Below are positions 1 to 64,000 of a stretch of 64,000 bases of DNA, in pieces. How positions within the stretch are numbered: the stretch's first letter is position 1; each line of letters starts with the position of its first letter. Source of the DNA: Streptomyces sp. MST-110588 (lineage in GTDB: Bacteria > Actinomycetota > Actinomycetes > Streptomycetales > Streptomycetaceae); assembly GCF_022695595.1 (NCBI RefSeq), contig NZ_CP074380.1, positions 2,039,501-2,103,500 of the forward strand. The letters are read 5' to 3'. The translations under genes and the position numbers were made by a program. The notes under the pieces were generated by a model, which saw nothing but the letters and a program-made list of their open reading frames with translations, was not told the DNA's origin and did not search any database.

Positions 1-622
1 CGTTGGTGGTCCACAGCTTGACGCCGTCCAGGATGTAGGAGTCCCCATCGGGTACGGCGGTGGTCGCCAGCCGGGCCGGGTCCGAGCCGACGTCCGGCTC
101 GGTGAGCAGGAAGGCCGTGATGTCGGTACGGGCGCAGCGCGGCAGGAAGGTGTCCTTCTGCTCCTGCGTGCCGAACAGCTTCAGGGGCTGGGGTACGCCG
201 ATGGACTGGTGGGCCGAGAGCAGGGCGCCGATGGCGGGGCTGGCGGAACCGGCGAGCGCCAGGGCCTTGTTGTAGTACACCTGGGTCAGGCCGAGGCCGC
301 CGTACTTGGTGTCGACCTTCATCCCGAACGCGCCCAGTTCCTTCAGGCCGTCGATGGTCTCGTCGGGAATCCTCGACTCGCGCTCGATGCGGGCACCGTC
401 GATCTTCGTCTCGCAGAAGTCGTGGAGCTTGGTCAAGAACGCCTCGCCGCGCTGGGCGTCCTGTGCGGCCGGGGTGGGGTGCGGGTGGATCAGGTCGAGC
501 CGGAAGCGCCCCAGGAACAGTTCCTTGGCGAAGCTGGGCTTGCGCCAGTCCTGTTCACGGGCCGCCTCGGCGACCTGACGGGCCTCGCGCTCGGAGACGT
601 TGCGGGTGGACGGAGCGGTCAT
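1..622 (-). CDS. acyl-CoA dehydrogenase, 3' part cut by window edge
   Basis: This is the N-terminal about 207 residues of an acyl-CoA dehydrogenase, an FAD flavoenzyme that makes the first double bond in acyl-CoA beta-oxidation. The ATG lies at 622-620 on the minus strand and the frame stays open to base 1. Recognisable family features are the alpha-helical N-terminal domain, a stretch reading GGLGLTQVYYNKALALAG, and the FAD-binding segment AFLLTEPDVGSDPA. The protein is longer at the N-terminus (about 60 residues before the core) than short-chain dehydrogenases, which fits the larger actinobacterial acyl-CoA dehydrogenases. The catalytic base and C-terminal domain lie outside the window. It is divergent from the GNAT gene across 204 bp. 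The substrate chain length cannot be inferred. Confidence 0.93.
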   Translation of the reverse strand, partial: MTAPSTRNVSEREARQVAEAAREQDWRKPSFAKELFLGRFRLDLIHPHPTPAAQDAQRGEAFLTKLHDFCETKIDGARIERESRIPDETIDGLKELGAFGMKVDTKYGGLGLTQVYYNKALALAGSASPAIGALLSAHQSIGVPQPLKLFGTQEQKDTFLPRCARTDITAFLLTEPDVGSDPARLATTAVPDGDSYILDGVKLWTTN

Positions 623-826
623 GGAGGGCTCACCTCGCCGCGGAGTCGGGTCGTCCTGTACCGGTCCGCCGGTCGGCTACCGGTCAGTGCTACTTGTGAG
701 TCTCTACCCGATCCGCAGAACTTGCACCAGCCTTCGCGCCACCGGACCCGCCCGCGCGGCCGTCCGCGGGCGGCCCCTGGCGGGGATCATGGGCGTACAC
801 CGCCCGCCGATACGGAGGCAACCGCC

Positions 827-1318
827 GTGACACACCACGCACAGCCTTGGGGAAACACGGAGCCCGAACAGGGCAAGGGGCCCGGGCAGAACGGGGAGCC
901 TTTGCACGACGAGGGCGGAGAGCGCTTGCACAACACGGTGCTGACAGTCGCTCCGGCGCTGACCGACGAGGAACTCAACGCCCTGTTCGCCGCCGCCTGG
1001 CCGGGCCACCGGCCGGCCCCCTTCGCCCGGCGCCTGGCCGCGCACAGCCTCACCTGGATCGCCGCGCGCCGCGACGGCCGGCTCACCGGCTTCGTCAACG
1101 TCGTCGGCGACGGCGGGGAGCACGCCTTCGTCCTGAACACGACCGTCCACCCCGACCAGCGGCGCCGGGGGCTGGGCGTACGGCTCGTACGGGCGGCGGC
1201 CGAGGCCGCGCGCGGGCGGGGGGCCACCTGGCTGCACGTGGACTACGAGGAACACCTGACGGGGTTCTACGCGCGGTGCGGCTTCGGGACGACCGCGGCG
1301 GGGCTGATGCGGCTGTGA
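827..1318 (+). CDS. GNAT-family N-acetyltransferase
   Basis: A 163-residue predicted acetyltransferase of the GNAT fold, transferring acetyl from acetyl-CoA to an unknown amine. The acetyl-CoA pyrophosphate loop is visible as RRRGLGVRLVRAA (the R/Q-x-x-G-x-G/A motif), preceded by the beta-strand HAFVLNTTVHPDQ and followed by WLHVDYEEHLTGFYARCGF, the usual motif B end. The start is GTG at 827 because GGAGG lies at 814-818 with 8 nt spacing. The frame is open further upstream without a ribosome site. The first about 45 residues are not conserved-looking, and a TTG near residue 33 is an alternative start. It is alone between a divergent acyl-CoA dehydrogenase and a convergent aldehyde dehydrogenase. 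Confidence 0.85.
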   Translation: MTHHAQPWGNTEPEQGKGPGQNGEPLHDEGGERLHNTVLTVAPALTDEELNALFAAAWPGHRPAPFARRLAAHSLTWIAARRDGRLTGFVNVVGDGGEHAFVLNTTVHPDQRRRGLGVRLVRAAAEAARGRGATWLHVDYEEHLTGFYARCGFGTTAAGLMRL

Positions 1319-1320
1319 CC

Positions 1321-1397
1321 GCGGGCCCCGCACACGCGTGGGCCCCGTACACGCATGAGCCCCGCCTCCGCCGACGCGGGCGGGAAGCGGGGCCCGC
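1321..1397. terminator. long inverted repeat between convergent genes
   Basis: GCGGGCCCCGC at 1321-1331 is perfectly complementary to GCGGGGCCCGC at 1387-1397, giving an 11-bp stem. A smaller hairpin (CCCGCC at about 1361 with GGCGGG at about 1378) lies inside the loop. It sits just after the GNAT stop codon and before the stop of the convergent aldehyde dehydrogenase, so it could end transcription from both sides. No T-run is visible on either strand. Confidence 0.6.
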
Positions 1398-1461
1398 GCA
1401 TGAGGGCTCGACGCCTTCACATAACGGCTGTCCCTACAGGTCCAGTACGGGTCCAGTCCCC

Positions 1462-2921
1462 CTACAGGTCCAGTCCCGTCATGACCATCACCCGCTCGTA
1501 CGTGTAGTCCTCCATCGCGAAGCGGACGCCCTCGCGCCCGACGCCGGACAGCTTCGCGCCGCCGTAGGGCATCTGGTCGGCGCGGTAGGACGGTACGTCG
1601 CCGATGATCACGCCGCCGACCTCCAGCGCGCGGTGGGCGCGGAAGGCGGTCTGGAGGTCGTGGGTGAAGACGCCCGCCTGGAGGCCGTACTTGGAGTCGT
1701 TGACGGCGGCGAACGCGGCGGCCTCGCCCTCGGTCCTCGTCACCGTGAGCACCGGGCCGAAGACCTCCTCACGGGCCAGGGTCACCCCGGCGGGCACCTG
1801 CGCCAGCACGGTCGGGGCGTACGAGGCGCCCTCGCGCTTGCCGCCCGTCAGGAGCTGCGCGCCCGCCCGTACGGCCTCCTCCACCCACGCCTCGACGCGG
1901 CACGCGGCCTCCTCGCTCACCAGCGGGCCGACCTCGGTCGCCTCGTCGGACGGGTCGCCGGTGACCTGCGCCTCGACCGCCGCGACGATCTTCGGCAGCA
2001 GCCGGTCGTACACGGACGCGTCGGCGATCACCCGCTGCACCGAGATGCAGGACTGGCCGCCCTGGTAGTTGGAGAAGGTGGCGATACGGGACGCCGCCCA
2101 GTCCAGGTCCGCCTCGCTGGAGTAGTCCGCCAGGACCACGGCCGCGCCGTTGCCGCCGAGCTCCAGCGTGCAGTGCTTGCGCGGCACCGACTCCATGATC
2201 GCGTAGCCGACCTTCTCGGAACCGGTGAAGGAGACCACCGGCAGCCGCTCGTCCTGGACGAGCGCCGGCATCCGGTCGTTGGGCACCGGGAGGACCGACC
2301 ACGAACCGGCGGGCAGATCGGTCTCGGCCAGCAGTTCGCCCAGGATCAGCCCGGAGAGCGGGGTGGCCGGGCCGGCTTGAGGATGATCGGGGCGCCCGCC
2401 GCGATCGCCGGGGCGACCTTGTGGGCGCACAGGTTGAGCGGGAAGTTGAAGGGCGCGATGCCCAGGACCGTGCCGCGCGGGAAGCGGCGGGTCAGCGCGA
2501 GCCGGCCGGTGCCGCCCGCGTCGGTGTCCAGGCGCTGCGCCTGGCCGCCGTTGAAGCGGCGGGCCTCCTCGGCCGCGAAGCGGAACACCGACACCGCACG
2601 GCCGACCTCGCCGCGCGCCCACTTCATGGGCTTGCCGTTCTCCGCGGAGATCAGCCGGGCGATCTCCTCCGTACGCTCCGCCAGCCGCCGCTGCACATGG
2701 TCCAGGGCGGCGGCCCGTACGTGGGCGGGGGTGGCGGCCAGCTCGGCCTGTACGGCGACGGAGGCGGCGACGGCCTCCTCGACCTGGGCCTCGGTGGGGA
2801 CGCTCACCGTGCCGACGAGCCGGCCGTCCCAGGGGGAGGTGACGTCGAAGGTCTCCTCGCCGGCGGCCTGGCGGCCGGCCAGCCAGAAGGCGGTGGGGGC
2901 AGCAGCGCTGGGGGTTGGCAC
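1462..2921 (-). CDS. aldehyde dehydrogenase with single-base frameshift
   Basis: NAD(P)-dependent aldehyde dehydrogenase, about 486 residues once the frame is repaired. The N-terminal part (2921 to about 2372) carries FWLAGRQAAGEETFDVTSPWDG and the cofactor region GIAPFNFPLNLCAHKVAPAIAAG..IILKPA. The C-terminal part is in the next frame and carries VVSFTGSEKVGY, catalytic Glu in CTLELGGNGA, and catalytic Cys in YQGGQSCISVQRV. The two frames join at the run ccgggccgg (2367-2375): one extra base would restore KPAPATPLSGL. All catalytic residues survive, so a sequencing error or very recent mutation is likelier than old decay. The GTG start at 2921-2919 has AAGGG about 13 nt upstream. Its neighbour is a PucR-type regulator, and the locus also holds gabT, so a role in succinate- or other semialdehyde oxidation is inferred only. 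Confidence 0.85.
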
Positions 2922-3214
2922 AGTGGATCCCGGCCCTTCCGAAATGGTGGGGTACGTGCGGTGTCGCGCAGCCCGGCGGGCGGCGCACCACGGGGGCGGT
3001 GCGCTGCTCCACTCGGCCGGCGCGGTGCCGCTTCGCAGCGGCGTTCGAGACTCCCCCACCGTAGAGCCGCATCCCCGCCACGCCCTTTGTCCGGGGCGGC
3101 ACACTTTCCCCCGCTCCCCCGCCGCTTTGGCGCGTACGGCCGGGCAGGTCCGGTGCGGCGGCGGAGGCAGTCGGCGCCACACCGGCCTCCACGCCCGTCA
3201 CCGCACGGACCTTT

Positions 3215-3297
3215 CCTGTACGGGCCTCTTCGCTGTATGGGCCCCTTCGTTGTGCGGGCCCCTTCGTTGTGCGGGCCCCTTTCCTGTACGGGTCCGG
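3215..3297. repeat. 17-bp tandem repeat, about 5 copies
   Basis: Five head-to-tail copies of a unit like cgttgtgcgggcccctt fill the 3' gap between the aldehyde dehydrogenase start and the PucR-regulator stop. The third and fourth copies (3248-3264 and 3265-3281) are identical, and the outer ones differ at 2-5 positions. No reading frame across it looks coding. The rest of the 379-bp gap (2922-3300) must hold the aldehyde dehydrogenase promoter but shows no motif I can name. Confidence 0.8.
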
Positions 3298-3300
3298 GGC

Positions 3301-5061
3301 TCACTCCCCCGCCGGGCCCGCGGTCGCCTTCAGGGCGAGCCACAGCTCCATCCGGACGTCCGGGTCGTCGAGGGAACGCCCGAGGATCTCCTCCACCCGG
3401 CGCATCCGGTAGCGCAGCGTATGGCGGTGCACTCCCAGGTCGGCGGCGGCGGCGTCCCACTGCCCGTGCCGGGAGAGCCAGGCGCGCAGGGAGGCCACGA
3501 GGTCGCCGCGGCCGGTGGCGTCGTGCTCACGCAGCGCCCGCAGCATGCCGTCGGCGAAGGCCCGTACGGCCTCGTCGGCCAGCAGCGGCAGCACCGATCC
3601 GGCCGCCACGTCCTCGTGCTCCACCAGCGTCCGGCCCCGGCGGCGGGCGACGGAGAGTGCCTGCTCGGCCTGGCGGTGGGCGTTGGCGGCGGCCATCGGC
3701 CCCGACGGCGCGGACACCCCGACCGTCAGGCTCGCGCCGTCCCGCTCATACGTTCCTCGCTCCCCGGCCGCCCCGTGTCCCGCCCCGGTCCGCATCCCGC
3801 TCCCCGTCCCGGACCGCACCCCATCCCGAGCATCCCGAACGTCCCTGGCATCCCGAATATTACGAGCGTTCCCGACCTTTCGGACATCCAACGCCGCGGC
3901 GTACTCCGTGCAGGCGTCCACCGCCGCTCCGCCGTCCGGCGCCACGACGATCAGCCGGCCGCCGTCCGGCACGGCGAGCACCGCCTCGCCCGTACGGGCC
4001 GCCGCGGCCTCCATCACCTCGGCCAGCGCGTCCAGCGCCGCCACGAGCCCGCCGGTCCCACCCGACGCGCCGGCCCCACCGACCCCGCCGGACGGCTGCT
4101 CGGCGTCGGCAGTCGGCGCCGCCTCGGCCACCACGATCCGGAACGGCGCGTCCAGCAGCCCGCCGTACAGCCGGCCCGCCACCGCCCGCGCGTGGTCCGG
4201 CTCACCGGCCAGCAGCATCCGCAGCACCGCGGCGCCCAGCCGCTGCTCGGCCTCCTGCAGGGCCCGGGACCGCTCGGTGGTCAGGGTGAGCAGGGCGACG
4301 GCGGAGTGCACGGCGTACCGCCCGGCCGTGCCCAGCGGCGCGCCGGTGCCGACGGCGAGGACCCCGCGCGCCCGGCGGCCGGTGCCCAGTGACTGGAGCT
4401 CGACCCGGTCGCCGCCCTCGGCGTCGCTGACCACGGAGCTGGCCGGCGCCGGGCGCTCGCGCAGCCGCGCCACGTCGGCGGTGAGCCGGGCGGCGCGGCG
4501 GGCGGCCCAGTCCGGGGCGGCGGCCAGCACCGTCCCGGTCGCGTCGTACAGCGCGGCCCAGCCGTCGAGGTGGGCGGCGAGCCGGGCCAGCAGCTCGGCG
4601 GGTCCCTCGGCGCCCAGCGCCGCCCGCGTCAGCTCGCGCTGCGCCTCGAACCCGGCGGTCACCGCGCGGTACTGGTCGGCGGCGACGGCGGCCGAGACGG
4701 CCTTGCTGATGGCGATGAACGGCGTACGGCGCGGTACGCCCAGCAGCGGCAGCCCCGCTTCCCGCGCCGCCTCGATCAGCGCCCGGGGCACCTCGTCGTA
4801 ATTGACGCCGACCGCGAAGCCGAGGCCGACCACCCCTGCCTCCGCGACCCGCCGCACGTACCTGCGGGCCGCCTCCGGATCCTCCGCCTCCAGCTTGAGC
4901 GCGGTGATCAGCAGCAGCTCGCCGCCTTCCATGTACGGCACCGGGTCGATCAGCTCGCTGGCGTGCGCCCAGCGCACGGGCACCTCCAGCCGCCCCTCAC
5001 CCGCGAGCACGGTCAGCTTGAGCGCGGTGTGGTTGACCAGGGCGGCGAGGGTGAGCGGCAT
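3301..5061 (-). CDS. PucR/CdaR-type transcriptional regulator
   Basis: A 586-residue regulator. The N-terminal PucR sensor domain (about 1-130) reads LTLAALVNHTALKLTVLAGEGRLEVPVRWAHASEL..YMEGGELLLITALKL. The C-terminal PucR helix-turn-helix reads LRAWLSRHGQWDAAAADLGVHRHTLRYRMRRVEEILGRSLDDPDVRMELWLAL, almost at the end. Such proteins control purine, amine or GABA catabolism genes in response to small molecules. I chose the ATG at 5061-5059 because GAAGG lies just upstream. An in-frame start 19 codons earlier lacks a site. Between the domains is a repetitive linker (VRKVGNARNIRDARDVRDARDG, about residues 385-406) coming from an imperfect DNA repeat. It lies directly upstream of the frameshifted aldehyde dehydrogenase on the same strand, so that gene is the likely target. 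Confidence 0.9.
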   Translation of the reverse strand: MPLTLAALVNHTALKLTVLAGEGRLEVPVRWAHASELIDPVPYMEGGELLLITALKLEAEDPEAARRYVRRVAEAGVVGLGFAVGVNYDEVPRALIEAAREAGLPLLGVPRRTPFIAISKAVSAAVAADQYRAVTAGFEAQRELTRAALGAEGPAELLARLAAHLDGWAALYDATGTVLAAAPDWAARRAARLTADVARLRERPAPASSVVSDAEGGDRVELQSLGTGRRARGVLAVGTGAPLGTAGRYAVHSAVALLTLTTERSRALQEAEQRLGAAVLRMLLAGEPDHARAVAGRLYGGLLDAPFRIVVAEAAPTADAEQPSGGVGGAGASGGTGGLVAALDALAEVMEAAAARTGEAVLAVPDGGRLIVVAPDGGAAVDACTEYAAALDVRKVGNARNIRDARDVRDARDGVRSGTGSGMRTGAGHGAAGERGTYERDGASLTVGVSAPSGPMAAANAHRQAEQALSVARRRGRTLVEHEDVAAGSVLPLLADEAVRAFADGMLRALREHDATGRGDLVASLRAWLSRHGQWDAAAADLGVHRHTLRYRMRRVEEILGRSLDDPDVRMELWLALKATAGPAGE

Positions 5062-5219
5062 GGGACCTTCGGGGTGCTGAGGAGAAACGGCGCAGTACTG
5101 AGCCGGCGATTCGGCCACGGCGGCACGGACCCGGGCGCACTACTCCGTCCCGTATGAACCGCCACCGTCGATTCTGCCTCAGCGGAGGGTTCCGGGGGCC
5201 GTTTCGAGCCCTACCGTCC

Positions 5220-5639
5220 GTGAGCAGCTCGCTCTACCTCATCGACACCTCAGCTCTCTTCCGCATCCTCACCAAGCCGCTTCATGAGCGGTGGCGCGAA
5301 CAGATCACGACGGGCATCATCAGCGTGTGTCCGGTCATCGAGTTGGAGTTCCTGTACTCCGCCCGCTCACCGGCCGATCGGCTGGAGAAGCGCCAACTGC
5401 TCAAGGAGACGTTCTCCTGGGTACCGATGCCCAGTGACGCATTCGAAAGAGCCCAAGAACTCCAACAGCAGCTCACCGAAGCAGGACAGCACCGTTCCGC
5501 CGGAGCGATCGATCTTCTGGTGGTTGCCACCGCGGAGCGCGAGGGGCTCGTCGTGTTGCATGACGACCGCGTTTATGAATCGGTCTCGCGTCTGACCGGC
5601 CTGCCGGTGAAGCGGGTGGCAGAGCCGGCTGCCGAGTAA
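5220..5639 (+). CDS. PIN-domain protein (VapC-like)
   Basis: A 139-residue PIN-domain protein, the fold of VapC RNase toxins. The acidic metal-binding set is visible: Asp9 in YLIDTSALFR, Glu41/43 in VIELEFLYSAR, Asp98 in AIDLLVVATA and Asp115/116 in VLHDDRVYE. The start is GTG at 5220, since the family begins a few residues before the LIDTSAL strand. The open frame runs 22 codons further upstream. VapC genes normally follow a small antitoxin gene, but the 158 bp upstream back to the divergent PucR start hold no plausible antitoxin. It may therefore be an orphan, controlled by a distant antitoxin, or a non-toxic PIN nuclease. No strong ribosome site is visible. Confidence 0.8.
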   Translation: MSSSLYLIDTSALFRILTKPLHERWREQITTGIISVCPVIELEFLYSARSPADRLEKRQLLKETFSWVPMPSDAFERAQELQQQLTEAGQHRSAGAIDLLVVATAEREGLVVLHDDRVYESVSRLTGLPVKRVAEPAAE

Positions 5640-5751
5640 ACGCCCGAGGTCGGGCCCGACCCGGCCTCGCCGCTCGGACCCGTATAAGAACCTGGTCCCG
5701 CCCCACTGATGCAGCCGTATACGGAACCGGACCCGACCCCACCACCCCCGC

Positions 5752-8004
5752 TCAGGACCGCAGGTCCACCAGCACCGGGGGCGCGTGCTCGCCGCGTACC
5801 GAGGTGACCGACAGCACCGCGTGGCCGGCCGGTACGGAGTTGGCCAGGTCGGAGGCCGACCACCGCTCGCGCTCGACGGTCCGTACGGTGACGGCCTTGG
5901 CGGTGACGGCCTTGCCGGTCACCAGTTGGCGCAGGATGTGCAGGGCCTTCATCGCCGCCCCTTCGGCGATGACCTGCCGGTCGGTCACGTCCCGCGTCTG
6001 GACCCACTCCTTGCCCCACACCTCGGCGAACCGCGCGCCGTCCCACGTCGTGACGCCCGCGAAGGCCATCCGGCAGCCGACGGCCCCCAGCAGCGCGCTG
6101 CGCCGCGCCTCGGGAACCTCGTCCAGGGAGCGCAGCGTGAGCACCGCGCCGGCGTTGGCCGAGCGCAGCCGCTGGAGACCGCGCAGCGCCTCGGCGGTGA
6201 TCACGTGCGAGGCGTCGTCCAGGACCACGCAGGCGAACAGGGAGCGGTCGCCGCGGGCGACCGCGCACTCCGTGAACTGCGCCAGCACCAGCCGCGCCAG
6301 CAATCGGGAGGCCTCGGCGTGGCCGCGCTCGGGCAGGTCGATACGGACCCGCAGCGGGTGGTCCAGGGCGCGCAGCGAGACCTGGCGGGTACGGCCGGAG
6401 GTGTCGAAGAAGCCGGCGAAGGCCGGACGGTCCAGGAGGGCGATCCGGTCGGCGAGCAGTTCGCCGACGTCACCGCCACGGCCCCCTTGGCGCTCGCGTG
6501 CGTCCAGTTCGCGCAGCAGGGACTCCTCCCCCGCCGCCTTGAGCTTGGTCCGCAGCCGGGCCAGCACGGCGGGCGACCCGTCCAGCAGCTCGCGCAGTTC
6601 CGCCACGGCGGGGAAGCGGCCGTACGCCGTGTGGAAGGGCCCCAGGAGCTGCGCGAGCGCGGTGGCGGCGCGCCGGCTGTCACCGCCGGGCAGGGTCGCG
6701 GTCAGGTCGCCGACGAGCGCCTCGGCGAGGATGCCCGCCGCCTCGTCCGGGTCGGCCGTACCGCCGTACAGATCCAGGTCACAGTCCGGGTCGGGGCCGC
6801 CGATCCGGACCACCACATCGAAGGCGTCGTCCGGCACCGGGCTCGACCCGGCCGCGCCGACGGCGACCACGGCACACTGCCCCGCCAGCGCCTGGAGGCA
6901 CATCGCCTCCACGACCGGCCGCACCAGCCGGCTGGTCTTGCCGGCCCCGGGCGGCCCGACGGCCAGCAGGGACGTGCCCAGCAGGGCGGGGTCCAGGGCG
7001 ATGCCGGCGCCCCGGTGCCCGTAGGGGTTCCGCGGGTCCTCGGCGGCGGTGCCGATGCGGACCTGGTGGGCCAGCAGGTCGTGCCGGGCGGAGCGGGCGG
7101 GCAGGTCGCGCTGACCGGAGGGGTGGGCGCAGGCCGCGGCGCCGTGCCGCAGCACGGTGTCCGTGAAGGCGGCCAGGGAGTTCGCGCCGGTCCGTACCGA
7201 ACGCCAGGCGCGCTCGATACGGGCGGCGTCCACGTCGTTCATACGGCCCGAGCGGGCCTCGGCGGCGAGCCGGTCGGCGGCGTCCGACGCCCCGTGGGCG
7301 CGCAGCTCCGGCCACTGGGCACGGTCCGCCGCGGGCTCGGGCGCGGCCTGCGGACGCCGGTCCCGTACGCGCCGCAGCAGGGGCAGCACGAACCGGCGCC
7401 CCACCTCCCGCCAGCGGCCCAGCCGTCCGAAGACGACCACCAGGAGCGCGATGCACAGGCCGTAATAGATGTAGGTGGCCCAGGTGTACGCCTGGATCCC
7501 GTCGTCCGTCGTACGCCAGGAGTCGGGCGTGAGCACCGCCAGTGGCCACACCCAGTAGTTGCCGAGGTAGCCGTTCCACAGCAGCGACCACAGCAGCCAG
7601 CCGCACAGGAAGGAGATCAGCGCGCCGACGATCAGTTGCCGCGCCGGGACCCGGTCCGGCTCCTCGGGGGCCTTGGGTACGTGCCCGTACGCCCAGATGC
7701 CGGGCGCGGTCGCCCGGCGCGGGGTGCGCAGCCAGCGGACGAGGGGCGGCTCGGCGGTGGGCTGTCCGGCTGCCCGCTGTACGGGCTCCCCGGGCGGTAC
7801 GGCCGGCCGCGCCGGAGGAACCGGAGGCGCCGCAGGCACCGGAGGAATCCGGACGGACGGCGGGACGGAATCGGAGGCCGGTAAGGGAGCGGGTGACGTC
7901 GGAGGCGTGGCCGGCATGGGAGGCGCGGCCGGACGCGGCACCCGCCGCCCGGACCGTGTCCCGGACCGTGTGTCGTGTGCCTCGTGCGTGCCCTCGGTGT
8001 CCAT
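5752..8004 (-). CDS. VirD4/TraD-like membrane-anchored ATPase
   Basis: A 750-residue protein with a Pro-rich N-terminus (about 1-120), two membrane segments (about 124-146, LIVGALISFLCGWLLWSLLW, and about 172-194), then a P-loop ATPase domain. Walker A is GPPGAGKTS at about 350-358, and a Walker B-like strand reads LFACVVLDDASHVI. The overall order matches type IV coupling-protein-like ATPases (TraD/TraG/VirD4 group), which pump DNA or protein. Here there is no relaxase or conjugation gene nearby, so the function is unknown. The ATG at 8004 has GAGGG 7 nt upstream. The frame extends upstream through a repeat tract that I exclude. The dispensable-looking Pro linker and the surrounding catabolic genes suggest a conserved chromosomal gene rather than a plasmid remnant. 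Confidence 0.75.
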   Translation of the reverse strand: MDTEGTHEAHDTRSGTRSGRRVPRPAAPPMPATPPTSPAPLPASDSVPPSVRIPPVPAAPPVPPARPAVPPGEPVQRAAGQPTAEPPLVRWLRTPRRATAPGIWAYGHVPKAPEEPDRVPARQLIVGALISFLCGWLLWSLLWNGYLGNYWVWPLAVLTPDSWRTTDDGIQAYTWATYIYYGLCIALLVVVFGRLGRWREVGRRFVLPLLRRVRDRRPQAAPEPAADRAQWPELRAHGASDAADRLAAEARSGRMNDVDAARIERAWRSVRTGANSLAAFTDTVLRHGAAACAHPSGQRDLPARSARHDLLAHQVRIGTAAEDPRNPYGHRGAGIALDPALLGTSLLAVGPPGAGKTSRLVRPVVEAMCLQALAGQCAVVAVGAAGSSPVPDDAFDVVVRIGGPDPDCDLDLYGGTADPDEAAGILAEALVGDLTATLPGGDSRRAATALAQLLGPFHTAYGRFPAVAELRELLDGSPAVLARLRTKLKAAGEESLLRELDARERQGGRGGDVGELLADRIALLDRPAFAGFFDTSGRTRQVSLRALDHPLRVRIDLPERGHAEASRLLARLVLAQFTECAVARGDRSLFACVVLDDASHVITAEALRGLQRLRSANAGAVLTLRSLDEVPEARRSALLGAVGCRMAFAGVTTWDGARFAEVWGKEWVQTRDVTDRQVIAEGAAMKALHILRQLVTGKAVTAKAVTVRTVERERWSASDLANSVPAGHAVLSVTSVRGEHAPPVLVDLRS

Positions 8005-8035
8005 CCGGTGCCCTCGTCCCCCTCCTTGAGCCACG

Positions 8036-8118
8036 AAAAAGCCGTGAAGCCATGAAGCCATGCAGCCGCACAGCCGTGAAGGCCGGAGCCTGCAAGCCGC
8101 GAAGCCGTAAGCCGTGTC
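8036..8118. repeat. degenerate 8-9 bp repeat tract (aagccgtg family)
   Basis: Many imperfect copies of gaagccatg / aagccgtg follow each other between the divergent starts of the VirD4-like gene and gabT. The remaining intergenic sequence up to 8294 (8119-8294) should hold the gabT promoter. I see no clear -10/-35 pair in it. Confidence 0.65.
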
Positions 8119-8294
8119 CGGCCCCTGGGGCCTCACCCGTGCTCAATGTAGTGCCCGCGCTCCGTCTCTATGTCCGCCGAGGACAACGCAACACGCCCAC
8201 TTCTCCCGAACGGAACATGCCCGAGTCCGCCACGCCCGCCTAGCCTGCGAGCACAACCCCTTCAGTACGTCCCGTTCCACCCCAGGAGACTGCC

Positions 8295-9644
8295 ATGACC
8301 GAACTGTCCGGAGGCCCCTCCCTCCCCCAGGAGCGTCGCGTCGTCACCGCGATCCCCGGCCCCAAGTCCCAGGAGCTGTGGGCGCGCAAGCAGGCCACCG
8401 TGGCCGGCGGCGTCGGTGCCGTGCTGCCGGTGTTCGCCAAGCGCGCGGGCGGCGGCGTCCTGGAGGACGTGGACGGCAACTCCTTCATCGACTTCGGCTC
8501 CGGCATCGCCGTGACCTCGGTCGGCAACAGCGCCGAGGCCGTGGTGCGGCGCGCCACCGCGCAGCTCGCGGACTTCACCCACACCTGTGTGATGGTCACG
8601 CCGTACGAGCCGTACGTGGAGGTCTGCGAGCAGCTCGCCGAGCTGACCCCCGGCGACCACGCCAAGAAGTCCGCGCTGTTCAACTCCGGCGCCGAGGCGG
8701 TCGAGAACGCCGTCAAGATCGCCCGTGCGTACACCAAGCGCCAGGCGGTCGTCGTCTTCGACCACGGCTACCACGGCCGTACGAACCTGACGATGGCGCT
8801 GACCGCGAAGAACATGCCGTACAAGCACGGCTTCGGCCCGTTCGCCCCCGAGGTCCACCGCGTCCCCCTCGCCTACCCCTACCGCTGGCTGACCGGGCCG
8901 GAGAACTGCGCGCAGGAGGCCGCCGAGCAGGCCATCTCGCAGATCACCAAGCAGGTCGGCGCGGAGAACGTGGCGGCGATCATCATCGAGCCGGTGCTCG
9001 GCGAGGGCGGCTTCATCGAGCCGGCCAAGGGCTTCCTGCCGGCCATCGCGCAGTTCGCCAAGGACAACGGCATCGTCTTCGTCGCGGACGAGATCCAGAC
9101 CGGCTTCTGCCGTACGGGACAGTGGTTCGCCTGCGAGGACGAGGGCATCGTCCCGGACCTGATCACCACCGCCAAGGGCATCGCGGGCGGCCTCCCGCTC
9201 GCCGCCGTCACCGGCCGCGCCGAGATCATGGACGCCGCGCACGCGGGCGGCCTCGGCGGCACGTACGGCGGCAACCCGGTCGCCTGCGCGGCGGCGCTGG
9301 GCTCGATCGAGACCATGCGTGAGCTGGACCTGAACGCCAGGGCGCGGCGGATCGGCGAAATCATGAAGGCGCGTCTGACGGCGATGGCGGAGAAGTACGA
9401 CATCATCGGCGACGTCCGCGGACGCGGCGCGATGATCGCCATCGAGCTGGTGAAGTCCGGTACGAAGGACCCGAATCCGGAGGCAACGGGCGCGCTCGCC
9501 AAGGCGTGCCACCAGGAGGGCCTGCTCGTCCTGACCGCCGGTACGTACAACAACGTGCTGCGCTTCCTGCCGCCGCTGGTCATCGGCGATGACCTGCTGA
9601 CCGAGGGCCTGGACATCCTGGAAGCCGCCTTCGCAACGCTCTGA
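8295..9644 (+). CDS. gabT: 4-aminobutyrate (GABA) aminotransferase
   Basis: A 449-residue class III PLP aminotransferase that converts GABA plus 2-oxoglutarate to succinate semialdehyde plus glutamate. Visible features are LFNSGAEAVENAVKIAR (PLP phosphate site, about 128-144), the GYHGRTNLTMALT segment, Asp265 in VFVADEIQTGF, and the PLP lysine Lys294 in ITTAKGIAGGLPL. The IIIEPVLGEGGF motif is typical of GabT. Length is normal for the family. The ATG is preceded by CAGGAG at 7 nt. It completes the polyamine-to-succinate route whose other enzymes lie at 1.5, 13-19 and 22-26 kb in this window. It is transcribed alone, divergent from the VirD4-like ATPase gene. Confidence 0.95.
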   Translation: MTELSGGPSLPQERRVVTAIPGPKSQELWARKQATVAGGVGAVLPVFAKRAGGGVLEDVDGNSFIDFGSGIAVTSVGNSAEAVVRRATAQLADFTHTCVMVTPYEPYVEVCEQLAELTPGDHAKKSALFNSGAEAVENAVKIARAYTKRQAVVVFDHGYHGRTNLTMALTAKNMPYKHGFGPFAPEVHRVPLAYPYRWLTGPENCAQEAAEQAISQITKQVGAENVAAIIIEPVLGEGGFIEPAKGFLPAIAQFAKDNGIVFVADEIQTGFCRTGQWFACEDEGIVPDLITTAKGIAGGLPLAAVTGRAEIMDAAHAGGLGGTYGGNPVACAAALGSIETMRELDLNARARRIGEIMKARLTAMAEKYDIIGDVRGRGAMIAIELVKSGTKDPNPEATGALAKACHQEGLLVLTAGTYNNVLRFLPPLVIGDDLLTEGLDILEAAFATL

Positions 9645-9931
9645 TCCCTCACCAGGGCCCCGTGACCCGCCCCCGGCTCCCTCCGTCGCCGCCTCCTCAT
9701 CCCCCTCCGTTCCCGGCGCATGACGTGAAGAAGATGTGCGGGGGCGATGGCGGCCGGGTGTTCCGGCTGACGGACGGGCCCTGTCTGCCGTACGGTTTTC
9801 GCAGATGAGAGAAACACCCCGCTCGCAGGGGACTGCGAGTGACGCCCGGCCGGCGCTTCCCCGGCTCCGGCCCGGCCGTGCCCTGGCGCACGACACCGGG
9901 GCCCCGGGCCCCGGATTTCCTCACCGATCGG

Positions 9932-10754
9932 ATGGCCGCCCGCCCCACACCCCCGGGGCGCGCGGACCACCGGTCATCCCGGCCGTCCCGGAACCACCCC
10001 CCCTGTTCCGGGACGGCCGACCCCTCCCCGAGGCCGCCGGCTCACCCAGGGGACGGTCTACGCGCTCGGCGCCCTCCTGTCCGCCCTCCTCTTCACCGTC
10101 CTCGCCTGGCAGGTCGTCTCCCACGGCCCGCTGCGCACCCTGGACGAGCACCTCGGCCGTACCCTCGCCACCAGCACGCCCCTCACCAGGCTGCTCCCCA
10201 CCTCCCTGGCCGGACTCTTCGCCGACCTGGGCAACACGGCGGTGGCCCTGCCGGTCCTCGCTCTCTGCGCCGCATACACCGCCTACGCCGCACATACCGC
10301 CCGCCCGCCCCGGCCCTCAGAGCCCGAACAGGCGAACACCCCCCACGACCGCCGCTGGTGGCTGCCACCCCTGGCGGCCCTCGCCACCATGGCCGCCGTC
10401 CCCGCCCTGGTCGTCCCCCTCAAGGTCTGGCTCGCCCGCCCCGGCCCCCCGCCCATGGTGGCCACCGGCGCACCCGACAACTTCTTCCCCTCCGGCCACG
10501 CCGCCACCGCCGCCATCGCCTACGGCGCCGCCGCCCTCCTCCTGGCCTGGCGCCACCCCCGCGCCCGCCGCCCCCTGGCCGCCGCGGCCGTACTCCTCAA
10601 CCTCGCCGTAGGCATCGGCCTGGTACGCCACGGCTACCACTGGCCCCTCGACGTCACCGCAAGCTGGTGCCTGGCCGGCATTCTTCTCCCGGCCTTCTCA
10701 GCGGCCCGCGCCCGCTGGTCGCCGCCGTCCCGCTGGTCGCCGCCGCCCCGCTGA
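9932..10754 (+). CDS. PAP2-family phosphatase, probable frameshift near its start
   Basis: Membrane PAP2 (phosphatidic-acid-phosphatase type 2) protein. The three family motifs are present: KVWLARPGPP (K-x6-RP), FPSGHAAT, and LVRHGYHWPLD (R-x5-H-x3-D), along with five or so hydrophobic segments. They lie in a frame that is open from 9843 to 10754 but has no ATG/GTG/TTG before 10242. That GTG would delete the first membrane helix (TVYALGALLSALLFTVLAW). An ATG at 9932 in the neighbouring frame gives a plausible N-terminus that joins the PAP2 frame if one G of the run 10049-10052 is removed. So an inserted G (assembly error or mutation) is inferred. The C-terminus ends in an 18-bp repeat (10713-10748). 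Confidence 0.7.
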
Positions 10755-10841
10755 TCCGGCGCCCTCCCCCGGAGTGGCACCCGCCCAACCGGAAGTCCCG
10801 GTGGGAAGGCCGGGTCCGTGCCCCGAGTGCACGTGCGCGTA

Positions 10842-11942
10842 CTACGGGGAGGAAGCCGGCAGGTGGCCGAGCCGTACGGCCAGGACGCCGGCCTGGAAGC
10901 GGCTGCGGGCCTTCATTCCGGCCATGGCCTCGGTGGCGAGGCGACGGGCCGTGCGGGCGGAGACGCCCAGGTGCCGGGCGACGGTGGCGTCCGTGTGGCC
11001 GTCCGCGAGCAGTCGCAGTGCCGCGATCTGCTGCGGGGTGAAGGCGCCGGCGTCGCGCCGCGGTGGCGGTCCGAACCGGTCGGCGTTCGCCCAGATTCCG
11101 TCGAAGAGCGCGCACAGCGCGCTGACCACGCCCGGGACCCGCACCACCACCGCTGTCCGGGCGGGCTCGGTGCCTCCGGAGGAGACGATCGCGGTCCGCC
11201 GGTCGAAGAGCGCCATCCGGGTGGGCAGGGCGGCGGTCGTACGGACCTGGCCGCCGATCGAGGCCAGCCACCGGGCGTGCGCCACCGCTTCCTGGTCGTG
11301 CCGGGAGCTGTCCAGGCGGACGGTACGCACGGTGACGCCGCGCCCCAGCATCCGCTCGTACAGCGATCGGGGCACCGGCAGGTCGGCGCTCCCCGGGCCG
11401 CTCTCCCGCCCGTTGTTCCGGCCGTTCTCCCACCCGTTGTTCCGGCCGCTCTCCCGGCCGCTCTCCCGGCCGCGTTCCCGGTCGCGTCCCGCGGCGAGCA
11501 GGTGGAATTCCTCCACGGTCTTGTCGCCGAGTTCGGTCATGCCGTCACCGATGCGGTCGGCGCCGGCCAGCAGGGCCGGGCCGTTGTCGGGGGCGGCGCG
11601 GTACTGCACGGCGAATTCCGATATCAGCCGGGCGGCGGCGGCCCGGCTTTCCTCCACGCGCTGCTGCTGGGCGGCGAGTTCGGCCTGCTGGCGGCCCAGC
11701 AGCATGTCCATGCCGAGCCGCGGGCTGACCGCGTACAGTTTCCGGGGGTCCTCCGCCGACGGCCGTACGAGTGCCAGGTCGGCGAGCCGTCCGGTGGCCG
11801 CCCGCAGTTCTTCGCCGGTGAGGGCCAGCCGGTCCCGTACGGCCTCCGGTGAATCCTCCGGATGGGCCAGCATCGCGCGGTAGACGGATTCCGTCAGCGG
11901 ATCGACGCCCAGTCGGCCGAGAAGGTGCGGCGATGTGCGCAT
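10842..11942 (-). CDS. LuxR-type regulator with TrmB-like N-terminus
   Basis: A 366-residue transcription factor. The first about 70 residues (LLGRLGVDPLTESVYRAMLAHPEDSPEAVRDRLALTGEELRAATGRLADLALV) look like a TrmB/MarR-type winged helix. The C-terminus holds a LuxR helix-turn-helix, FTPQQIAALRLLADGHTDATVARHLGVSARTARRLATEAMAGM. The middle has the phospholipase-D-like region found in Streptomyces relatives of this class, interrupted by a low-complexity RGRESGRESGRNNGWENGRNNGRES stretch made by a 12-bp DNA repeat (11397-11481). The ATG at 11942 has GGGGAG 6 nt upstream. No partner gene is obvious, and the effector is unknown. Confidence 0.85.
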   Translation of the reverse strand: MRTSPHLLGRLGVDPLTESVYRAMLAHPEDSPEAVRDRLALTGEELRAATGRLADLALVRPSAEDPRKLYAVSPRLGMDMLLGRQQAELAAQQQRVEESRAAAARLISEFAVQYRAAPDNGPALLAGADRIGDGMTELGDKTVEEFHLLAAGRDRERGRESGRESGRNNGWENGRNNGRESGPGSADLPVPRSLYERMLGRGVTVRTVRLDSSRHDQEAVAHARWLASIGGQVRTTAALPTRMALFDRRTAIVSSGGTEPARTAVVVRVPGVVSALCALFDGIWANADRFGPPPRRDAGAFTPQQIAALRLLADGHTDATVARHLGVSARTARRLATEAMAGMKARSRFQAGVLAVRLGHLPASSP

Positions 11943-12277
11943 GGTGGTCTCCCCTTGCGTATTCCGCGCGGCGAGCCGGGCGGCAGGCGCTTTCACGCCG
12001 CCGTCCGCGGCCGGGGCGGCCCCCGCGGTCGCCCCACCCCTGATCACGGATTCCGCGCTCGGAAGACTCAGTTGGCCGCCGGAAATACCCGCAACGCCCG
12101 AGGAACGTCTCATTCCTCGCGGGCGAGGGCGTTTCTGATGGATCTCCGTGGAAGACGGAGCGGTGTTCGGTGCGTGCGCTCGGCGTGCGGTGTGAAGGGT
12201 CATGTGGCGGAGCCACCTGTCCCTTTGCGCCGTGCGGCGAGGGTGCGTGCCGGGCGTCGCGAGGCCGCGGAGATCCG
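11943..12277. other. intergenic region with one hairpin
   Basis: A 335-bp gap between two minus-strand genes. An imperfect inverted repeat, aacgcccgagga at about 12094-12105 and tcctcgcgggcg at about 12114-12125, could be a terminator for the upstream hypothetical gene or a leader hairpin of the LuxR-type gene. Nothing else recognisable was seen. Confidence 0.45.
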
Positions 12278-12727
12278 TCAGAAGCGCCCTAGGGACGCCG
12301 CGGCTTCGTGCAGGGCCAGTTCCAGTACCGCCGGGTCGGTCAGCGCGCCCGAGCCGTCCGGTGGCACCAGCCAGCGCACACCGCCCGTCGCACGCCCCGG
12401 GTAGGGCACCACGATCCAGGTGCCGCGGCCGGCGCCGCGTACGCCCGTACCCAGCCAGCGGGCGACCGTGCCCGGCGGTACGAAGAAGCCCGCCCGGGAG
12501 TCGCCGAAGTCGGCCAGGACGGGTCCCGGGCGGTCCAGGACCCGCCCCAGCACGTCCAGGGCCGGGTAGCCCAGTTCGCCCCGGACGATCAGGACGTCCC
12601 AAAGCCTGCCGGCGGGAAGGAGAGTCACCCCGAACGGGTTGCGCTCCCATTCCCGCAGGCAGGCTCCGGGGTCCGGGGCCGCCGCCGCCAGCCATTCCAC
12701 CGCGCTTTTGGGCGCTGCCGCTGCCAT
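12278..12727 (-). CDS. conserved hypothetical protein
   Basis: A 149-residue protein without a domain I can name with confidence. Its central part, GVTLLPAGRLWDVLIVRGELGYPALDVLGRV..GPVLADFGDSRAGFFVPPGTVARW, is of a kind common in Streptomyces small proteins that distantly recall the N-terminal fold of bifunctional primase/polymerases. Catalytic residues are not apparent, so no function is claimed. I chose the ATG at 12727 because AGGAGG stands 3-8 nt before it. The open frame runs 22 codons further upstream. It is soluble, with no signal peptide. Confidence 0.7.
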   Translation of the reverse strand: MAAAAPKSAVEWLAAAAPDPGACLREWERNPFGVTLLPAGRLWDVLIVRGELGYPALDVLGRVLDRPGPVLADFGDSRAGFFVPPGTVARWLGTGVRGAGRGTWIVVPYPGRATGGVRWLVPPDGSGALTDPAVLELALHEAAASLGRF

Positions 12728-12971
12728 GGCCTCCTCGCTTCCGCGGCCCGGGCGGGCCGCTGTCTGCCTGGAGAGAGCGTGCGGCGGCGCCACTCTTACG
12801 CGGCTTGCCCGGGTTTTTTCCCGACGGTGGCGGTGACGTGGCGGTGACGAGGGCCAACTTCTCTTCCGGGGTGGCGGACAGCCGTACCCGTAGGGCGATT
12901 GGCACCTGCCGTACGGCCGACGGCCCCTGCGCGACGGCCGGCGTCTGTTCCCTGTCCCTGTTCGGCGGCCG

Positions 12972-14387
12972 TCAGCTATCGAAGCCCAGCCCGGCCTTGT
13001 CCATCGCCTTCAGCCACAGGTTGCGGCGCCCGCCCCGCCGGTCGGCGCGGGTCATCGACCACTGCGTGATGCCGATCCCGGCCCAGCGCAGCGGTTCGGG
13101 CGGGAACGGCAGCGGCTTGGAGCGCACCATCTCCAGCGACGTACGCTCCGTGCGCTCACCGGACAGCAGGTCGAGCATCACCTCGGCGCCGAAGCGGGTG
13201 GCGCCCACACCCAGGCCCGTGTACCCGGCGGCGTAGGCCACCCGTCCGCCGTGCGCGGTGCCGAAGAAGGGGGAGAAGCGGGAGCAGGTGTCGATCGCGC
13301 CGCCCCAGGCGTGGCTGAAGCGCACGCCCTCCAACTGCGGGAAGCAGCGGAAGAAGTGGCGGGCGAGCTTCTCGTACGTGGCCGGGTGGTGGTCGTAGGC
13401 GCGGCGCACCCTGCCCCCGTACCGGTAGACGATGTCATAGCCGCCCCACAGGATGCGGTGGTCGTCGGTGAGGCGGAAGTAGTGGAAGTGGTTGCTGCTG
13501 TCGGACAGGCCCTGGCGGTGGCGCCAGCCGACGGCGGCGAGCTGGTCCGCGTCCAGCGGTTCGGTCATCAGCGCGTGGTCGTAGACGGGCACGACGTACG
13601 GCCGTACGCGGCGGACCAGCGAGGGGAAGGCGTTGGTGCCCAGCGCCACGTGCCGTGCGAAGACCCTGCCGTGCGGGGTGCGGACGGCCGTTCCGGGGCC
13701 GTGGGAGACCAGTGCCGTGGCCGGGGTGTGCTCGTAGATGCGTACGCCCAGTGCCAGGCAGGCGCGCTTGAGGCCCCAGGCGAGCCGGGCCGGGTGGAGC
13801 ATGGCCACGCCGGTGCGGTCCCACAGGCCGGCCAGGAAGGCCGGCGAGTCCACCTCGGCGCGCAGCGCGTCCCGGTCCAGGAAGACATGGCGGTCCAGGC
13901 CCAGCCGGGCGGCGTCCCGGGCGGTCTGCCGCAGCTCGGCGACCTGGTGGGACGCGGTGGCGACATCGATCTCGCCGGTGCGTTCGAAGGAGCATTCGAT
14001 CTTGTGGCGGGCGAGGGTGTCCTCGATGGCGTCGAGGTTGCGGGCGCCCAGTTCCTCCAGCCGCTCCATCTCCCGCGGCCAGCGGGCGAGGCCGTTGCCC
14101 AGCCCGTGGGTGAGGGAGGCCGCGCAGAAGCCGCCGTTGCGCCCGGAGGCGGCCCAGCCGGCCTCCTGGCCCTCGACGAGGACGACGTCGCGGTCCGGGT
14201 CGCGTTCCTTGGCGATCAGTGCGGTCCACAGACCGGAGTATCCGCCGCCGACGACGAGCAGGTCGCAGGTCTCGTCGCAGGTCAGGGCGGGCAGGGCGGC
14301 CGGACGGTCCGGGTCCTCCAGCCAGAAGGGGGCGGGACAGGCGTCCGCGAGGGCGCGGACGGGATGGGACATGGCAGCTCGTGCCAT
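12972..14387 (-). CDS. FAD-dependent oxidoreductase (PuuB-like, DAO family)
   Basis: A 471-residue DAO-family flavoprotein. The dinucleotide-binding motif is at about 43-54 (LLVVGGGYSGLW), followed by the FAD ribose strand ending DVVLVEGQEAGWAASGRNGG and a C-terminal FAD contact AAGYTGLGVGATRFGAEVML. This family includes gamma-glutamylputrescine oxidase (PuuB) and glycine/sarcosine oxidases. Its position as the last gene of the potDABC run, 5 nt after potC, supports a polyamine substrate. The likely reaction is oxidative deamination of putrescine or its glutamyl derivative to an aldehyde, releasing ammonia and peroxide. An AGGAG overlaps the potC stop and serves the ATG at 14387. A second ATG five codons later is possible. 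Confidence 0.88.
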   Translation of the reverse strand: MARAAMSHPVRALADACPAPFWLEDPDRPAALPALTCDETCDLLVVGGGYSGLWTALIAKERDPDRDVVLVEGQEAGWAASGRNGGFCAASLTHGLGNGLARWPREMERLEELGARNLDAIEDTLARHKIECSFERTGEIDVATASHQVAELRQTARDAARLGLDRHVFLDRDALRAEVDSPAFLAGLWDRTGVAMLHPARLAWGLKRACLALGVRIYEHTPATALVSHGPGTAVRTPHGRVFARHVALGTNAFPSLVRRVRPYVVPVYDHALMTEPLDADQLAAVGWRHRQGLSDSSNHFHYFRLTDDHRILWGGYDIVYRYGGRVRRAYDHHPATYEKLARHFFRCFPQLEGVRFSHAWGGAIDTCSRFSPFFGTAHGGRVAYAAGYTGLGVGATRFGAEVMLDLLSGERTERTSLEMVRSKPLPFPPEPLRWAGIGITQWSMTRADRRGGRRNLWLKAMDKAGLGFDS

Positions 14388-14392
14388 GGTTC

Positions 14393-15187
14393 TCAGCTCC
14401 TTCTACGGCGTCCCGCGGCCAGTTGGCCGATCAGTACGCAGAGCACGGCGATCAGGAACATCGCCGTTCCGATGACATTGATCTGAACGGGTGTGCCCCG
14501 CTGTGCCGATCCCCAGACGAACATCGGGAAGGTCACGGTGGAGCCGGCCTGGAAGTTCGTGATGATGAAGTCGTCGAAGGACAGGGCGAAGGAGAGCAGC
14601 GCGCCGGCCGCGATGCCGGGCGCGGCGATCGGCAGCGTCACGCCCAGGAAGGTCTGGGCCGGGGTCGCGTAGAGGTCCTGGGCCGCCTGCTCGAGCCGGG
14701 GGTCCATGCTCATCACGCGGGCCTTGACGGCCGTCACCACGAAGCTCAGACAGAACATGATGTGCGCGATCAGGATCGTCCAGAAGCCGAACTCGATGCC
14801 CATGTTGAGGAAGAGGGTCGCCAGCGAGGCGGCCATCACCACTTCGGGCATCGCCAGCGGCAGGAAGATCAGGGTGTTGACGGCGGAGCGGGCCCGGAAG
14901 CGGTAGCGGGCCAGCGCGAAGGCGATCATCGTGCCGAGCACGGTGGCGCCGAGCGTCGCCCACAGGGCGATCTGGAGGCTGAGCCCCAGCGATCCGCACA
15001 GGTCGGCGACGCCGCAGGGGTCCGTCCAGGCGTCCGTGGAGAAGCGCTGCCACGCGTAGTTGAAGCGTCCGTTGGGCTTGTTGAAGGAGAAGACGAGCAC
15101 CACGAGGTTGGGCAGGACCAGGTACGCCAGCGTGCACAGGCCCGCGATCACCACCAGACGGCGGCGGAGCCACTTGAGCAGGGCCAT
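14393..15187 (-). CDS. potC: polyamine ABC transporter permease PotC
   Basis: A 264-residue inner-membrane permease with about six membrane segments, starting with VVIAGLCTLAYLVLPNLVVLVFSF. The permease coupling (EAA) loop is visible as MDPRLEQAAQDLYATPAQTFLGVTLPIAAPGIAAGALLSF. It pairs with PotB to form the channel for spermidine/putrescine uptake, powered by PotA. The start overlaps the potB stop by one base (TGATG), indicating translational coupling. Transcription order is potD, potA, potB, potC, then the FAD oxidase. Confidence 0.93.
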   Translation of the reverse strand: MALLKWLRRRLVVIAGLCTLAYLVLPNLVVLVFSFNKPNGRFNYAWQRFSTDAWTDPCGVADLCGSLGLSLQIALWATLGATVLGTMIAFALARYRFRARSAVNTLIFLPLAMPEVVMAASLATLFLNMGIEFGFWTILIAHIMFCLSFVVTAVKARVMSMDPRLEQAAQDLYATPAQTFLGVTLPIAAPGIAAGALLSFALSFDDFIITNFQAGSTVTFPMFVWGSAQRGTPVQINVIGTAMFLIAVLCVLIGQLAAGRRRRS

Positions 15188-16128
15188 CAGACCAGGTCCT
15201 CCGTCCCGGACTTGCGGATGTAGAGGGTGACCACCGCGAGGATGGCCGCCATGAGGATGAAGGACAGGGCCGCGGCCGTCGGATAGTCCAGGACCCGCAG
15301 GAACTGGGACTGGATGACGTTGCCGATCATCTTCTGGTCGGTGGACCCGAGCAGTTCGGCGTTGATGTAGTCGCCCGAGGCCGGGATGAAGGTCAGCAGC
15401 GTGCCGGCGACCACCCCCGGCATGGACAGCGGGAGGGTCACCTTGCGGAAGGCGGTGACCGGACGGGCGTACAGGTCGCCCGCCGCCTCCTGGAGCCGGG
15501 GGTCGATGCGCTCCAGCGAGCCGTACAGCGGCAGGACCATGAACGGCAGGAAGTTGTACGTCAGTCCGCAGACCACCGCCAGCGGCGTGGCCAGCACCCG
15601 GTGCCCCTCGGTGATCCCCAGCCACCTGGTGACGTCCAGGACGTGCAGGCCGTTCAGTACGCCGACGACCGGGCCGCCGTCCGCCAGGATCGTCTTCCAG
15701 GCGAGCGTACGGATCAGGAAGCTGGTGAAGAAGGGCGCGATGACCAGGACCATCACCACGTTGCGCCAGCGCCCGGCCTTGAAGGCGATCAGATACGCCA
15801 GCGGGTAGCCCAGGAGCAGACACAGTACGGTCGCGGTGGCGGCGTACAGGACGGAGCGAACGAACTGCGGCCAGTACGTGCCCAGCGCGTCCCAGTAGGC
15901 GGCGAAGTGCCAGGTGACCTTGAAGCCCTCTTCCAGGGAGCCGGTCTGCACGGAGGTGGACGCCTGGTAGACCAGGGGCGCGGCGAAGAAGACGAGCAGC
16001 CACAGGATGCCGGGCAGCAGCAGCCAGTAGGGGACCAGGCGCTTGCGGGCGGTGCGGGCGGTGGACCGGGGCGTGGGCTGCGGGGTGGGCTCTCCGGACG
16101 TCCGGGGAGGCACGTCGGTGCTGCTCAT
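15187..16128 (-). CDS. potB: polyamine ABC transporter permease PotB
   Basis: A 313-residue permease with an N-terminal cytoplasmic tail (about 30 residues), then about six membrane segments beginning [26 protein letters not shown]. The EAA loop reads [39 protein letters not shown]. It acts with PotC as the heterodimeric channel. Its ATG overlaps the potA stop (ATGA), and its stop overlaps the potC start, so the three are translationally coupled. Length and order are typical of potABCD operons. Confidence 0.93.
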
Positions 16129-17392
16129 GCGGGCCCCTCGGCGGTCTCGTCGGTCTCGGAGGTCTCGTTCGTCCCGCCGGTTTCGTTCGTCCCGTCGGTT
16201 TCATCGGTGATCGCGCCCGCGGTCATGTCCTGGGAGGCGTCCAGCCCGAAGGTGTGTGCGGGGTTCCAGTGCAGGACCACGTCCGCGCCGGGGACCATCC
16301 GCGTGTCGCGGCCGGTGTTCTGCTCGTAGACGGACAGCTCTCCCGCTCCCGGGACCTGGATGACGTACTGCGTGCAGACGCCGAGGAAACCGGCGTCCTT
16401 GATGCGGCCGGGCAGCCGGTTGTGGCCCTCGGCGATCGTTCCGGCGTCGTCGGCGTGGGTAAGGGTGATCTTCTCCGGGCGTACTCCCGCCAGGATCTTC
16501 TCTCCCCTACGGACGGTCCCTGTACGGCCGGTCCCTGTACGGACGGTCCGGGTACGGCCGGAGCCGGAGCCGGCGCGGCATCGGCGCGCGGGCAGCCGAA
16601 GTTTCGTTTCCCCGGCCTTGAGCAGCAGCTCGTCACCGTCGGCCGCCACCACCTCGGCCTCGATGAGGTTGGAGGTGCCCAGGAAGTTGGCGACGAAGGT
16701 GGTGGCGGGGTTCTCGTACAGATCGGCGGGGGCGCCGAGCTGCTCCACCCGGCCGCCGTTCATCACCGCGACCGTGTCGGCCATCGTCATGGCCTCCTCC
16801 TGGTCGTGGGTGACGTGGATGAAGGTGATGCCGACCTCGGTCTGGATGCGCTTGAGTTCGAGCTGCATCTGACGGCGCAGCTTGAGGTCCAGGGCGCCCA
16901 GTGGCTCGTCCAGGAGCAGCACCCGGGGGTGGTTGATCAGGGCGCGGGCGACCGCGACGCGCTGCTGCTGTCCGCCGGAGAGCTGCTGCGGCCTGCGGCG
17001 GGCCAGGGGGCCGAGCTGTACGAGGTCCAGCATCTCCTCGACCTGCTTCCTGACCGACCTGACGCCGCGACGGCGCAGGCCGAAGGCGACGTTCTCGAAG
17101 ATGTCCAGGTGCGGGAAGAGCGCGTAGTTCTGGAAGACGGTGTTGACCGGGCGCTTGTAGGGGGGCAGCGCGGTGACGTCCTGCCCGGCCAGCTCGACCG
17201 TTCCGGTGGTGGGCTCCTCCAGGCCGGCGATCATGCGCAGGGTGGTGGTCTTGCCGCAGCCGGAGGCGCCCAGCAGGGCGAAGAAGGAACCCGCGGGACG
17301 GTGAGGTCCAGCGGGTGCACGGCGGTGAAGGAGGAGCCGTAGGTCTTGCTGATCCCGGTGAGGCGGACATCGCCTCCGGAGTGCTGCGTCAT
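16125..17392 (-). CDS. potA: polyamine ABC transporter ATPase PotA, single-base frameshift
   Basis: ATP-binding subunit of the polyamine importer. From the ATG at 17392 the first frame gives [26 protein letters not shown]. The rest, from [19 protein letters not shown] (Walker A) on, is one frame over. One extra base in gtcccgcggg (17290-17297) would restore [14 protein letters not shown]. Downstream all motifs are intact: Q-loop [12 protein letters not shown], signature [16 protein letters not shown], Walker [14 protein letters not shown]-loop VTHDQEEAM. The C-terminal regulatory domain carries an extra 15-bp repeat insertion (16511-16570, residues like [16 protein letters not shown]) and a Thr/Glu/Asp-rich tail. 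As potB and potC downstream are intact, sequencing error is the likeliest cause. Confidence 0.88.
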
Positions 17393-17579
17393 CTGTGGTC
17401 CCGGGGTCGGAGGTCGGGCGGCGGGGGCTGCCGGGCGTGGGGGTGTCGGGCGTGGGGGGTGTCGGGCGGCGGGCAGGCGGGAAGGTGGGGCGCCGGTGCG
17501 CTGTCATGAGGCGGGGCGGAGGCCGGAACGGTGCGTCACATCGTGCGTCGCATCGGGACGTGCGCGGTTCCGGCGGTGC

Positions 17580-18827
17580 TCAGGCCCCGGTGAGGTCGGA
17601 GAACTTCTGCGTGAAATCCTTGCTCTCCTCGGCCGACAGGGCACGGAAGACGTGCCCGGCGGCTGCCGTCTCCCGGTCCGGCAGGATCAGCGGGCTGGCC
17701 GCCAGCTCCTTGTCGATCTTCGCCAGCTCCTCGCGTACGCCGTCGACCGGACAGGCGTAGTTGATGTACGCCGCGACCCGCGCCGCCACCTTCGGCTCGT
17801 AGTAGTAGTCGATCAGGCGCTCGGCGTTCTTCTTGTGGCGGGCCTGGTTCGGCACCATCAGATTGTCCGTGGAGAGCATGTAGCCGGCCTTGGGAACGGC
17901 ATACCCGATGTCCGGATTGTCCTTCTGGAGCTGGACGATGTCACCCGCCCAGGCCATACAGGCCGCCAGGTCGCCCTTGCTCAGGTCGTTGATGTAGTCG
18001 TTGCCGGTGAACCGGCGGATCTGCTTGCTGTCCACGCCCTTCTGAAGGCGTGCGACGGCGGCGCCGTAATCATCCGCCGTGACCTCCTCGGGCCGCTTCC
18101 CCATGTCCAGCAGCGTCAGGCCCATCGTGTCGCGCATCTCCGAGAGGAATCCGACGCGCCCCTTGAGCCGGGGGTCCTCCAGCATCTGGCCGACCGAGTC
18201 GACCGTGCGTCCGCCGGTGGCCTTCCGGTTGTAGGCGATGACGGCGGGGATGCCCGTCCAGGGGTAGGAGTGGACGCGCCCGGGGTCCCAGTCGGGGTTG
18301 CGGAACTGCGGCGCCAGGTTGGTGTAGGCGTGCGGCAGGTTGGCCGCGTCCAGCTTCTGGATCCAGCCCAGCGAGATCATCCGGCCGCACATCCAGTCGG
18401 TCAGCACGATCAGGTCGCGGCCGGTGTCCTGGCCCGCCGCGAGCTGGGCCTGGACCTTGCCGAAGAACTCGTCGTTGTCGTTGATGTCCTCGGTGTACTT
18501 CACCGCGATGCCGGTACGCCGGGTGAAGCCCTCCAGCGACGGGCGGCGCTTGCCGTCGTCGCTGACGTCCATGTACTCCGTCCAGTTGGAGAAGACCACC
18601 CGCTTCTCCTCCCGGGAGTGGTCCCGGGACGCCGCGGCGTCCTTACGGCCCGCGGGCGGGATGCCGCAGGCCGCCAGCGGGCCCAGGGCTCCCGCGGCCA
18701 GCGCGCCCGCGCCCGCCGCGCGCAGCAGGGACCGGCGGGTCATGGCCAGCCGGCCGTCGGTCAGGCTACGGCGGACGGCGGCGAGCTCGGCCGGGGAAAA
18801 GGTTTCGGCCTGCTGGCGCTGCTCCAT
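17580..18827 (-). CDS. potD: polyamine-binding lipoprotein PotD
   Basis: A 415-residue extracytoplasmic solute-binding protein. It has an unusual 28-residue cytoplasmic leader before a twin-arginine lipoprotein signal, MTRRSLLRAAGAGALAAGALGPLAACG, with lipidated Cys54. The mature part shows PotD/PotF features: VVFSNWTEYMD near the N-terminus, IVLTDWMCGRMISLGWIQKLD, and SYPWTGIPAVIAYN. It captures spermidine or putrescine outside the membrane and delivers it to PotBC. It is the first gene of the operon. The 187-bp gap to potA (17393-17579) contains a G-rich repeat-like tract (gtgggggtgtcgggc, about 17430-17480) and could lower downstream expression. Confidence 0.92.
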   Translation of the reverse strand: MEQRQQAETFSPAELAAVRRSLTDGRLAMTRRSLLRAAGAGALAAGALGPLAACGIPPAGRKDAAASRDHSREEKRVVFSNWTEYMDVSDDGKRRPSLEGFTRRTGIAVKYTEDINDNDEFFGKVQAQLAAGQDTGRDLIVLTDWMCGRMISLGWIQKLDAANLPHAYTNLAPQFRNPDWDPGRVHSYPWTGIPAVIAYNRKATGGRTVDSVGQMLEDPRLKGRVGFLSEMRDTMGLTLLDMGKRPEEVTADDYGAAVARLQKGVDSKQIRRFTGNDYINDLSKGDLAACMAWAGDIVQLQKDNPDIGYAVPKAGYMLSTDNLMVPNQARHKKNAERLIDYYYEPKVAARVAAYINYACPVDGVREELAKIDKELAASPLILPDRETAAAGHVFRALSAEESKDFTQKFSDLTGA

Positions 18828-18957
18828 GCGCGGTGCCCTTTCAGGAGGGAGCCGGCGGTCAGCCGGTGGTGGACGGGCCCCGTGGTACGGCCCTGGTGGT
18901 GGTACGGCCCCGAAGCGGTCACGGCCGTCCGGCGGTCGCCGGGAGGAGTCGGCTGCG

Positions 18958-19320
18958 GCCCTTCGAAGACCGTCCGGTGCCAGTCCTTGGCGGCGACTCC
19001 CGTGCTGTCATACATCACATGCCTGACCTGCGTGTATTCATCGTAGGAATACACGGACACGGCCAGGCAGGAGCCCGACGCCCGGGAGCCGTCGTGCCGC
19101 ATCCCGCTCAGCACCGGGGTGTGGTCATGCACCCGGACGCGGCCCGCCCGCGGCCCGCGGGCGGCACGGCCGGCACCGGGCCGAAAACCTCTCGCCACAG
19201 GATCTCACCGAGCCGGCCGGCGCCGGTGACCAGGGTGGGCCGGAGGTGCCCCGGCGCGGCCGGCCGACGATGTACCGCGCGCCCCGGGCGCATCGCTCGG
19301 TGACCTCGGATCGCATTTTC
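18958..19320 (-). pseudogene. aldehyde dehydrogenase remnant (C-terminal pieces)
   Basis: Minus-strand translation in broken frames gives two blocks that match the C-terminal third of PuuC-type aldehyde dehydrogenases. Block one, around 19170-19320, reads RPTLVTGAGRLGEILWREVFGPV and is equivalent to the PTVISGLKQDDEIIQHEVFGPV of the intact gene at 22.5 kb. Block two, around 18960-19130, reads VHDHTPVLSGMRHDGSRASG then VSVYSYDEYTQVRHVMYDSTGVAAKDWHRTVF, the classical carboxy end. About 45-60 residues between them are missing, as are the catalytic Cys and Glu and the whole N-terminal half. The frames are shifted. This is a decayed gene, not an assembly slip. It sits upstream of potD and suggests the locus once carried a further dehydrogenase. 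Confidence 0.85.
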
Positions 19321-19536
19321 ACGTGCTCTCCTCCGCCGGGCGCCCGGCCGGGGCCGCCGGAGCCGCTCAGCGGCACGGCCGGGCGTAGCTGGATCCGGAA
19401 TTGGAGGCCGATCCTGGCAGGAGGGCGGTCCGTCAGCAAGGGATTCCGTTGTTGCCTTTTGATTACGCGACGGATTCGGCGCTTTTTGTGCGGGGGCGCC
19501 AGATGCCTTGTCAGTGCCCGCTGACAGAATCCCGGC

Positions 19537-20262
19537 ATGAAGCACGACACCACGGGGACGGCGGGGACGATGAGCACGACGGGGGCAGGACCAGGACGGC
19601 CGGCGCGGGAGGCTTCGGTGGACGGCGCTCCGCCGAAGCGTACGGCGACGGAGAACGCCGCGGCCGGGACCGCGAGCACCGCGGCGGTGTCCGCTGCCGA
19701 CGGGCCGCGGTCGGTCGAGGAGCTGGTGGCCGCCGCGAGCGCCGGTGAGCGCCACAAATACGTTTTCTTCTGGGGGCACACCCCGCGGCGGGACGGGAGT
19801 CTGGGCCCGAGCTGCTTCAGCCAGTGGTGGCCCTCCCCCTTCACCGTCGACGGGGTCCGGTACGCCACCGCCGAGCACTGGATGATGGCAGGCAAGGCCC
19901 GGCTGTTCGGGGACCCGGAGGCGGAGCGGCGGGCCCTGGACGCCAAGCACCCCAAGCAGGCCAAGGACGCCGGGCGCTCGGTGCGCGGCTATGACGAGGA
20001 GACCTGGCAGCAGCACCGGTTCGACCTGGTCGTCGAGGGCAGTGTGCACAAATTCGGCCAGGACCCCGCGCTGCGCGACTACCTGCTCGGTACGGGCTCC
20101 CGCGTGCTGGTGGAGGCCAGCCCGCTGGACCGGATATGGGGCATCGGCCTGGCGGCCGACGACGAGCGGGCGGACAGCCCCCAGCGCTGGCTCGGGCTGA
20201 ACCTGCTGGGCTTCGCGCTGATGGAGGCCCGTCAGCGGCTGGCGGCGACGCCCGCGGCCTGA
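19537..20262 (+). CDS. NADAR (YbiA-like) family protein
   Basis: A 241-residue protein. After a disordered Ala/Thr-rich leader (about 1-55), residues about 70-235 form a NADAR domain: YVFFWGHTP, CFSQWWPSPFTVDGVRYATAEHWMMAGKARLFGD, KFGQDPALRDYLLGTGSRVLVEASPLDRIWGIGL, and WLGLNLLGFALM. Members are N-glycosidases. YbiA removes damaged riboflavin intermediates, and related NADAR enzymes act on ADP-ribose derivatives. A riboflavin-damage or ADP-ribose role here is inference only. The ATG at 19537 is the first of two in-frame candidates, the other being 11 codons later. Its 3' end overlaps the convergent DUF4190 gene by 31 bp. Confidence 0.88.
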   Translation: MKHDTTGTAGTMSTTGAGPGRPAREASVDGAPPKRTATENAAAGTASTAAVSAADGPRSVEELVAAASAGERHKYVFFWGHTPRRDGSLGPSCFSQWWPSPFTVDGVRYATAEHWMMAGKARLFGDPEAERRALDAKHPKQAKDAGRSVRGYDEETWQQHRFDLVVEGSVHKFGQDPALRDYLLGTGSRVLVEASPLDRIWGIGLAADDERADSPQRWLGLNLLGFALMEARQRLAATPAA

Positions 20263-21251
20263 GAGGCGGGCCGCGGCTGAGTGGCGGCCCGGCCGGTGGT
20301 GACCGGGACGGGCACGTACGTGTACGTGTGCGCGTACGCGCGCGGACGGGTGTCGGTGGGGGTGGCCAACGGGGCCCCCGGGGCCGACGCGTACGGCCGC
20401 ATGCCCGCGAGGGCGGCCGTGACCGACGCCGCACCCGCCGACGCGGGCACGTTTGCGGCGCGGACCGGCGCCGGTCCGGAGTGTGCGCGTATCCGAGCCG
20501 GTACGGGTACGGCGGGCGCGGCGTCGTAGGTGTCGCCGTAGCCGGGGTCGTCTCCGCCCACATCGCCCCCGTCACCCCCGTAGCCGCCGCTCCGGTCGGT
20601 CACGGTGACGACGATCATCAGCACGCTCACCAGCAGCGCCAGGACACCCAGGAGGATGCCGGCCAGCGCCGTACCGCCGTTGGCCGCCTCGCCCCTGGCC
20701 GCCTTGGAGCGGCCGATGCCCCCGAAGATGATCGCGAGGACGCCGAGGACGATGCCGAAGACGACGCTGATACCGAGCACCGCGCCGACTATGCCCAGAA
20801 CCAGGGCGGCGGTGCCGAAGCCGTTGCCCGGTGGCGCGGGCAGCGTGCCCACCGGATAGGGGTAGCCGCTCCACGGCCCGTACGCGTGCGCCTGGCCCGG
20901 GTAACCGGGGTGACCGGCGGGCAGACCGGGATGAGCGGGGTGGCCGGGAAAGCCGTCCGGCGCCCCCGGCTCGCCGGGCGGGCCGGCCAGCCGGCGCTGC
21001 CCGTACGGCGGCCTGCCGGGCCACGCCTCGGACTGCGGCGGCCCGTACGCGGAGCCGGAGCCCACCGGCGCGAAACCCGTCGGCAGGCCGGGCGCGGGAG
21101 GAGGCGGCGGTACGGCATGCCAGTTGGACCGGCCGCCGTCCCACCGGTCCTTGCGCGGTCTGCCCGCCGACGGCTCGGCCAGCGGCGCCCTGTCCTGACG
21201 GGGCGGCGCCCAGGGGTCGCGCGTCTCGGGCTGCTGCTGACTGTCGGACAT
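20232..21251 (-). CDS. DUF4190-type membrane protein
   Basis: A 339-residue protein with a Pro/Gly-rich cytoplasmic N-terminus (about 1-140). A two-helix membrane domain (about 143-215) follows, NGFGTAALVLGIVGAVLGISVVFGIVLGVLAIIFGGIGRSKAARGEAANGGTALAGILLGVLALLVSVLMIVV, which is the DUF4190 signature. A low-complexity tail of about 110 residues ends it. The function of the family is unknown. The tail, rich in Ala/Pro/Thr with YAHTYTYVPVPV, is longer than usual and overlaps the end of the NADAR gene, so the true stop could be affected by a frameshift I cannot prove. The ATG at 21251 has a GGGGAGGG about 4 nt upstream. Confidence 0.82.
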   Translation of the reverse strand: MSDSQQQPETRDPWAPPRQDRAPLAEPSAGRPRKDRWDGGRSNWHAVPPPPPAPGLPTGFAPVGSGSAYGPPQSEAWPGRPPYGQRRLAGPPGEPGAPDGFPGHPAHPGLPAGHPGYPGQAHAYGPWSGYPYPVGTLPAPPGNGFGTAALVLGIVGAVLGISVVFGIVLGVLAIIFGGIGRSKAARGEAANGGTALAGILLGVLALLVSVLMIVVTVTDRSGGYGGDGGDVGGDDPGYGDTYDAAPAVPVPARIRAHSGPAPVRAANVPASAGAASVTAALAGMRPYASAPGAPLATPTDTRPRAYAHTYTYVPVPVTTGRAATQPRPASQAAGVAASR

Positions 21252-21365
21252 GACCCTCCCCCTTCACTGTTCCGCCATGCTAAGACCTGCCCGGCACGCG
21301 TACGGCGGACACACATACGATGACCATCACGTGCCCGGCGACCGCTCTTGGACCAGGAGGAAACG

Positions 21366-22400
21366 TTGTCCGATCTCGATGCGTTCATCGCGGGACTGCC
21401 CAAGGCGGAGCTGCATGTCCACCACGTCGGCTCGGCATCGCCGCGCATCGTCGCCGAGCTGGCGGCCCGGCACCCCGACTCCAAGGTCCCCACCGACCCC
21501 GAGGCGCTGGCCGACTACTTCACCTTCCGCGACTTCGCGCACTTCATCGAGCTCTACCTCTCCGTCGTGGACCTGATCCGCGACGCCGAGGACGTACGGC
21601 TGCTGACGTACGAGATCGCCCGCGACATGGCCCGGCAGAACATCCGCTACGCCGAGCTGACCGTCACCCCCTACAGCTCCACCCGCCGCGGCATCCCGGA
21701 CGTCGCCTTCATCGAGGCGATCGAGGACGCGCGCAGGTCCGCGGAGTCCGAGCTGGGCGTGGTGCTGCGCTGGTGCTTCGACATCCCCGGCGAAGCCGGC
21801 CTGGAGTCCGCCGAGGAGACCGCCCGCATCGCGTGCGACCTGCGGCCCGAGGGCCTGGTCTCCTTCGGGCTGGGCGGCCCGGAGATCGGCGTACCGCGCC
21901 CGCAGTTCAAGCCGTACTTCGACCGTGCCATCGCCGCCGGTCTGCATTCGGTGCCGCACGCCGGTGAGACGACCGGCCCGCAGACCATCTGGGACGCCCT
22001 GACCCACCTGCGCGCCGAGCGCATCGGCCACGGCACGAGCTGCGTCCAGGACCCGAAGCTGCTGGCCCACCTCGCCGAGCACCGCATCCCGCTGGAGGTC
22101 AGCCCCACCTCCAACATCGCCACCCGCGCCGTACCCACCCTGGAGGAGCACCCGCTCAAGGAGATGGTCGACGCGGGCATCCTGGTCACGGTCAACAGCG
22201 ACGACCCGCCCATGTTCGGCACGGACCTGAGCATCGAGTACGGCATCGCCGCGCGGCTGCTGGGCCTGGACGCGGCCGGGGTGGCGGCGCTGGCCAGGAA
22301 CGCCGTCGAGGCGTCGTTCATGGACACCGCCGCCAAGAAGGCCCTGACCACGGAGATCGACACCTACACCGCCGGCTGGACCCGCCAGTCCCTGGTGTAG
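21366..22400 (+). CDS. aminodeoxyfutalosine/adenosine deaminase family enzyme
   Basis: A 344-residue zinc amidohydrolase of the adenosine deaminase family. Metal and catalytic motifs are KAELHVHHVGSA (HxH), VPHAGETTG (catalytic His-Ala-Gly-Glu), ERIGHGTSC and VNSDDPPMF (Asp ligands). From memory, the Streptomyces orthologue group in this position deaminates 6-amino-6-deoxyfutalosine in the futalosine route to menaquinone. That is family knowledge, not visible here, and adenosine itself remains possible. The start is TTG at 21366 because a perfect AGGAGG is at 21355-21360. An in-frame TTG at 21348 would place this site inside the gene. It is single, convergent with the dehydrogenase at 22.5 kb. 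Confidence 0.9.
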   Translation: MSDLDAFIAGLPKAELHVHHVGSASPRIVAELAARHPDSKVPTDPEALADYFTFRDFAHFIELYLSVVDLIRDAEDVRLLTYEIARDMARQNIRYAELTVTPYSSTRRGIPDVAFIEAIEDARRSAESELGVVLRWCFDIPGEAGLESAEETARIACDLRPEGLVSFGLGGPEIGVPRPQFKPYFDRAIAAGLHSVPHAGETTGPQTIWDALTHLRAERIGHGTSCVQDPKLLAHLAEHRIPLEVSPTSNIATRAVPTLEEHPLKEMVDAGILVTVNSDDPPMFGTDLSIEYGIAARLLGLDAAGVAALARNAVEASFMDTAAKKALTTEIDTYTAGWTRQSLV

Positions 22401-22461
22401 AGGCGTCGGCGGCTTCGGGGTCACGTCCTGCCGGACCGTCCCCGCACCCCCGCCCTCCCCC

Positions 22462-22492
22462 GCCGCCCGCGCACACGCCGTACGCGGGCGGC
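22462..22492. terminator. bidirectional hairpin between convergent genes
   Basis: GCCGCCCGCG at 22462-22471 pairs perfectly with CGCGGGCGGC at 22483-22492 around an 11-nt loop. It lies 20 bp from the stop of the convergent aldehyde dehydrogenase gene and 62 bp from the deaminase stop. There is no T-run, as is common in Streptomyces. Confidence 0.75.
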
Positions 22493-22512
22493 ACGGTGAC
22501 CACGGTCGTGGA

Positions 22513-23976
22513 TCAGCCGTCCAGTGAGGTCATCACGTGCTTGATGCGCGTGTAGTCCTCGAAGCCGTAGCCCGAGAGGTCCTTGCCGTAACCGGACTTC
22601 TTGAACCCGCCGTGCGGCATCTCGGCGACCAGCGGAATGTGGGTGTTGATCCACACACAGCCGAAGTCCAGCTTCTTGGACATCCGCATCGCACGTGCGT
22701 GGTCCTTGGTCCACACCGAGGACGCCAGCGCGTACTCCACGCCGTTGGCCCACTCCACCGCCTGGTCCTCGTCGCGGAAGGACTGCACGGTGATGACCGG
22801 GCCGAAGACCTCGTGCTGGATGATCTCGTCGTCCTGCTTGAGGCCCGAGATCACGGTCGGGGCGAAGAAGTAGCCCTTCTCGCCGACCTGCTGGCCGCCG
22901 GCCTCGATCTTGGCGTGCGCGGGCAGCCCGTCGATGAAGCGCTTGACCTGGGCGAGCTGGTTGGCGTTGTTCAGCGGCCCGTAGAGCACGTCCTCGTCGT
23001 CGGCGGCACCGGTCTTGGTGTCGTCGGCGGCCTTGGCCAGCGCGGTCACGAACTCGTCGTGGATCGCCTCGTGGACCAGCACCCGGGTCGCGGCCGTACA
23101 GTCCTGGCCGGCGTTGAAGTAACCCGCCACCGAGATGTCCTCGACGGCCTTGGCGATGTCGGTGTCCTCGAAGACCACGACCGGCGCCTTGCCGCCCAGC
23201 TCCAGGTGGACCCGCTTGAGGTCCTTGGACGCGGACTCGGCGACCTGCATCCCGGCGCGTACGGACCCGGTGATCGAGGCCATCGCCGGGACCGGGTGCT
23301 CGACCATCAGGCGGCCGGTGTCACGGTCGCCGCAGATGACGTTGAAGACGCCGCGGGAGTGGCCGAGTTCGTCCAGCACCCCGCCGACGATCTCGGCGAT
23401 CAGGACCGTCGAGGCGGGGGTGGTGTCGGAGGGCTTGAGGACGACGGTGTTGCCCGCGGCCAGCGCCGGGGCGAACTTCCACACGGCCATCATCATCGGG
23501 TAGTTCCACGGCGCCACCTGGGCGCACACACCCACCGGCTCCCGCCGGACGATGGAGGTGAAGCCGTCCATGTACTCGCCGGCCGAGCGGCCTTCCAGCA
23601 TCCGCGCCGCGCCCGCGAAGAAGCGGATCTGGTCGACCATCGGCGGGATTTCCTCGGAGCGTACGAGCGCGATCGGCTTGCCGCAGTTCTCGGACTCGAC
23701 GGCGATCAGTTCCTCCGCCCGCTCCTCGAACCGGTCGGCGATCTTCAGCAGCACCTTCTGGCGCTCGGCGGGGACCAGGTCGCGCCAGGCGGGGAAGGCC
23801 GCTTCGGCGGCGGCCATCGCGGCATCGACGTCGGCCGCGCCGGACAGCGGAGCGGTCGCGTACGCCTCACCGGTCGCCGGGTTGACCACCTGTGTCGTAC
23901 GCCCGTCGGCCGCGTCCCGGAACTCCCCGGCGATGTAGTTGCGGAGCTTGCGCAGTTGCCCCTGCTCGGTGGTCAC
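22513..23976 (-). CDS. gamma-aminobutyraldehyde dehydrogenase-like (PuuC/PatD)
   Basis: A 487-residue NAD-dependent aldehyde dehydrogenase. Features are the oxyanion Asn in APWNYPMMMAVWKFAPAL (about 156-173), the cofactor strand VVLKPSDTTP, VHLELGGKAP with Glu259, FNAGQDCTAATRV with Cys293, and EVFGPVITVQSF. Family resemblance is to enzymes oxidising 4-aminobutyraldehyde or gamma-glutamyl-aminobutyraldehyde to GABA. The GTG start at 23976 has GGAGGGG about 7 nt upstream. The frame is open for 186 more codons without a site. It diverges from an Lrp regulator and an aminotransferase, which would supply its aldehyde. The 195-bp divergent region (23977-24171) should contain both promoters and the Lrp site. 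Confidence 0.92.
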   Translation of the reverse strand: MTTEQGQLRKLRNYIAGEFRDAADGRTTQVVNPATGEAYATAPLSGAADVDAAMAAAEAAFPAWRDLVPAERQKVLLKIADRFEERAEELIAVESENCGKPIALVRSEEIPPMVDQIRFFAGAARMLEGRSAGEYMDGFTSIVRREPVGVCAQVAPWNYPMMMAVWKFAPALAAGNTVVLKPSDTTPASTVLIAEIVGGVLDELGHSRGVFNVICGDRDTGRLMVEHPVPAMASITGSVRAGMQVAESASKDLKRVHLELGGKAPVVVFEDTDIAKAVEDISVAGYFNAGQDCTAATRVLVHEAIHDEFVTALAKAADDTKTGAADDEDVLYGPLNNANQLAQVKRFIDGLPAHAKIEAGGQQVGEKGYFFAPTVISGLKQDDEIIQHEVFGPVITVQSFRDEDQAVEWANGVEYALASSVWTKDHARAMRMSKKLDFGCVWINTHIPLVAEMPHGGFKKSGYGKDLSGYGFEDYTRIKHVMTSLDG

Positions 23977-24171
23977 TGTGCGACCCCTCCTGTCGGTGTC
24001 CTGTGGTCCGTTGTCCATGGGTTGAGACGGTCCCACCCTAGTCGCCGAGGTGACGCTTTCGACATACCCAACCAGCATGAACGACGGAATCAGTGGTTTT
24101 CCGTTTCTTATGCAACTGATTTCATCGAAACTTGCTTGCGCGACAGACGAGGCTCGTGCACAGTGAGGTGC

Positions 24172-24651
24172 GTGGCCACACGTGACAGAAACGGCACCCC
24201 GTCGATCGACTCCGTCTCCCTGGCGATCATCGAGCAGCTCCAGGAGGACGGGCGCCGTCCGTACGCCGCGATCGGCAAGGCCGTCGGCCTCTCGGAGGCG
24301 GCCGTACGGCAACGCGTACAGAAGCTCCTCGACCAGGGCGTGATGCAGATCGTCGCGGTCACCGACCCCCTCACGGTCGGCTTCCGCCGGCAGGCGATGG
24401 TCGGCATCACCGCCGAGGGCGACCTCGAACCCGTGGCCGACGCGCTGAGCACCATGGAAGAGGTCGAATACGTGGTCATGACCGCGGGCTCCTTCGACCT
24501 CCTGGCCGAGATCGTCTGCGAGGACGACGACCACCTCCTGGAAGTGATCAACAAGCGGATCCGCGCCCTGCCCGGCGTCCGGACCACCGAGAGCTTCGTC
24601 TACCTCAAGCTCCGGAAACAGACCTACACCTGGGGAACGGGACAGCGATGA
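24172..24651 (+). CDS. Lrp/AsnC-family regulator
   Basis: A 159-residue feast/famine regulator. The N-terminal helix-turn-helix (about 12-60) reads IDSVSLAIIEQLQEDGRRPYAAIGKAVGLSEAAVRQRVQKLLDQGVMQIVAV. The C-terminal RAM ligand domain follows (MVGITAEGDLEPVADALSTMEEVEYVVMTAGSFDLLAEIVCEDDDHLLEVINKRIRALPGV). The start is one of two GTGs, at 24163 or 24172. I take 24172, and neither has a strong site. It overlaps the downstream aminotransferase by 4 bp (ATGA) and so reports on the same pathway. I recall the S. coelicolor counterpart being linked to polyamine utilisation control. The ligand (amine or amino acid) is not deducible. Confidence 0.9.
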   Translation: MATRDRNGTPSIDSVSLAIIEQLQEDGRRPYAAIGKAVGLSEAAVRQRVQKLLDQGVMQIVAVTDPLTVGFRRQAMVGITAEGDLEPVADALSTMEEVEYVVMTAGSFDLLAEIVCEDDDHLLEVINKRIRALPGVRTTESFVYLKLRKQTYTWGTGQR

Positions 24652-26009
24652 GCGAGGGCCTCTCCAAGACGGCGTACGACCACCTGTGGATGCACTTCAC
24701 CCGCATGTCCTCCTACGAGAACGCGCCGGTGCCCACCATCGTGCGCGGCGAGGGCACCAACATCTACGACGACCGGGGCAAGCGCTACATCGACGGGCTG
24801 TCCGGCCTGTTCGTCGTCAACGCCGGCCATGGCCGGGCCGAACTCGCCGGGACCGCCGCCAAGCAGGCCCAGGAACTGGCCTACTTCCCGGTGTGGTCCT
24901 ACGCCCACCCCAAAGCCGTCGAACTCGCCGAGCGGCTGGCCGGCTACGCGCCCGGCGACCTGAACAAGGTCTTCTTCACCACCGGCGGCGGCGAGGCCGT
25001 CGAAACCGCCTGGAAGCTGGCCAAGCAGTACTTCAAGCTCACCGGCAGGCCCGCCAAGCACAAGGTGATATCCCGCGCCGTGGCCTACCACGGCACCCCG
25101 CAGGGCGCCCTGTCCATCACCGGCCTGCCCGCGCTGAAGGCCCCCTTCGAGCCGCTGGTCCCCGGCGCCCACAAGGTCCCCAACACCAATATCTACCGCG
25201 CTCCCTTCTTCGGTGACGACCCCGAGGCGTTCGGCCGCTGGGCCGCCGACCAGATCGAGCAGCAGATCCTGTTCGAGGGCCCGGACACCGTCGCCGCGGT
25301 CTTCCTGGAACCGGTGCAGAACGCCGGCGGCTGCTTCCCCCCGCCGCCCGGCTACTTCCGGCGCGTACGGGAGATCTGCGACCGGCACGACGTGCTGCTG
25401 GTCTCCGACGAGGTCATCTGCGCCTTCGGCCGCCTGGGCACGATGTTCGCCTGCGACAAGTTCGGCTACGTCCCGGACATGATCACCTGCGCCAAGGGCA
25501 TGACCTCGGGCTACTCCCCCATCGGCGCCTGCATCGTCTCCGACCGCCTGGCCGAGCCCTTCTACCGGGGCGAGAACACCTTCCTGCACGGCTACACCTT
25601 CGGCGGCCACCCGGTCTCCGCCGCCGTCGGCCTGGCCAACCTCGACATCTTCGAGCGCGAGGAACTCAACCAGCACGTCCTGGACAACGAGCACGCCTTC
25701 CTGACCACGCTTCAAAAGCTGTACGACCTGCCGATCGTCGGCGACGTCCGCGGCAACGGCTTCTTCTACGGCATCGAACTCGTCAAGGACAAGACCACCA
25801 AGGAGTCCTTCGACGCCGAGGAGACCGAGCGCGTCCTGTACGGCTTCCTCTCCAAGGCCCTGTACGACAACGGCCTTTACTGCCGCGCCGACGACCGCGG
25901 TGACCCGGTCGTCCAGCTCGCCCCGCCGCTGATCTCCGACCGGTCGGTCTTCGAGGAGATCGAACAGATCCTGCGCGCCACCCTCACCGAGGCATGGACC
26001 AAGCTCTGA
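24648..26009 (+). CDS. class III aminotransferase, putrescine/diamine type
   Basis: A 453-residue PLP-dependent omega-aminotransferase. Visible motifs are FFTTGGGEAVETAWKLAKQYF (phosphate site), YHGTPQGALSITG, Asp254 in VLLVSDEVICAFGRLG, and PLP Lys283 in MITCAKGMTSGYSPIG. HGYTFGGHPVSAAVGLAN is typical of the putrescine/beta-alanine-pyruvate subgroup. It likely transfers an amino group from putrescine (or a relative) to pyruvate or 2-oxoglutarate, giving 4-aminobutanal for the dehydrogenase encoded divergently. It is translationally coupled to the Lrp gene. Length is standard. Confidence 0.92.
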   Translation: MSEGLSKTAYDHLWMHFTRMSSYENAPVPTIVRGEGTNIYDDRGKRYIDGLSGLFVVNAGHGRAELAGTAAKQAQELAYFPVWSYAHPKAVELAERLAGYAPGDLNKVFFTTGGGEAVETAWKLAKQYFKLTGRPAKHKVISRAVAYHGTPQGALSITGLPALKAPFEPLVPGAHKVPNTNIYRAPFFGDDPEAFGRWAADQIEQQILFEGPDTVAAVFLEPVQNAGGCFPPPPGYFRRVREICDRHDVLLVSDEVICAFGRLGTMFACDKFGYVPDMITCAKGMTSGYSPIGACIVSDRLAEPFYRGENTFLHGYTFGGHPVSAAVGLANLDIFEREELNQHVLDNEHAFLTTLQKLYDLPIVGDVRGNGFFYGIELVKDKTTKESFDAEETERVLYGFLSKALYDNGLYCRADDRGDPVVQLAPPLISDRSVFEEIEQILRATLTEAWTKL

Positions 26010-26286
26010 TCCCGCCCGGCACAAGCGGTGCTCATGGTGGTCCCACGCCATCCAGGCTGTGATCCCGCCGCGCTCCGGACGCTCTTTCGGCCAATGATGC
26101 ACAACTGAATACCCACCGGCCCGGGTTCTCTTATATGAAGCCATATGAGTGAACCTGGGCCGTTGCACGCCCGGAGCGCCGATTGCCGGGGGCCGCCACT
26201 CCTTACCGTGCCAGTGACCGATACCCTCCATGGTCGTTCACCCGGTCGGGGGAACGAACGGACGCGAGCGAGCAAGAGGTGCGCAG

Positions 26287-27228
26287 ATGGTGGCCCCGCC
26301 CGACAACGACGTTCTACGGGCCCACGGCCTGCACCACGCACACGGCAGTACCACCGCTCTCACCGAGGTCTCCCTGGGTGTCCGCGAGGGCCAGATCCTC
26401 GCCGTCGTCGGTCCCCGCGGCAGCGGCAAGACCACCCTTCTGAGATGCCTGTCGGGTCAACTCGTGCCCCACAAGGGCGAGGTGTGGTTCAACGATACGT
26501 CCGTGCACACCCTCTCCAGGCGCAACCGCGAGCGTCTGCGCCTGGACCACTTCGGCTGGATCGACACCGAGCCCCGCCTCGTCCCCGAACTGAACGCCTG
26601 GGAGAACGCCGCCCTCCCCCTCCTGCTGCGCGGCATCCCCCGCCGTGACGCCAAGCAGAGCGCGGGCGAATGGCTGGAGCGGCTGGACGTGAGCCAGTGC
26701 GCCCGCCGCCGTCCCGCACAGCTCGACCAGTCCGAACGCCAGCGGGTCGCCCTCGCCCGCGCGCTGGCCACCGCCCCCAAGGTCCTCTTCGCCGACGACC
26801 CGGCCGCGCCCCTGCACCGCGCCGAAGGCGCACAGGTACTGCGCACCCTGACCACGGCGGCCCGCTCGCACCACATCACCGTCGTCCTCGCCGCGGCCGA
26901 CCCTGCCACCTCCTCCCTCGCGGACCACACCGTCACCCTGCTCGACGGCCGCCGGATCGAGGCCACGCCCGAGGAGAACTCCGAGGACGGTGCCGGCGAC
27001 AACTCCGGCGGCACCGCCCGCGACGACTCCGGCGACGGGCCGGGTGACAGCTCCGTCGACGGCCCGGGTGACGGCTCCGACGACGGTTCCGGTGGCGGCT
27101 CCGACGACGGTCCAAGTGACGGACCGGGCGGCGGATCGAGCGAGGGACCAAGCAACGGACCAGGTGACGGACCGGGCGACGGCGCCGGCGACGAGGAAAG
27201 CAGGGCAGCGTGCTCGCTCTCCGCCTAG
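26287..27228 (+). CDS. degenerate ABC transporter ATP-binding protein
   Basis: A 313-residue protein with an ABC ATPase fold of the LolD/MacB shape but most catalytic motifs altered. Walker A is intact (VGPRGSGKTT, 42-50). The Q-loop glutamine is replaced (GWIDTEPRLVPELNAWENAALPL). The LSGGQ signature is LDQSE (146-150). Walker B reads VLFADDP, with Asp in place of catalytic Glu. The D-loop is PLH instead of ALD. The switch His is Ala (VLAAADPAT). A Gly/Asp/Ser-rich tail of about 75 residues (from about 27000) is encoded by an imperfect 12-bp-type repeat. The ATG at 26287 has AAGAGG upstream. It overlaps the membrane protein downstream by 19 bp. It probably binds but hardly hydrolyses ATP, which is inference. 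Confidence 0.85.
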   Translation: MVAPPDNDVLRAHGLHHAHGSTTALTEVSLGVREGQILAVVGPRGSGKTTLLRCLSGQLVPHKGEVWFNDTSVHTLSRRNRERLRLDHFGWIDTEPRLVPELNAWENAALPLLLRGIPRRDAKQSAGEWLERLDVSQCARRRPAQLDQSERQRVALARALATAPKVLFADDPAAPLHRAEGAQVLRTLTTAARSHHITVVLAAADPATSSLADHTVTLLDGRRIEATPEENSEDGAGDNSGGTARDDSGDGPGDSSVDGPGDGSDDGSGGGSDDGPSDGPGGGSSEGPSNGPGDGPGDGAGDEESRAACSLSA

Positions 27229-28463
27229 CCCGCGGCTCCCACCCCCTGGTCCTGTTGCGCCGTCTGTTCGTCGTCGCCGCCTCGGCGGGCACCGGCTTCC
27301 TCCTGCTGGCCGCCCTGGGCCACGCCACCGCGCACCCCGACGCGGCCACCGCCTCCCTCGCCCGCCTGATGTGGTGCGCCGTGCCGCTGGCGGCCACCGC
27401 CCAGCTCTCCGCGTCGGTGGCCCGCGCCGACCCCGCCGCACGCCTGCGCCGGGGCATGGCCGCCGTCGGCCTCGGCTCCGTACGCCTGACTCTGCTCGCC
27501 GCCACCTCCACCGCTCTGTCCTGCCTGCTCGGCAGCCTCCTGGCCGCCCTGGCCTTCCTTCATCTGCGCGGCCACTTCCACCGCGGCCCCTTGAGCGGCT
27601 CGGCGGCCGGTCTGCTCGGCGCCGGCCACCCGCTGCCGCCGGCCGGTACGCTCCTTCTCCTGTGCGTCGTGCCACTGAGCGCCGCCGTCGTCACCGCCGT
27701 CGCCCTGCGCCCGCGCAAGCACATCCCTCCCTTCACCGACACCACCGCCGTCACCCACACCACGGCGTCCCGCACCACCGCCCCCGGTCCCGCCGCGCCC
27801 GGTCCCACCAGCCATGGCGCCACCAGCCGCGAGGCGACCGGCGGCCCCACCCTCCCCGCCGGACTCCCATGGGGCATCGCCCTGGCCGCCATGGGCCTGG
27901 CCCTGGAGGCCCACACCGGCCGCGGCTCCGCCGGCCCCGGCGGCCTGCTGCCCCTGCCCGGCCGCCTGACCGACAGCCCGCCGGGCGTCCTGCTCGGCTG
28001 GGCACTGTCCGCCCTCGGCCTCGTACTGGCCGGGCCGGGACTGGCCCATGTCTGCGGCCGGCTGCTGTGCGCCTGCCGCCCGGGCGCGGTGCGCCTGCTG
28101 GCCGGCCGCGCCCTCCAGGAGGAGGCCCGCCGCATCGGCCGCCCCCTGGGTGCTCTGTGCGTGGTCGCCTCCGGCACGTACGCGGCGATCAGGGTGTACG
28201 AGACGTCCGGCGCCCGCCCCTTCGGACCACTCACCGCCCTGGCCATGGCCCTGGTCCTGGCCTGCGCCGGCATCAGCGTCCTCACCGCCGCGGTGGAAAC
28301 CCGCTCGGCACGCGCCCACACCACCGCCGCCCTACGGCGCCTGGGCACCCCCCTCTCGTTCCTCCACCGCGTCACAGCCCTGCGCGCTACCGCTCTTCTG
28401 CTCGTCCTCACCCCCTTGACCTGGGCCCTCGCGGAACTTGCAGCCCTACCCGTGCTCCGCTGA
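27210..28463 (+). CDS. multi-pass membrane protein, partner of the degenerate ABC ATPase
   Basis: A 417-residue protein with about eight hydrophobic segments in two halves (FVVAASAGTGFLLLAALGHAT, LTLLAATSTALSCLLGSLLAALAFL, LLLCVVPLSAAVVTAVAL; then GIALAAMGLALEA, LGWALSALGLVLAGPGLAHVCG, LTALAMALVLACAGISVLTAAVET and the C-terminal segment). A Thr/Pro linker lies between the halves. It resembles FtsX/MacB-like permeases in layout, but no signature is decisive. The GTG start at 27210 lies inside the end of the ATPase gene, implying coupled translation and a joint complex. The substrate is unknown. The 3' end is followed by a C/T-rich tract. Confidence 0.78.
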   Translation: MLALRLARGSHPLVLLRRLFVVAASAGTGFLLLAALGHATAHPDAATASLARLMWCAVPLAATAQLSASVARADPAARLRRGMAAVGLGSVRLTLLAATSTALSCLLGSLLAALAFLHLRGHFHRGPLSGSAAGLLGAGHPLPPAGTLLLLCVVPLSAAVVTAVALRPRKHIPPFTDTTAVTHTTASRTTAPGPAAPGPTSHGATSREATGGPTLPAGLPWGIALAAMGLALEAHTGRGSAGPGGLLPLPGRLTDSPPGVLLGWALSALGLVLAGPGLAHVCGRLLCACRPGAVRLLAGRALQEEARRIGRPLGALCVVASGTYAAIRVYETSGARPFGPLTALAMALVLACAGISVLTAAVETRSARAHTTAALRRLGTPLSFLHRVTALRATALLLVLTPLTWALAELAALPVLR

Positions 28464-28639
28464 CCCGCCCGACGCACGCACCAGAAGCACCAGCCCCGCA
28501 ATCCACCGAAACACAGGACCCGGCCAACCCCCCGAATCCACCAACAGCACCCTCCACCCCAGCACCACCGCCCACCTCTCCTCCCTCTCTCCTCCCCTCT
28601 CCTCGCCTGCCCCTCTCTCCCCTGGACGAGTAAGTCCCA
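28464..28639. other. C/T-rich intergenic tract
   Basis: About 175 bp after the permease gene. The segment 28555-28620 is nearly pure C/T on the plus strand (runs of ctctcctccc type), unusual for this genome. No gene or clear hairpin was found. It may mark the far end of the transposase remnant or act as a slippery polypyrimidine tract. Confidence 0.5.
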
Positions 28640-29060
28640 TGTGTCCAGCGATCGAACGCGAACAGGGACCGTGACCTGCCGGCCGTTTCTGTGATGACGC
28701 CAGATGGCTGCGGCCAGGGCGAGTACGCACCGGGCAACGCGGACCGCGACGCCCTCAGCGGTGCGGCGCCGTGCTGTTCCGGCGCGAACTGACCCTTGAG
28801 AGGCCCGTTCACAGACTCGGTCAACTGGCGCACCGACGTCAGCAGCCGCTTCCCCCGACGCTTCTCCTCACGCTTGAACGAGGGTCGCAGCAACTCGGTC
28901 CCGCGCACGGCAAGGTCGTTCTCGAATCCCTGGAGGCAAAGGCCCCTGCCGGCGATCAGCAGCAGCCCGAGCCGGACGGTTACCAGGCCGGCATCGAGGT
29001 CGAGCATGGCCTGCGGCACTTCTCGCTGGTCCGGGTCCGGGTCCGGGTTGGTCAACGGAC
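28640..29060 (-). mobile_element. decayed IS982-type transposase fragment
   Basis: Minus-strand translation from about 29055 gives LTNPDPDPDQREVPQAMLDLDAG, LLIAGRGLCLQGFENDLAVRGTELLRPSFKREEKRRGKRLLTSVRQLTESVNGPLKGQFAPEQHG. In the next frame it gives TAEGVAVRVARCVLALAAAIWRHHRNGRQVTVPV. These match, in order, the carboxy-terminal half of the IS982-family transposases I know from Streptomyces (IADKGY..FENDLAERG..LLRPSY..IRQLIESVNDTLKGQLDLE-HGGR..EGVAVRVAQRILALAAAIWHN..TGQPVTRSL). The N-terminal half, the stop and the terminal inverted repeats are gone, and at least one frameshift is present. This is an old, inactive insertion. Confidence 0.82.
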
Positions 29061-29082
29061 TTGATCATCTGGTCCTTCCGCC

Positions 29083-29113
29083 TTGACCCTCCGGTAACCG
29101 GAGGCCCTACGGT
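29083..29113 (+). promoter_or_regulatory. MerR-type promoter: 19-bp spacer with perfect dyad
   Basis: A -35 TTGACC (29083-29088) and -10 TACGGT (29108-29113) are separated by 19 bp, the over-long spacing typical of MerR-family promoters. A perfect palindrome, CCTCCGGTAACCGGAGG (29088-29104), fills the spacer. The ATG of the DUF2268 gene is at 29122, 8 bp after the -10 box, so the transcript should be leaderless or nearly so. No MerR gene is present in the window. The IS982 remnant ends about 22 bp upstream. Confidence 0.82.
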
Positions 29114-29121
29114 CCTGAGTC

Positions 29122-30009
29122 ATGAAGATCGTTGTTCACGACACGGCGTCCGCCATGATCGACATCCTGCAGCGTCCGCTGGAGGAGCGGCCCGACGCCC
29201 TGCGAGAAATGCTCAGCCCGCTCCACGGCCCGATGGCCGCGAGAATGGGCGAGGTGGACCTCGTCCAGATGCACAGCATGGGCGCCGGCTTCCCCTTCGA
29301 CCGTGATGACCCCCGCTGTCTGGCCGCTGTACGGCAGATGCAGGACGCGGATGTGTGGAGCCGGATCGAGGACTCCCTCGCCACCGCACGGGAGCGGCTC
29401 CTCGCGGTGCCCGGAATCAAGACCGCCGACACCGTGCACGTCGTCTTGATTCTCGGCAACCCCGATGAAGACATCCTGATGGGTGACAACTCCGGCTACA
29501 CCGGCATGGGCGGTTTCCCGGGTGCGATCCAGCTCGTGATGTGGCCCACCGAGACCAGCCTGGCGAAGATCAACCACGCTGCCGTCCACGAGCTCCACCA
29601 CAACGTGCGCTACGCCAATGTGGTCTGGGACCCGATGACGGTCACGGTGGGCGAACAGGTCGTGGCCGAAGGAATGGCCGAGGCGTTCGTACGGGAACTG
29701 GCGGGCGAAGAGGCCATGGGCCCTTGGGCGACAAAGCTGTCCGGTCCGGAGCTGGACGACGCCTACGAGAAGGTCACGGCCGCCGTCGACGTCTCCGGCA
29801 TGCAGAACATGCCTCCGTACATTTACGGCGACACCATCGCACAGCGCATGGGGGCACAGCCTGTAGGACTGCCCTTTGCCGCCGGGTACGCGGCCGGCCT
29901 GCGGGTCGCGGACGCCCACTTGGCCGCCTCCGGTCTGACCGCCGCCCAGAGTGTCGCCCTGCCGGCCCGCGACATCCTCAAGAACGCCGGCATAGCGACC
30001 AGCGCCTGA
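29122..30009 (+). CDS. DUF2268-type putative zinc metalloprotease
   Basis: A 295-residue protein with the zincin motif HELHH (156-160, H-E-x-x-H) in INHAAVHELHHNVRY. Downstream it has VVAEGMAEAFVRELAGEE, the likely third zinc ligand Glu region of DUF2268 (YjaZ-like) proteins. There is no signal peptide, so it is cytosolic. Such genes are frequently found beside MerR-family regulators in actinomycetes, matching the promoter found here. There is no ribosome site, because the ATG follows the -10 box by 8 bp, consistent with leaderless translation. The substrate is unknown. Confidence 0.85.
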   Translation: MKIVVHDTASAMIDILQRPLEERPDALREMLSPLHGPMAARMGEVDLVQMHSMGAGFPFDRDDPRCLAAVRQMQDADVWSRIEDSLATARERLLAVPGIKTADTVHVVLILGNPDEDILMGDNSGYTGMGGFPGAIQLVMWPTETSLAKINHAAVHELHHNVRYANVVWDPMTVTVGEQVVAEGMAEAFVRELAGEEAMGPWATKLSGPELDDAYEKVTAAVDVSGMQNMPPYIYGDTIAQRMGAQPVGLPFAAGYAAGLRVADAHLAASGLTAAQSVALPARDILKNAGIATSA

Positions 30010-30103
30010 CCTCCAAGGCCGCCGCCATCCCACTCGCCCGTTGCCGTCACACCGTCACCGTCGGCCGCGAGCCCCCCAGCCGTGCGCCGTCAGCCGTGCG
30101 CCG

Positions 30104-30583
30104 TCAGCGGGCGAGGGCCATGGCCTCTATCTCTATTCGCCAGTCCGGCCGGGCCAATGACGACACCTCAAGGAGCGTGTCCGCCGGATAGGGCTCCGAG
30201 AGGAACTCCTCGCGCAACGCGATGACCTTGTCGAGGTCGGCTTCCATGTCGGTGACGAAGATGCCGACCCTCACCACGTCGCCGAGCGATGCCCCGGCCG
30301 CGGCGAGGACCTTCTCCACATTGGCGAACGCCTGCCGCCCCTGCGCCAGGAAGTCGTCCGAGACCGTCCGTCCCTGCTCGTCGATCCCCGCCTGGCCGGA
30401 GACGTAGATGACACCGCCCGCCTTCACCGCCTGGGAGATCTTGTAGGGCGCGTACCAGTCCGGCGTAGTGGCGACTTTCTCGATCCCCTCGATCCTCGAT
30501 GCACCCGCCTTCCCTGCACCCTCCCCCTCGCCGCCTTCCCCGGACGTACGACCGCTTCGCTCAACGCTGCTGACGGACATCAT
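30104..30583 (-). CDS. RidA (YjgF/Rid) family protein
   Basis: About 159 residues: a disordered Gly/Glu leader (about 1-35), then a Rid domain. The domain reads KVATTPDWYAPYKISQAVKAGGVIYVSGQAGID..VSDDFLAQGRQAFANVEKVLAAAGASLGDVVRVGIFVTDM..REEFLSEPYPADTLLEVSSLARPDWRIEIEAMAL. The R-x-E-I-E-A end corresponds to the family motif around the catalytic Arg. RidA enzymes hydrolyse reactive enamine/imine intermediates from PLP enzymes. Two adjacent ATGs (30583 and 30580) follow GAAGGGGG. It is divergent from a MarR gene across a repeat-rich operator region, so it is probably controlled by that regulator. Confidence 0.88.
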   Translation of the reverse strand: MMSVSSVERSGRTSGEGGEGEGAGKAGASRIEGIEKVATTPDWYAPYKISQAVKAGGVIYVSGQAGIDEQGRTVSDDFLAQGRQAFANVEKVLAAAGASLGDVVRVGIFVTDMEADLDKVIALREEFLSEPYPADTLLEVSSLARPDWRIEIEAMALAR

Positions 30584-30599
30584 GACCGACCCCCTTCGA

Positions 30600-30652
30600 T
30601 GCATGTACACACATCACTTGCATGCACATGCATAGGTTGCCCGTGCATGTAC
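30600..30652. promoter_or_regulatory. putative MarR operator in divergent region
   Basis: Two direct copies of TGCATGTAC (30600-30608 and 30644-30652) flank the palindrome TGCATGcaCATGCA (30619-30632), all between the divergent RidA and MarR start codons. TACGCT at 30650-30655 could be a -10 box for the MarR direction. The arrangement suits binding of several dimers of the adjacent regulator to both promoters. This is inferred from symmetry and position. Confidence 0.65.
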
Positions 30653-30704
30653 GCTGGTGTCAAGAGCATCGGGCGAATCCGCGCGAAGAAAAACACAGAG
30701 GGTG

Positions 30705-31121
30705 ATGGACGCGATGGACGCGGAACACTGGGACCGGTTCGGCACTCTCCACACGCGCGTCGAGCAGGAGTTGGCCAAGGCACTGCAACGGCACCACCGC
30801 ATCGGCCTGTCGGAATACCGGGCCCTGGCCCGGCTCGCCGAGGCCGACGACGGTGAGCTGCGGATGCAGGAACTCGCCGATCTCATCGGCCTCAACCAGA
30901 GTTCGGTGAGCCGGCTCGCCTCCCGTCTGGAGTCCTCCGGGTTCACCCGCCGCGATCTGTGCCCCAAGGACCGGCGCGGCGTCTACAGCGTCATCACCGA
31001 GGCGGGCCGCGCCGTCCACGCGCAAGCGCGCCCGACCTACGACGAGGCCCTGCGCTCGGCACTCAACGCCGCGGCCGAGGACGGGCACCTCGGCCCGCTC
31101 GTGGAGTCGCTTCGCACCTAA
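30705..31121 (+). CDS. MarR-family regulator
   Basis: A 138-residue winged-helix regulator. The DNA-binding part reads GLSEYRALARLAEADDGELRMQELADLIGLNQSSVSRLASRLESSGFTRRDLCPKDRRGVYSVITEAGRAV, including the wing sequence with DRRG that is diagnostic of the family. Start candidates are ATG 30705 and ATG 30714. AGAGGG at 30697-30702 is too close to the first and 11 nt from the second, so the second may be used. It is followed after 1 nt by the LOG-family gene and probably cotranscribed with it. The ligand is unknown. Confidence 0.88.
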   Translation: MDAMDAEHWDRFGTLHTRVEQELAKALQRHHRIGLSEYRALARLAEADDGELRMQELADLIGLNQSSVSRLASRLESSGFTRRDLCPKDRRGVYSVITEAGRAVHAQARPTYDEALRSALNAAAEDGHLGPLVESLRT

Positions 31122-31122
31122 C

Positions 31123-32355
31123 ATGACGTGGGTGCAGCCCGATTCCGAGTTCCCCGCCACGCCCCACGGCCCCGCCACGCCCCACGGCCCCTCCGGGCCC
31201 GGCCGCCCCCGCGTACCCGAGGACGCCCCCGCCTCTGCCGGACCCCGCGCCCGGGACGCCGGGCCCGACCGCGAGATCGAATCGCTCAAGGAGTTCGACC
31301 ATGTCGCCGCGTCGGGCAGCCTCGCCGGCTACCGCGTCCAGTCCGTCGACCTGACGGACCGTACGTTCGCGCTGCTCAGCACGGATACCTCCGACGCGGT
31401 CTTCCTCGGCTGCCCCATGGAGTCCGATGCCGCCGCCAAGGTGCGTGCCGGCGGGGCCCTGGTCTTCCCGCCGATACCCGGCCTGCCGTTCGACCCGTAC
31501 CGGGGCAGCCTGTACGGGCCGGACGAACTCTTCGGAGGACTCGAACAAGGCGGCTACGAGGCGACACCGGACGCCCGTGCCTACCGCTGGTACCAGCGGA
31601 CCAAGGCGGACGGCGACATCTTCGCCTCGATGCTGCGCAGTATCCACGACGACGCCGTCTCGGACGCGCTGGACGAACACCTCTACGGCGCCCGTGTCGT
31701 CGGAGTCATGGGCGGGCACGCGCTGGAGCGCGGTTCGGCCGCCTACGCCGGCGCAGCCCGCCTGGGCCGCCAACTGGCGCGCGAGGGTCTGACCGTCGCC
31801 ACCGGCGGCGGCCCCGGCGCGATGGAGGCCGCCAACCTCGGCGCCTACTCCGCACCCTTCCAGGACGCGATGCTCGACGAGGCTCTCGGCCTGCTCGCCA
31901 AGGCCCCGCACTTCACGCCGTCGGTGACGAACTGGGCGCGGGCGGCTTTCGACGTACGTCTCCAGTGGCCGGGCGGCGGGGACTCGATCGGCATCCCGAC
32001 CTGGTTCTACGGGCACGAGCCGCCGAACGCCTTCGCCGCGCACATCGCCAAGTACTTCGTGAATGCCGTACGTGAGGACGGCCTGCTGGCACGTTCCAAC
32101 GCCGGTGTCGTCTTCCTTCCCGGTGCCGCCGGAACCGTACAGGAGATCTTCGACAACGCGACCCCGAACTACTACGGATCGCGGGGCGGGCCGACGCCGA
32201 TGGTGCTGGTCGACCGTGAGCACTGGACCGGGAAGCTGCCCACCTGGCCGCTGCTCCAGGCGCTCGCTGCCGACCGCCCCATGGCGGCGCGCATCGCCCT
32301 GGTCGACTCCGTGGAGGAAGTCCCTCAGGCCCTGGCCCGGCTCACCACCGCCTGA
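31123..32355 (+). CDS. LOG-family (lysine decarboxylase-like) Rossmann protein
   Basis: A 410-residue protein. After a Pro-rich leader (about 1-50), it has the LOG-type nucleotide-binding fold: VVGVMGGHALERGSAAYAGAARLGRQLAREGLTVATGGGPGAMEAANLGAYSA, with the family PGGxGT-like segment represented by VVFLPGAAGTVQEIFDNATPNYYG. LOG proteins are nucleoside-5'-monophosphate phosphoribohydrolases (cytokinin activation in plants). Many bacterial members have unassigned roles. This one is longer than the about 190-residue standard LOG and has an extra N-terminal domain (KEFDHVAASGSLAGYRVQSVDLTDRTFALLS). It is one base after the MarR stop. Confidence 0.82.
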   Translation: MTWVQPDSEFPATPHGPATPHGPSGPGRPRVPEDAPASAGPRARDAGPDREIESLKEFDHVAASGSLAGYRVQSVDLTDRTFALLSTDTSDAVFLGCPMESDAAAKVRAGGALVFPPIPGLPFDPYRGSLYGPDELFGGLEQGGYEATPDARAYRWYQRTKADGDIFASMLRSIHDDAVSDALDEHLYGARVVGVMGGHALERGSAAYAGAARLGRQLAREGLTVATGGGPGAMEAANLGAYSAPFQDAMLDEALGLLAKAPHFTPSVTNWARAAFDVRLQWPGGGDSIGIPTWFYGHEPPNAFAAHIAKYFVNAVREDGLLARSNAGVVFLPGAAGTVQEIFDNATPNYYGSRGGPTPMVLVDREHWTGKLPTWPLLQALAADRPMAARIALVDSVEEVPQALARLTTA

Positions 32356-32594
32356 GCACGGCCTGCCCCCGGCGAAGGCCACCGCCCCCGACAAGCGAAA
32401 GCCGACAGCCCACACTCCTCACCTCCCACAACCCTCACGCCCCCACTTCACATACGGGGCACGGGCCCGTCCCCACCGCTTTCCCTGCCCCAGCGTGTGT
32501 TTGCCCACGCGAGGCAACTTCCGCACCGTATCGCGCGTCTAGCAGGCCAGGTAATGCACAGGTAAAAACAGGCAGTGCGCGAACGGAGTTCTCG

Positions 32595-33575
32595 GTGATC
32601 ATCGGCCTTCTGACGGCGGTAGCAGCCTCGGCCTGCTACGGCACGGGTTCGGTCCTGCAGGCGGTGGGGTCGCGCAAGTCGGCCCGCCGTGAGGCAGCGG
32701 CATCGTCCACCACCGGCTTCACCCAGCACGGCGGCCCGAGCCTCTCCTCCACCGCGAAGGCCGCGGTCACCTGGGAGTTCATGGTCGGTACGGTGCTGGA
32801 CTTCATAGGTTTCGCGCTCGGTGCCCTGGCGGCGCGGCTGCTGCCGCTCTTCCTCTCGCAGACCGTCATCAGCGCCAACCTCGTGATCACCGCCGTACTG
32901 AGCATCAAGCTCCTGGGCATCAAGCTGACCCGCCCCGAGTGGGCCTCGATCGCCGTGGTCTGCTCGGCACTGGTGCTGCTCGCCACCGCAGCCGGCCCCG
33001 AGGGCAGCGGCCACACCCCGATCAGCACCCACTGGTGGCTGCTGATCGTCTCCATCGTGCTGATGGCCGGCGGAACGGTGATCGTCCGTCTGATGGGCTC
33101 CCGCGCCGCGATCCTGGCCGGTCTGCTGTCCGGCCTGGGCTTCGGCGCCCTCGGCGTAGGCGTACGGGTGCTGAACGGCGTGGACCCGTTCGACCTCTCA
33201 ACCCTCCTGTCCGACCCGGCTCTCTACGCCATCCTCGTCGCCGGCATCGGCGGTATGTACCTGCACACCGTCGCCCTCCAGATCGGCTCGGTCAACGGCG
33301 CGACGGCGGCCCTGGTCGTGGGCGAGACGGTGGTCCCCGGCCTCCTCGGCGTGCTGTGGCTCGGCGACGCCTCCCGCCCGGGCTTCGCCTGGGTCGCCGT
33401 CCTCGGCTTCCTGGTGGCCGTGGCCGGCGCCGTGGCAGTCGCCTGGTTCGGCGAGCCGGAAGGCGGCCCCGGACCCGACCCGAAGGACACCCCGGGGAAC
33501 GTCTCGAAGAGCGAGCCGTCCCCGAAGGACGCTGCTGGGGGCACCCGTACTCCGGAAGAGCCCGTCATACGGTGA
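32595..33575 (+). CDS. DMT/EamA-like integral membrane protein
   Basis: A 326-residue protein with nine or ten membrane helices (starting IIGLLTAVAASACYGTGSVLQAVGSRK) and a charged cytoplasmic tail of about 45 residues. The two-fold pattern and terminal helices (GATAALVVGETVVPGLLGVLWLGD and FAWVAVLGFLVAVAGAVAVAWFG) suit the drug/metabolite transporter superfamily. The substrate is unknown. The GTG start at 32595 follows ACGGAG at 6 nt. It is single and convergent with the thiamine transporter. The 239-bp gap before it shows no clear regulatory motif. Confidence 0.78.
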   Translation: MIIGLLTAVAASACYGTGSVLQAVGSRKSARREAAASSTTGFTQHGGPSLSSTAKAAVTWEFMVGTVLDFIGFALGALAARLLPLFLSQTVISANLVITAVLSIKLLGIKLTRPEWASIAVVCSALVLLATAAGPEGSGHTPISTHWWLLIVSIVLMAGGTVIVRLMGSRAAILAGLLSGLGFGALGVGVRVLNGVDPFDLSTLLSDPALYAILVAGIGGMYLHTVALQIGSVNGATAALVVGETVVPGLLGVLWLGDASRPGFAWVAVLGFLVAVAGAVAVAWFGEPEGGPGPDPKDTPGNVSKSEPSPKDAAGGTRTPEEPVIR

Positions 33576-33592
33576 CGGGCGGCCGATTCAGC

Positions 33593-33640
33593 TTCTCCTG
33601 GGACTTCTCCCAGGACTTCCCCATGGACTTCTCCTAGGAC
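33593..33640. terminator. 12-bp repeat with hairpin between convergent genes
   Basis: Four imperfect copies of tctcctgggact follow the DMT gene (33593-33640). The first two form a hairpin, CCTGGGA with TCCCAGG around a 4-nt loop, and CCTAGGA can substitute further on. Given the convergent gene end at 33660, a terminator role is plausible. The repeat origin is independent of that role. Confidence 0.6.
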
Positions 33641-33659
33641 CGTCCCGCCCCCGCCCCCC

Positions 33660-34763
33660 TCAGCGGCCCAGCACCACGATGTCCTCGGCCGCGAAGCTGA
33701 CGCCCACCGAGGCGCCCGCGGCCGGGGCCTCGGGGAGGGGGCAGGCGGCTTCCAGGGGCAGGCCCTGATGAGGCTGGAGGAGGAGGGCCACATGGGTGCC
33801 GCGGAAGGTGCGGGCGGTGACGGTGCAGGGCAGGCCGTCCGTGGGGGAGGTCAGCCGGACGCCGGCCGGGCGTACGAGGAGGCGGCAGGGGCCTTCCGGG
33901 GTGCGGGCGGGGACGGGCAGTTTGCCCCAGGGGGTGTCGGCGGCCTCGCCCCGTACCGTCGCGGTCACGACATTGTCGAAGCCCAGGAAGCGGGCGACGA
34001 ATTCGGTGGCGGGCCGCTGCCAGACCTCCAGTGGGCTGCCGGCCTGTGCGATCCGTCCGTCCTGCATGACCACGACACGGTCGGCGAGCGCGAACGCCTC
34101 GCCCTGGTCGTGGGTGACGGCGAGCACGGTCGTCCCCAGTTCGCCGAAGACCCGGCGCAGTTCGACGACCAGGCGCTCACGGAGGCCGCGGTCGAGTTGG
34201 CCGAGCGGCTCGTCCAGCATCAGCAGCCGGGGCCGGGGCGCGAGCGCGCGGGCCAGCGCGACCCGCTGCTGTTCGCCGCCGGACAGCGCCGCCACGGCGC
34301 GCCGCTGCGCACCCGGCAGGCCGACCAGGTCCAGCAGTTCGGCGACCGTACGTTCCTGGTCGGCGCGCGAGGCGCCGCGCATCCGCAGCCCGAAGGCGAC
34401 ATTGCCGCCGACATCGCGCTGCGGAAAGAGCTGGTGGTCCTGGAACATCAGTCCGACACCCCGCCGGTGGGTGGGCACTCCCGACTGGTCCCGGCCTTCG
34501 AGGAAGACCCGTCCCTCGTCAGCCGGTTGCAGGCCCGCCACGACCCGCAGCAGTGTGGACTTGCCGCTGCCGCTCGGCCCCAGGACGCATACGATCTCGT
34601 GCGCGGCAACGTCCAGATCCAGCGCGTCCAGCGCAGGACGCGCGCCTGACCTGCCGAAACGGACGGTGACCTGCTCCAGCCGCAGCAGCGCCATCTCCTT
34701 GTTCCCCTCCCCGCCCCTTCCGGCAGGGCCTTCGGCGGCCTTTCCGGTTCCGGTCACCGTCAT
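33660..34763 (-). CDS. thiQ: thiamine ABC transporter ATPase
   Basis: A 367-residue ATPase with all motifs: Walker A LGPSGSGKST (61-70), Q-loop GLMFQDHQLFPQ, signature ALSGGEQQRVALARAL, Walker B LLMLDEPLGQLD, and H-loop AVTHDQGEAFALAD. A C-terminal TOBE-like extension of about 120 residues follows. It energises ThiP for thiamine or thiamine phosphate uptake. The ATG at 34763 is directly adjacent to the permease stop (TAGATG), which implies coupling. A second ATG at 34694 has AAGGAG immediately abutting it and would give the usual N-terminus ALLRLEQVTVRFG. Either could be used. Confidence 0.9.
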   Translation of the reverse strand: MTVTGTGKAAEGPAGRGGEGNKEMALLRLEQVTVRFGRSGARPALDALDLDVAAHEIVCVLGPSGSGKSTLLRVVAGLQPADEGRVFLEGRDQSGVPTHRRGVGLMFQDHQLFPQRDVGGNVAFGLRMRGASRADQERTVAELLDLVGLPGAQRRAVAALSGGEQQRVALARALAPRPRLLMLDEPLGQLDRGLRERLVVELRRVFGELGTTVLAVTHDQGEAFALADRVVVMQDGRIAQAGSPLEVWQRPATEFVARFLGFDNVVTATVRGEAADTPWGKLPVPARTPEGPCRLLVRPAGVRLTSPTDGLPCTVTARTFRGTHVALLLQPHQGLPLEAACPLPEAPAAGASVGVSFAAEDIVVLGR

Positions 34764-36572
34764 CTAGAACTCCCCCGACTGGTCGGTACGCATCCGCTCC
34801 AGCACCAGCAGGGCGCCCGCGCACACCACCATCAAGATGGTCGACAGGGCCATCGCCTGCCCGTAATTGAGTTCCCCGGCGCGCCCCAGCAGCCGTGCCA
34901 CGGCCACCGGCAGGGTCGGCGCGTCCGGCCGGGCGATGAACACGGTCGCCCCGAACTCCCCGAGTGAGACCGCGAAGGCGAAGCCCGCCGCGATGAGCAG
35001 GGCCCGCCGTACCAGCGGCAGATCGACCTCCCGCCACACGCGCCACGGCGAGGCGCCCAGCACCGCCGCCGCCTCCCGCAGGCGGTCGTCCACCGCGCGC
35101 AGTACGGGAAGCATGGTCCGTACGACGAACGGCACGCCCACCAGGGCCTGCGCCAGTGGCACCAGCCACCATGAAGAGCGCAGATCCAGCGGTGGCTTGT
35201 CGAGAGTGATCAAAAAACCAAAGCCGACGGTCACAGCCGAAACGCCGAGTGGCAGCATCAGCAGCGCATCGAAACCTCGTACGAGCCGTCCGGCCGTACG
35301 GGAGCCGTCGTCCGAGGCCGTACGGGGCCAGCGGAGCGTCAGCGCCGCTGCCGCCAGGCCGCCCACGGTCAGCGCGATCACCGTCGCCACGGCCCCATAG
35401 GCCAGTGAGTTGCCCACGGCTTCCAGTGGTGCCACGGCGAAGGTGCTGTCGGCGGACGCGGCGGAGCGCAGCGCCTGGTAGAAGTCTAGGCCGTACCCGT
35501 CAGGACCGGCGAAGGACCGCTCGATCAGCACCGCCAGGGGCAGCAGGAGCAGCACCGCGATGACCGCGAGTGTGCCCCACAGCAGCGTCCACTGGCCGGT
35601 GCCCCTGGGTCGCCGCGCGGTGCCGGCCGCGTCGACGAGTTTCAGGGTCGCTTCCCGTCTGCGTACGGTCCATGCGTGCAGCGCCAGCAGGGCCAGCACC
35701 GCCGCGAACTGGAGCAGCGTCAGCACTGCCGCGGTCGGCAGGTCCAGGAAGTCGGCGGTCTGCCGGTAGATCTCCACCTCCAGTGTGGAGAAGGCCGGGC
35801 CGCCCAGGATCTGCACCACGCCGAAGGAGGTGAAGGTGAACAGGAACACCATCAGGGCGGCGGCGGCCACGGCAGGTCCGAGGGCGGGCAGGGTCACCCG
35901 CCGCCAGGCCGCGAACCGCCCGGCGCCCAGGACCCGCGCCGCCTCCTCCTGCCGTGGGTCCAACTGGCTCCACAGCCCGCCGACGGTCCGTACGACCACC
36001 GCGTAGTTGAAGAAGACGTGCGCCAGCAGAATCGCCCATACGGAGGTGTCCAGGCGCAGACCCCATAGGTCGTCCAGGACCCCGCCGCGCCCGACCAGCG
36101 CCAGGAAGGCCGAGCCCACGACCACGGTCGGCAGGACGAACGGGATCGTCACCACCGCCCGCAGCAGATGCTTTCCGGGGAAATCGAAGCGCGCGAAGAC
36201 ATACGCGCCGGGGAGTGCGATCAGGAGCGTGAGTCCGGTGGAGGCCGCCGCCTGCCAGATCGTGAACCACAGCACGTGCAGTACGTCCGGGTCGCCGAGC
36301 ACGGTGGCGATCCGGCCGAGTTGCCACTGCCCGCCGTCCTTCAATCCACGGCCGACGATCGCCAGGACCGGGTAGGCGAAGAAGACGGCGAAGAAGAGGA
36401 GCGGCAGGGCCATCAGGGCCAGCCGTACGGCCGTGGTCCGGGAGGGCAGCAGGCGCCGCCGGGCGGTTCGGGCGGGGTGGCTCCCCCCGCCGGTCCCGCG
36501 CTGCTGATCGCGCTCCCCGGCGGGGCGGGCGGCCGTTACTTCAGGACGAGGGAGGACCACTGCTTGATCCAC
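34764..36572 (-). CDS. thiP: thiamine ABC transporter permease (two fused permease domains)
   Basis: A 602-residue permease with about twelve membrane segments in two halves, each with an EAA loop: LDPRQEEAARVLGAGRFAAWRRVTLPALGPAVAAAALMVF and VDDRLREAAAVLGASPWRVWREVDLPLVRRALLIAAGFAF. This fused arrangement is standard for ThiP and Fe3+ permeases. The binding protein and TPP riboswitch upstream decide for thiamine. The annotated ATG overlaps the binding-protein gene by 37 bp. A GTG at about 36560 is another option, and neither has a good site, so translation is likely coupled. Confidence 0.9.
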   Translation of the reverse strand: MDQAVVLPRPEVTAARPAGERDQQRGTGGGSHPARTARRRLLPSRTTAVRLALMALPLLFFAVFFAYPVLAIVGRGLKDGGQWQLGRIATVLGDPDVLHVLWFTIWQAAASTGLTLLIALPGAYVFARFDFPGKHLLRAVVTIPFVLPTVVVGSAFLALVGRGGVLDDLWGLRLDTSVWAILLAHVFFNYAVVVRTVGGLWSQLDPRQEEAARVLGAGRFAAWRRVTLPALGPAVAAAALMVFLFTFTSFGVVQILGGPAFSTLEVEIYRQTADFLDLPTAAVLTLLQFAAVLALLALHAWTVRRREATLKLVDAAGTARRPRGTGQWTLLWGTLAVIAVLLLLPLAVLIERSFAGPDGYGLDFYQALRSAASADSTFAVAPLEAVGNSLAYGAVATVIALTVGGLAAAALTLRWPRTASDDGSRTAGRLVRGFDALLMLPLGVSAVTVGFGFLITLDKPPLDLRSSWWLVPLAQALVGVPFVVRTMLPVLRAVDDRLREAAAVLGASPWRVWREVDLPLVRRALLIAAGFAFAVSLGEFGATVFIARPDAPTLPVAVARLLGRAGELNYGQAMALSTILMVVCAGALLVLERMRTDQSGEF

Positions 36573-37618
36573 TGTTCACGGTGGTCGGTGATGTCCTGCG
36601 GAGCCACCGTCCACGGCTTGTCGATCTTCTCGCCGTACTTGGTGAACAACGGCGGCACCTTGGCGTCCGTACGCGCGGGGTTGACGAACATCTTCAGCGG
36701 CACGTCCTCCTGGAACTTCTTGCTCAGCAGGAAGTCCAGCAGCGCCTTGCCGCCCTTCTCGTTCTTCGCGCCCTTGAGCAGGCCCGCGAATTCCACCTGC
36801 CGGAAGCACGTCCCGGCCGCGACCCCGGTCGGCGCCTGCTCGGGCCGGGGCTTCTTGTCCAGCACCTCGGAGGGCGGGCTGGAGGCGTACGACACCACCA
36901 GGGGCTTGTCGCCCTTGCCCTTCCCCGCCGCCGTGCCCGAGAAACGCTCGGTGTACGCCTGCTCCCAGCCGTCGACGACCTCGACACCGTTGGCCTTGAG
37001 CTTCTTCCAGTAGTCCTGCCACTTGCCCTCGCCGTAGGCGGCGATGGTGCCGAGCTGGAAGGCCAGTCCGGGCGAGGAGGTGGCGGAGTTCTCGGTGACC
37101 AGCAGGTTCTTGTACTCGGGCTTGATCAGGTCCTCGAAGGTCTTCGGCGGCGCGATCTTGTGCCGGGTGAAGTAGGCGCGGTCGTAGTTGACGCAGACGT
37201 CACCGTAGTCGACCGGAGTGACCCTCTTGTGCGCCGCGTCCAGTTGCAGCTCCTGGGGAACGTTCTCCAGGCCCTTGGCCTTGTAGGGGCTGAAGATGTC
37301 CTCCTTCAGGCCACGCGAGAGCAGGATGTTGTCGATCCCGAAGAACACATCGCCCTGCGGGTTCGCCTTGGAGAGGATCGCCTGGTTGACGGCCTTGCCG
37401 GCGTCCCCGCCCTTGAGCTCGCGGACCTTGTACCCGGTCTGCCGGGTGAACTCCTCCAGGACGGATTGGGAGACGTTGAAGGAGTCATGGCTGACGAGGG
37501 TGACGGTCTTGGCGTCCGTACCGCCGCCGTCACCGCTGGAACCGCCGCATGCGGTGAGCATGGCCATGCCGAGTGCCGCGGCGAGCGCGGTGGCGGCGAT
37601 CCTGCTGGTGGTGGTCAC
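36536..37618 (-). CDS. thiB: thiamine-binding lipoprotein
   Basis: A 360-residue solute-binding protein with a lipoprotein signal ending LTACGG (Cys24). The mature sequence is TbpA/ThiB-like: TVTLVSHDSFNVSQSVLEEFTRQTGYKVRELKGGDAGKAVNQAILSKANPQGDVFFGIDNILLSRGL, then TPVDYGDVCVNYDRAYF and GWEQAYTERFSG. It delivers thiamine, its phosphates or precursors to ThiPQ. The GTG start at 37618 has AGGAGG 6 nt upstream. That site lies in a hairpin below a TPP riboswitch, so expression should fall when thiamine pyrophosphate is plentiful. It is first gene of the operon thiB-thiP-thiQ. Confidence 0.93.
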   Translation of the reverse strand: MTTTSRIAATALAAALGMAMLTACGGSSGDGGGTDAKTVTLVSHDSFNVSQSVLEEFTRQTGYKVRELKGGDAGKAVNQAILSKANPQGDVFFGIDNILLSRGLKEDIFSPYKAKGLENVPQELQLDAAHKRVTPVDYGDVCVNYDRAYFTRHKIAPPKTFEDLIKPEYKNLLVTENSATSSPGLAFQLGTIAAYGEGKWQDYWKKLKANGVEVVDGWEQAYTERFSGTAAGKGKGDKPLVVSYASSPPSEVLDKKPRPEQAPTGVAAGTCFRQVEFAGLLKGAKNEKGGKALLDFLLSKKFQEDVPLKMFVNPARTDAKVPPLFTKYGEKIDKPWTVAPQDITDHREQWIKQWSSLVLK

Positions 37619-37623
37619 TGATT

Positions 37624-37640
37624 CCTCCTGGCTGGCCAGG
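37624..37640 (-). promoter_or_regulatory. hairpin sequestering the thiB ribosome site
   Basis: On the transcribed strand CCTGGC-CA-GCCAGG forms a perfect 6-bp hairpin (37627-37640 on the plus strand) whose 3' arm runs into the AGGAGG (37624-37629) of thiB. Pairing would mask part of the Shine-Dalgarno sequence. It is the likely expression platform of the riboswitch upstream, acting on translation. The intervening leader also has GC-rich pairs around 37650-37710 that could serve as anti-sequesters. Confidence 0.7.
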
Positions 37641-37726
37641 AAGAGACGCGGCCCCGCGCCGGGCCCGTACTGCGATGGTCGGCGTACGGGCCCCGCACGG
37701 GGCGCAACAGCATGAGTGATGACCGA

Positions 37727-37826
37727 ACTTCCTACCCGGAATGACCCGGGCGAGGTTCAAGGGTCTGCGGCCGTCGTGCTCGGTGACGAGCGGTTGCCGC
37801 ACTCTCAGCGCTGTGGCGCTCCCCTG
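37727..37826 (-). ncRNA. TPP (THI-box) riboswitch
   Basis: Reading the minus strand from 37826, the aptamer core elements occur in order: CAGGGGAGC, then GCTGAGAGTGCGG, then the variable arm, then GCAGACCCTTGAACCTC, CCGGGTCATTCCGGGTAGGAAG. The motifs CUGAGA, ACCCUUGAACC and GGUAGGAAG are the conserved TPP-binding signature. It lies in the 250-bp leader of thiB and shows that the operon is repressed by thiamine pyrophosphate. The downstream part of the leader is GC-rich and ends in the SD-masking hairpin. Confidence 0.96.
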
Positions 37827-37870
37827 TCGGAATGTGCATTCGTTCGATCACACGGTACCAGCGCGGAGCG

Positions 37871-38977
37871 TCAGCGCTCGGAGGCCGCGAGCTGGCCGCA
37901 GGCACCATCGATCTCCTGGCCACGGGTGTCCCGTACCGTCACCGGCACGCCGTGCGACTCGATGGCCTTCACGAACGCCTTCTCGTCCTCGGGCCGCGAA
38001 GCCGTCCACTTCGAGCCCGGGGTCGGGTTCAGCGGGATGAGGTTGACATGGACGCGCTTGCCCTTGAGCAGCCGGCCCAGCAGGTCACCGCGCCACGCCT
38101 GATCGTTGATGTCCCGGATCAGCGCGTACTCGATGGAGATCCGGCGGCCGGACTTCTCCGCGTACCCCCACGCCGCGTCCAGGACCTCGCGCACCTTCCA
38201 GCGCGTGTTGACCGGTACGAGCGTGTCGCGCAGCTCGTCGTCGGGGGCGTGCAGCGACACCGCGAGCCGGCACTTGAAGCCCTCGTCCGCGAACCGCAGC
38301 ATCGCCGGGACCAGACCGACCGTCGAGACGGTGATGCCGCGCTGGGAGAGACCCAGCCCGTCCGGCTCGGGATCGGTGAGCCGACGGATCGCGCCCACGA
38401 CCCGCTTGTAGTTCGCCAGCGGCTCGCCCATGCCCATGAAGACGATGTTGGACAGTCGCGCCGGTCCGCCCGGTACCTCCCCGTCCCGCAGCGCCCGCAT
38501 GCCGTCGACAATCTGATGAACGATCTCGGCGGTCGAGAGGTTACGGTCCAGCCCCGCCTGACCGGTCGCGCAGAACGGGCAGTTCATACCGCATCCGGCC
38601 TGCGAGCTGATGCACATCGTCACCCGGTCCGGGTAGCGCATCAGCACGGACTCCACGAGCGTGCCGTCGTGCAGCTTCCACAGCGTCTTACGGGTGGTGT
38701 CGTCGTCGCACGAGATGTGCCGCACCACACTCATCAGGTCCGGCAGCAGCTCCGCCGCCAGCTTCTCGCGCGCCGCGGCCGGGATGTCGGTCCACTGCGC
38801 CGGGTCGTGCGCGTAGCGGGCGAAGTAGTGCTGCGACAGTTGCTTGGCGCGGAAGGGCTTCTCACCGATCGCGGCCACCGCTTCACGGCGCTCGGCGGGG
38901 GCGAGATCGGCAAGGTGCCGCGGGGGCTTCTTGGCCCCGCGCGGCGCGACGAAAGTGAGTTCTCCGGGTGCAGGCAT
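37871..38977 (-). CDS. rlmN: 23S rRNA (A2503-C2)/tRNA A37 methyltransferase RlmN
   Basis: A 368-residue radical SAM enzyme that methylates C2 of A2503 in 23S rRNA and A37 in some tRNAs. The iron-sulfur cluster cysteines are in [16 protein letters not shown] (C129, C133, C136). The SAM region [16 protein letters not shown] and the C-terminal catalytic Cys in [11 protein letters not shown] are present. I chose the ATG at 38977 because GGAAGG lies 5 nt upstream. An in-frame ATG 14 codons earlier has no site. Length is normal. It is a lone gene between cdsA and the thiamine riboswitch. Confidence 0.95.
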
Positions 38978-39007
38978 GGTCCTTCCAGTGTCGCAGACGT
39001 ACGAACA

Positions 39008-39036
39008 GGGGCCCGCCACTTCTTGCGGCGGGCCCC
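39008..39036 (-). terminator. hairpin after cdsA
   Basis: GGGGCCCGCC (39008-39017) and GGCGGGCCCC (39027-39036) make a perfect 10-bp stem with a 9-nt loop, 30 bp past the cdsA stop on the minus strand. It should separate the frr-cdsA operon from rlmN. It is followed by TGTTCG rather than a T-run. Confidence 0.8.
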
Positions 39037-39065
39037 TTGGCCGTACATAAGCGCTGGTCAGGCGG

Positions 39066-40241
39066 TCATCCGGTACCGACGAAGATCACGTACAGCAGCC
39101 AGACCACCGGAGCGGTCGGCAGGAGCGAGTCCAGCCGGTCCATGATCCCGCCGTGGCCGGGCAGCAACGTGCCCATGTCCTTGATGCCCAGGTCCCGCTT
39201 GATCATGGACTCGCCGAGATCGCCGAGAGTCGCGCTGGCCGCGACCGCGAGTCCCAGAAGCAGACCCTGCCACCAGGCACCGCCCTTGATCAGCAGTTCC
39301 ATGGAGACGGCGCCGGCGGCCATGGCGAACAGCACCGCGCCGAACAGCCCCTCGCGGGTCTTGCCGGGGCTGATGCGCGGGGCGAGCTTGTGCTTGCCGA
39401 AGCGCCAGCCGATCGCGTACGCGCCGGTGTCGCTGACCACCGTCAGCAGCAGAAACGTCAGCACCCGCTGCGGGCCGTCGTCCTTCGCGGCGAGCATCAG
39501 GGCCACGAACGTCGCCAGGAACGGCACGTAGAAGGCCGCGAAGACACCGGCCGTGACGTCCCGCAGATAGTTCTCCGGGGATTCCGTCATGCGCCATACA
39601 AGGGCGGCCAGCGCGGTGAGCGCCATCGCCACCCATGCGCCCTCGGCGCCGCGTACGTAGCCCGCGACGACCATGGCCGTACCGCCGACCGCGAGCGGAA
39701 CCAGCGGCACGCTGATGCCCTTGCGCTCCGACAGCCGTGAGGTCAGTTCCCACAGTCCGACGACCACCGCGACCGCTATCACGCCCAGGAAGACGGGCTT
39801 GTAGACGAAGAGCGAGGCGAGGATGACCGCGCCGAGGCCGACGCCGACCCCTATCGCGGCCCGCAGGTTCCGTCCCGCGCTCTTCTTCTGCGGCCTGTCG
39901 GTGCGCTGCGAGCCGTCCGGCCCTGGTGCGGAGGTGGGCATGGGCTCCTGCGGCTGTTCGTCGCGGAAGAGGGGGCCGCTCAGCCGAGCGGCCCCCCGGT
40001 CGTCCCGGTGGTTCCGGTCTTCCCGGTGGTCTTCCTGGTGTCCGCCCGCGTCGGGCACGATGGGCATGGGCCGAGTCTGCGCCGCCTCGGCCCACTCGTG
40101 CGCGGGACCCGCCGGGACGGGTGGCGCCTCCCCACGGAGTGAGGGGGTCGGTCCCTGGTCGGGCGGCCCCCAACGACCGGCGCGACCGGCCGGGTCGGCA
40201 TGGCCGGCGCCGGGCGGGGCCCCCCAGGATGACTGGTTCAT
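39066..40241 (-). CDS. cdsA: phosphatidate cytidylyltransferase
   Basis: A 391-residue membrane enzyme that makes CDP-diacylglycerol from phosphatidate and CTP. About eight helices begin at about 130 after a long hydrophilic Pro/Gly-rich leader, typical of Streptomyces CdsA. The CDP-diglyceride synthase signature is near the C-terminus: [38 protein letters not shown]. The ATG overlaps the frr stop by one base (TGATG), so the two are translationally coupled. Confidence 0.95.
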
Positions 40242-40798
40242 CAGACCTCGAGGAGCTCGGATTCCTTGTGCTTGAGGAGCTCGTCCACCTGCGCGACGTA
40301 CTTCGCGGTGGTGTCGTCGAGCTCCTTCTCGGCGCGGCGCACCTCGTCCTCGCCGGACTCCTTGTCCTTGACGAGCTTGTCGAGGGTCTCCTTGGCCTTG
40401 CGCCGGACGCTGCGGATCGAGATCTTCGAGTCCTCGGCCTTGCTCCGGGCGACCTTGATGTACTCCCGGCGGCGCTGCTCGGTCAGCTCCGGGAAGTTCA
40501 CCCGGATGATATTGCCGTCGTTGCTCGGGTTGACGCCGAGGTCGGAGTCGCGGATCGCCTGCTCGATGTTGCGCAGCGCGCTCTTGTCGAACGGCGTCAC
40601 GACGGCCATCCGCGGTTCGGGCACCGAGAACGATGCCAACTGGTTGATCGGCGTCATGGCACCGTAGTAGTCCGCCACGATCTTGTTGAACATCGCCGGG
40701 TGCGCACGCCCGGTGCGGATCGCGGCGAAGTCCTCCTTGGCGACCACGACGGCCTTCTCCATCTTCTCCTCGGCCTCGAGGAGGATCTCTTCGATCAC
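40241..40798 (-). CDS. frr: ribosome recycling factor
   Basis: A 185-residue RRF that splits post-termination ribosomes together with EF-G. The characteristic coiled-coil ends are [37 protein letters not shown] and [91 protein letters not shown] lies between them. Of two consecutive GTGs (40801 and 40798) the second is better spaced from GGAG and gives the conserved N-terminus. It sits between pyrH and cdsA, the usual order. Confidence 0.97.
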
Positions 40799-40973
40799 CA
40801 CTTGCTCCTGGTCTTTTCGGTAAGAAGCAGAGCCTCGCCCCTGCCGCGCGTCTTCTCCTGCACGGTGTCCGACCGGCAGGCCGTTGTCCATCCCCGTGCC
40901 GAGGTCATCCCCCGGTCCGGAGTTGCCGCCCGTACGGTCCGATGCCCGTACGGCAATACGGCAGTTGGGGCCG

Positions 40974-41747
40974 TCAGGCCCGGGTGCCCTGATCGCTGAC
41001 GAGCGTGCCGATCTTCTCACCCTTCACCGCGCGCGCGATGTTGCCCTCGGCGAGCAGTTCGAAGACGAGGATCGGAAGCTTGTTGTCACGGCACAGGGTG
41101 ATGGCGGTGGCATCGGCGACCTTCAGGTCGCGCGTGATGACCTCGCCGTATTCGAGGGCGTCGAACTTCACCGCGTCGGGGTTCTTCTTGGGGTCGGAGT
41201 CATAGACGCCGTCCACCCCGTTCTTGCCCATCAGCATGGCCTGGGCGTCGATCTCCAGGGCGCGCTGGGCGGCGGTGGTGTCGGTGGAGAAGTACGGCAT
41301 GCCCATACCGGCACCGAAGATGACGACGCGTCCCTTCTCCAGGTGGCGCACCGCACGCAGCGGAATGTACGGCTCCGCGACCTGGCCCATGGTGATGGCG
41401 GTCTGGACGCGGGAGACGATGCCTTCCTTCTCCAGGAAGTCCTGGAGGGCCAGGCAGTTCATGACCGTACCGAGCATGCCCATGTAGTCCGAGCGGGCCC
41501 GGTCCATGCCGCGCTGCTGGAGCTCGGCACCGCGGAAGAAGTTGCCGCCGCCGATCACGATGGCGATCTCGTAGCCGTCGCGCACCACGGCGGCGATTTC
41601 CCGTGCGATGGCGTGCACGACATCGGGGTCGACGCCCAGCGCACCACCGCCGGCGAACGCCTCGCCTGACAGCTTCAGCAGGAAGCGTCCCTTCCCGCCG
41701 GGGTCGGCATTGTGGGCTTTGTCCGCGCCGTCGGCACCGTGATTCAT
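40974..41747 (-). CDS. pyrH: UMP kinase
   Basis: A 257-residue amino-acid-kinase-fold enzyme phosphorylating UMP to UDP. Motifs are [46 protein letters not shown] and [29 protein letters not shown] [25 protein letters not shown]. The ATG at 41747 is preceded by GAGGAG at 7 nt. It is downstream of tsf and separated from it by a strong hairpin, so it may have its own promoter. The 172-bp gap to frr has no obvious terminator. Confidence 0.97.
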
Positions 41748-41774
41748 TGAGCTCTCCTCGTGCACATACGAAGA

Positions 41775-41821
41775 AGGCCATTGCCGTGGGTCCGGGTCAG
41801 ATCCCTGTGCGGCAATGGCCT
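41775..41821 (-). terminator. tsf-pyrH intergenic hairpin
   Basis: AGGCCATTGCCG (41775-41786) pairs perfectly with CGGCAATGGCCT (41810-41821), a 12-bp stem with a 23-nt loop, followed on the transcribed strand by TTCTTCG. It ends 27 bp before the pyrH start. It could be the tsf terminator or a partial attenuator for pyrH. Confidence 0.75.
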
Positions 41822-41909
41822 CCTCGTCACATCTGCGGCCGGCCGGTGAGCGGCCGACTGCGTACGACCCTAGCGGGGTCGCAGGTCATTCGCTGCCTTC
41901 GCGGCAGGC

Positions 41910-42746
41910 TCAGGCGCCGACGCGGATGCGCGCGAAGCGCTTGAGCGTGACACCGGCCTCGTCCAGAACCTTCTGGACGGTCTTCTTGTTGTCCTTGGCG
42001 AACGGCTGCGCGAGCAGCGTGTTCTCCTTGAAGAAGCCGTTGACGCGGCCCTCGACGATCTTCGGCAGGGCGGCCTCGGGCTTGCCCTCCTCGCGCGAGG
42101 TGGCCTCGGCGACGCGGCGCTCGTTCTCGACGACGTCGGCCGGAACGTCCTCACGGCTGAGGTACTTCGGCGCGAAGGCGGCGATGTGCTGCGCGACGTC
42201 CTTGGCGACCTCGGCGTTCTCCTTGTCCAGCTCGACCAGGACGCCGACCTGCGGCGGGAGGTCGGGCATGGTGCGGTGCATGTAGGCGGCCACGTAGCCA
42301 CCGGAGAACTGCGCGAAGCGGTCCAGGACGATCTTCTCGCCCAGGGTGGCGTTGGCCTCGTCGACGTACGCCTGGACGGTCTTGCCGGCCTCGATCTCGG
42401 ACGCGAGCAGCGCCTCGACGTCGGCCGGGGAGGTCGCGGCGACGTGCGCGGCGAGCGCGTTGGCGACGGCCAGGAACTTCTCGCCCTTGGCGACGAAGTC
42501 GGTCTCGCACTTCAGCTCAAGCAGGACGCCGGAGGTCTTGTCGTCCGCGATGAGGGAGACGACGGCGCCGTTCTCGGCGGAGCGGCTCTCGCGCTTGGCG
42601 ACGCCCTTCTGGCCCTTGACGCGGAGGATCTCCACGGCCTTGTCGACGTTGCCCTCGGCCTCGTCGAGCGCCTTCTTGCAGTCCATCATGCCGGCGCCGG
42701 TGAGCTCGCGGAGCTTCTTGACGTCCGCGGCGGTGTAGTTCGCCAT
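41910..42746 (-). CDS. tsf: elongation factor Ts
   Basis: A 278-residue nucleotide exchange factor for EF-Tu. The family signatures [45 protein letters not shown] and [19 protein letters not shown] are present, along with the dimerisation and C-terminal parts to FARIRVGA. The ATG at 42746 matches the conserved N-terminus. It follows rpsB with a 112-bp gap holding a strong hairpin. Confidence 0.98.
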
Positions 42747-42796
42747 GGTCTGTGAATCTCTTCTCGAATTCTCGAAAGTCGAAAGATCTACGGGTG

Positions 42797-42836
42797 GACG
42801 GCGGGGGCGGCGCCGTTGGCGCCCTCCCCCGCCGTC
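42797..42836 (-). terminator. rpsB-tsf attenuator-like hairpin
   Basis: GACGGCGGGGG (42797-42807) pairs with CCCCCGCCGTC (42826-42836), and GGCGCC repeats inside extend the structure, making a very stable stem between rpsB and tsf. It probably lets only part of the rpsB transcription continue into tsf, adjusting their ratio. That rpsB-tsf attenuation occurs in bacteria is general knowledge, and the role here is inferred. Confidence 0.75.
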
Positions 42837-42858
42837 ATCAGCCGGTCCTGATCGGGTG

Positions 42859-43728
42859 TCAGGCCTGCTCGGCGTCCGCGGCCGGCTTCTCGGCCTCGGC
42901 GGCGGGGGCCTCGGCGGGCTGCTCGGTGACGGCCTCGGCCTCAGCCTTCTTCTCGCCACCTTCGAGCAGGTCGCGCTCCCACTCGGCGAGCGGCTCGCCG
43001 GCCTTCTCGCCCGGCTTCTGGTCGCCGGTGGCGACGCCGGAGCGGGCGATGAGGCCCTCGGCGACGGCGTCGGCGATCACGCGGGTGAGCAGGGTGACGG
43101 AGCGGATCGCGTCGTCGTTACCCGGGATCTTGTAGTCGACCTCGTCCGGGTCGCAGTTGGTGTCGAGGATCGCGACAACCGGGATGTTGAGCTTGCGCGC
43201 CTCACCGACGGCGATGTGCTCCTTCTTGGTGTCCACGATCCAGACGGCGCTGGGCACCTTCTGCATCTCGCGGATACCGCCGAGGGTCTTCTCCAGCTTG
43301 GCCTTCTCGCGGGAGAGGACGAGGAGCTCCTTCTTGGTGAGGCCGGAGGCGGCCACATCCTCGAAGTCGATCTGCTCAAGCTCCTTCAGGCGCTGCAGGC
43401 GCTTGTAGACGGTCGAGAAGTTGGTCAGCATGCCGCCGAGCCAGCGCTGGTTCACGTAGGGCATGCCCACGCGGGTCGCCTGCTCGGCAATGGCCTCCTG
43501 GGCCTGCTTCTTGGTGCCGACGAACATGACCGAGCCACCGTGGGCCACGGTCTCCTTGACGAACTCGTAGGCGCGGTCGATGTACGACAGCGACTGGAGC
43601 AGGTCGATGATGTAGATGCCGTTGCGCTCGGTGAAGATGAAACGCTTCATCTTCGGGTTCCAGCGGCGGGTCTGGTGCCCGAAGTGGACGCCGCTCTCCA
43701 GCAGCTCCCGCATCGTGACGACGGCCAT
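42859..43728 (-). CDS. rpsB: 30S ribosomal protein S2
   Basis: A 289-residue S2 with [47 protein letters not shown] and the second signature [53 protein letters not shown] Glu/Ala-rich tail of about 45 residues ([30 protein letters not shown]) is typical of actinobacteria. AAGGAG is 7 nt before the ATG. Upstream on the minus strand, TACACT around 43928 may be its -10 box, but the -35 is not convincing. Confidence 0.98.
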
Positions 43729-44060
43729 GGCCGTACTCCTTGTGTTACTCGGTTCCACCGCGACCGGTCGGCCGTGGTGCCTGACGCCCCGGCGCGCCTG
43801 CCGGGGAAGGAACCTTTCGGGACCTTCCGGGGACCGAGGGGCGCGGCCACCTGCTGCCCTGACGGGACTGTCGTGCTGGTGGCGGGGCGTGCGAAGTCGA
43901 CCCGGTGACCCGGATCGCCACAAGAAGTGTACGGGACCGCCGACGCGCCGGGCGACATGCGTCTTTCGGTCACGTACGGGTGACGCAGTTACCCACAACC
44001 CGTCGGTAATCCCCAGATCCGTTCCAAGATCCCCACGGCGGGGCGAACTGCGCCACGGTC

Positions 44061-45404
44061 GTGGCGTGCGACGACGAGCGATGCGGCGCGGCCCGGACGG
44101 CCGGGCGGGAGTCGACCGGGCCGAGGAACGTCGGCCGAGGACCGACCGGGCCGAGGAACGAGCGGCGCCGACGACGGAAGGGGGCAGAAGTGCGGCTGGA
44201 GGCGGACACGAGAGGACGGCGACGGAAGGCGGCAGCACGCGGCCCACGGGCCGGGGAGCAGGCGCGGGGCTTGTCCAGGGGCCGGACGCGGACGCTGATC
44301 AAGCTGATCAAGCTGATCAAGCTGATCGAGGGGCTGCCGATCACCATGTCACTCACCATGCTGATCATCACGGCGGCCGGCCTGAGCGGTTTCGCCTGGG
44401 CCGTGACCACGGCCGCCGGTCCAGGCACAGCCGACGGACCCGGTACGGCCACCGGACGCCTGGCAACGGTGCGACCGGACCGGATGAACGGAACAACCGA
44501 TCAACCCGCGCGGCTTACCTCCATGGTCTCCGCGGCGAGCCCCCGCACCCCCATAACCCCGCATCGAAGATCACATCTCTGGACGACATCGGAGCTGTCG
44601 GAGGCGACCGGGACGGCGAAGCCGAAGAGAGAGCCGAAGAGGGAGATGTCAAAGCCGGAGCCGGAACCTGGCGGGAGCGCCGAGCGAGCCTGGCCGGTTA
44701 CGGGACCGGCGGGTGCGCGCCCCTCCATCGAGCGCGGCTGGGAACCACCGCCCTCCCCGTGGGCGGCGGGTCACCGTGGGGTGGACCTGGGCACCTCTTC
44801 GGGAGCCACGGTACGGGCGGCAGCAGCGGGCCGGGTGTCCTTCGCGGGGCGTGTGGCCGGCCGCGGCGTCCTCTCCATCGAGCTGTCCGACAGCCGTACG
44901 CAGCCCACGGCGGCACAGCAGCCCCTACGCATCACGTACGAACCCGTCCGGCCCATCGCCCACAAGGGCGACCGGGTCGCCGCCGGCCAGCCGGTCGCCG
45001 TACTCGCCCCGGGGCCGTACCACTGCCGCGCTCCATGCCTCCACTGGGGCCTGCTGAGAGGAAAGACCTACCTGGACCCCCTCTCGCTACTTCCCACATC
45101 CATGCTCCACCCAGGCCCCTCCCGCCTCCTCCCCGTCTTCGGCGTCCCGCCACCGCGCTCCCACGGCCTCTCTCCCCTCAGCGAGCCCCTGCCCCTGCCC
45201 CACAAAAGCCCCCCACCCAGCCCGCTCTCCAGCACCACGTCCCTGACCTACACGACACTCCTGGCAGCCACCACCCTCTGGGCCACCAACCGCCTCCGCT
45301 CCCACCGTCCAAGCCCCCAACCCCTAAGGAGTCACCCAAGGTCCAGCCCCACCCCGCTCAGCCAACAACCACCCGGCGAGGACCTCCCCGGCCCCCTTAC
45401 CTGA
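44061..45404 (+). CDS. M23-family peptidase, membrane-anchored
   Basis: A protein of up to 447 residues with an Arg-rich N-terminus, one membrane/signal segment ([24 protein letters not shown]), a linker, and a LytM/M23 domain. Zinc-site motifs are GHRGVDLG (H-x3-D) and CLHWGLLRG (H-x-H-like position with Trp). It should cut peptidoglycan peptides outside the membrane, like the peptidases commonly next to rpsB in Streptomyces. The natural end is probably near [10 protein letters not shown] further about 85 residues (P/S-rich, with [18 protein letters not shown]) may be a readthrough caused by a lost stop or frameshift. A 9-bp CTGATCAAG repeat (44295-44330) encodes [12 protein letters not shown] just before the membrane segment. 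The start is uncertain (GTG 44061 or later). Confidence 0.75.
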
Positions 45405-46169
45405 TTCCCGAAGCTGACCACGACATCGACAAGCCCGCTGCCCGATAGCGCATGTGCCCGCACGGGAGGAGGTGGCGCTCAACCGACCGACCACGACCGC
45501 ACCCGCCCAGCCTGCCTGGATGAACCTCGGACCCCGGCAACCGTGGGCTCGGGACCGGGCACACCGGACCGCCCCGCCGGGCCATGACGCCGCGTGACCT
45601 CACAAAACGGACAGCAGTCATGAGAGCAGCAGAAAGGGAGGGCGTCACTTTTCACTCACAACCACTACAAGGAAGCCACGGAGCCGCTCAACGCGGCCCG
45701 GTGCAATGGTCGCCGCCATACACGAGTGCACTCGGCGTGGCCGTCGGCCGGTCCACACGACGAGACACGTACTCGTGTCCCCGTACCCGCGTTGCGCCGT
45801 GCGGCAGGACAGGAACGGGAGGAGAAGCCGGCGCAGCCCACACATCGGCACATTGCGGCTGCGGCGCGACGGATCCCGCGCACCTCGTGGACGCACGAGG
45901 TCGCAGCGGAAGAACGCCCCGGAAGGCGAGACCGGGCACCCCTCACAAGGGCACGCCGTTCGCGAAGATGCGCCGTCCGCAAAGGTGCGCCGTCCACGAA
46001 GGTGCGCGTCGGCAAGGGCACACCTTCGGCAAGGGCGCCCGTACGCAGGTGTACGCCGTCCATGACGGTAGCCGCTGGTGAGGGCGCGCGGCGGCGAGGG
46101 CACGCGGTTGGCAAGGGTGCCCGTATGCAAAGGCACGCCGTCCGAAAGGATGCGCCGCCTGACAGGGCG
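45405..46169. other. intergenic region with degenerate 17-18 bp repeats
   Basis: About 765 bp with no convincing gene on either strand. Several long frames are open only because of base composition. From about 45945 a degenerate series of units like aaggtgcgccgtccg (roughly twelve, 15-18 bp each) leads into the clean array that follows. No RNA gene was recognised. Confidence 0.6.
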
Positions 46170-46367
46170 CGCCGCCCGGATGGAGTGCGCCGTCCGGATG
46201 CGGTTCGCCGTCCGGATGTGGCCCGCCGCCCGGATGGAGTGCGCCGCCCGGATGTGGCCCGCCGCCCGGATGGAGTGCGCCGCCCGGATGTGGCCCGCCG
46301 CCCGGATGGAGTGCGCCGCCCGGATGTGGCTCGCCGCCCGGATGGGGTGCGCCGCCCGGATGGGCGC
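46170..46367. repeat. 18-bp minisatellite, 11 copies with 36-bp periodicity
   Basis: Eleven uninterrupted 18-bp units with the constant part CGCCGCCCGGATG and a variable end. From 46206 to 46331 the ends GTGGCC (GTGGCT in the last such copy) and GAGTG alternate strictly, making a higher-order 36-bp dimer repeat. It lies between the M23 peptidase and the 3' end of a TetR gene (stop at 46444). In every frame it would encode a hexapeptide repeat (for example RRPDGV), but no frame has gene-like flanks. There are no spacers, so it is not CRISPR. Confidence 0.92.
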
Positions 46368-46443
46368 ATCGGGAGAGGCGGAGGCGGGAGGCCAGGGTGG
46401 GAGGTGGGGTGGGGGCGGGAGGGGGCGGGGGGAGAGGGGGAAG

Positions 46444-47022
46444 TCAGCGGACGCCGTGGAGGACCATGGCGACTGCCGCCTCCGTGATGTCCGAGGGGTC
46501 CTCCGCAGCACCGAGTTCGATGCGGCGGACCGCGGCGTCCACGACGCCCTGAAGCAGCATCGCGGCAAGCCGTGGCTGCTCGTGGCCCAGTGCGCCGAGA
46601 GCCTCCACGATCATGGCGATCAGGCCCCCGTGCGCCGCCCGGATCTTCTCGCGGGCCCCGGCATCCAGCTCGCCGGCCGAGATGGCGACGACGGCGCGGT
46701 GACGGCGGTCTCCGACCAGTGCCAGTTGTCGGCGTACGTACGCCTCGATCTTGGCCTCGGGCGTATCGACCCGCTCCATGGCGGCCTCGACCTCGGCGGC
46801 CCATACGGGAAAGTCGACGGCGCACAGTTCCTCGACCACGGCCGCGCGGGAGCGGAAGTACTCGTAGACGGAAGAGCGCGCGAGACCGGTGCGCTCGGCG
46901 AGGGCGGGGAACGTCAGCGCTTCCGTACCGCCTTCGGACAGCAGGGATCGGGCGGCGTCCAAGAGGGCGCCGCGCTGCATCGTCCGGTGCTCGGCCACGG
47001 AGGCCGCTCGAATCCTGGGCAC
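46444..47022 (-). CDS. TetR-family regulator
   Basis: A 192-residue regulator. The N-terminal helix-turn-helix is TMQRGALLDAARSLLSEGGTEALTFPALAERTGLARSSVYEYFRSRAAVVEELCAVDF (about 14-72). The ligand domain follows. I chose the GTG at 47022. It has no Shine-Dalgarno sequence, but TACAGT ends 6 nt before it, so the message may be leaderless. The frame stays open 12 codons upstream. It is downstream of whiG on the same strand with a 163-bp gap. The target is unknown. Confidence 0.88.
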   Translation of the reverse strand: MPRIRAASVAEHRTMQRGALLDAARSLLSEGGTEALTFPALAERTGLARSSVYEYFRSRAAVVEELCAVDFPVWAAEVEAAMERVDTPEAKIEAYVRRQLALVGDRRHRAVVAISAGELDAGAREKIRAAHGGLIAMIVEALGALGHEQPRLAAMLLQGVVDAAVRRIELGAAEDPSDITEAAVAMVLHGVR

Positions 47023-47185
47023 GTCACCACTGTACGGATGGCGCCCACGCCACGGCACTGCGCACCACGACGTAGTCCGGTACGCGGCAAAGGTGCAGGA
47101 GGAGCGGAAGGGGGAAGGGAGGACGAGGGAGGAGGCTGTGGGCCTTCGGGGGTGGTCGGGCGGCCCGGGCGGGTGCCGGGCGGCA

Positions 47186-48022
47186 TCAGCGGCCGACGTC
47201 GGCGAGCTTCGCTCTCAGTTGCAGGACGGACTTGGTGTGGATCTGGCTGACCCGGCTCTCGGTGACCCCGAGGACATTGCCGATCTCGGCGAGCGTGAGT
47301 CCTTCGTAGTAGTAGAGCGTGACCACGGTCTTCTCCCGTTCGGGGAGAGTGTTGATGGCGCGGGCGAGCAGCCGGCGGAGCTCCCGGTCCTCGGCGACCT
47401 CGACCGGGTTGTCGGCGGCGGTGTCCTCCAGGGTGTCCATCAGGCTCAGCCGGTCGCCGCCCTCGCCACCGACGTGCAGCAGTTCCTCCAGCGCCACCAC
47501 ATTGGCGAGCGAGAGCTGGCTGAACACCCCGTGCAGTTCCTCCAGTGGGATGCCCATCTCCTCGGCCACCTCGGCTTCGGACGGTGTGCGCCGGAGCTGC
47601 GCCTCCAGCGTCGCGTACGCCCGTTCGACCGCGCGGGCCTTCTGCCGTACGGACCGGGGGATCCAGTCCAGGGCCCGCAGCTCGTCGATCATGGCTCCCC
47701 GGATGCGGGTGATCGCGTACGTCTCGAACTTGATGGAGCGCTCGGGTTCGAACTTCTCGATGGCGTCGATGAGCCCGAAGATTCCGGAGGAGACGAAGTC
47801 AGCCTGCTCGACGTTGGGGGGCAGACCGACGCTGACCCGGCCGGCCACGTACTTCACCAGCGGCGAGTAGTGCAGGATCAACTGCTCGCGCAGCCGCCCG
47901 TCGCCTGATGCCTTGTAGGAGCTCCACAGCTCTTCTAGTGAGGTGGGCGCGGCGGGGCGCACGCTGCCGCGCGCGGCGGGGGGCGCTGCCGCGCGGTCAG
48001 ACCCGGAGGTGTGCTGGGGCAT
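47186..48022 (-). CDS. whiG: sporulation sigma factor WhiG
   Basis: A 278-residue FliA-type sigma factor that starts sporulation in aerial hyphae. Region 2 is [84 protein letters not shown]. Region 4 is [51 protein letters not shown]. The ATG at 48022 is supported by the usual short Ala/Pro-rich N-terminus, and AAGGCGA stands just before it. Known biology: it is kept inactive by the anti-sigma RsiG with c-di-GMP, and it switches on whiH and whiI. Confidence 0.97.
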
Positions 48023-48421
48023 TCGTCGCCTTGAGCCGTTCTGCCGAAACGCTGGTGAATACGTGCGTGAGGGTTGAATTCGGTGTGAGCGTAGCGTGAC
48101 CGCAGTGTCGCGGTGTGCGATGAAGAGTGGTTCGGATGTACGCAGATACGTTCCTCTGCCCGCACGCCCGGGTTAGCGGGACAAGGATTCCGATGGCGGT
48201 CAGGACGATTTGCAACCGCTGAGAGAACCCTTGAGAGAACCCCTGAGAAAGGGTGACGGCGCGGCTTCATCTGCTGCCCCTGAGAGTGAGGACCCGGCGT
48301 ACGGCACCGCTCCGGCACGGCTCCCCACGGATCGGGGACAGGACCAGGGCGCTACGGAACGGACGTCCCGCGCGCGTCCGGCCTCGACTTGTCACCCGTT
48401 CGCCCCAGGTCACGGACCACC
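48023..48421. other. whiG upstream region
   Basis: A 399-bp gap between dprA and whiG on the same strand. It must contain the whiG promoter. TACGCT around 48090 on the minus strand is a possible -10. A direct repeat TGAGAGAACCC (48220-48230 and 48232-48242) is visible. No gene was recognised. Confidence 0.5.
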
Positions 48422-49564
48422 TCACCGCGATCCTGCGGTGGCCGTGGCAGTGCGCACCAACTCCCAGCGACCGCCACTCCTTTGAACGAATCCCAGCGAC
48501 TGCAGCTCGAAGAGCTTGCCTTGCGCCACATCGCCGACCGTGCCCGAGTCCCTGGCCACCTGCCGGGCGTCCGCGCCGCCTCGCGCGGGGAGCGCTTCGA
48601 GCACCCGGGCGGCCACGGGGTCCAACAGGTCACGGGCGAGGAGCGGGCCGCGCCGCTCGGGCGCCAGTTCGCCGATGCTGCCGACCAGTTCGACGACCTC
48701 GGCGGCGTCCGTCACCACCGTCGCCCCACCGCGCAGCAGTTGGTGGACGCCCGCGGACAGCCCGCTGGTGACCGGTCCCGGCATTCCCATCGTGAACCGG
48801 CCCAGTTCCATGGCCCGCCGGGCGGTGACCAGCGACCCACTGCGCAGCTCGGCCTCCACGACGACCGTTCCCCTGGTGAGCGCCGCGATGACACGGTTGC
48901 GCAGGATGAACCGGCTGCGGGTGGGATGGTCACCGGGTGGCAACTCCGCGATGACCAGCCCCTGTTCCGCCATCCGTCCGATCAACTCGGTGTGACCTCG
49001 CGGATAGGCGAAGTCGACGCCGGAGGCCAGCACGGCGATGGTGGCGCCGTCCGCGGCCAGTGCGCCTCTGTGCGTGGCGCCGTCGACCCCGTACGCGGCT
49101 CCGGACACCACCGTCCAGCCGCGGTCGGCCAGGCCCGCTCCGAGTACGGCCGCCATGTGCGCGCCGTAGTCCGTACAGGCTCTCGCCCCCACGACGGCGA
49201 CGGAGCGCAGCGCCCACAGCCGCAGATTCGCCGGTCCCCGTACCCACAGGCCGATGGGTCTGCCGTCCCCCAGGTCGTCCAGTTGCCCGGGCCACTCCTC
49301 GTCGCCGGGGCAGAGGAACCTGCCGCCGATCGCGGCCACGGCGGCCAGATCGGCCGCGGTGTCCTGGCGTGCGGCGCGGAGCCGCAGTCCGGCGAATTTC
49401 TGCTCGCACGCTCCCTCGGGCGCGTCCCGCTCGCCCTTCAGGGCCCGGAGGAGTTCCACCGGACCCATCTGCCGGAGCCATCGCCCGACCGTCTCATCAC
49501 CCGGCTCGGCGATACGGGTCAACGCGGCGCGTGCCCGTCGCTCCGTGTCCCCCACATCGGTCAT
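48422..49564 (-). CDS. dprA: DNA-processing protein DprA
   Basis: A 380-residue DprA/Smf protein that loads RecA onto incoming single-stranded DNA. The Rossmann core is visible: SVAVVGARACTDYGAHMAAVLGAGLADRGWTVVSGAAYGVDGATHRGALAADGATIAVLASGVDFAYPRGHTELIGRM, then AELPPGDHPTRSRFILRNRVIAALTRGTVVVEAELRSGSLVTARRAMELGR. A C-terminal winged-helix region follows. The upstream comM and yraN genes on the same strand form the common comM-dprA arrangement. Its role in Streptomyces is uncertain. Confidence 0.95.
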   Translation of the reverse strand: MTDVGDTERRARAALTRIAEPGDETVGRWLRQMGPVELLRALKGERDAPEGACEQKFAGLRLRAARQDTAADLAAVAAIGGRFLCPGDEEWPGQLDDLGDGRPIGLWVRGPANLRLWALRSVAVVGARACTDYGAHMAAVLGAGLADRGWTVVSGAAYGVDGATHRGALAADGATIAVLASGVDFAYPRGHTELIGRMAEQGLVIAELPPGDHPTRSRFILRNRVIAALTRGTVVVEAELRSGSLVTARRAMELGRFTMGMPGPVTSGLSAGVHQLLRGGATVVTDAAEVVELVGSIGELAPERRGPLLARDLLDPVAARVLEALPARGGADARQVARDSGTVGDVAQGKLFELQSLGFVQRSGGRWELVRTATATAGSR

Positions 49565-49622
49565 ACCTCGGCTCTCCCCCGCTCGCCGTGCTCCGCTGTG
49601 TCACGCTGTCCGATGCCTGACC

Positions 49623-51227
49623 TCATATGGCACGCACCGCCGCCACACCCCGTTTGATGCCCGTACGCAGTTCCAGGGCCCACAGGACGTCCTCCTCGGC
49701 GGGACGGTCGCGACCCGCCAGGTCGGCGGCGGTCCAGGCGACGCGCAGCACCCGGTCCAGGCCACGGGCCGTGAGCAGACCGCTCTCCAGGTCGCTCTCC
49801 GCCTGCCGCAGCGCGCCGGGCGCAGCCTGCCAGCGGGTTCGCAGTTCGTGGCCGGGCACCTCACTGTTGGTGGTCCATGGGGTGCCCGCGTACCGGGCGG
49901 CGGCGCGTTCGCGGGCGGCTCGCACCCGCTCGGCCACCACGGCGGTGGTTTCGGCTCCCTTGCCGAGCGAGACCAGCTCACGGCGCGCGACGGGCTCGAC
50001 GGCGACCCGTAGGTCCACCCGGTCCATCAGCGGCCCGGACAGACGGGCGCGGTAGCGGGTGATCGAGGAAGGCCGGCATTCGCAGCCGCCTCCCGTGGTC
50101 CCATGGCGCCCACAAGGACAGGGATTGGCCGCCAGCGCCAGCAGGAACCGCGCCGGCATCCGCATCATGCCGGCGGCTCGCGCGACCACGACGTGCCCCG
50201 ACTCCAGCGGCTGACGCAACGCGTCGAGCACCCGCACACTGCACTCCGCGGCCTCGTCGACGAACAGCACTCCATGATGGGCCAGGGAGACCGCTCCGGG
50301 GCGCGGCAGTCCGGTGCCCCCGCCCACCAGTGAGGCCATCGTGGCGGAGTGGTGGGGCGCGCAGTAGGGCGGCCGGTCCACCAGTGGCTGGCCCGGCGGT
50401 AGCGTCCCCGCGACCGAGTGCACCGCTGTGACTTCGAGGGACTCTTTTTGCGACAGGGGTGGCAGCAGACCCGGAAGACGTTCGGCCAGCATGGTCTTGC
50501 CTGCGCCCGGCGGGCCCTTGAAGAAGATGTGGTGCCGCCCCGCCGCGGCCACCTCCAGCGCTCTGCGGGGCCCCGGCTGTCCGGCGACATCCGCGAGGTC
50601 CGGCGGCCGGTCTCCTCCGAGCGGGCTCGCGCCGGCCCCGGAGCCGGGCACGGCCAGTCCCGCCAGGAGGGGGTCGGGCGCGCCTTCCGGAGGCTCGTCC
50701 TCCTCGGGGACGGGTTCGTCCGTGAGTACGGCGACGAGTTGCCGCAGGCTTCGTACGCCCAGGACGGACATTCCCGGTACGAGCGCTGCCTCGGCCGCCG
50801 TGCGCTCGGGCACGACGACCTGGCGGTAGCCGGCGTCGGCGGCGGCCAGGACGGCCGGAAGCACTCCGCGTACGGGCCGGACCCGGCCGTCCAGCCCCAG
50901 TTCGCCGATCATGACCAGCTCCGTCAGCTCACGGGGGTCGATGCGCTCGGCGGCACCGAGGACGGCGCAGGCGACGGCGAGGTCGAAGCCGCTGCCGCTT
51001 TTGGGTACCGATGCCGGGCTGAGCCCCACCGTGAGCTTTTTCTGGGGCCACTCGTCCCCCGAATTGACCACCGCGGCGCGAACCCTGTCCCGGGACTCGA
51101 TCAGGCTCTTGTCGGGGAGTCCGACCAGCGTGAAGGCCGCGACACCCGGTTCGAGGTCCGCCTGGACCTCCACGACCACGCCCTCGACGCCCACCAGGGC
51201 GACCGAGCACGTACGGGCGAATCCCAT
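49623..51227 (-). CDS. YifB/ComM family Mg-chelatase-like AAA+ protein
   Basis: A 534-residue protein. The N-terminal LonC-like fold (ARTCSVALVGVEGVVVEVQADLEPGVAAFTLVGLPDKSLIESRDRVRAAVVNSG) is followed by the AAA+ domain: Walker A KGPPGAGKTMLAERLPGLLPPL, Walker B VLFVDEAAE, RQPLESG, and LLALAANPCPCG. The C-terminal Mg-chelatase subdomain carries the Cys-rich CPCGRHGTTGGGCEC and SGPLMDRVDL. ComM is a helicase promoting branch migration in natural transformation. In non-competent bacteria its role is unclear. The ATG overlaps the yraN stop (TGATG). Confidence 0.95.
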   Translation of the reverse strand: MGFARTCSVALVGVEGVVVEVQADLEPGVAAFTLVGLPDKSLIESRDRVRAAVVNSGDEWPQKKLTVGLSPASVPKSGSGFDLAVACAVLGAAERIDPRELTELVMIGELGLDGRVRPVRGVLPAVLAAADAGYRQVVVPERTAAEAALVPGMSVLGVRSLRQLVAVLTDEPVPEEDEPPEGAPDPLLAGLAVPGSGAGASPLGGDRPPDLADVAGQPGPRRALEVAAAGRHHIFFKGPPGAGKTMLAERLPGLLPPLSQKESLEVTAVHSVAGTLPPGQPLVDRPPYCAPHHSATMASLVGGGTGLPRPGAVSLAHHGVLFVDEAAECSVRVLDALRQPLESGHVVVARAAGMMRMPARFLLALAANPCPCGRHGTTGGGCECRPSSITRYRARLSGPLMDRVDLRVAVEPVARRELVSLGKGAETTAVVAERVRAARERAAARYAGTPWTTNSEVPGHELRTRWQAAPGALRQAESDLESGLLTARGLDRVLRVAWTAADLAGRDRPAEEDVLWALELRTGIKRGVAAVRAI

Positions 51228-51853
51228 CAGGACACCCCCCGGGCGTGTTCGACGACCGGCGCCCCGCGGGAGGGCAGCAGGACTCCGACGACGTCGATCC
51301 GCACTCCTCCCGGGGGCGGCCCGCCGTGCTGCTCCATCCAGCGTTCGGCCAGCAGCCGCAGCCGGTCGGTCTTCGCGGCCCGTACGGCTGCCATCGGATG
51401 TTCGTACGGTCCGGCGCGCCGGGTCTTGACCTCGCAGACGACCAGTGCGTCACCGTCCGAGGCCACGATGTCGATCTCGCCGTCCCGGCACCGCCAGTTG
51501 CGGGCGACGATCCTCATCCCGGCGGCGGCCAGCCGCCGGGCCGCCAGGTCCTCCCCGTACCGGCCCAGTGCGCGCCGGGTGTCGTCCCCGGGGCGCGACT
51601 CCGTGGCCTGCTGTACGGCCTTGGGAGCGCCGCCGGGGCGTCGCGCGCCGCGCCCCTTCCCTGCCGGTTCGGCGCGTCCTGGCTCCGCGGTTGCCGCGGC
51701 CTTGTCGCACTCGGCCGTCCGAGTCGTCCTGACGGCCTCGGTTACCTCGGCTGCCTCGGCCCCTGCTGCTTCTGTCGCTGCTGCCTCTGTGGCTTCCGCG
51801 ACCTGCGCGTGGTGCGCAGAGCTCGCGGCCTGCGGCCCGTTCGTGGCGTTCAT
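51227..51853 (-). CDS. UPF0102 (YraN) nuclease-fold protein
   Basis: A 208-residue protein. The UPF0102 domain fills the C-terminal half: [52 protein letters not shown], with the restriction-endonuclease-like E..D..E-V-K motif. The first about 90 residues are a low-complexity Ala/Glu/Thr extension ([21 protein letters not shown]) far longer than usual (family about 120 residues), so the true start may be nearer the domain. The function is unknown, possibly DNA repair or recombination given its constant partnership with comM and dprA. Confidence 0.9.
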
Positions 51854-52001
51854 TCGGCACCACCTCCGGCACCGACTGTGACGGCTCCGGCCGAATCCAT
51901 TGGATCTTGGTGGATTACTGGCCGGTTGTGGAAAACTCCGTCACCCGCGCGCACCGGGCGCCGGCGGCTCCGGTGCCGCCCCGCCTCGGCCGAACCCCAG
52001 G

Positions 52002-52310
52002 TCAGCTACCCGGAAGGTCGAGGTCACTCTTGTTCAGCTCCTCGATGTTCACGTCCTTGAACGTGAGAACGCGCACCTGCTTGACGAAGCGAGCCGGCCG
52101 GTACATGTCCCAGACCCAGGCGTCGGCCATCGAGACCTCGAAGAACACCTCGCCCTGAACGGAGTGCACCTGCATCTCGTAGTCGTTCGTGAGGTAAAAG
52201 CGACGTTCCGTCTCGATCACATACTTGAACAGCCCGACGACATCGCGGTACTCCCGGTAGAGCTTCAGCTCCATCTCGGTCTCGTACTTTTCGAGGTCCT
52301 CGGCGCTCAT
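52002..52310 (-). CDS. DUF2469 family protein
   Basis: A 102-residue actinobacterial protein, MSAEDLEKYETEMELKLYREYRDVVGLFKYVIETERRFYLTNDYEMQVHS...VFFEVSMADAWVWDMYRPARFVKQVRVLTFKDVNIEEL. It is very strongly conserved across the phylum and always near rplS/sip/yraN. The function is unknown. GGGATCTGCC precedes the ATG, so the ribosome site is weak. It lies between the NUDIX gene and yraN on the same strand. Confidence 0.95.
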   Translation of the reverse strand: MSAEDLEKYETEMELKLYREYRDVVGLFKYVIETERRFYLTNDYEMQVHSVQGEVFFEVSMADAWVWDMYRPARFVKQVRVLTFKDVNIEELNKSDLDLPGS

Positions 52311-52348
52311 GGCAGATCCCCTTCAGCCGTGCGTCCCCCTATTGTGCG

Positions 52349-52924
52349 TCAGGCACTCTCGGTCTCCAGGACCACCGGCGCACTAGGGGGCCCTTCGTCG
52401 AGCAGCGTGCGCAGCAGCTCGGCGAGTCTGGTCGGATACACCGTCTCATGCGACGCGGAGAGTTCCTCCGAAGTCCACCACCTCAGTCCCGAGACACTGC
52501 GTCGCTCCAGCTCTGTCTGCCCAGCGGTTTCGGTGCTAGTCCCTTTCGTACGTGCCAGGTAGTACCACTCGTCCTGGTTCCAGCGCCGCCCGTCAAAGGG
52601 AAAGGAGCAGTGGCGCTTCCACAGCACCGGGCCCAGTTCGATCCCGGTGATACCCGTCTCCTCCGCCACCTCCCGGCGTGCCGCCTCTTCCCGGCTCTCC
52701 GCCCCCTCCAGTCCGCCGCCCGGCGTGAACCACCAGGTGTGGGTGGGATCGCCCGGCTCGTAGCCGTGCAGCAGCAGGATCCGGTCGTCGGGACCGAGCA
52801 GGACGACGCGGGAGACCTGCCGGGTCACGACCTCCTCCCCCATAGGCGTGACCGTCACCGACTCGCCTCCGGCAGGCTCACTGCTCACGGGAACTGCACT
52901 CATAGGTTCGGTCCGCTCGCTCAT
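52349..52924 (-). CDS. NUDIX hydrolase
   Basis: A 191-residue NUDIX protein. The box is exact: G-x5-E-x7-REVAEETGI from Gly70 to Ile92 (GGLEGAESREEAARREVAEETGI). The fold is preceded by VVLLGPDDRILLLHGYEPG and followed by WKRHCSFPFDGRRWNQDEWYYLAR. It hydrolyses a nucleoside-diphosphate-linked substrate that cannot be named. The ATG at 52924 overlaps the repaired sipZ stop (ATGA), so it is coupled to the signal peptidase operon. Confidence 0.93.
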   Translation of the reverse strand: MSERTEPMSAVPVSSEPAGGESVTVTPMGEEVVTRQVSRVVLLGPDDRILLLHGYEPGDPTHTWWFTPGGGLEGAESREEAARREVAEETGITGIELGPVLWKRHCSFPFDGRRWNQDEWYYLARTKGTSTETAGQTELERRSVSGLRWWTSEELSASHETVYPTRLAELLRTLLDEGPPSAPVVLETESA

Positions 52925-53684
52925 AGGCCGGCGCCCTGCTCTCCGGTACGGGCACGTCGTTCCCGGCCGCGGCCCCACCGGTCGGCGATCGGCCCGTACG
53001 CCGCGCCTCCCAGGATCAGCACGGCGCCGACCACCACCGAGATCGTTATGAGCCGCAGCGGCCCGGGGTGGAGGTGCCGCCGGGCAGCGCCGCGAAGCTC
53101 GCCGGCCGCTGCACCATTCCGAGCTCGCCCGGGGGCCACGCCCGGGCGTCCACCCGCGCGCTCACCGCGCTGCTCGGCACGGAGCCGTGACTGCTGTCCT
53201 CAAGGTGCACCCGTGAGTCCATGGAGCCCAGGCGGCGGTCGCCGAGGAGAAACAGTTCTCCCGGAGGGACCTGGGCGGAGAATCGGGTCGGTGAGGCCGG
53301 ACCTTTGGCGTGCAGATACGGTTCGTCGACCGGTTTGCCGTTGACGGTGAGCCGGCCGTCCTTGCCGCAGCAGGCGATCTTGTCGCCGCCGACGCCGACG
53401 ACCCGCTTGACCATGGGGCTGTTGCCCCACGTCTTGTCCGAGAACACCACCACGTCGCCGCGGCGCACCTCCGCGCCGTCCACTTTCTGGGCCAGAACCC
53501 GGTCTCCCGCCCCGATCGTCGGCTCCATCGAGTCGGTCGGCACGGTGTACGGGCGGTAGAGCAGTGCCCCCCATACGAACCCGCCCAGGAACAGCACACA
53601 GCCGACGGCCACGGCCAGACCGGACAGCACCCTGCCCCGGGTCCGTCCGCGACCGCCGCTTCCGCGCTCCTTGTTGCCGCTCAT
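52921..53684 (-). CDS. sipZ: type I signal peptidase (SipZ position), single-base frameshift
   Basis: Signal peptidase I with an N-terminal membrane helix (LSGLAVAVGCVLFLGGFVWGALLY), Ser52 in VPTDSMEPTIGAGDRVL, the Lys in PMVKRVVGVGGDKI, and GDRRLGSMDSRVH (box E). The frame ends at 53046 after ...GGTSTPG. The expected C-terminal helix, PLRLITISVVVGAVLILGGAAYGPIADRWG, continues one frame over to a TGA at 52921. One extra G in the run at 53060-53068 restores it and places the stop in ATGA overlap with the NUDIX gene, which supports the repaired frame. In Streptomyces the fourth sip gene is known to have a C-terminal anchor. Confidence 0.88.
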
Positions 53685-53779
53685 CCCAGCGCTCCCGCCC
53701 CGCGGGGCGAGCCCGCGTCGAAGATCTGGGACGGCACCCTACCGGGGGCTGCCTCCACCGGTCAGCCTGCAGGAGAGCG

Positions 53780-53890
53780 GATCGGCTGCCAGTGATCGGC
53801 TTCTGCTGATCAGCTCCTACTGATCGACCTGCACCGATCCCGCCTTACCGACGGCCCTTGCCCATCGGCCCTCACCGATCAGCCCCTGCC
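53780..53890. repeat. 14-bp tandem repeat, 8 degenerate copies
   Basis: Eight consecutive units beginning GATCGGCTGCCAGT (53780), mostly 14 bp with one of 13, differing at 3-6 positions, run from the sipZ-sipY gap into the last codons of sipY (stop 53872). The GATC core is conserved in the first five. It probably arose by slippage, and a structural RNA role cannot be excluded. Confidence 0.7.
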
Positions 53891-54975
53891 GGCCGTTCGG
53901 CCCCGCTCCGGGCCACGTCCTCACACGAGAGCCGCGCCAGGATCCGCCGACGGCGCCACAGCACGATCGGCACCGCACCCACCAGACCCAGCGACACCGG
54001 GGCCGCCGCCATCGCCTGGCTCAGTCCTGGCTGGTCGAAGGTGTCGGGCACCGGCAGCGTCGACCAGCGGTCGATCGGCCAGGCGATGGTGAAGGCACGG
54101 CCCACGACCTCGTTCACCGAGACCGTGCCGCCCCCTTCCAGGTCCTGGTGGTAGCGGGAGTCACGCGAGTCCTGACGGTGGTCACCCATCACCCAGATAC
54201 GGTCCTTGGGCACCTTGATCGCTTCAAAGGGCTTGTCCCCGCAGGGGCTGTTGCCGGGGAAGAGGTAGGAGCTCTCCGAGAGCGCCTTGCCGTTGACCTT
54301 CACCGGTCCGGCGCCTTCGCACTCCACGGTGTCCCCGCCGACCGCGATGACCCGCTTGATCAGGTCTTTCTCTTCGGCGGACGGCATCAGCCCGATGAAG
54401 CTGAGCACCTTCTGGACGACATTGGGCTCAGGGGTGGGGGTGCCCTCCAGCCAGTGTCCCGGGTCGTGGAAGACCACGACCTCGCCGCGCTCCGGCTTCG
54501 CGCCGAACCAGGGGGTGAGCTTGTCCACCAGCACCCGGTCCCCGCGCTGCAGCGTGTTCTGCATCGAGTCGGACGGGATGGAGAACGCCTGCACCAGGAA
54601 GGTCTTGATCAGCAGGGCCAGCAGCAGCGCGATGCCGATGAGGATCGGCAGCTCTTTCCAGAAGGCACGCGGCTTCTTGCCCTTCTTCACGCTGCCGCTC
54701 TCCTCCTCGCCGACCGGGCCGGACTGCTCCGATGCACCCGAATAACCCGATGCACCCGAATGATCTGATGCACCTGAATGACCCGCTGTCCCTGATCGGC
54801 CCGACACGGCCCCAGGACCTGACGCAGCCGATCGATCCGCTCCGTACGGCAGGCCGGCCGCCTGCTCCGGTTGTGCGGCGTTCGCCGCCGGATCCGGGGA
54901 CTTACCGCGCCTCTCCGGCTCCTCGGGCTCTTCGGTTCCGGACCGCGCGCCGACCGCCAAGTCCCCCACATCCAC
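53872..54975 (-). CDS. sipY: type I signal peptidase (SipY position)
   Basis: A 367-residue signal peptidase I cutting Sec/Tat precursors outside the membrane. It has a long disordered N-terminus (about 1-105) containing an 18-bp DNA repeat (54731-54784, three copies of a GHSGAS-type peptide). An anchor helix follows (LPILIGIALLLALLIKTFLVQAF), then Ser137 in IPSDSMQNTLQRGDRVL, Lys in DLIKRVIAVGGDTV, and GDHRQDSRDSRYH. A second hydrophobic segment near the C-terminus (AMAAAPVSLGLVGAVPIVLW) gives the two-anchor topology. It overlaps sipX by 74 bp. Confidence 0.93.
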   Translation of the reverse strand: MDVGDLAVGARSGTEEPEEPERRGKSPDPAANAAQPEQAAGLPYGADRSAASGPGAVSGRSGTAGHSGASDHSGASGYSGASEQSGPVGEEESGSVKKGKKPRAFWKELPILIGIALLLALLIKTFLVQAFSIPSDSMQNTLQRGDRVLVDKLTPWFGAKPERGEVVVFHDPGHWLEGTPTPEPNVVQKVLSFIGLMPSAEEKDLIKRVIAVGGDTVECEGAGPVKVNGKALSESSYLFPGNSPCGDKPFEAIKVPKDRIWVMGDHRQDSRDSRYHQDLEGGGTVSVNEVVGRAFTIAWPIDRWSTLPVPDTFDQPGLSQAMAAAPVSLGLVGAVPIVLWRRRRILARLSCEDVARSGAERPAGADR

Positions 54976-56416
54976 TCCTCACTCCACGCCGCCGCCTGCC
55001 CGATAGCCGGTGCAGGCCCACCACTCCCATAACGAGCGGGAGTTCCGCAGGGGTCGGGAGTACGGACAAACTCTCGGGGGACACACTATGCGGCGCCCTG
55101 CCCGCCGTCGTCCTGGCACCCGGCGCGTCGCCCACCGTCGCGTAGGTGTCCGGCACCTCCAAGCGGCGCCAGTGCTTGACCGGCCAGGCGATGACCACGG
55201 CCCGCCCCACGACGTTCTCCTCCGAGACCGTCCCACGATAGGGCTCGTCCAGGTGGTACCGCGAGTCGCCGGAATCGGAGCGGTGGTCCCCCATGACGAA
55301 GATCCGCCCGGCGGGAACGTTGACCGTGAATTTGATCAGCGAGGGCGGGTTTCCGGGATGGACGTACGGCTCCTGGAGCGGCGTGCCGTTGACGGTGACC
55401 TTGCCCGCCTTGTCACAGCACTTGACGGTGTCCCCGCCGACCGCGACGACCCGCTTGATCAGATCCTGCTCGTCGTCCGACGGCAGCAGCCCGATGAAGG
55501 TCATGACCTCCTTGAACTGCTTGACGACCACCGGATCGTCCTTGCTCTTGGCCTGCTCGCCTTCGAGCCAGTGTCCGGGGTCCTTGAAGACGACGACATC
55601 GCCGCGCTCCGGCTTGGAGCCGAACCAGGGGGTGAGCTTGTCGACCAGCACCCGGTCGCCGATCCGGATCGTCTGCTCCATAGAGCCCGAAGGGATTACG
55701 AACGCCTGTACGAGGAAGGTCTTGAGCACCAAGGCGATGGCCAGCGCCACACCGATGAGGATCGGTATCTCTTTCAGGTAGGACCGGCGCCGACGGCGTT
55801 TGATGCGCCGCGCCTGGCGCCGCCGCTCGGCGCGTCCTCCGGTGGCACGCCTGGTCGTCGGCGCGGGTCCGCTGTCGGCCGACGCGTCGACCGGAGCGTC
55901 GGCCACGGCGCCGGTCACGGCGCCGGTCCGGGTATCGGACGCCAGGGCGTCTACGGGCGTGTCCGCCCCGTACGCTCCCGCTTCGTACCTGCCGGACCCG
56001 TAGGCGCCCGCCTCATCACCATCGGTTCCATACGCGCCGGCCTCGTACCCACCGGTTCTGTACGCGCCCGCCCCGTACCCACCCGATGCGTGCGCCCCGG
56101 CCTCATACCCACCGGTTCCGTACGCCCCCGCCTCATACACACCGATCCCGGGTGTTCCCACCTCATACGCGCCCGCCCCGTACGCACCCGCGCCGTCACC
56201 GTACGTCTCCCCATACGCCCCGCCCCCGTAGGCGTACTCCTGAGGGCCGCGCTCCCCAGGGCCGTACGAACTCGCGCCCGTCCTTGCCCCCGTCCCAGGA
56301 CCTGCCCCCGCCGCCTCCCGCGCTCCCGGCGACGCGCCCCCCACCGCCTCCGCATCCGCCGCGTCCGCTGCCCTGACCCGGCCCGGGGGCCGCCGCCCAC
56401 GCCCCCTGTTACCCAT
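54902..56416 (-). CDS. sipX: type I signal peptidase (SipX position) with repeat leader
   Basis: A 504-residue protein, longer than the about 320 usual for SipX because of a Gly/Ala/Tyr-rich leader (1-190). The core is standard: anchor YLKEIPILIGVALAIALVLKTFLVQAFVIPSGSMEQTIRIGDRVL with Ser245, Lys in LIKRVVAVGGDTV, GDHRSDSGDSRYH, and a C-terminal hydrophobic stretch. The leader holds seven 10-residue repeats (GYEAGAYGTG type, about 83-152). The ATG overlaps the sipW stop by 8 bp. An internal start after the repeats cannot be excluded. Confidence 0.9.
   Translation of the reverse strand: MGNRGRGRRPPGRVRAADAADAEAVGGASPGAREAAGAGPGTGARTGASSYGPGERGPQEYAYGGGAYGETYGDGAGAYGAGAYEVGTPGIGVYEAGAYGTGGYEAGAHASGGYGAGAYRTGGYEAGAYGTDGDEAGAYGSGRYEAGAYGADTPVDALASDTRTGAVTGAVADAPVDASADSGPAPTTRRATGGRAERRRQARRIKRRRRRSYLKEIPILIGVALAIALVLKTFLVQAFVIPSGSMEQTIRIGDRVLVDKLTPWFGSKPERGDVVVFKDPGHWLEGEQAKSKDDPVVVKQFKEVMTFIGLLPSDDEQDLIKRVVAVGGDTVKCCDKAGKVTVNGTPLQEPYVHPGNPPSLIKFTVNVPAGRIFVMGDHRSDSGDSRYHLDEPYRGTVSEENVVGRAVVIAWPVKHWRRLEVPDTYATVGDAPGARTTAGRAPHSVSPESLSVLPTPAELPLVMGVVGLHRLSGRRRRGVRSGCGGLGGRRAVRNRRARGAGEAR
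55961..56170. repeat. 30-bp repeat inside sipX, 7 copies
   Basis: Seven in-frame 30-bp units, consensus peptide GYEAGAYGTG, variable at several positions, coding the disordered leader of the SipX-position signal peptidase. The unit length is a multiple of three, so copy number could change without breaking the gene. Confidence 0.8.
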
Positions 56417-57179
56417 GGGAGCCTGCCGGGTCCGGGCTCCGTATGCCGTCGAAGGACCGCGGCCGGTCCAGCGTCGTCCAGCGGCTCACCGGCCAGCCGA
56501 TCCAGTCGGCCCGTCCGATCACTTTGTCGACCGGGACCACACCGCCTCCTGGTTCGCCGAGATGGTCACGGGAATCCCTGGACTTCGCCCGGTGGTCCCC
56601 CATGACCCACAGCTTCCCCGGTGGCACCACGATGTCGAACTTCACCGAGGACGGTGCGTCCCCCGGAAACAGATAGCCCTCGTCCACGGGCTCGCCGTTC
56701 ACCTTGATCCGCCCCCGTTCGTCGCAGCAGGTCACCCGGTCCCCGCCGACCCCGATCACCCGCTTGACGAAGACGTCGTCGGCGGGCCGGGCCAGTCCCA
56801 GCGCCGCGCCGGCCCCGCGCAGCAGCCCCGTCACCGGATTCCCCTCCGGCTCGTTCTGCACGAAGGACTCCGTCCCGTCGAACACGATGACGTCGCCCCG
56901 GCGCGGTTCACCGCCGAATCGGTACGCCAGCTTGTTGACCAGGACCCGGTCGCCGACCCGCAGCGTGTTCTCCATGGAGGAGCTGGGGATCAGGAAGGGC
57001 TGCACGACGAAGGTGCTGAGCAGCACGACGAAGGCCAGGCAGACCGCGAGAAGCAGTACGGGTCTGCGCCAGGGGCGGGGTATGCGCGCGGAAAAACGCG
57101 CGGAGCGCGACCGCCGCTCCGGCCCCTCGTCGGGGGCGGGGCAGCGATCGCGCTCCGAAAGCTGTGCGTCGGTGTCCAT
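56409..57179 (-). CDS. sipW: type I signal peptidase (SipW position)
   Basis: A 256-residue signal peptidase I, first of the sipW-X-Y-Z run. It has one N-terminal anchor (VLLLAVCLAFVVLLSTFVVQPFLIP), Ser68 in IPSSSMENTLRVGDRVL, Lys in DVFVKRVIGVGGDRV, and GDHRAKSRDSRDH. It lacks a C-terminal helix, as expected for this member. It is downstream of rplS by 44 bp, so it may share its transcript, and its stop overlaps the sipX start. Confidence 0.94.
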   Translation of the reverse strand: MDTDAQLSERDRCPAPDEGPERRSRSARFSARIPRPWRRPVLLLAVCLAFVVLLSTFVVQPFLIPSSSMENTLRVGDRVLVNKLAYRFGGEPRRGDVIVFDGTESFVQNEPEGNPVTGLLRGAGAALGLARPADDVFVKRVIGVGGDRVTCCDERGRIKVNGEPVDEGYLFPGDAPSSVKFDIVVPPGKLWVMGDHRAKSRDSRDHLGEPGGGVVPVDKVIGRADWIGWPVSRWTTLDRPRSFDGIRSPDPAGSHG

Positions 57180-57223
57180 CGGGCCCTGAGCCTATCCGGC
57201 CGGGCCCGGACGCCGGACGGGTG

Positions 57224-57571
57224 TCAGTTGTCGCGCTTCTCCTTGATCTTCGCGGCCTTGCCACGGAGGTCACGGAGGTAGTACAGCTTGGCGCGACGGA
57301 CGTCACCGCGGGTCACGAGCTCGATCTTCTCGACGATCGGCGTGTGCACGGGGAAGGTGCGCTCGACGCCGACGGAGAAGCTGACCTTGCGGACCGTGAA
57401 GGTCTCGCGGACGCCCGAGCCCTGACGACGGATGACGACGCCCTTGAACTGCTGCACACGGGAGCGGTTGCCCTCGATGACGCGCACGTGGACGTTGACG
57501 GTGTCACCCGGACGGAAGGCCGGGATGTCGCTGCGCAGCGATGCGGCGTCGACGCTGTCAAGAAGGTGCAT
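57224..57571 (-). CDS. rplS: 50S ribosomal protein L19
   Basis: A 115-residue L19 with the signature [70 protein letters not shown]. The ATG at 57571 gives the conserved start [25 protein letters not shown], and GCAGG lies 4 nt upstream. It follows trmD in the usual rpsP-rimM-trmD-rplS order. Confidence 0.98.
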
Positions 57572-57587
57572 GACCTGCTGCTTTCTT

Positions 57588-57611
57588 CGTTGATGCCACA
57601 GGTCATCAACG
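57588..57611 (-). promoter_or_regulatory. perfect hairpin just upstream of rplS
   Basis: CGTTGATG (57588-57595) and CATCAACG (57604-57611) form an 8-bp stem with an 8-nt loop, ending 17 bp before the rplS start. A second hairpin, CCCCTG/CAGGGG at 57662-57676, lies after the trmD stop and may be a weak terminator. The first is a candidate leader element for L19 autoregulation, which is inference from position. Confidence 0.55.
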
Positions 57612-57703
57612 GAAATAGGGGGTGTTGTTTCGGATGCCGTGCTGTCGGACGGGCGTCGTTCCCCCTGTGGCAGGGGCGCGCGTCGAACGCACACAGCAGC
57701 GGC

Positions 57704-58518
57704 TCATTCTTCCACGGCCTCGCCCGTACGCCCAAATCGGCCGTCCGGTCCCTGGCCCACGGTCCAGCCGAGGGCCGCGAGGATCGCCCGGTCGTGCTTG
57801 TCGAAGGCGGCCGGGTCGGTGCGTTCGATGAGGTCGGGACGGTTGCGATCCGTACGGCGAAACGCTTCGTCACGGCGCCAGCGGGCGATCTTCCCGTGGT
57901 GGCCGCTGATCAGGACCTCGGGGATGGAGCGGCCACGCCACTCGGGGGCTTGGTGTACACCGGGCCCTCCAGAAGGTCGGCCATCGCTCCGGGGGCGAAG
58001 GAGTCGTCCTGGTGGGAGGCGGAATTGCCCAGGACGCCGGGCAGCAGGCGGGCGATGGCCTCGACCATCACCAGTACGGGGGCCTCGCCGCCGGCCAGGA
58101 CGTAGTCACCGATGGACACCTCCCGTACGTCCACGCGGTCGCTGTACTCCTCGATGACGCGGCGGTCGATGCCCTCATAGCGTGCCGGGGTGAAGATCAG
58201 CCAGGGCTTCTCGGAGAGTTCGACGGCGAGCTGCTGGGTGAAGGGTTTGCCGCTGGGAGTGGGTACGACGATCACCGGATCGCCGTCCCCGGAGGCGAGG
58301 ATCTCGTCCAGCGCCTCACCCCACGGCTCGGGCTTCATGACCATGCCGGGACCGCCGCCGTAGGGCGTGTCGTCGACGGTGTTGTGCTTGTCGTGCGTCC
58401 AGTCGCGCAGGTCGTGGACCCGTACGTCGAGCCGGCCGCGGGCGCGGGCCTTGCCGACGAGGGAGACGTTCAGCGGTTCCAGGTACTCGGGGAAGATCGT
58501 GACGACGTCGAGGCGCAT
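57704..58518 (-). CDS. trmD: tRNA (guanine-N1)-methyltransferase TrmD, single-base frameshift
   Basis: SPOUT methyltransferase making m1G37 in tRNA. The first frame gives [69 protein letters not shown]-knot [32 protein letters not shown], to [11 protein letters not shown], then breaks into [10 protein letters not shown] and stops. One frame over, the expected end continues: [79 protein letters not shown], stopping at 57704. One extra G at 57942-57948 restores it. As trmD is normally essential, a sequencing error is almost certain. Confidence 0.93.
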
Positions 58519-59138
58519 TACGAGTCCTCGCGGCCGGGCTCGTCGGCAGCCCCGCCGACGGCACCGGCGGACTTATCGGTCTCAGCGGTCCCACCAGCGG
58601 CTTCACGGCTGGAGGCGATCTCGGCCTCGCGGTCGTCGAGCAGGCCGGGCGGCGGGTCGATGACCGCTTTCTGCTCCTTCAGGTCGATCTCGGGCACGAT
58701 CTCGGAGACGAACGGGATCATGACCTCGCTGCCGTCGGGCCGCTCGACGACCAGAAGGTCCTGATAGGGCAGGTGGGAGACCTCACTGATGCGTCCGACC
58801 TCGATGCCCTCGACGGTGACCACGTCGAGGTCGACGAGCTGGTGGTCGTAGAACTCCTCGGGGTCCTCGGGGACCTCTTCGGGGTCGACCTCGGCGATCA
58901 GGAGCGTGTTGCGCAGGGCTTCGGCGCCCGTACGGTCCTTGATGCCCTCGAAGCGCAGCAGCAGCCTTCCGCTGTGCACCCGGCCGGTCTCGATCGTCAG
59001 CGGGCCCGTGGACGCCGGGTCCGTGGCGAGCACGGCTCCGGGCGCGAGCCGCAGTTCGGGCTCGTCCGTGCGCACCTCAACGGTGACCTCACCCTTGATG
59101 CCGTGTGCGCGGCCGATCCGCGCCACTACGAGCTGCAC
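58518..59138 (-). CDS. rimM: 16S rRNA processing protein RimM
   Basis: A 206-residue ribosome maturation factor assisting 30S 3'-domain assembly with S19. The RimM domain reads [35 protein letters not shown], and the PRC-barrel domain reads [73 protein letters not shown] short Ala/Gly tail follows. The GTG start at 59138 has GAAGGAA 8 nt upstream. The stop overlaps the trmD start (TAATG), so they are translationally coupled. Confidence 0.97.
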
Positions 59139-59171
59139 AGTGGCTGTTCCTTCTCTCGTACGAAGACGACA

Positions 59172-59207
59172 ACGGGCCGGGGCGGGCCGAAGCCCTCCCC
59201 GGCCCGT
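59172..59207 (-). terminator. khpA-rimM intergenic hairpin
   Basis: ACGGGCCGGGG (59172-59182) and CCCCGGCCCGT (59197-59207) pair perfectly over 11 bp with a 14-nt loop, in the 85-bp gap between the KH-protein gene and rimM. Within this operon it may attenuate readthrough so that ribosomal protein S16 is made in excess of RimM and TrmD. That is inferred. Confidence 0.72.
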
Positions 59208-59223
59208 GCCGGTGATTCGGTTC

Positions 59224-59463
59224 TCAGCGGACCTGGTCCACGTCGACGAGGTCGACACGGATGCCACGGCCGCCGATGGCGCCCACGACCGTCCGCAGAG
59301 CGCGCGCGGTGCGGCCGTTGCGGCCGATCACCTTGCCGAGGTCGTCCGGGTGGACCCGGACTTCCAGGACGCGCCCGCGACGCAGGGTGCGCGAGGCGAC
59401 CTGCACGTCGTCGGGGTTGTCGACGATGCCCTTGACGAGGTGCTCGAGGGCCTCCTCGAGCAT
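59224..59463 (-). CDS. khpA: KH-domain RNA-binding protein KhpA
   Basis: A 79-residue single KH-domain protein. The GxxG loop is in [21 protein letters not shown]. KhpA binds RNA, usually with KhpB, and influences cell division and translation in Gram-positives. It is positioned between rpsP and rimM, the standard order in actinobacteria and firmicutes. The ATG at 59463 is 2 nt past the rpsP stop codon, so they are likely cotranslated. Confidence 0.96.
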
Positions 59464-59465
59464 GC

Positions 59466-59915
59466 TCAGGCCTCGGTCGACTCAGAGGTGGACTCGGCCG
59501 CCGGCTCGGCAGCCTCGTCCGCCTTCTTGTCAGCCTTCTTCGCCTTCGGAGTGATGGCCTCACCCTTGGGCTCGTCGCCGGCGTCCTTGGCAGCGGCCTC
59601 GAACAGGGCGCGCTTGTCGGCCTTCGGCTCGGCGACCTTCATCGGCGCCGGGGCGGGCAGGCCCTTGAACTTCTGCCAGTCGCCGGTGACCTTGAGGATG
59701 GCCAGAACGGGCTCGGTCGGCTGCGCGCCGACACCCAGCCAGTACTGGACACGCTCGGAGTTGACCTCGATGCGCGAGGGGTTCTGCACCGGGTGGTACA
59801 GACCGATCTCCTCGATGGCCCGGCCGTCACGGCGGGTACGGGAGTCGGCGATGACGATGCGGTAGTGAGGCGCGCGGATCTTGCCCAGACGCTTCAGCTT
59901 GATCTTGACTGCCAC
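59466..59915 (-). CDS. rpsP: 30S ribosomal protein S16
   Basis: A 149-residue S16 ([79 protein letters not shown]). A Lys/Ala/Glu-rich extension of about 60 residues is typical of actinobacteria. The GTG start at 59915 follows AGGAG at about 10 nt. It is the first gene of the rpsP-khpA-rimM-trmD-rplS group. Its promoter should lie in the 155 bp before it (59916-60070). Confidence 0.97.
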
Positions 59916-60070
59916 GGGAGTGGTGTCTCCTGGTCTTGACGTGGTTGGGCACAACGAGATGCCACGTGGGGTTGCGGTACTCGGGTGCCCGATGGACGCG
60001 TCAGCCGGAGGAGAGAGGGGTCCTGTTCGGCTGTCGAGTACAGCTAGCCATTGTGCCACACCGCACCACG

Positions 60071-60661
60071 TCAGCCGACCGCAGCCACCTCGGGAATGCG
60101 GAACGGCTTCCCGCAGCCGCCACAGACGATGGGCGCCTGAGCGAGCACGGACGGAACAACCCGGACATTACGCCCACAATCGCATACGGCCTTCACCCGT
60201 ACGCCGCCACCGGAGGAGCCGTGCCGCGCGGCCGGCCCCCGGAAGCTGCGGGCGGTGTCCGCGGCGGTCGCCGCGGTGTGCGCCTTGAGGGCTCTGGCCA
60301 GCCGCTCGATGGTGGGGCGGTATCGCCTCCTGGCTTCGGTGTTGAGCGTGACCAGGGAAAAGCCGCTGCTGGGGTGCGGCTCGTCCACGTGGTCCAGCCC
60401 CAACTCCTCGGCGATCGCCAGGAATCGGCGGTTGTGATAGCGGCCGGCCCGCGAGGTGTCACGGACACCGCGGGCGGCGGCGATGCCGTGGACTGCCTCG
60501 TGAAGCAGCCGTTCGAAGGAGAGCTCCGCGCCGCATGCGGACGAGGACTCTCCGATCAGGGACTCGGGCGCGGCCAGGTCCGGCAGCTCGGGGTGGTGCC
60601 GTTGAATATCGGCCCACGCGAGCGCCAGTTCGGCGGCGAGAACAGGCGGTGTCGTGCTCAC
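60071..60661 (-). CDS. SprT-like putative zinc metalloprotease
   Basis: A 196-residue protein with the HEAVH zinc motif (54-58, in [17 protein letters not shown]). A second histidine region follows ([18 protein letters not shown]), and a C-terminal zinc ribbon of CxC..CxxC type ([21 protein letters not shown]). This is the layout of SprT-like/SPRTN-related proteins. In animals the relatives digest DNA-protein crosslinks, but for bacterial members the role is unproven. The start is GTG at 60661. The frame is open 21 codons further. Confidence 0.82.
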
Positions 60662-61311
60662 GTCGTGACAACGAGCCGGGACCGCCCGGTGTTCCGATTC
60701 CGGGGCATCCCAAATAATTTGCACGTACCGGTCAGTTTCTGGTCATGGGTTTCGAGGACGGCGTGTGCGCAGAACTGCGGAGAAGGCGCGCGACAGGCAT
60801 CAAGCCGGTACGTACCCGCGCGTACGCCGCGACGCGTAGCGCCGGTCCACACGCCGGATCGCACCGGGCTTTCGTCAGGCTTCTCGCCAGGGGGAGCAGG
60901 GCCTTGGACGGCGGGAAAAGCCGTCGTGGAACGGTGCGGCGCCGGCGCGACGGCAGCCCGGGAGCGCCGCAACCGCGATGTTACTGGCGCGTCATTCCCG
61001 TTGGGTGACGGGCGGGCACCGATGGTCGGAATCCGGACACCCGAAGACGCTCATCACCCGTGGTCACCGGTACGAGTTCCCTGGACCGGTCCCCCTACGA
61101 GCCCCCGGCCCGGTACGAACCCCCCGCTTCTGTCGGGCAGCCAGGGGAGCGAACCCGGCGCATTCGGGGGCGCGCGGGAGCCAACCCCGGCGCACCCCTG
61201 GACTCCGCACCGGATGCGGAGTTGTCTGGAACGTGGGGGGCGCGCGACGCGTACACGGGGGCGATCAACCACTGAACAGCTTCGGGTTCTCGGCGGATTG
61301 GGGCGCTTTCG
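60662..61311. other. divergent intergenic region
   Basis: A 650-bp stretch between the SprT-like gene and the methyltransferase gene. An A/T-richer patch near 60712-60730 (around aaataatttgc) may belong to the SprT-like promoter. Open frames here are short and unlike known proteins. Nothing else was recognised. Confidence 0.5.
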
Positions 61312-62187
61312 ATGACACCCTCGCTCGTACGGCAACACCTTGCGCGATCCGGGCCTTCCCGGTCACACGGCTCTCACCAACCCGCCGACTCCTGCACGCG
61401 GGCGCGTGACTGGGCGGAGATCCAGGAACGGATGCTGGTGCCGCTGTACGAAGCCGTGTACGACCGGCTGGACGTAGGGCCCGGCACCCGGTTGCTCGGG
61501 CTGGGCTGCGGCTCCGGGCTCGCCCTGCTGATCGCCGCCGCGCGCGGCGCCGAGGTCAGCGGTGTCGACTCGGACGACGAGAGGCTGGACCTCGCGCGGG
61601 AGCGGCTCGCCCCTCATACACCACAGGAGACGCGAGAGGGCGCACCGCACTCCGCGCGCTTGGCCCACGGCGGCCCGGAACGCACGGTCGCCCCCGAAGA
61701 GCCCGCTTTCAATTTGGTGACGGCCTTTCACCCCGTTGGCTGTGTAAGCAGTGTGGAGGGGCTGACGACCTCTCTGGTGACCGCGGGCAGGCTTGCCGAG
61801 CGCGGCAGCCCGGTCGTCCTGGGCGGCTGGGGGCCGGCGGAACGGTGCAGCACGGCAGGGGTGCTGCGGGTGGCGCAGCGGCTGGCCGACCCCCTGCGGA
61901 CGACCGGCGGCTGGCGGCCGAGCGGCCGTGACGATCTGGAAGAACTGGCGGACAGGGCGGGTTTGCGGCCCGACGGCTCGGGACGGGTCGCCTGCCCCTT
62001 CGGCTACAGCGACCTCACGAGCGCGGTGCGCGGCTTGCTCTCGACGGGACTTTTCGACGCGGCTCTGGAGGTCACCGACCAGGCGCAGGTGGAAAAGGAA
62101 CTGTCCGAGGCGCTGCATCCCCACCAACGCGGGGACGGCACCGTCTGGATGCCGAACGTCTTCCGTTACCTCGTCGCACGCACGTGA
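61312..62187 (+). CDS. SAM-dependent methyltransferase
   Basis: A 291-residue class I methyltransferase. Motif I is RLLGLGCGSGLALLIAAARGAEVSGVDSDDERLDLARERL (about 60-98), including the acidic residue binding SAM ribose. A later strand is FNLVTAFHPVGCVSS. The C-terminal half is specific to a Streptomyces group and includes a substrate region of unknown target. No clear ribosome site precedes ATG 61312, and a start near MLVPLYEAVYDRLDV would still contain the whole fold. It is transcribed towards ffh, which is on the opposite strand. Confidence 0.82.
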   Translation: MTPSLVRQHLARSGPSRSHGSHQPADSCTRARDWAEIQERMLVPLYEAVYDRLDVGPGTRLLGLGCGSGLALLIAAARGAEVSGVDSDDERLDLARERLAPHTPQETREGAPHSARLAHGGPERTVAPEEPAFNLVTAFHPVGCVSSVEGLTTSLVTAGRLAERGSPVVLGGWGPAERCSTAGVLRVAQRLADPLRTTGGWRPSGRDDLEELADRAGLRPDGSGRVACPFGYSDLTSAVRGLLSTGLFDAALEVTDQAQVEKELSEALHPHQRGDGTVWMPNVFRYLVART

Positions 62188-62639
62188 AGTCCGCCGCCTT
62201 CACACGGGCCTGACGCCGCTTCACTTCTGTCGTACGCGCGCAGCACCACGCACGCTTGCGCCGTACGCGGTCGGGTGCCCAGTCGTACGGCGCCGCCTCG
62301 CGTCGGGCGCCGGTGACCGGCATGTGAGCGTTCCCTTCCACTCCGCGCGCGTGCGCATGCCGATTCAGCAGGTGGCAAGAGTCCGCGCGAAAGTCTTGCC
62401 GATTCCCGGTCGCCGAGCTGACCTGCCGGGACATGAGGTCTCTGGCTGTCTCTGGCCCGTATCTCCCGGGGGGACGGTGAGACGTCGAGCGAGCCGGAGA
62501 GCCGTACGCGGACCGCGGCTGCGCGGGCCTCCGTGGTGACAGGGCTCTCGGTGGCCACCCCTGCCCGGCTCGGGCGAGGCGGTAGGGCTCGGCTGGACCT
62601 GCTGACAGCGGCCGGGCCGGGGCCGGGAGCGGGAAGAAC
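62188..62639. other. convergent intergenic region
   Basis: About 450 bp between the methyltransferase stop and the ffh terminator. A weak hairpin TGAAG..CTTCA (62186-62207) follows the methyltransferase gene. No gene or further motif was seen. Confidence 0.45.
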
Positions 62640-62669
62640 AAACCCCCGGTCGCGGGCGGCCGGGGGTTT
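62640..62669 (-). terminator. ffh terminator
   Basis: AAACCCCCGG (62640-62649) and CCGGGGGTTT (62660-62669) form a perfect 10-bp stem with a 10-nt loop, ending in TTTGTTCTTCC on the transcribed strand. It is about 15 bp past the ffh stop. It is one of the few hairpins here with a U-rich tail, so intrinsic termination is likely. Confidence 0.88.
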
Positions 62670-62683
62670 GGAGGTAGGGGACG

Positions 62684-64000
62684 TCAGCCCATGAACTTCT
62701 TGAACTCCTCGGGGAGTTCGAAGTTCTGCGGGTCCTGGCCCTGCGGGAGCCCCAGGGGGTTGCCGGACTGGGCGGCCTCGCGGCGGGCGGCGGCGGCCTC
62801 CTCGTCGGCCTTGCGCTTCATCGGGTTACCGCTGCGCTGCTTGCCCTTGACCTTCTTCTGCTGCTTCTTCTTCTTGGCCGCGCCACCGCCCATGCCCGGG
62901 ATACCCGGCATGCCCGGCATCCCGCCGCCCTGGGCCACCTTCGACATCATCTTGCGGGCCTCGAAGAAGCGCTCGACCAGGTTCTTCACGGCGCTGACGT
63001 CGACGCCGGACCCCTTGGCGATACGGGCGCGCCGGGAGCCGTTGATGATGGTGGGGTCCTGGCGTTCGGCCGGGGTCATCGACTTGATGATCGCGGCCGT
63101 GCGGTCGACCTCGCGCTCGTCGAGGTTGTTGATCTGCTCCTTCATCTGCGCCATACCGGGCAGCATGCCGAGCAGCTTGGAGATGGAGCCCATCTTGCGG
63201 ACCTGCTCCATCTGGGCCAGGAAGTCATCGAGCGTGAAGTCCTTGCCCTTGCTGCTCGCCAGCTTGGAGGCCATCTTCTCGGCCTCTTGCTGGCTGAAGG
63301 TCTGCTCGGCCTTCTCGATCAGCGTGAGCACGTCGCCCATGCCGAGGATGCGGGACGCCATGCGGTCCGGGTGGAACGCGTCGAAGTCGTCCAGCTTCTC
63401 GCCGTTGGAGGCGAACATGATCTGCTTGCCGGTGACGTGCGCGATCGAGAGCGCGGCACCACCGCGGGCGTCACCGTCGAGCTTGGAGAGCACCACGCCG
63501 TCGAAGCCGACGCCGTCGCGGAACGCCTCGGCGGTGTTGACGGCGTCCTGGCCGATCATCGCGTCGACGACGAAGAGGACCTCGTCGGGCTTGACCGCGT
63601 CGCGGATGTCCGCGGCCTGCTGCATCAGTTCCTGGTCGATGCCCAGGCGGCCGGCGGTGTCGACGATGACGACGTCGTGCTGCTTGGCGCGGGCGTACTC
63701 GATCGAGTCCTGAGCGACCTTGACCGGGTCACCGACACCGTTGCCCGGTTCGGGGGCGTAGATGGCGACGTTCGCGCGCTCGGCGACCACCGAGAGCTGG
63801 TTGACGGCGTTGGGGCGCTGGAGGTCACAGGCGACGAGCAGCGGGGCGTGACCCTGCTGCTTGAGCCAGTGGCCGAGCTTTCCGGCGAGCGTGGTCTTAC
63901 CGGCACCCTGGAGACCGGCGAGCATGATGACGGTCGGCGGGGTCTTGGCGAAGCGCAGCCGGCGGGTCTCGCCACCAAGGATGCCCACGAGCTCATCGTT
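62684..64000 (-). CDS. ffh: signal recognition particle protein Ffh, 5' end outside window
   Basis: The C-terminal 438 residues of the SRP GTPase that targets membrane and secreted proteins to the translocon. G-domain motifs are G1 LAGLQGAGKTTLAGKLG, G3 VDTAGRLGIDQEL and G4 SKLDGDARGG, with GTGE-like closing LDDFDAFHPDRMASRILGMGDV. The Met-rich M-domain follows (KMASKLASSKGKDFTLDDFLAQMEQVRKMGSISKLLGMLPGM), ending in a Lys-rich tail. The frame stays open through base 64000, where the coding for the N-domain continues. Confidence 0.97.
   Translation of the reverse strand, partial: NDELVGILGGETRRLRFAKTPPTVIMLAGLQGAGKTTLAGKLGHWLKQQGHAPLLVACDLQRPNAVNQLSVVAERANVAIYAPEPGNGVGDPVKVAQDSIEYARAKQHDVVIVDTAGRLGIDQELMQQAADIRDAVKPDEVLFVVDAMIGQDAVNTAEAFRDGVGFDGVVLSKLDGDARGGAALSIAHVTGKQIMFASNGEKLDDFDAFHPDRMASRILGMGDVLTLIEKAEQTFSQQEAEKMASKLASSKGKDFTLDDFLAQMEQVRKMGSISKLLGMLPGMAQMKEQINNLDEREVDRTAAIIKSMTPAERQDPTIINGSRRARIAKGSGVDVSAVKNLVERFFEARKMMSKVAQGGGMPGMPGIPGMGGGAAKKKKQQKKVKGKQRSGNPMKRKADEEAAAARREAAQSGNPLGLPQGQDPQNFELPEEFKKFMG

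Follow-up and report, generated by a model that had tools for sequence, protein, structure and literature searches.

The confirmed frame breaks in the coding DNA of Streptomyces sp. MST-110588 (genome G000) are best read as residual base-count errors of the assembly, with a probability that we put at about 0.96, and the genes concerned would then be intact in the organism. The density of such breaks is about 7 to 17 times that found in three relatives, according to the strictness of the filters. The stretch of DNA analysed, which we call the window, is 64,000 bases long (G000:C1:2039501–2103500), and has a GC content of 68–75% in 4 kb steps. It belongs to a genome made up of a single contig of 7,915,503 bases, which is 98.33% complete. 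The genus is Streptomyces: the best match of TrmD among named genomes is to Streptomyces monomycini, and among proteins it is to S. platensis, at 94% in each case.

Sites were tested using the proteins of three congeners, designated G036, G031 and G006; in a 944-base stretch of one gene of the window, the identity with G036 is 86%. The alignments were frame-aware, meaning that frame changes are permitted at a cost. A break was kept if it had at least 50% identity across 25 residues on each side and the support of at least two relatives, and genes longer than 1200 amino acids or overlapping masked bases were left out of the count. The sample consists of two regions. The first is roughly the surroundings of the window, with 176 kb of conserved coding DNA, while the second lies about 3.3 Mb away, with 70 kb, and was compared with two relatives. 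A weaker frameshift penalty gave many events in all genomes, and a stricter penalty, combined with the flank-identity filters and two-relative support, was used instead. Plain counting of genes with HSPs in two frames was also rejected. By this measure 11 of 174, 9 of 143 and 8 of 125 genes were broken in G000, compared with 1–2 of 117–152 for pairs of relatives, and when G000 served as the query the relatives themselves scored 9/199, 5/154 and 5/135. These raised scores probably come from the broken frames of G000 being used as queries.

The sites in the window are listed in Table 1. An earlier note on this DNA had proposed that five genes are broken. Four of the breaks, in the aldehyde dehydrogenase, potA, sipZ (in its tail only) and trmD, are supported by two or three relatives, but the fifth, in PAP2, is not. 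The note also held that one site, probably meaning PAP2, needs a base to be removed; this found no support, and all four confirmed sites shift as losses.

Table 1. Frame breaks and related sites (window coordinates, except for the last row, which gives genome coordinates)
Feature	Position	Strand	Remarks
Aldehyde dehydrogenase in two frames	1462..3201	-	break at about 2371; three relatives
PAP2-family phosphatase frame	9840..10754	+	PAP2 domain in one frame; break at 10049-10052 unconfirmed
potA-like ABC transporter ATPase, N-terminal end in other frame	16125..17507	-	break at about 17292-17298; two relatives
Difference from relatives upstream of rpsB	43793	-	residue 192 of an overextended ORF; S2 match begins at residue 215-217
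sipZ signal peptidase I	53046..53684	-	break at about 53068; two relatives
trmD, tRNA (guanine37-N1)-methyltransferase, split in two frames	57836..58518	-	break at about 57941; three relatives
Sites with own run one base shorter than that of a relative	1985744, 2041871, 2113106, 2139720, 2194554, 2197803		read from alignments

The domain matches agree with the break in the aldehyde dehydrogenase, which matches Pfam Aldedh in two pieces, with profile positions 6–162 in the 2346–3182 frame and 164–458 in the 1462–3201 frame. In the 460-residue frame of potA, the family name of which is taken from the G036 orthologue, the ABC_tran match begins at profile position 10. The S26 domain of sipZ (profile 8–168 of 168) is whole in one frame, and the break therefore touches only the C-terminal tail; the G036 orthologue is sigpep_I_bact. 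The two PF01746 pieces of trmD, covering 2–160 and 156–195 of a 195-position family, are the sole two matches in the G000 genome, while trmD is one full open match in 58 of the 60 other genomes of the genus. The exceptions are G001, where it is in pieces on two contigs, and G050 (82% complete), which has none, so that two adjacent pieces on one contig are found only in G000.

The difference at 43793 is probably in the leader of rpsB, judging from where the S2 match begins, and is probably not a gene break; it was scored as one because crude ORF calling overextends starts. Across 43710–43870 the conservation among the relatives lets the stretch align as if it were coding, and there is a one-base difference from G036 and G031. 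This stretch may be a conserved rpsB leader.

For PAP2, 11 of the 14 proteins fetched were aligned to 9701–10800, leaving out P0122 (the window's own protein), P0140 and P0155. Ten of the 11 homologues align with no frame change and one has a change at 10713 only. It is fairly probable that the gene is not broken at 10049 and is a single frame, with a start that is either unusual or mis-assembled. Two homologues extend over the reported site without a change of frame, P0126 with an alignment from 10017 and P0134 with one from 10041, and P0122, the stored protein encoded by the window, is a single frame of 225 residues. Against this, the frame that opens after the TGA at 9840 contains no ATG, GTG or TTG until a GTG is reached at 10242, and that first start codon sits well inside the conserved part; the start appears to be missing or unusual. 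The other nine alignments begin at 10065–10086, past the site, and conservation is poor ahead of about 10065, which leaves room for a break upstream.

The density of breaks was then compared between genomes treated alike. In the first region, G000 has 18 breaks with the support of at least two relatives over the 176 kb sampled, although this count, like the total of 21 and the run statistics below, still includes the site in the rpsB leader, which should be discounted. The same test with the relatives as targets gave 1 in 182 kb for G036, 4 in 173 kb for G031 and 3 in 150 kb for G006. In the second region, G000 has 3 breaks in 70 kb, whereas the two relatives have none, in 65 kb and 76 kb respectively. 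Pooling the regions gives 21 breaks in 246,650 bases of G000, as against 8 in 645,452 bases of the three relatives (p = 7e-7), or 8.5 and 1.2 per 100 kb respectively. With stricter flank identity the counts for G000 and the relatives become 15 and 3 at 70%, and 13 and 2 at 80%. The breaks occur in both regions sampled and are thus not special to the window.

The relatives' eight own breaks are located in G036 on contig C2 at about 2641594, in G031 on C1 at about 2160700–2183600, and in G006 on C6 at about 1108400 and 1253100. It follows that the assemblies or the genes of the relatives are not wholly intact either. Clusters supported by one relative only were excluded before counting, and numbered 32 in G000 and 33, 24 and 14 in G036, G031 and G006 respectively. 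The excluded clusters in G000 are of mixed sign, 17 being plus one and 15 minus one. In the window, candidate frame changes seen by a single relative lie near 5137, 8264, 37619, 43863, 53685 and 57216. A strand bias was considered and rejected: all 18 breaks of the first region lie in genes of the minus strand, but that strand accounts for about 80% of the bases aligned in the region, and two of the three second-region breaks are on the plus strand.

The direction of the shift is mostly the same. Nineteen of the 21 breaks move the frame in the manner of a one-base loss (16 in the first region and 3 in the second). The remaining two, at 1917204 and 1959480, are scored by the aligner as plus one, yet align to the relatives as two-base losses. 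At six or more of the 18 first-region sites, a relative has a run of the same base that is one longer than the run in G000 (Table 1); some other sites in this region align ambiguously, 2025218 most of all.

A G/C run of at least 4 lies within 8 bases of 14 of the 18 first-region sites, compared with 16.7% of background positions (p = 2e-8). The earlier note had placed all its sites in G/C runs. This agrees with the wider sample, but the runs in the window are short: the longest within 8 bases is 3 for the aldehyde dehydrogenase, 3 for potA, 4 for sipZ and 5 for trmD, and a run of at least 3 is also found near 57% of background positions. Taken by themselves, the four window sites give the argument from runs little weight, and its strength comes only from the wider sample. 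We also looked for an overall deficit of long G/C runs in G000 and found none, the run-length spectra being close to those of the relatives. Since only a few of thousands of runs would be affected by error, this similarity speaks neither for it nor against it.

Outside the window, the first-region breaks fall in miaB, an FtsK-like translocase, pnp, infB (three), ftsY and thiL, together with a polysaccharide lyase-like gene, serA, ilvB, a GGDEF/EAL gene and a D-2-hydroxyacid dehydrogenase-like gene. Gene names were taken from NCBIfam matches of the orthologues in G036, and the names FtsK, lyase, GGDEF/EAL and hydroxyacid dehydrogenase come from matches below the NCBIfam cut-offs or from domain models. 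The pnp gene, which has no second copy, is split near profile positions 571–576; two of the infB sites align poorly; the best match of thiL lacks the first 16 profile positions; and in ftsY the NG domain is whole and the break is in the N-terminal part. Among the genes struck are four that are essential or almost essential, namely trmD, pnp, infB and ftsY, which indicates that the breaks are indifferent to essentiality. The simultaneous loss of these and the other genes is hardly possible for a cell.

In-frame stops provide a further comparison. Five query runs on G000 gave nine in-frame stops with conserved surroundings, each seen by one relative, and none (0 of 9) has the support of two. With the relatives as targets there were 5, 9 and 3, of which one, in G031, was seen twice.

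These results bear on two other explanations. The breaks could be real frameshift mutations, in a decaying or indel-mutator strain, with the genes truly lost. Replication slippage also yields losses near runs, and run lengths are indeed raised near the sites. However, the genes struck include the unique trmD and pnp, as well as infB, ftsY, serA and ilvB, and decay should leave nonsense codons beside the frameshifts, where no stop has the support of two relatives. We regard real mutation as very improbable. Alternatively, the genes could be expressed across the breaks by ribosomal frameshifting or polymerase slippage. Some sites do have G/C runs of 4–7, which would suit such recoding, but the corresponding positions in the relatives show no change of frame, 58 of the 60 other genomes of the genus have trmD in one open frame, and the breaks are at unrelated positions in unrelated genes. 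We regard recoding, too, as very improbable. A living Streptomyces carrying hundreds of true losses in short G/C runs, tolerated even in trmD and pnp through an indel-mutator state or a bypass in expression, is likewise highly unlikely.

Assembly error is favoured over these because the breaks are in excess of those in the relatives, because they are mostly missing bases and are concentrated at runs, because unique housekeeping genes are struck regardless of essentiality, and because there is no two-relative-supported stop. The points against it are that two of the four window runs are only 3 long, that the G/C run-length spectra as a whole show no clear difference from the relatives, that the relatives have breaks as well, that over half of the excluded single-relative clusters in G000 are plus one, and that the 18 first-region sites include the one in the rpsB leader and the two poorly aligned ones in infB. 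The homopolymer sequencing error that the earlier note named as the cause is thus upheld by the denser breaks, the hits in unique housekeeping genes, the net losses, the clustering at runs and the lack of stops supported by two relatives. The reads would have under-called short G or C runs, and the consensus would have retained the shorter run. Long reads with too little polishing by short reads are their most likely source.

At 5.3 to 8.5 per 100 kb, the sampled rates extrapolate to roughly 370–590 breaks in coding DNA across the genome, if they hold elsewhere and on the assumption that the coding share is the general figure of 88%. Annotation from this assembly would therefore create false pseudogenes. 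The earlier note had warned of five; false pseudogenes are indeed to be expected, but PAP2 drops out of the list and the breaks extend to both regions sampled. Claims of gene loss for this genome need correction first. The genome stands for its species in the genome set, and its errors can spread from there into comparisons.

Similar errors have been described. A comparison of PacBio-only with short-read-corrected Streptomyces assemblies gives 70, 295 and 335 differences in three genomes, the vast majority being single-base insertions in homopolymers, that is, bases missing from the long-read assembly (PMC6923854). Those genomes are, like G000, high-GC Streptomyces with missing homopolymer bases. 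They differ in that short reads decided the matter there, whereas G000 is judged from relatives alone, and the number extrapolated for G000 is somewhat higher than those given in that comparison. A second report, on Kastor, found that false deletions made up most of the indel errors in a nanopore assembly and that they most commonly followed runs of four to five bases (PMC12007338). The errors were detected there, as here, through comparison with other genomes, in that case reference genomes. The nanopore example has 59% GC and its A/T runs were most affected, whereas the nearby runs examined in G000 were G/C. The finding is almost certainly an ordinary and known assembly artefact and not biology, and is useful as a warning on the record.

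Two further observations concern the genome at large. The gene at 54902–56416 of the window has similar DNA close by, at genome positions 2093536–2094158 and 2096380–2096538, and also at 3486311–3486936, which fits a cluster of paralogues, as expected. The block at about 5706205–5775305 of G000:C1 (L177–L180) has long frames, with translations that by eye are integrase-like, ParB-like and tape-measure-like, and to the eye it looks like an integrated phage.
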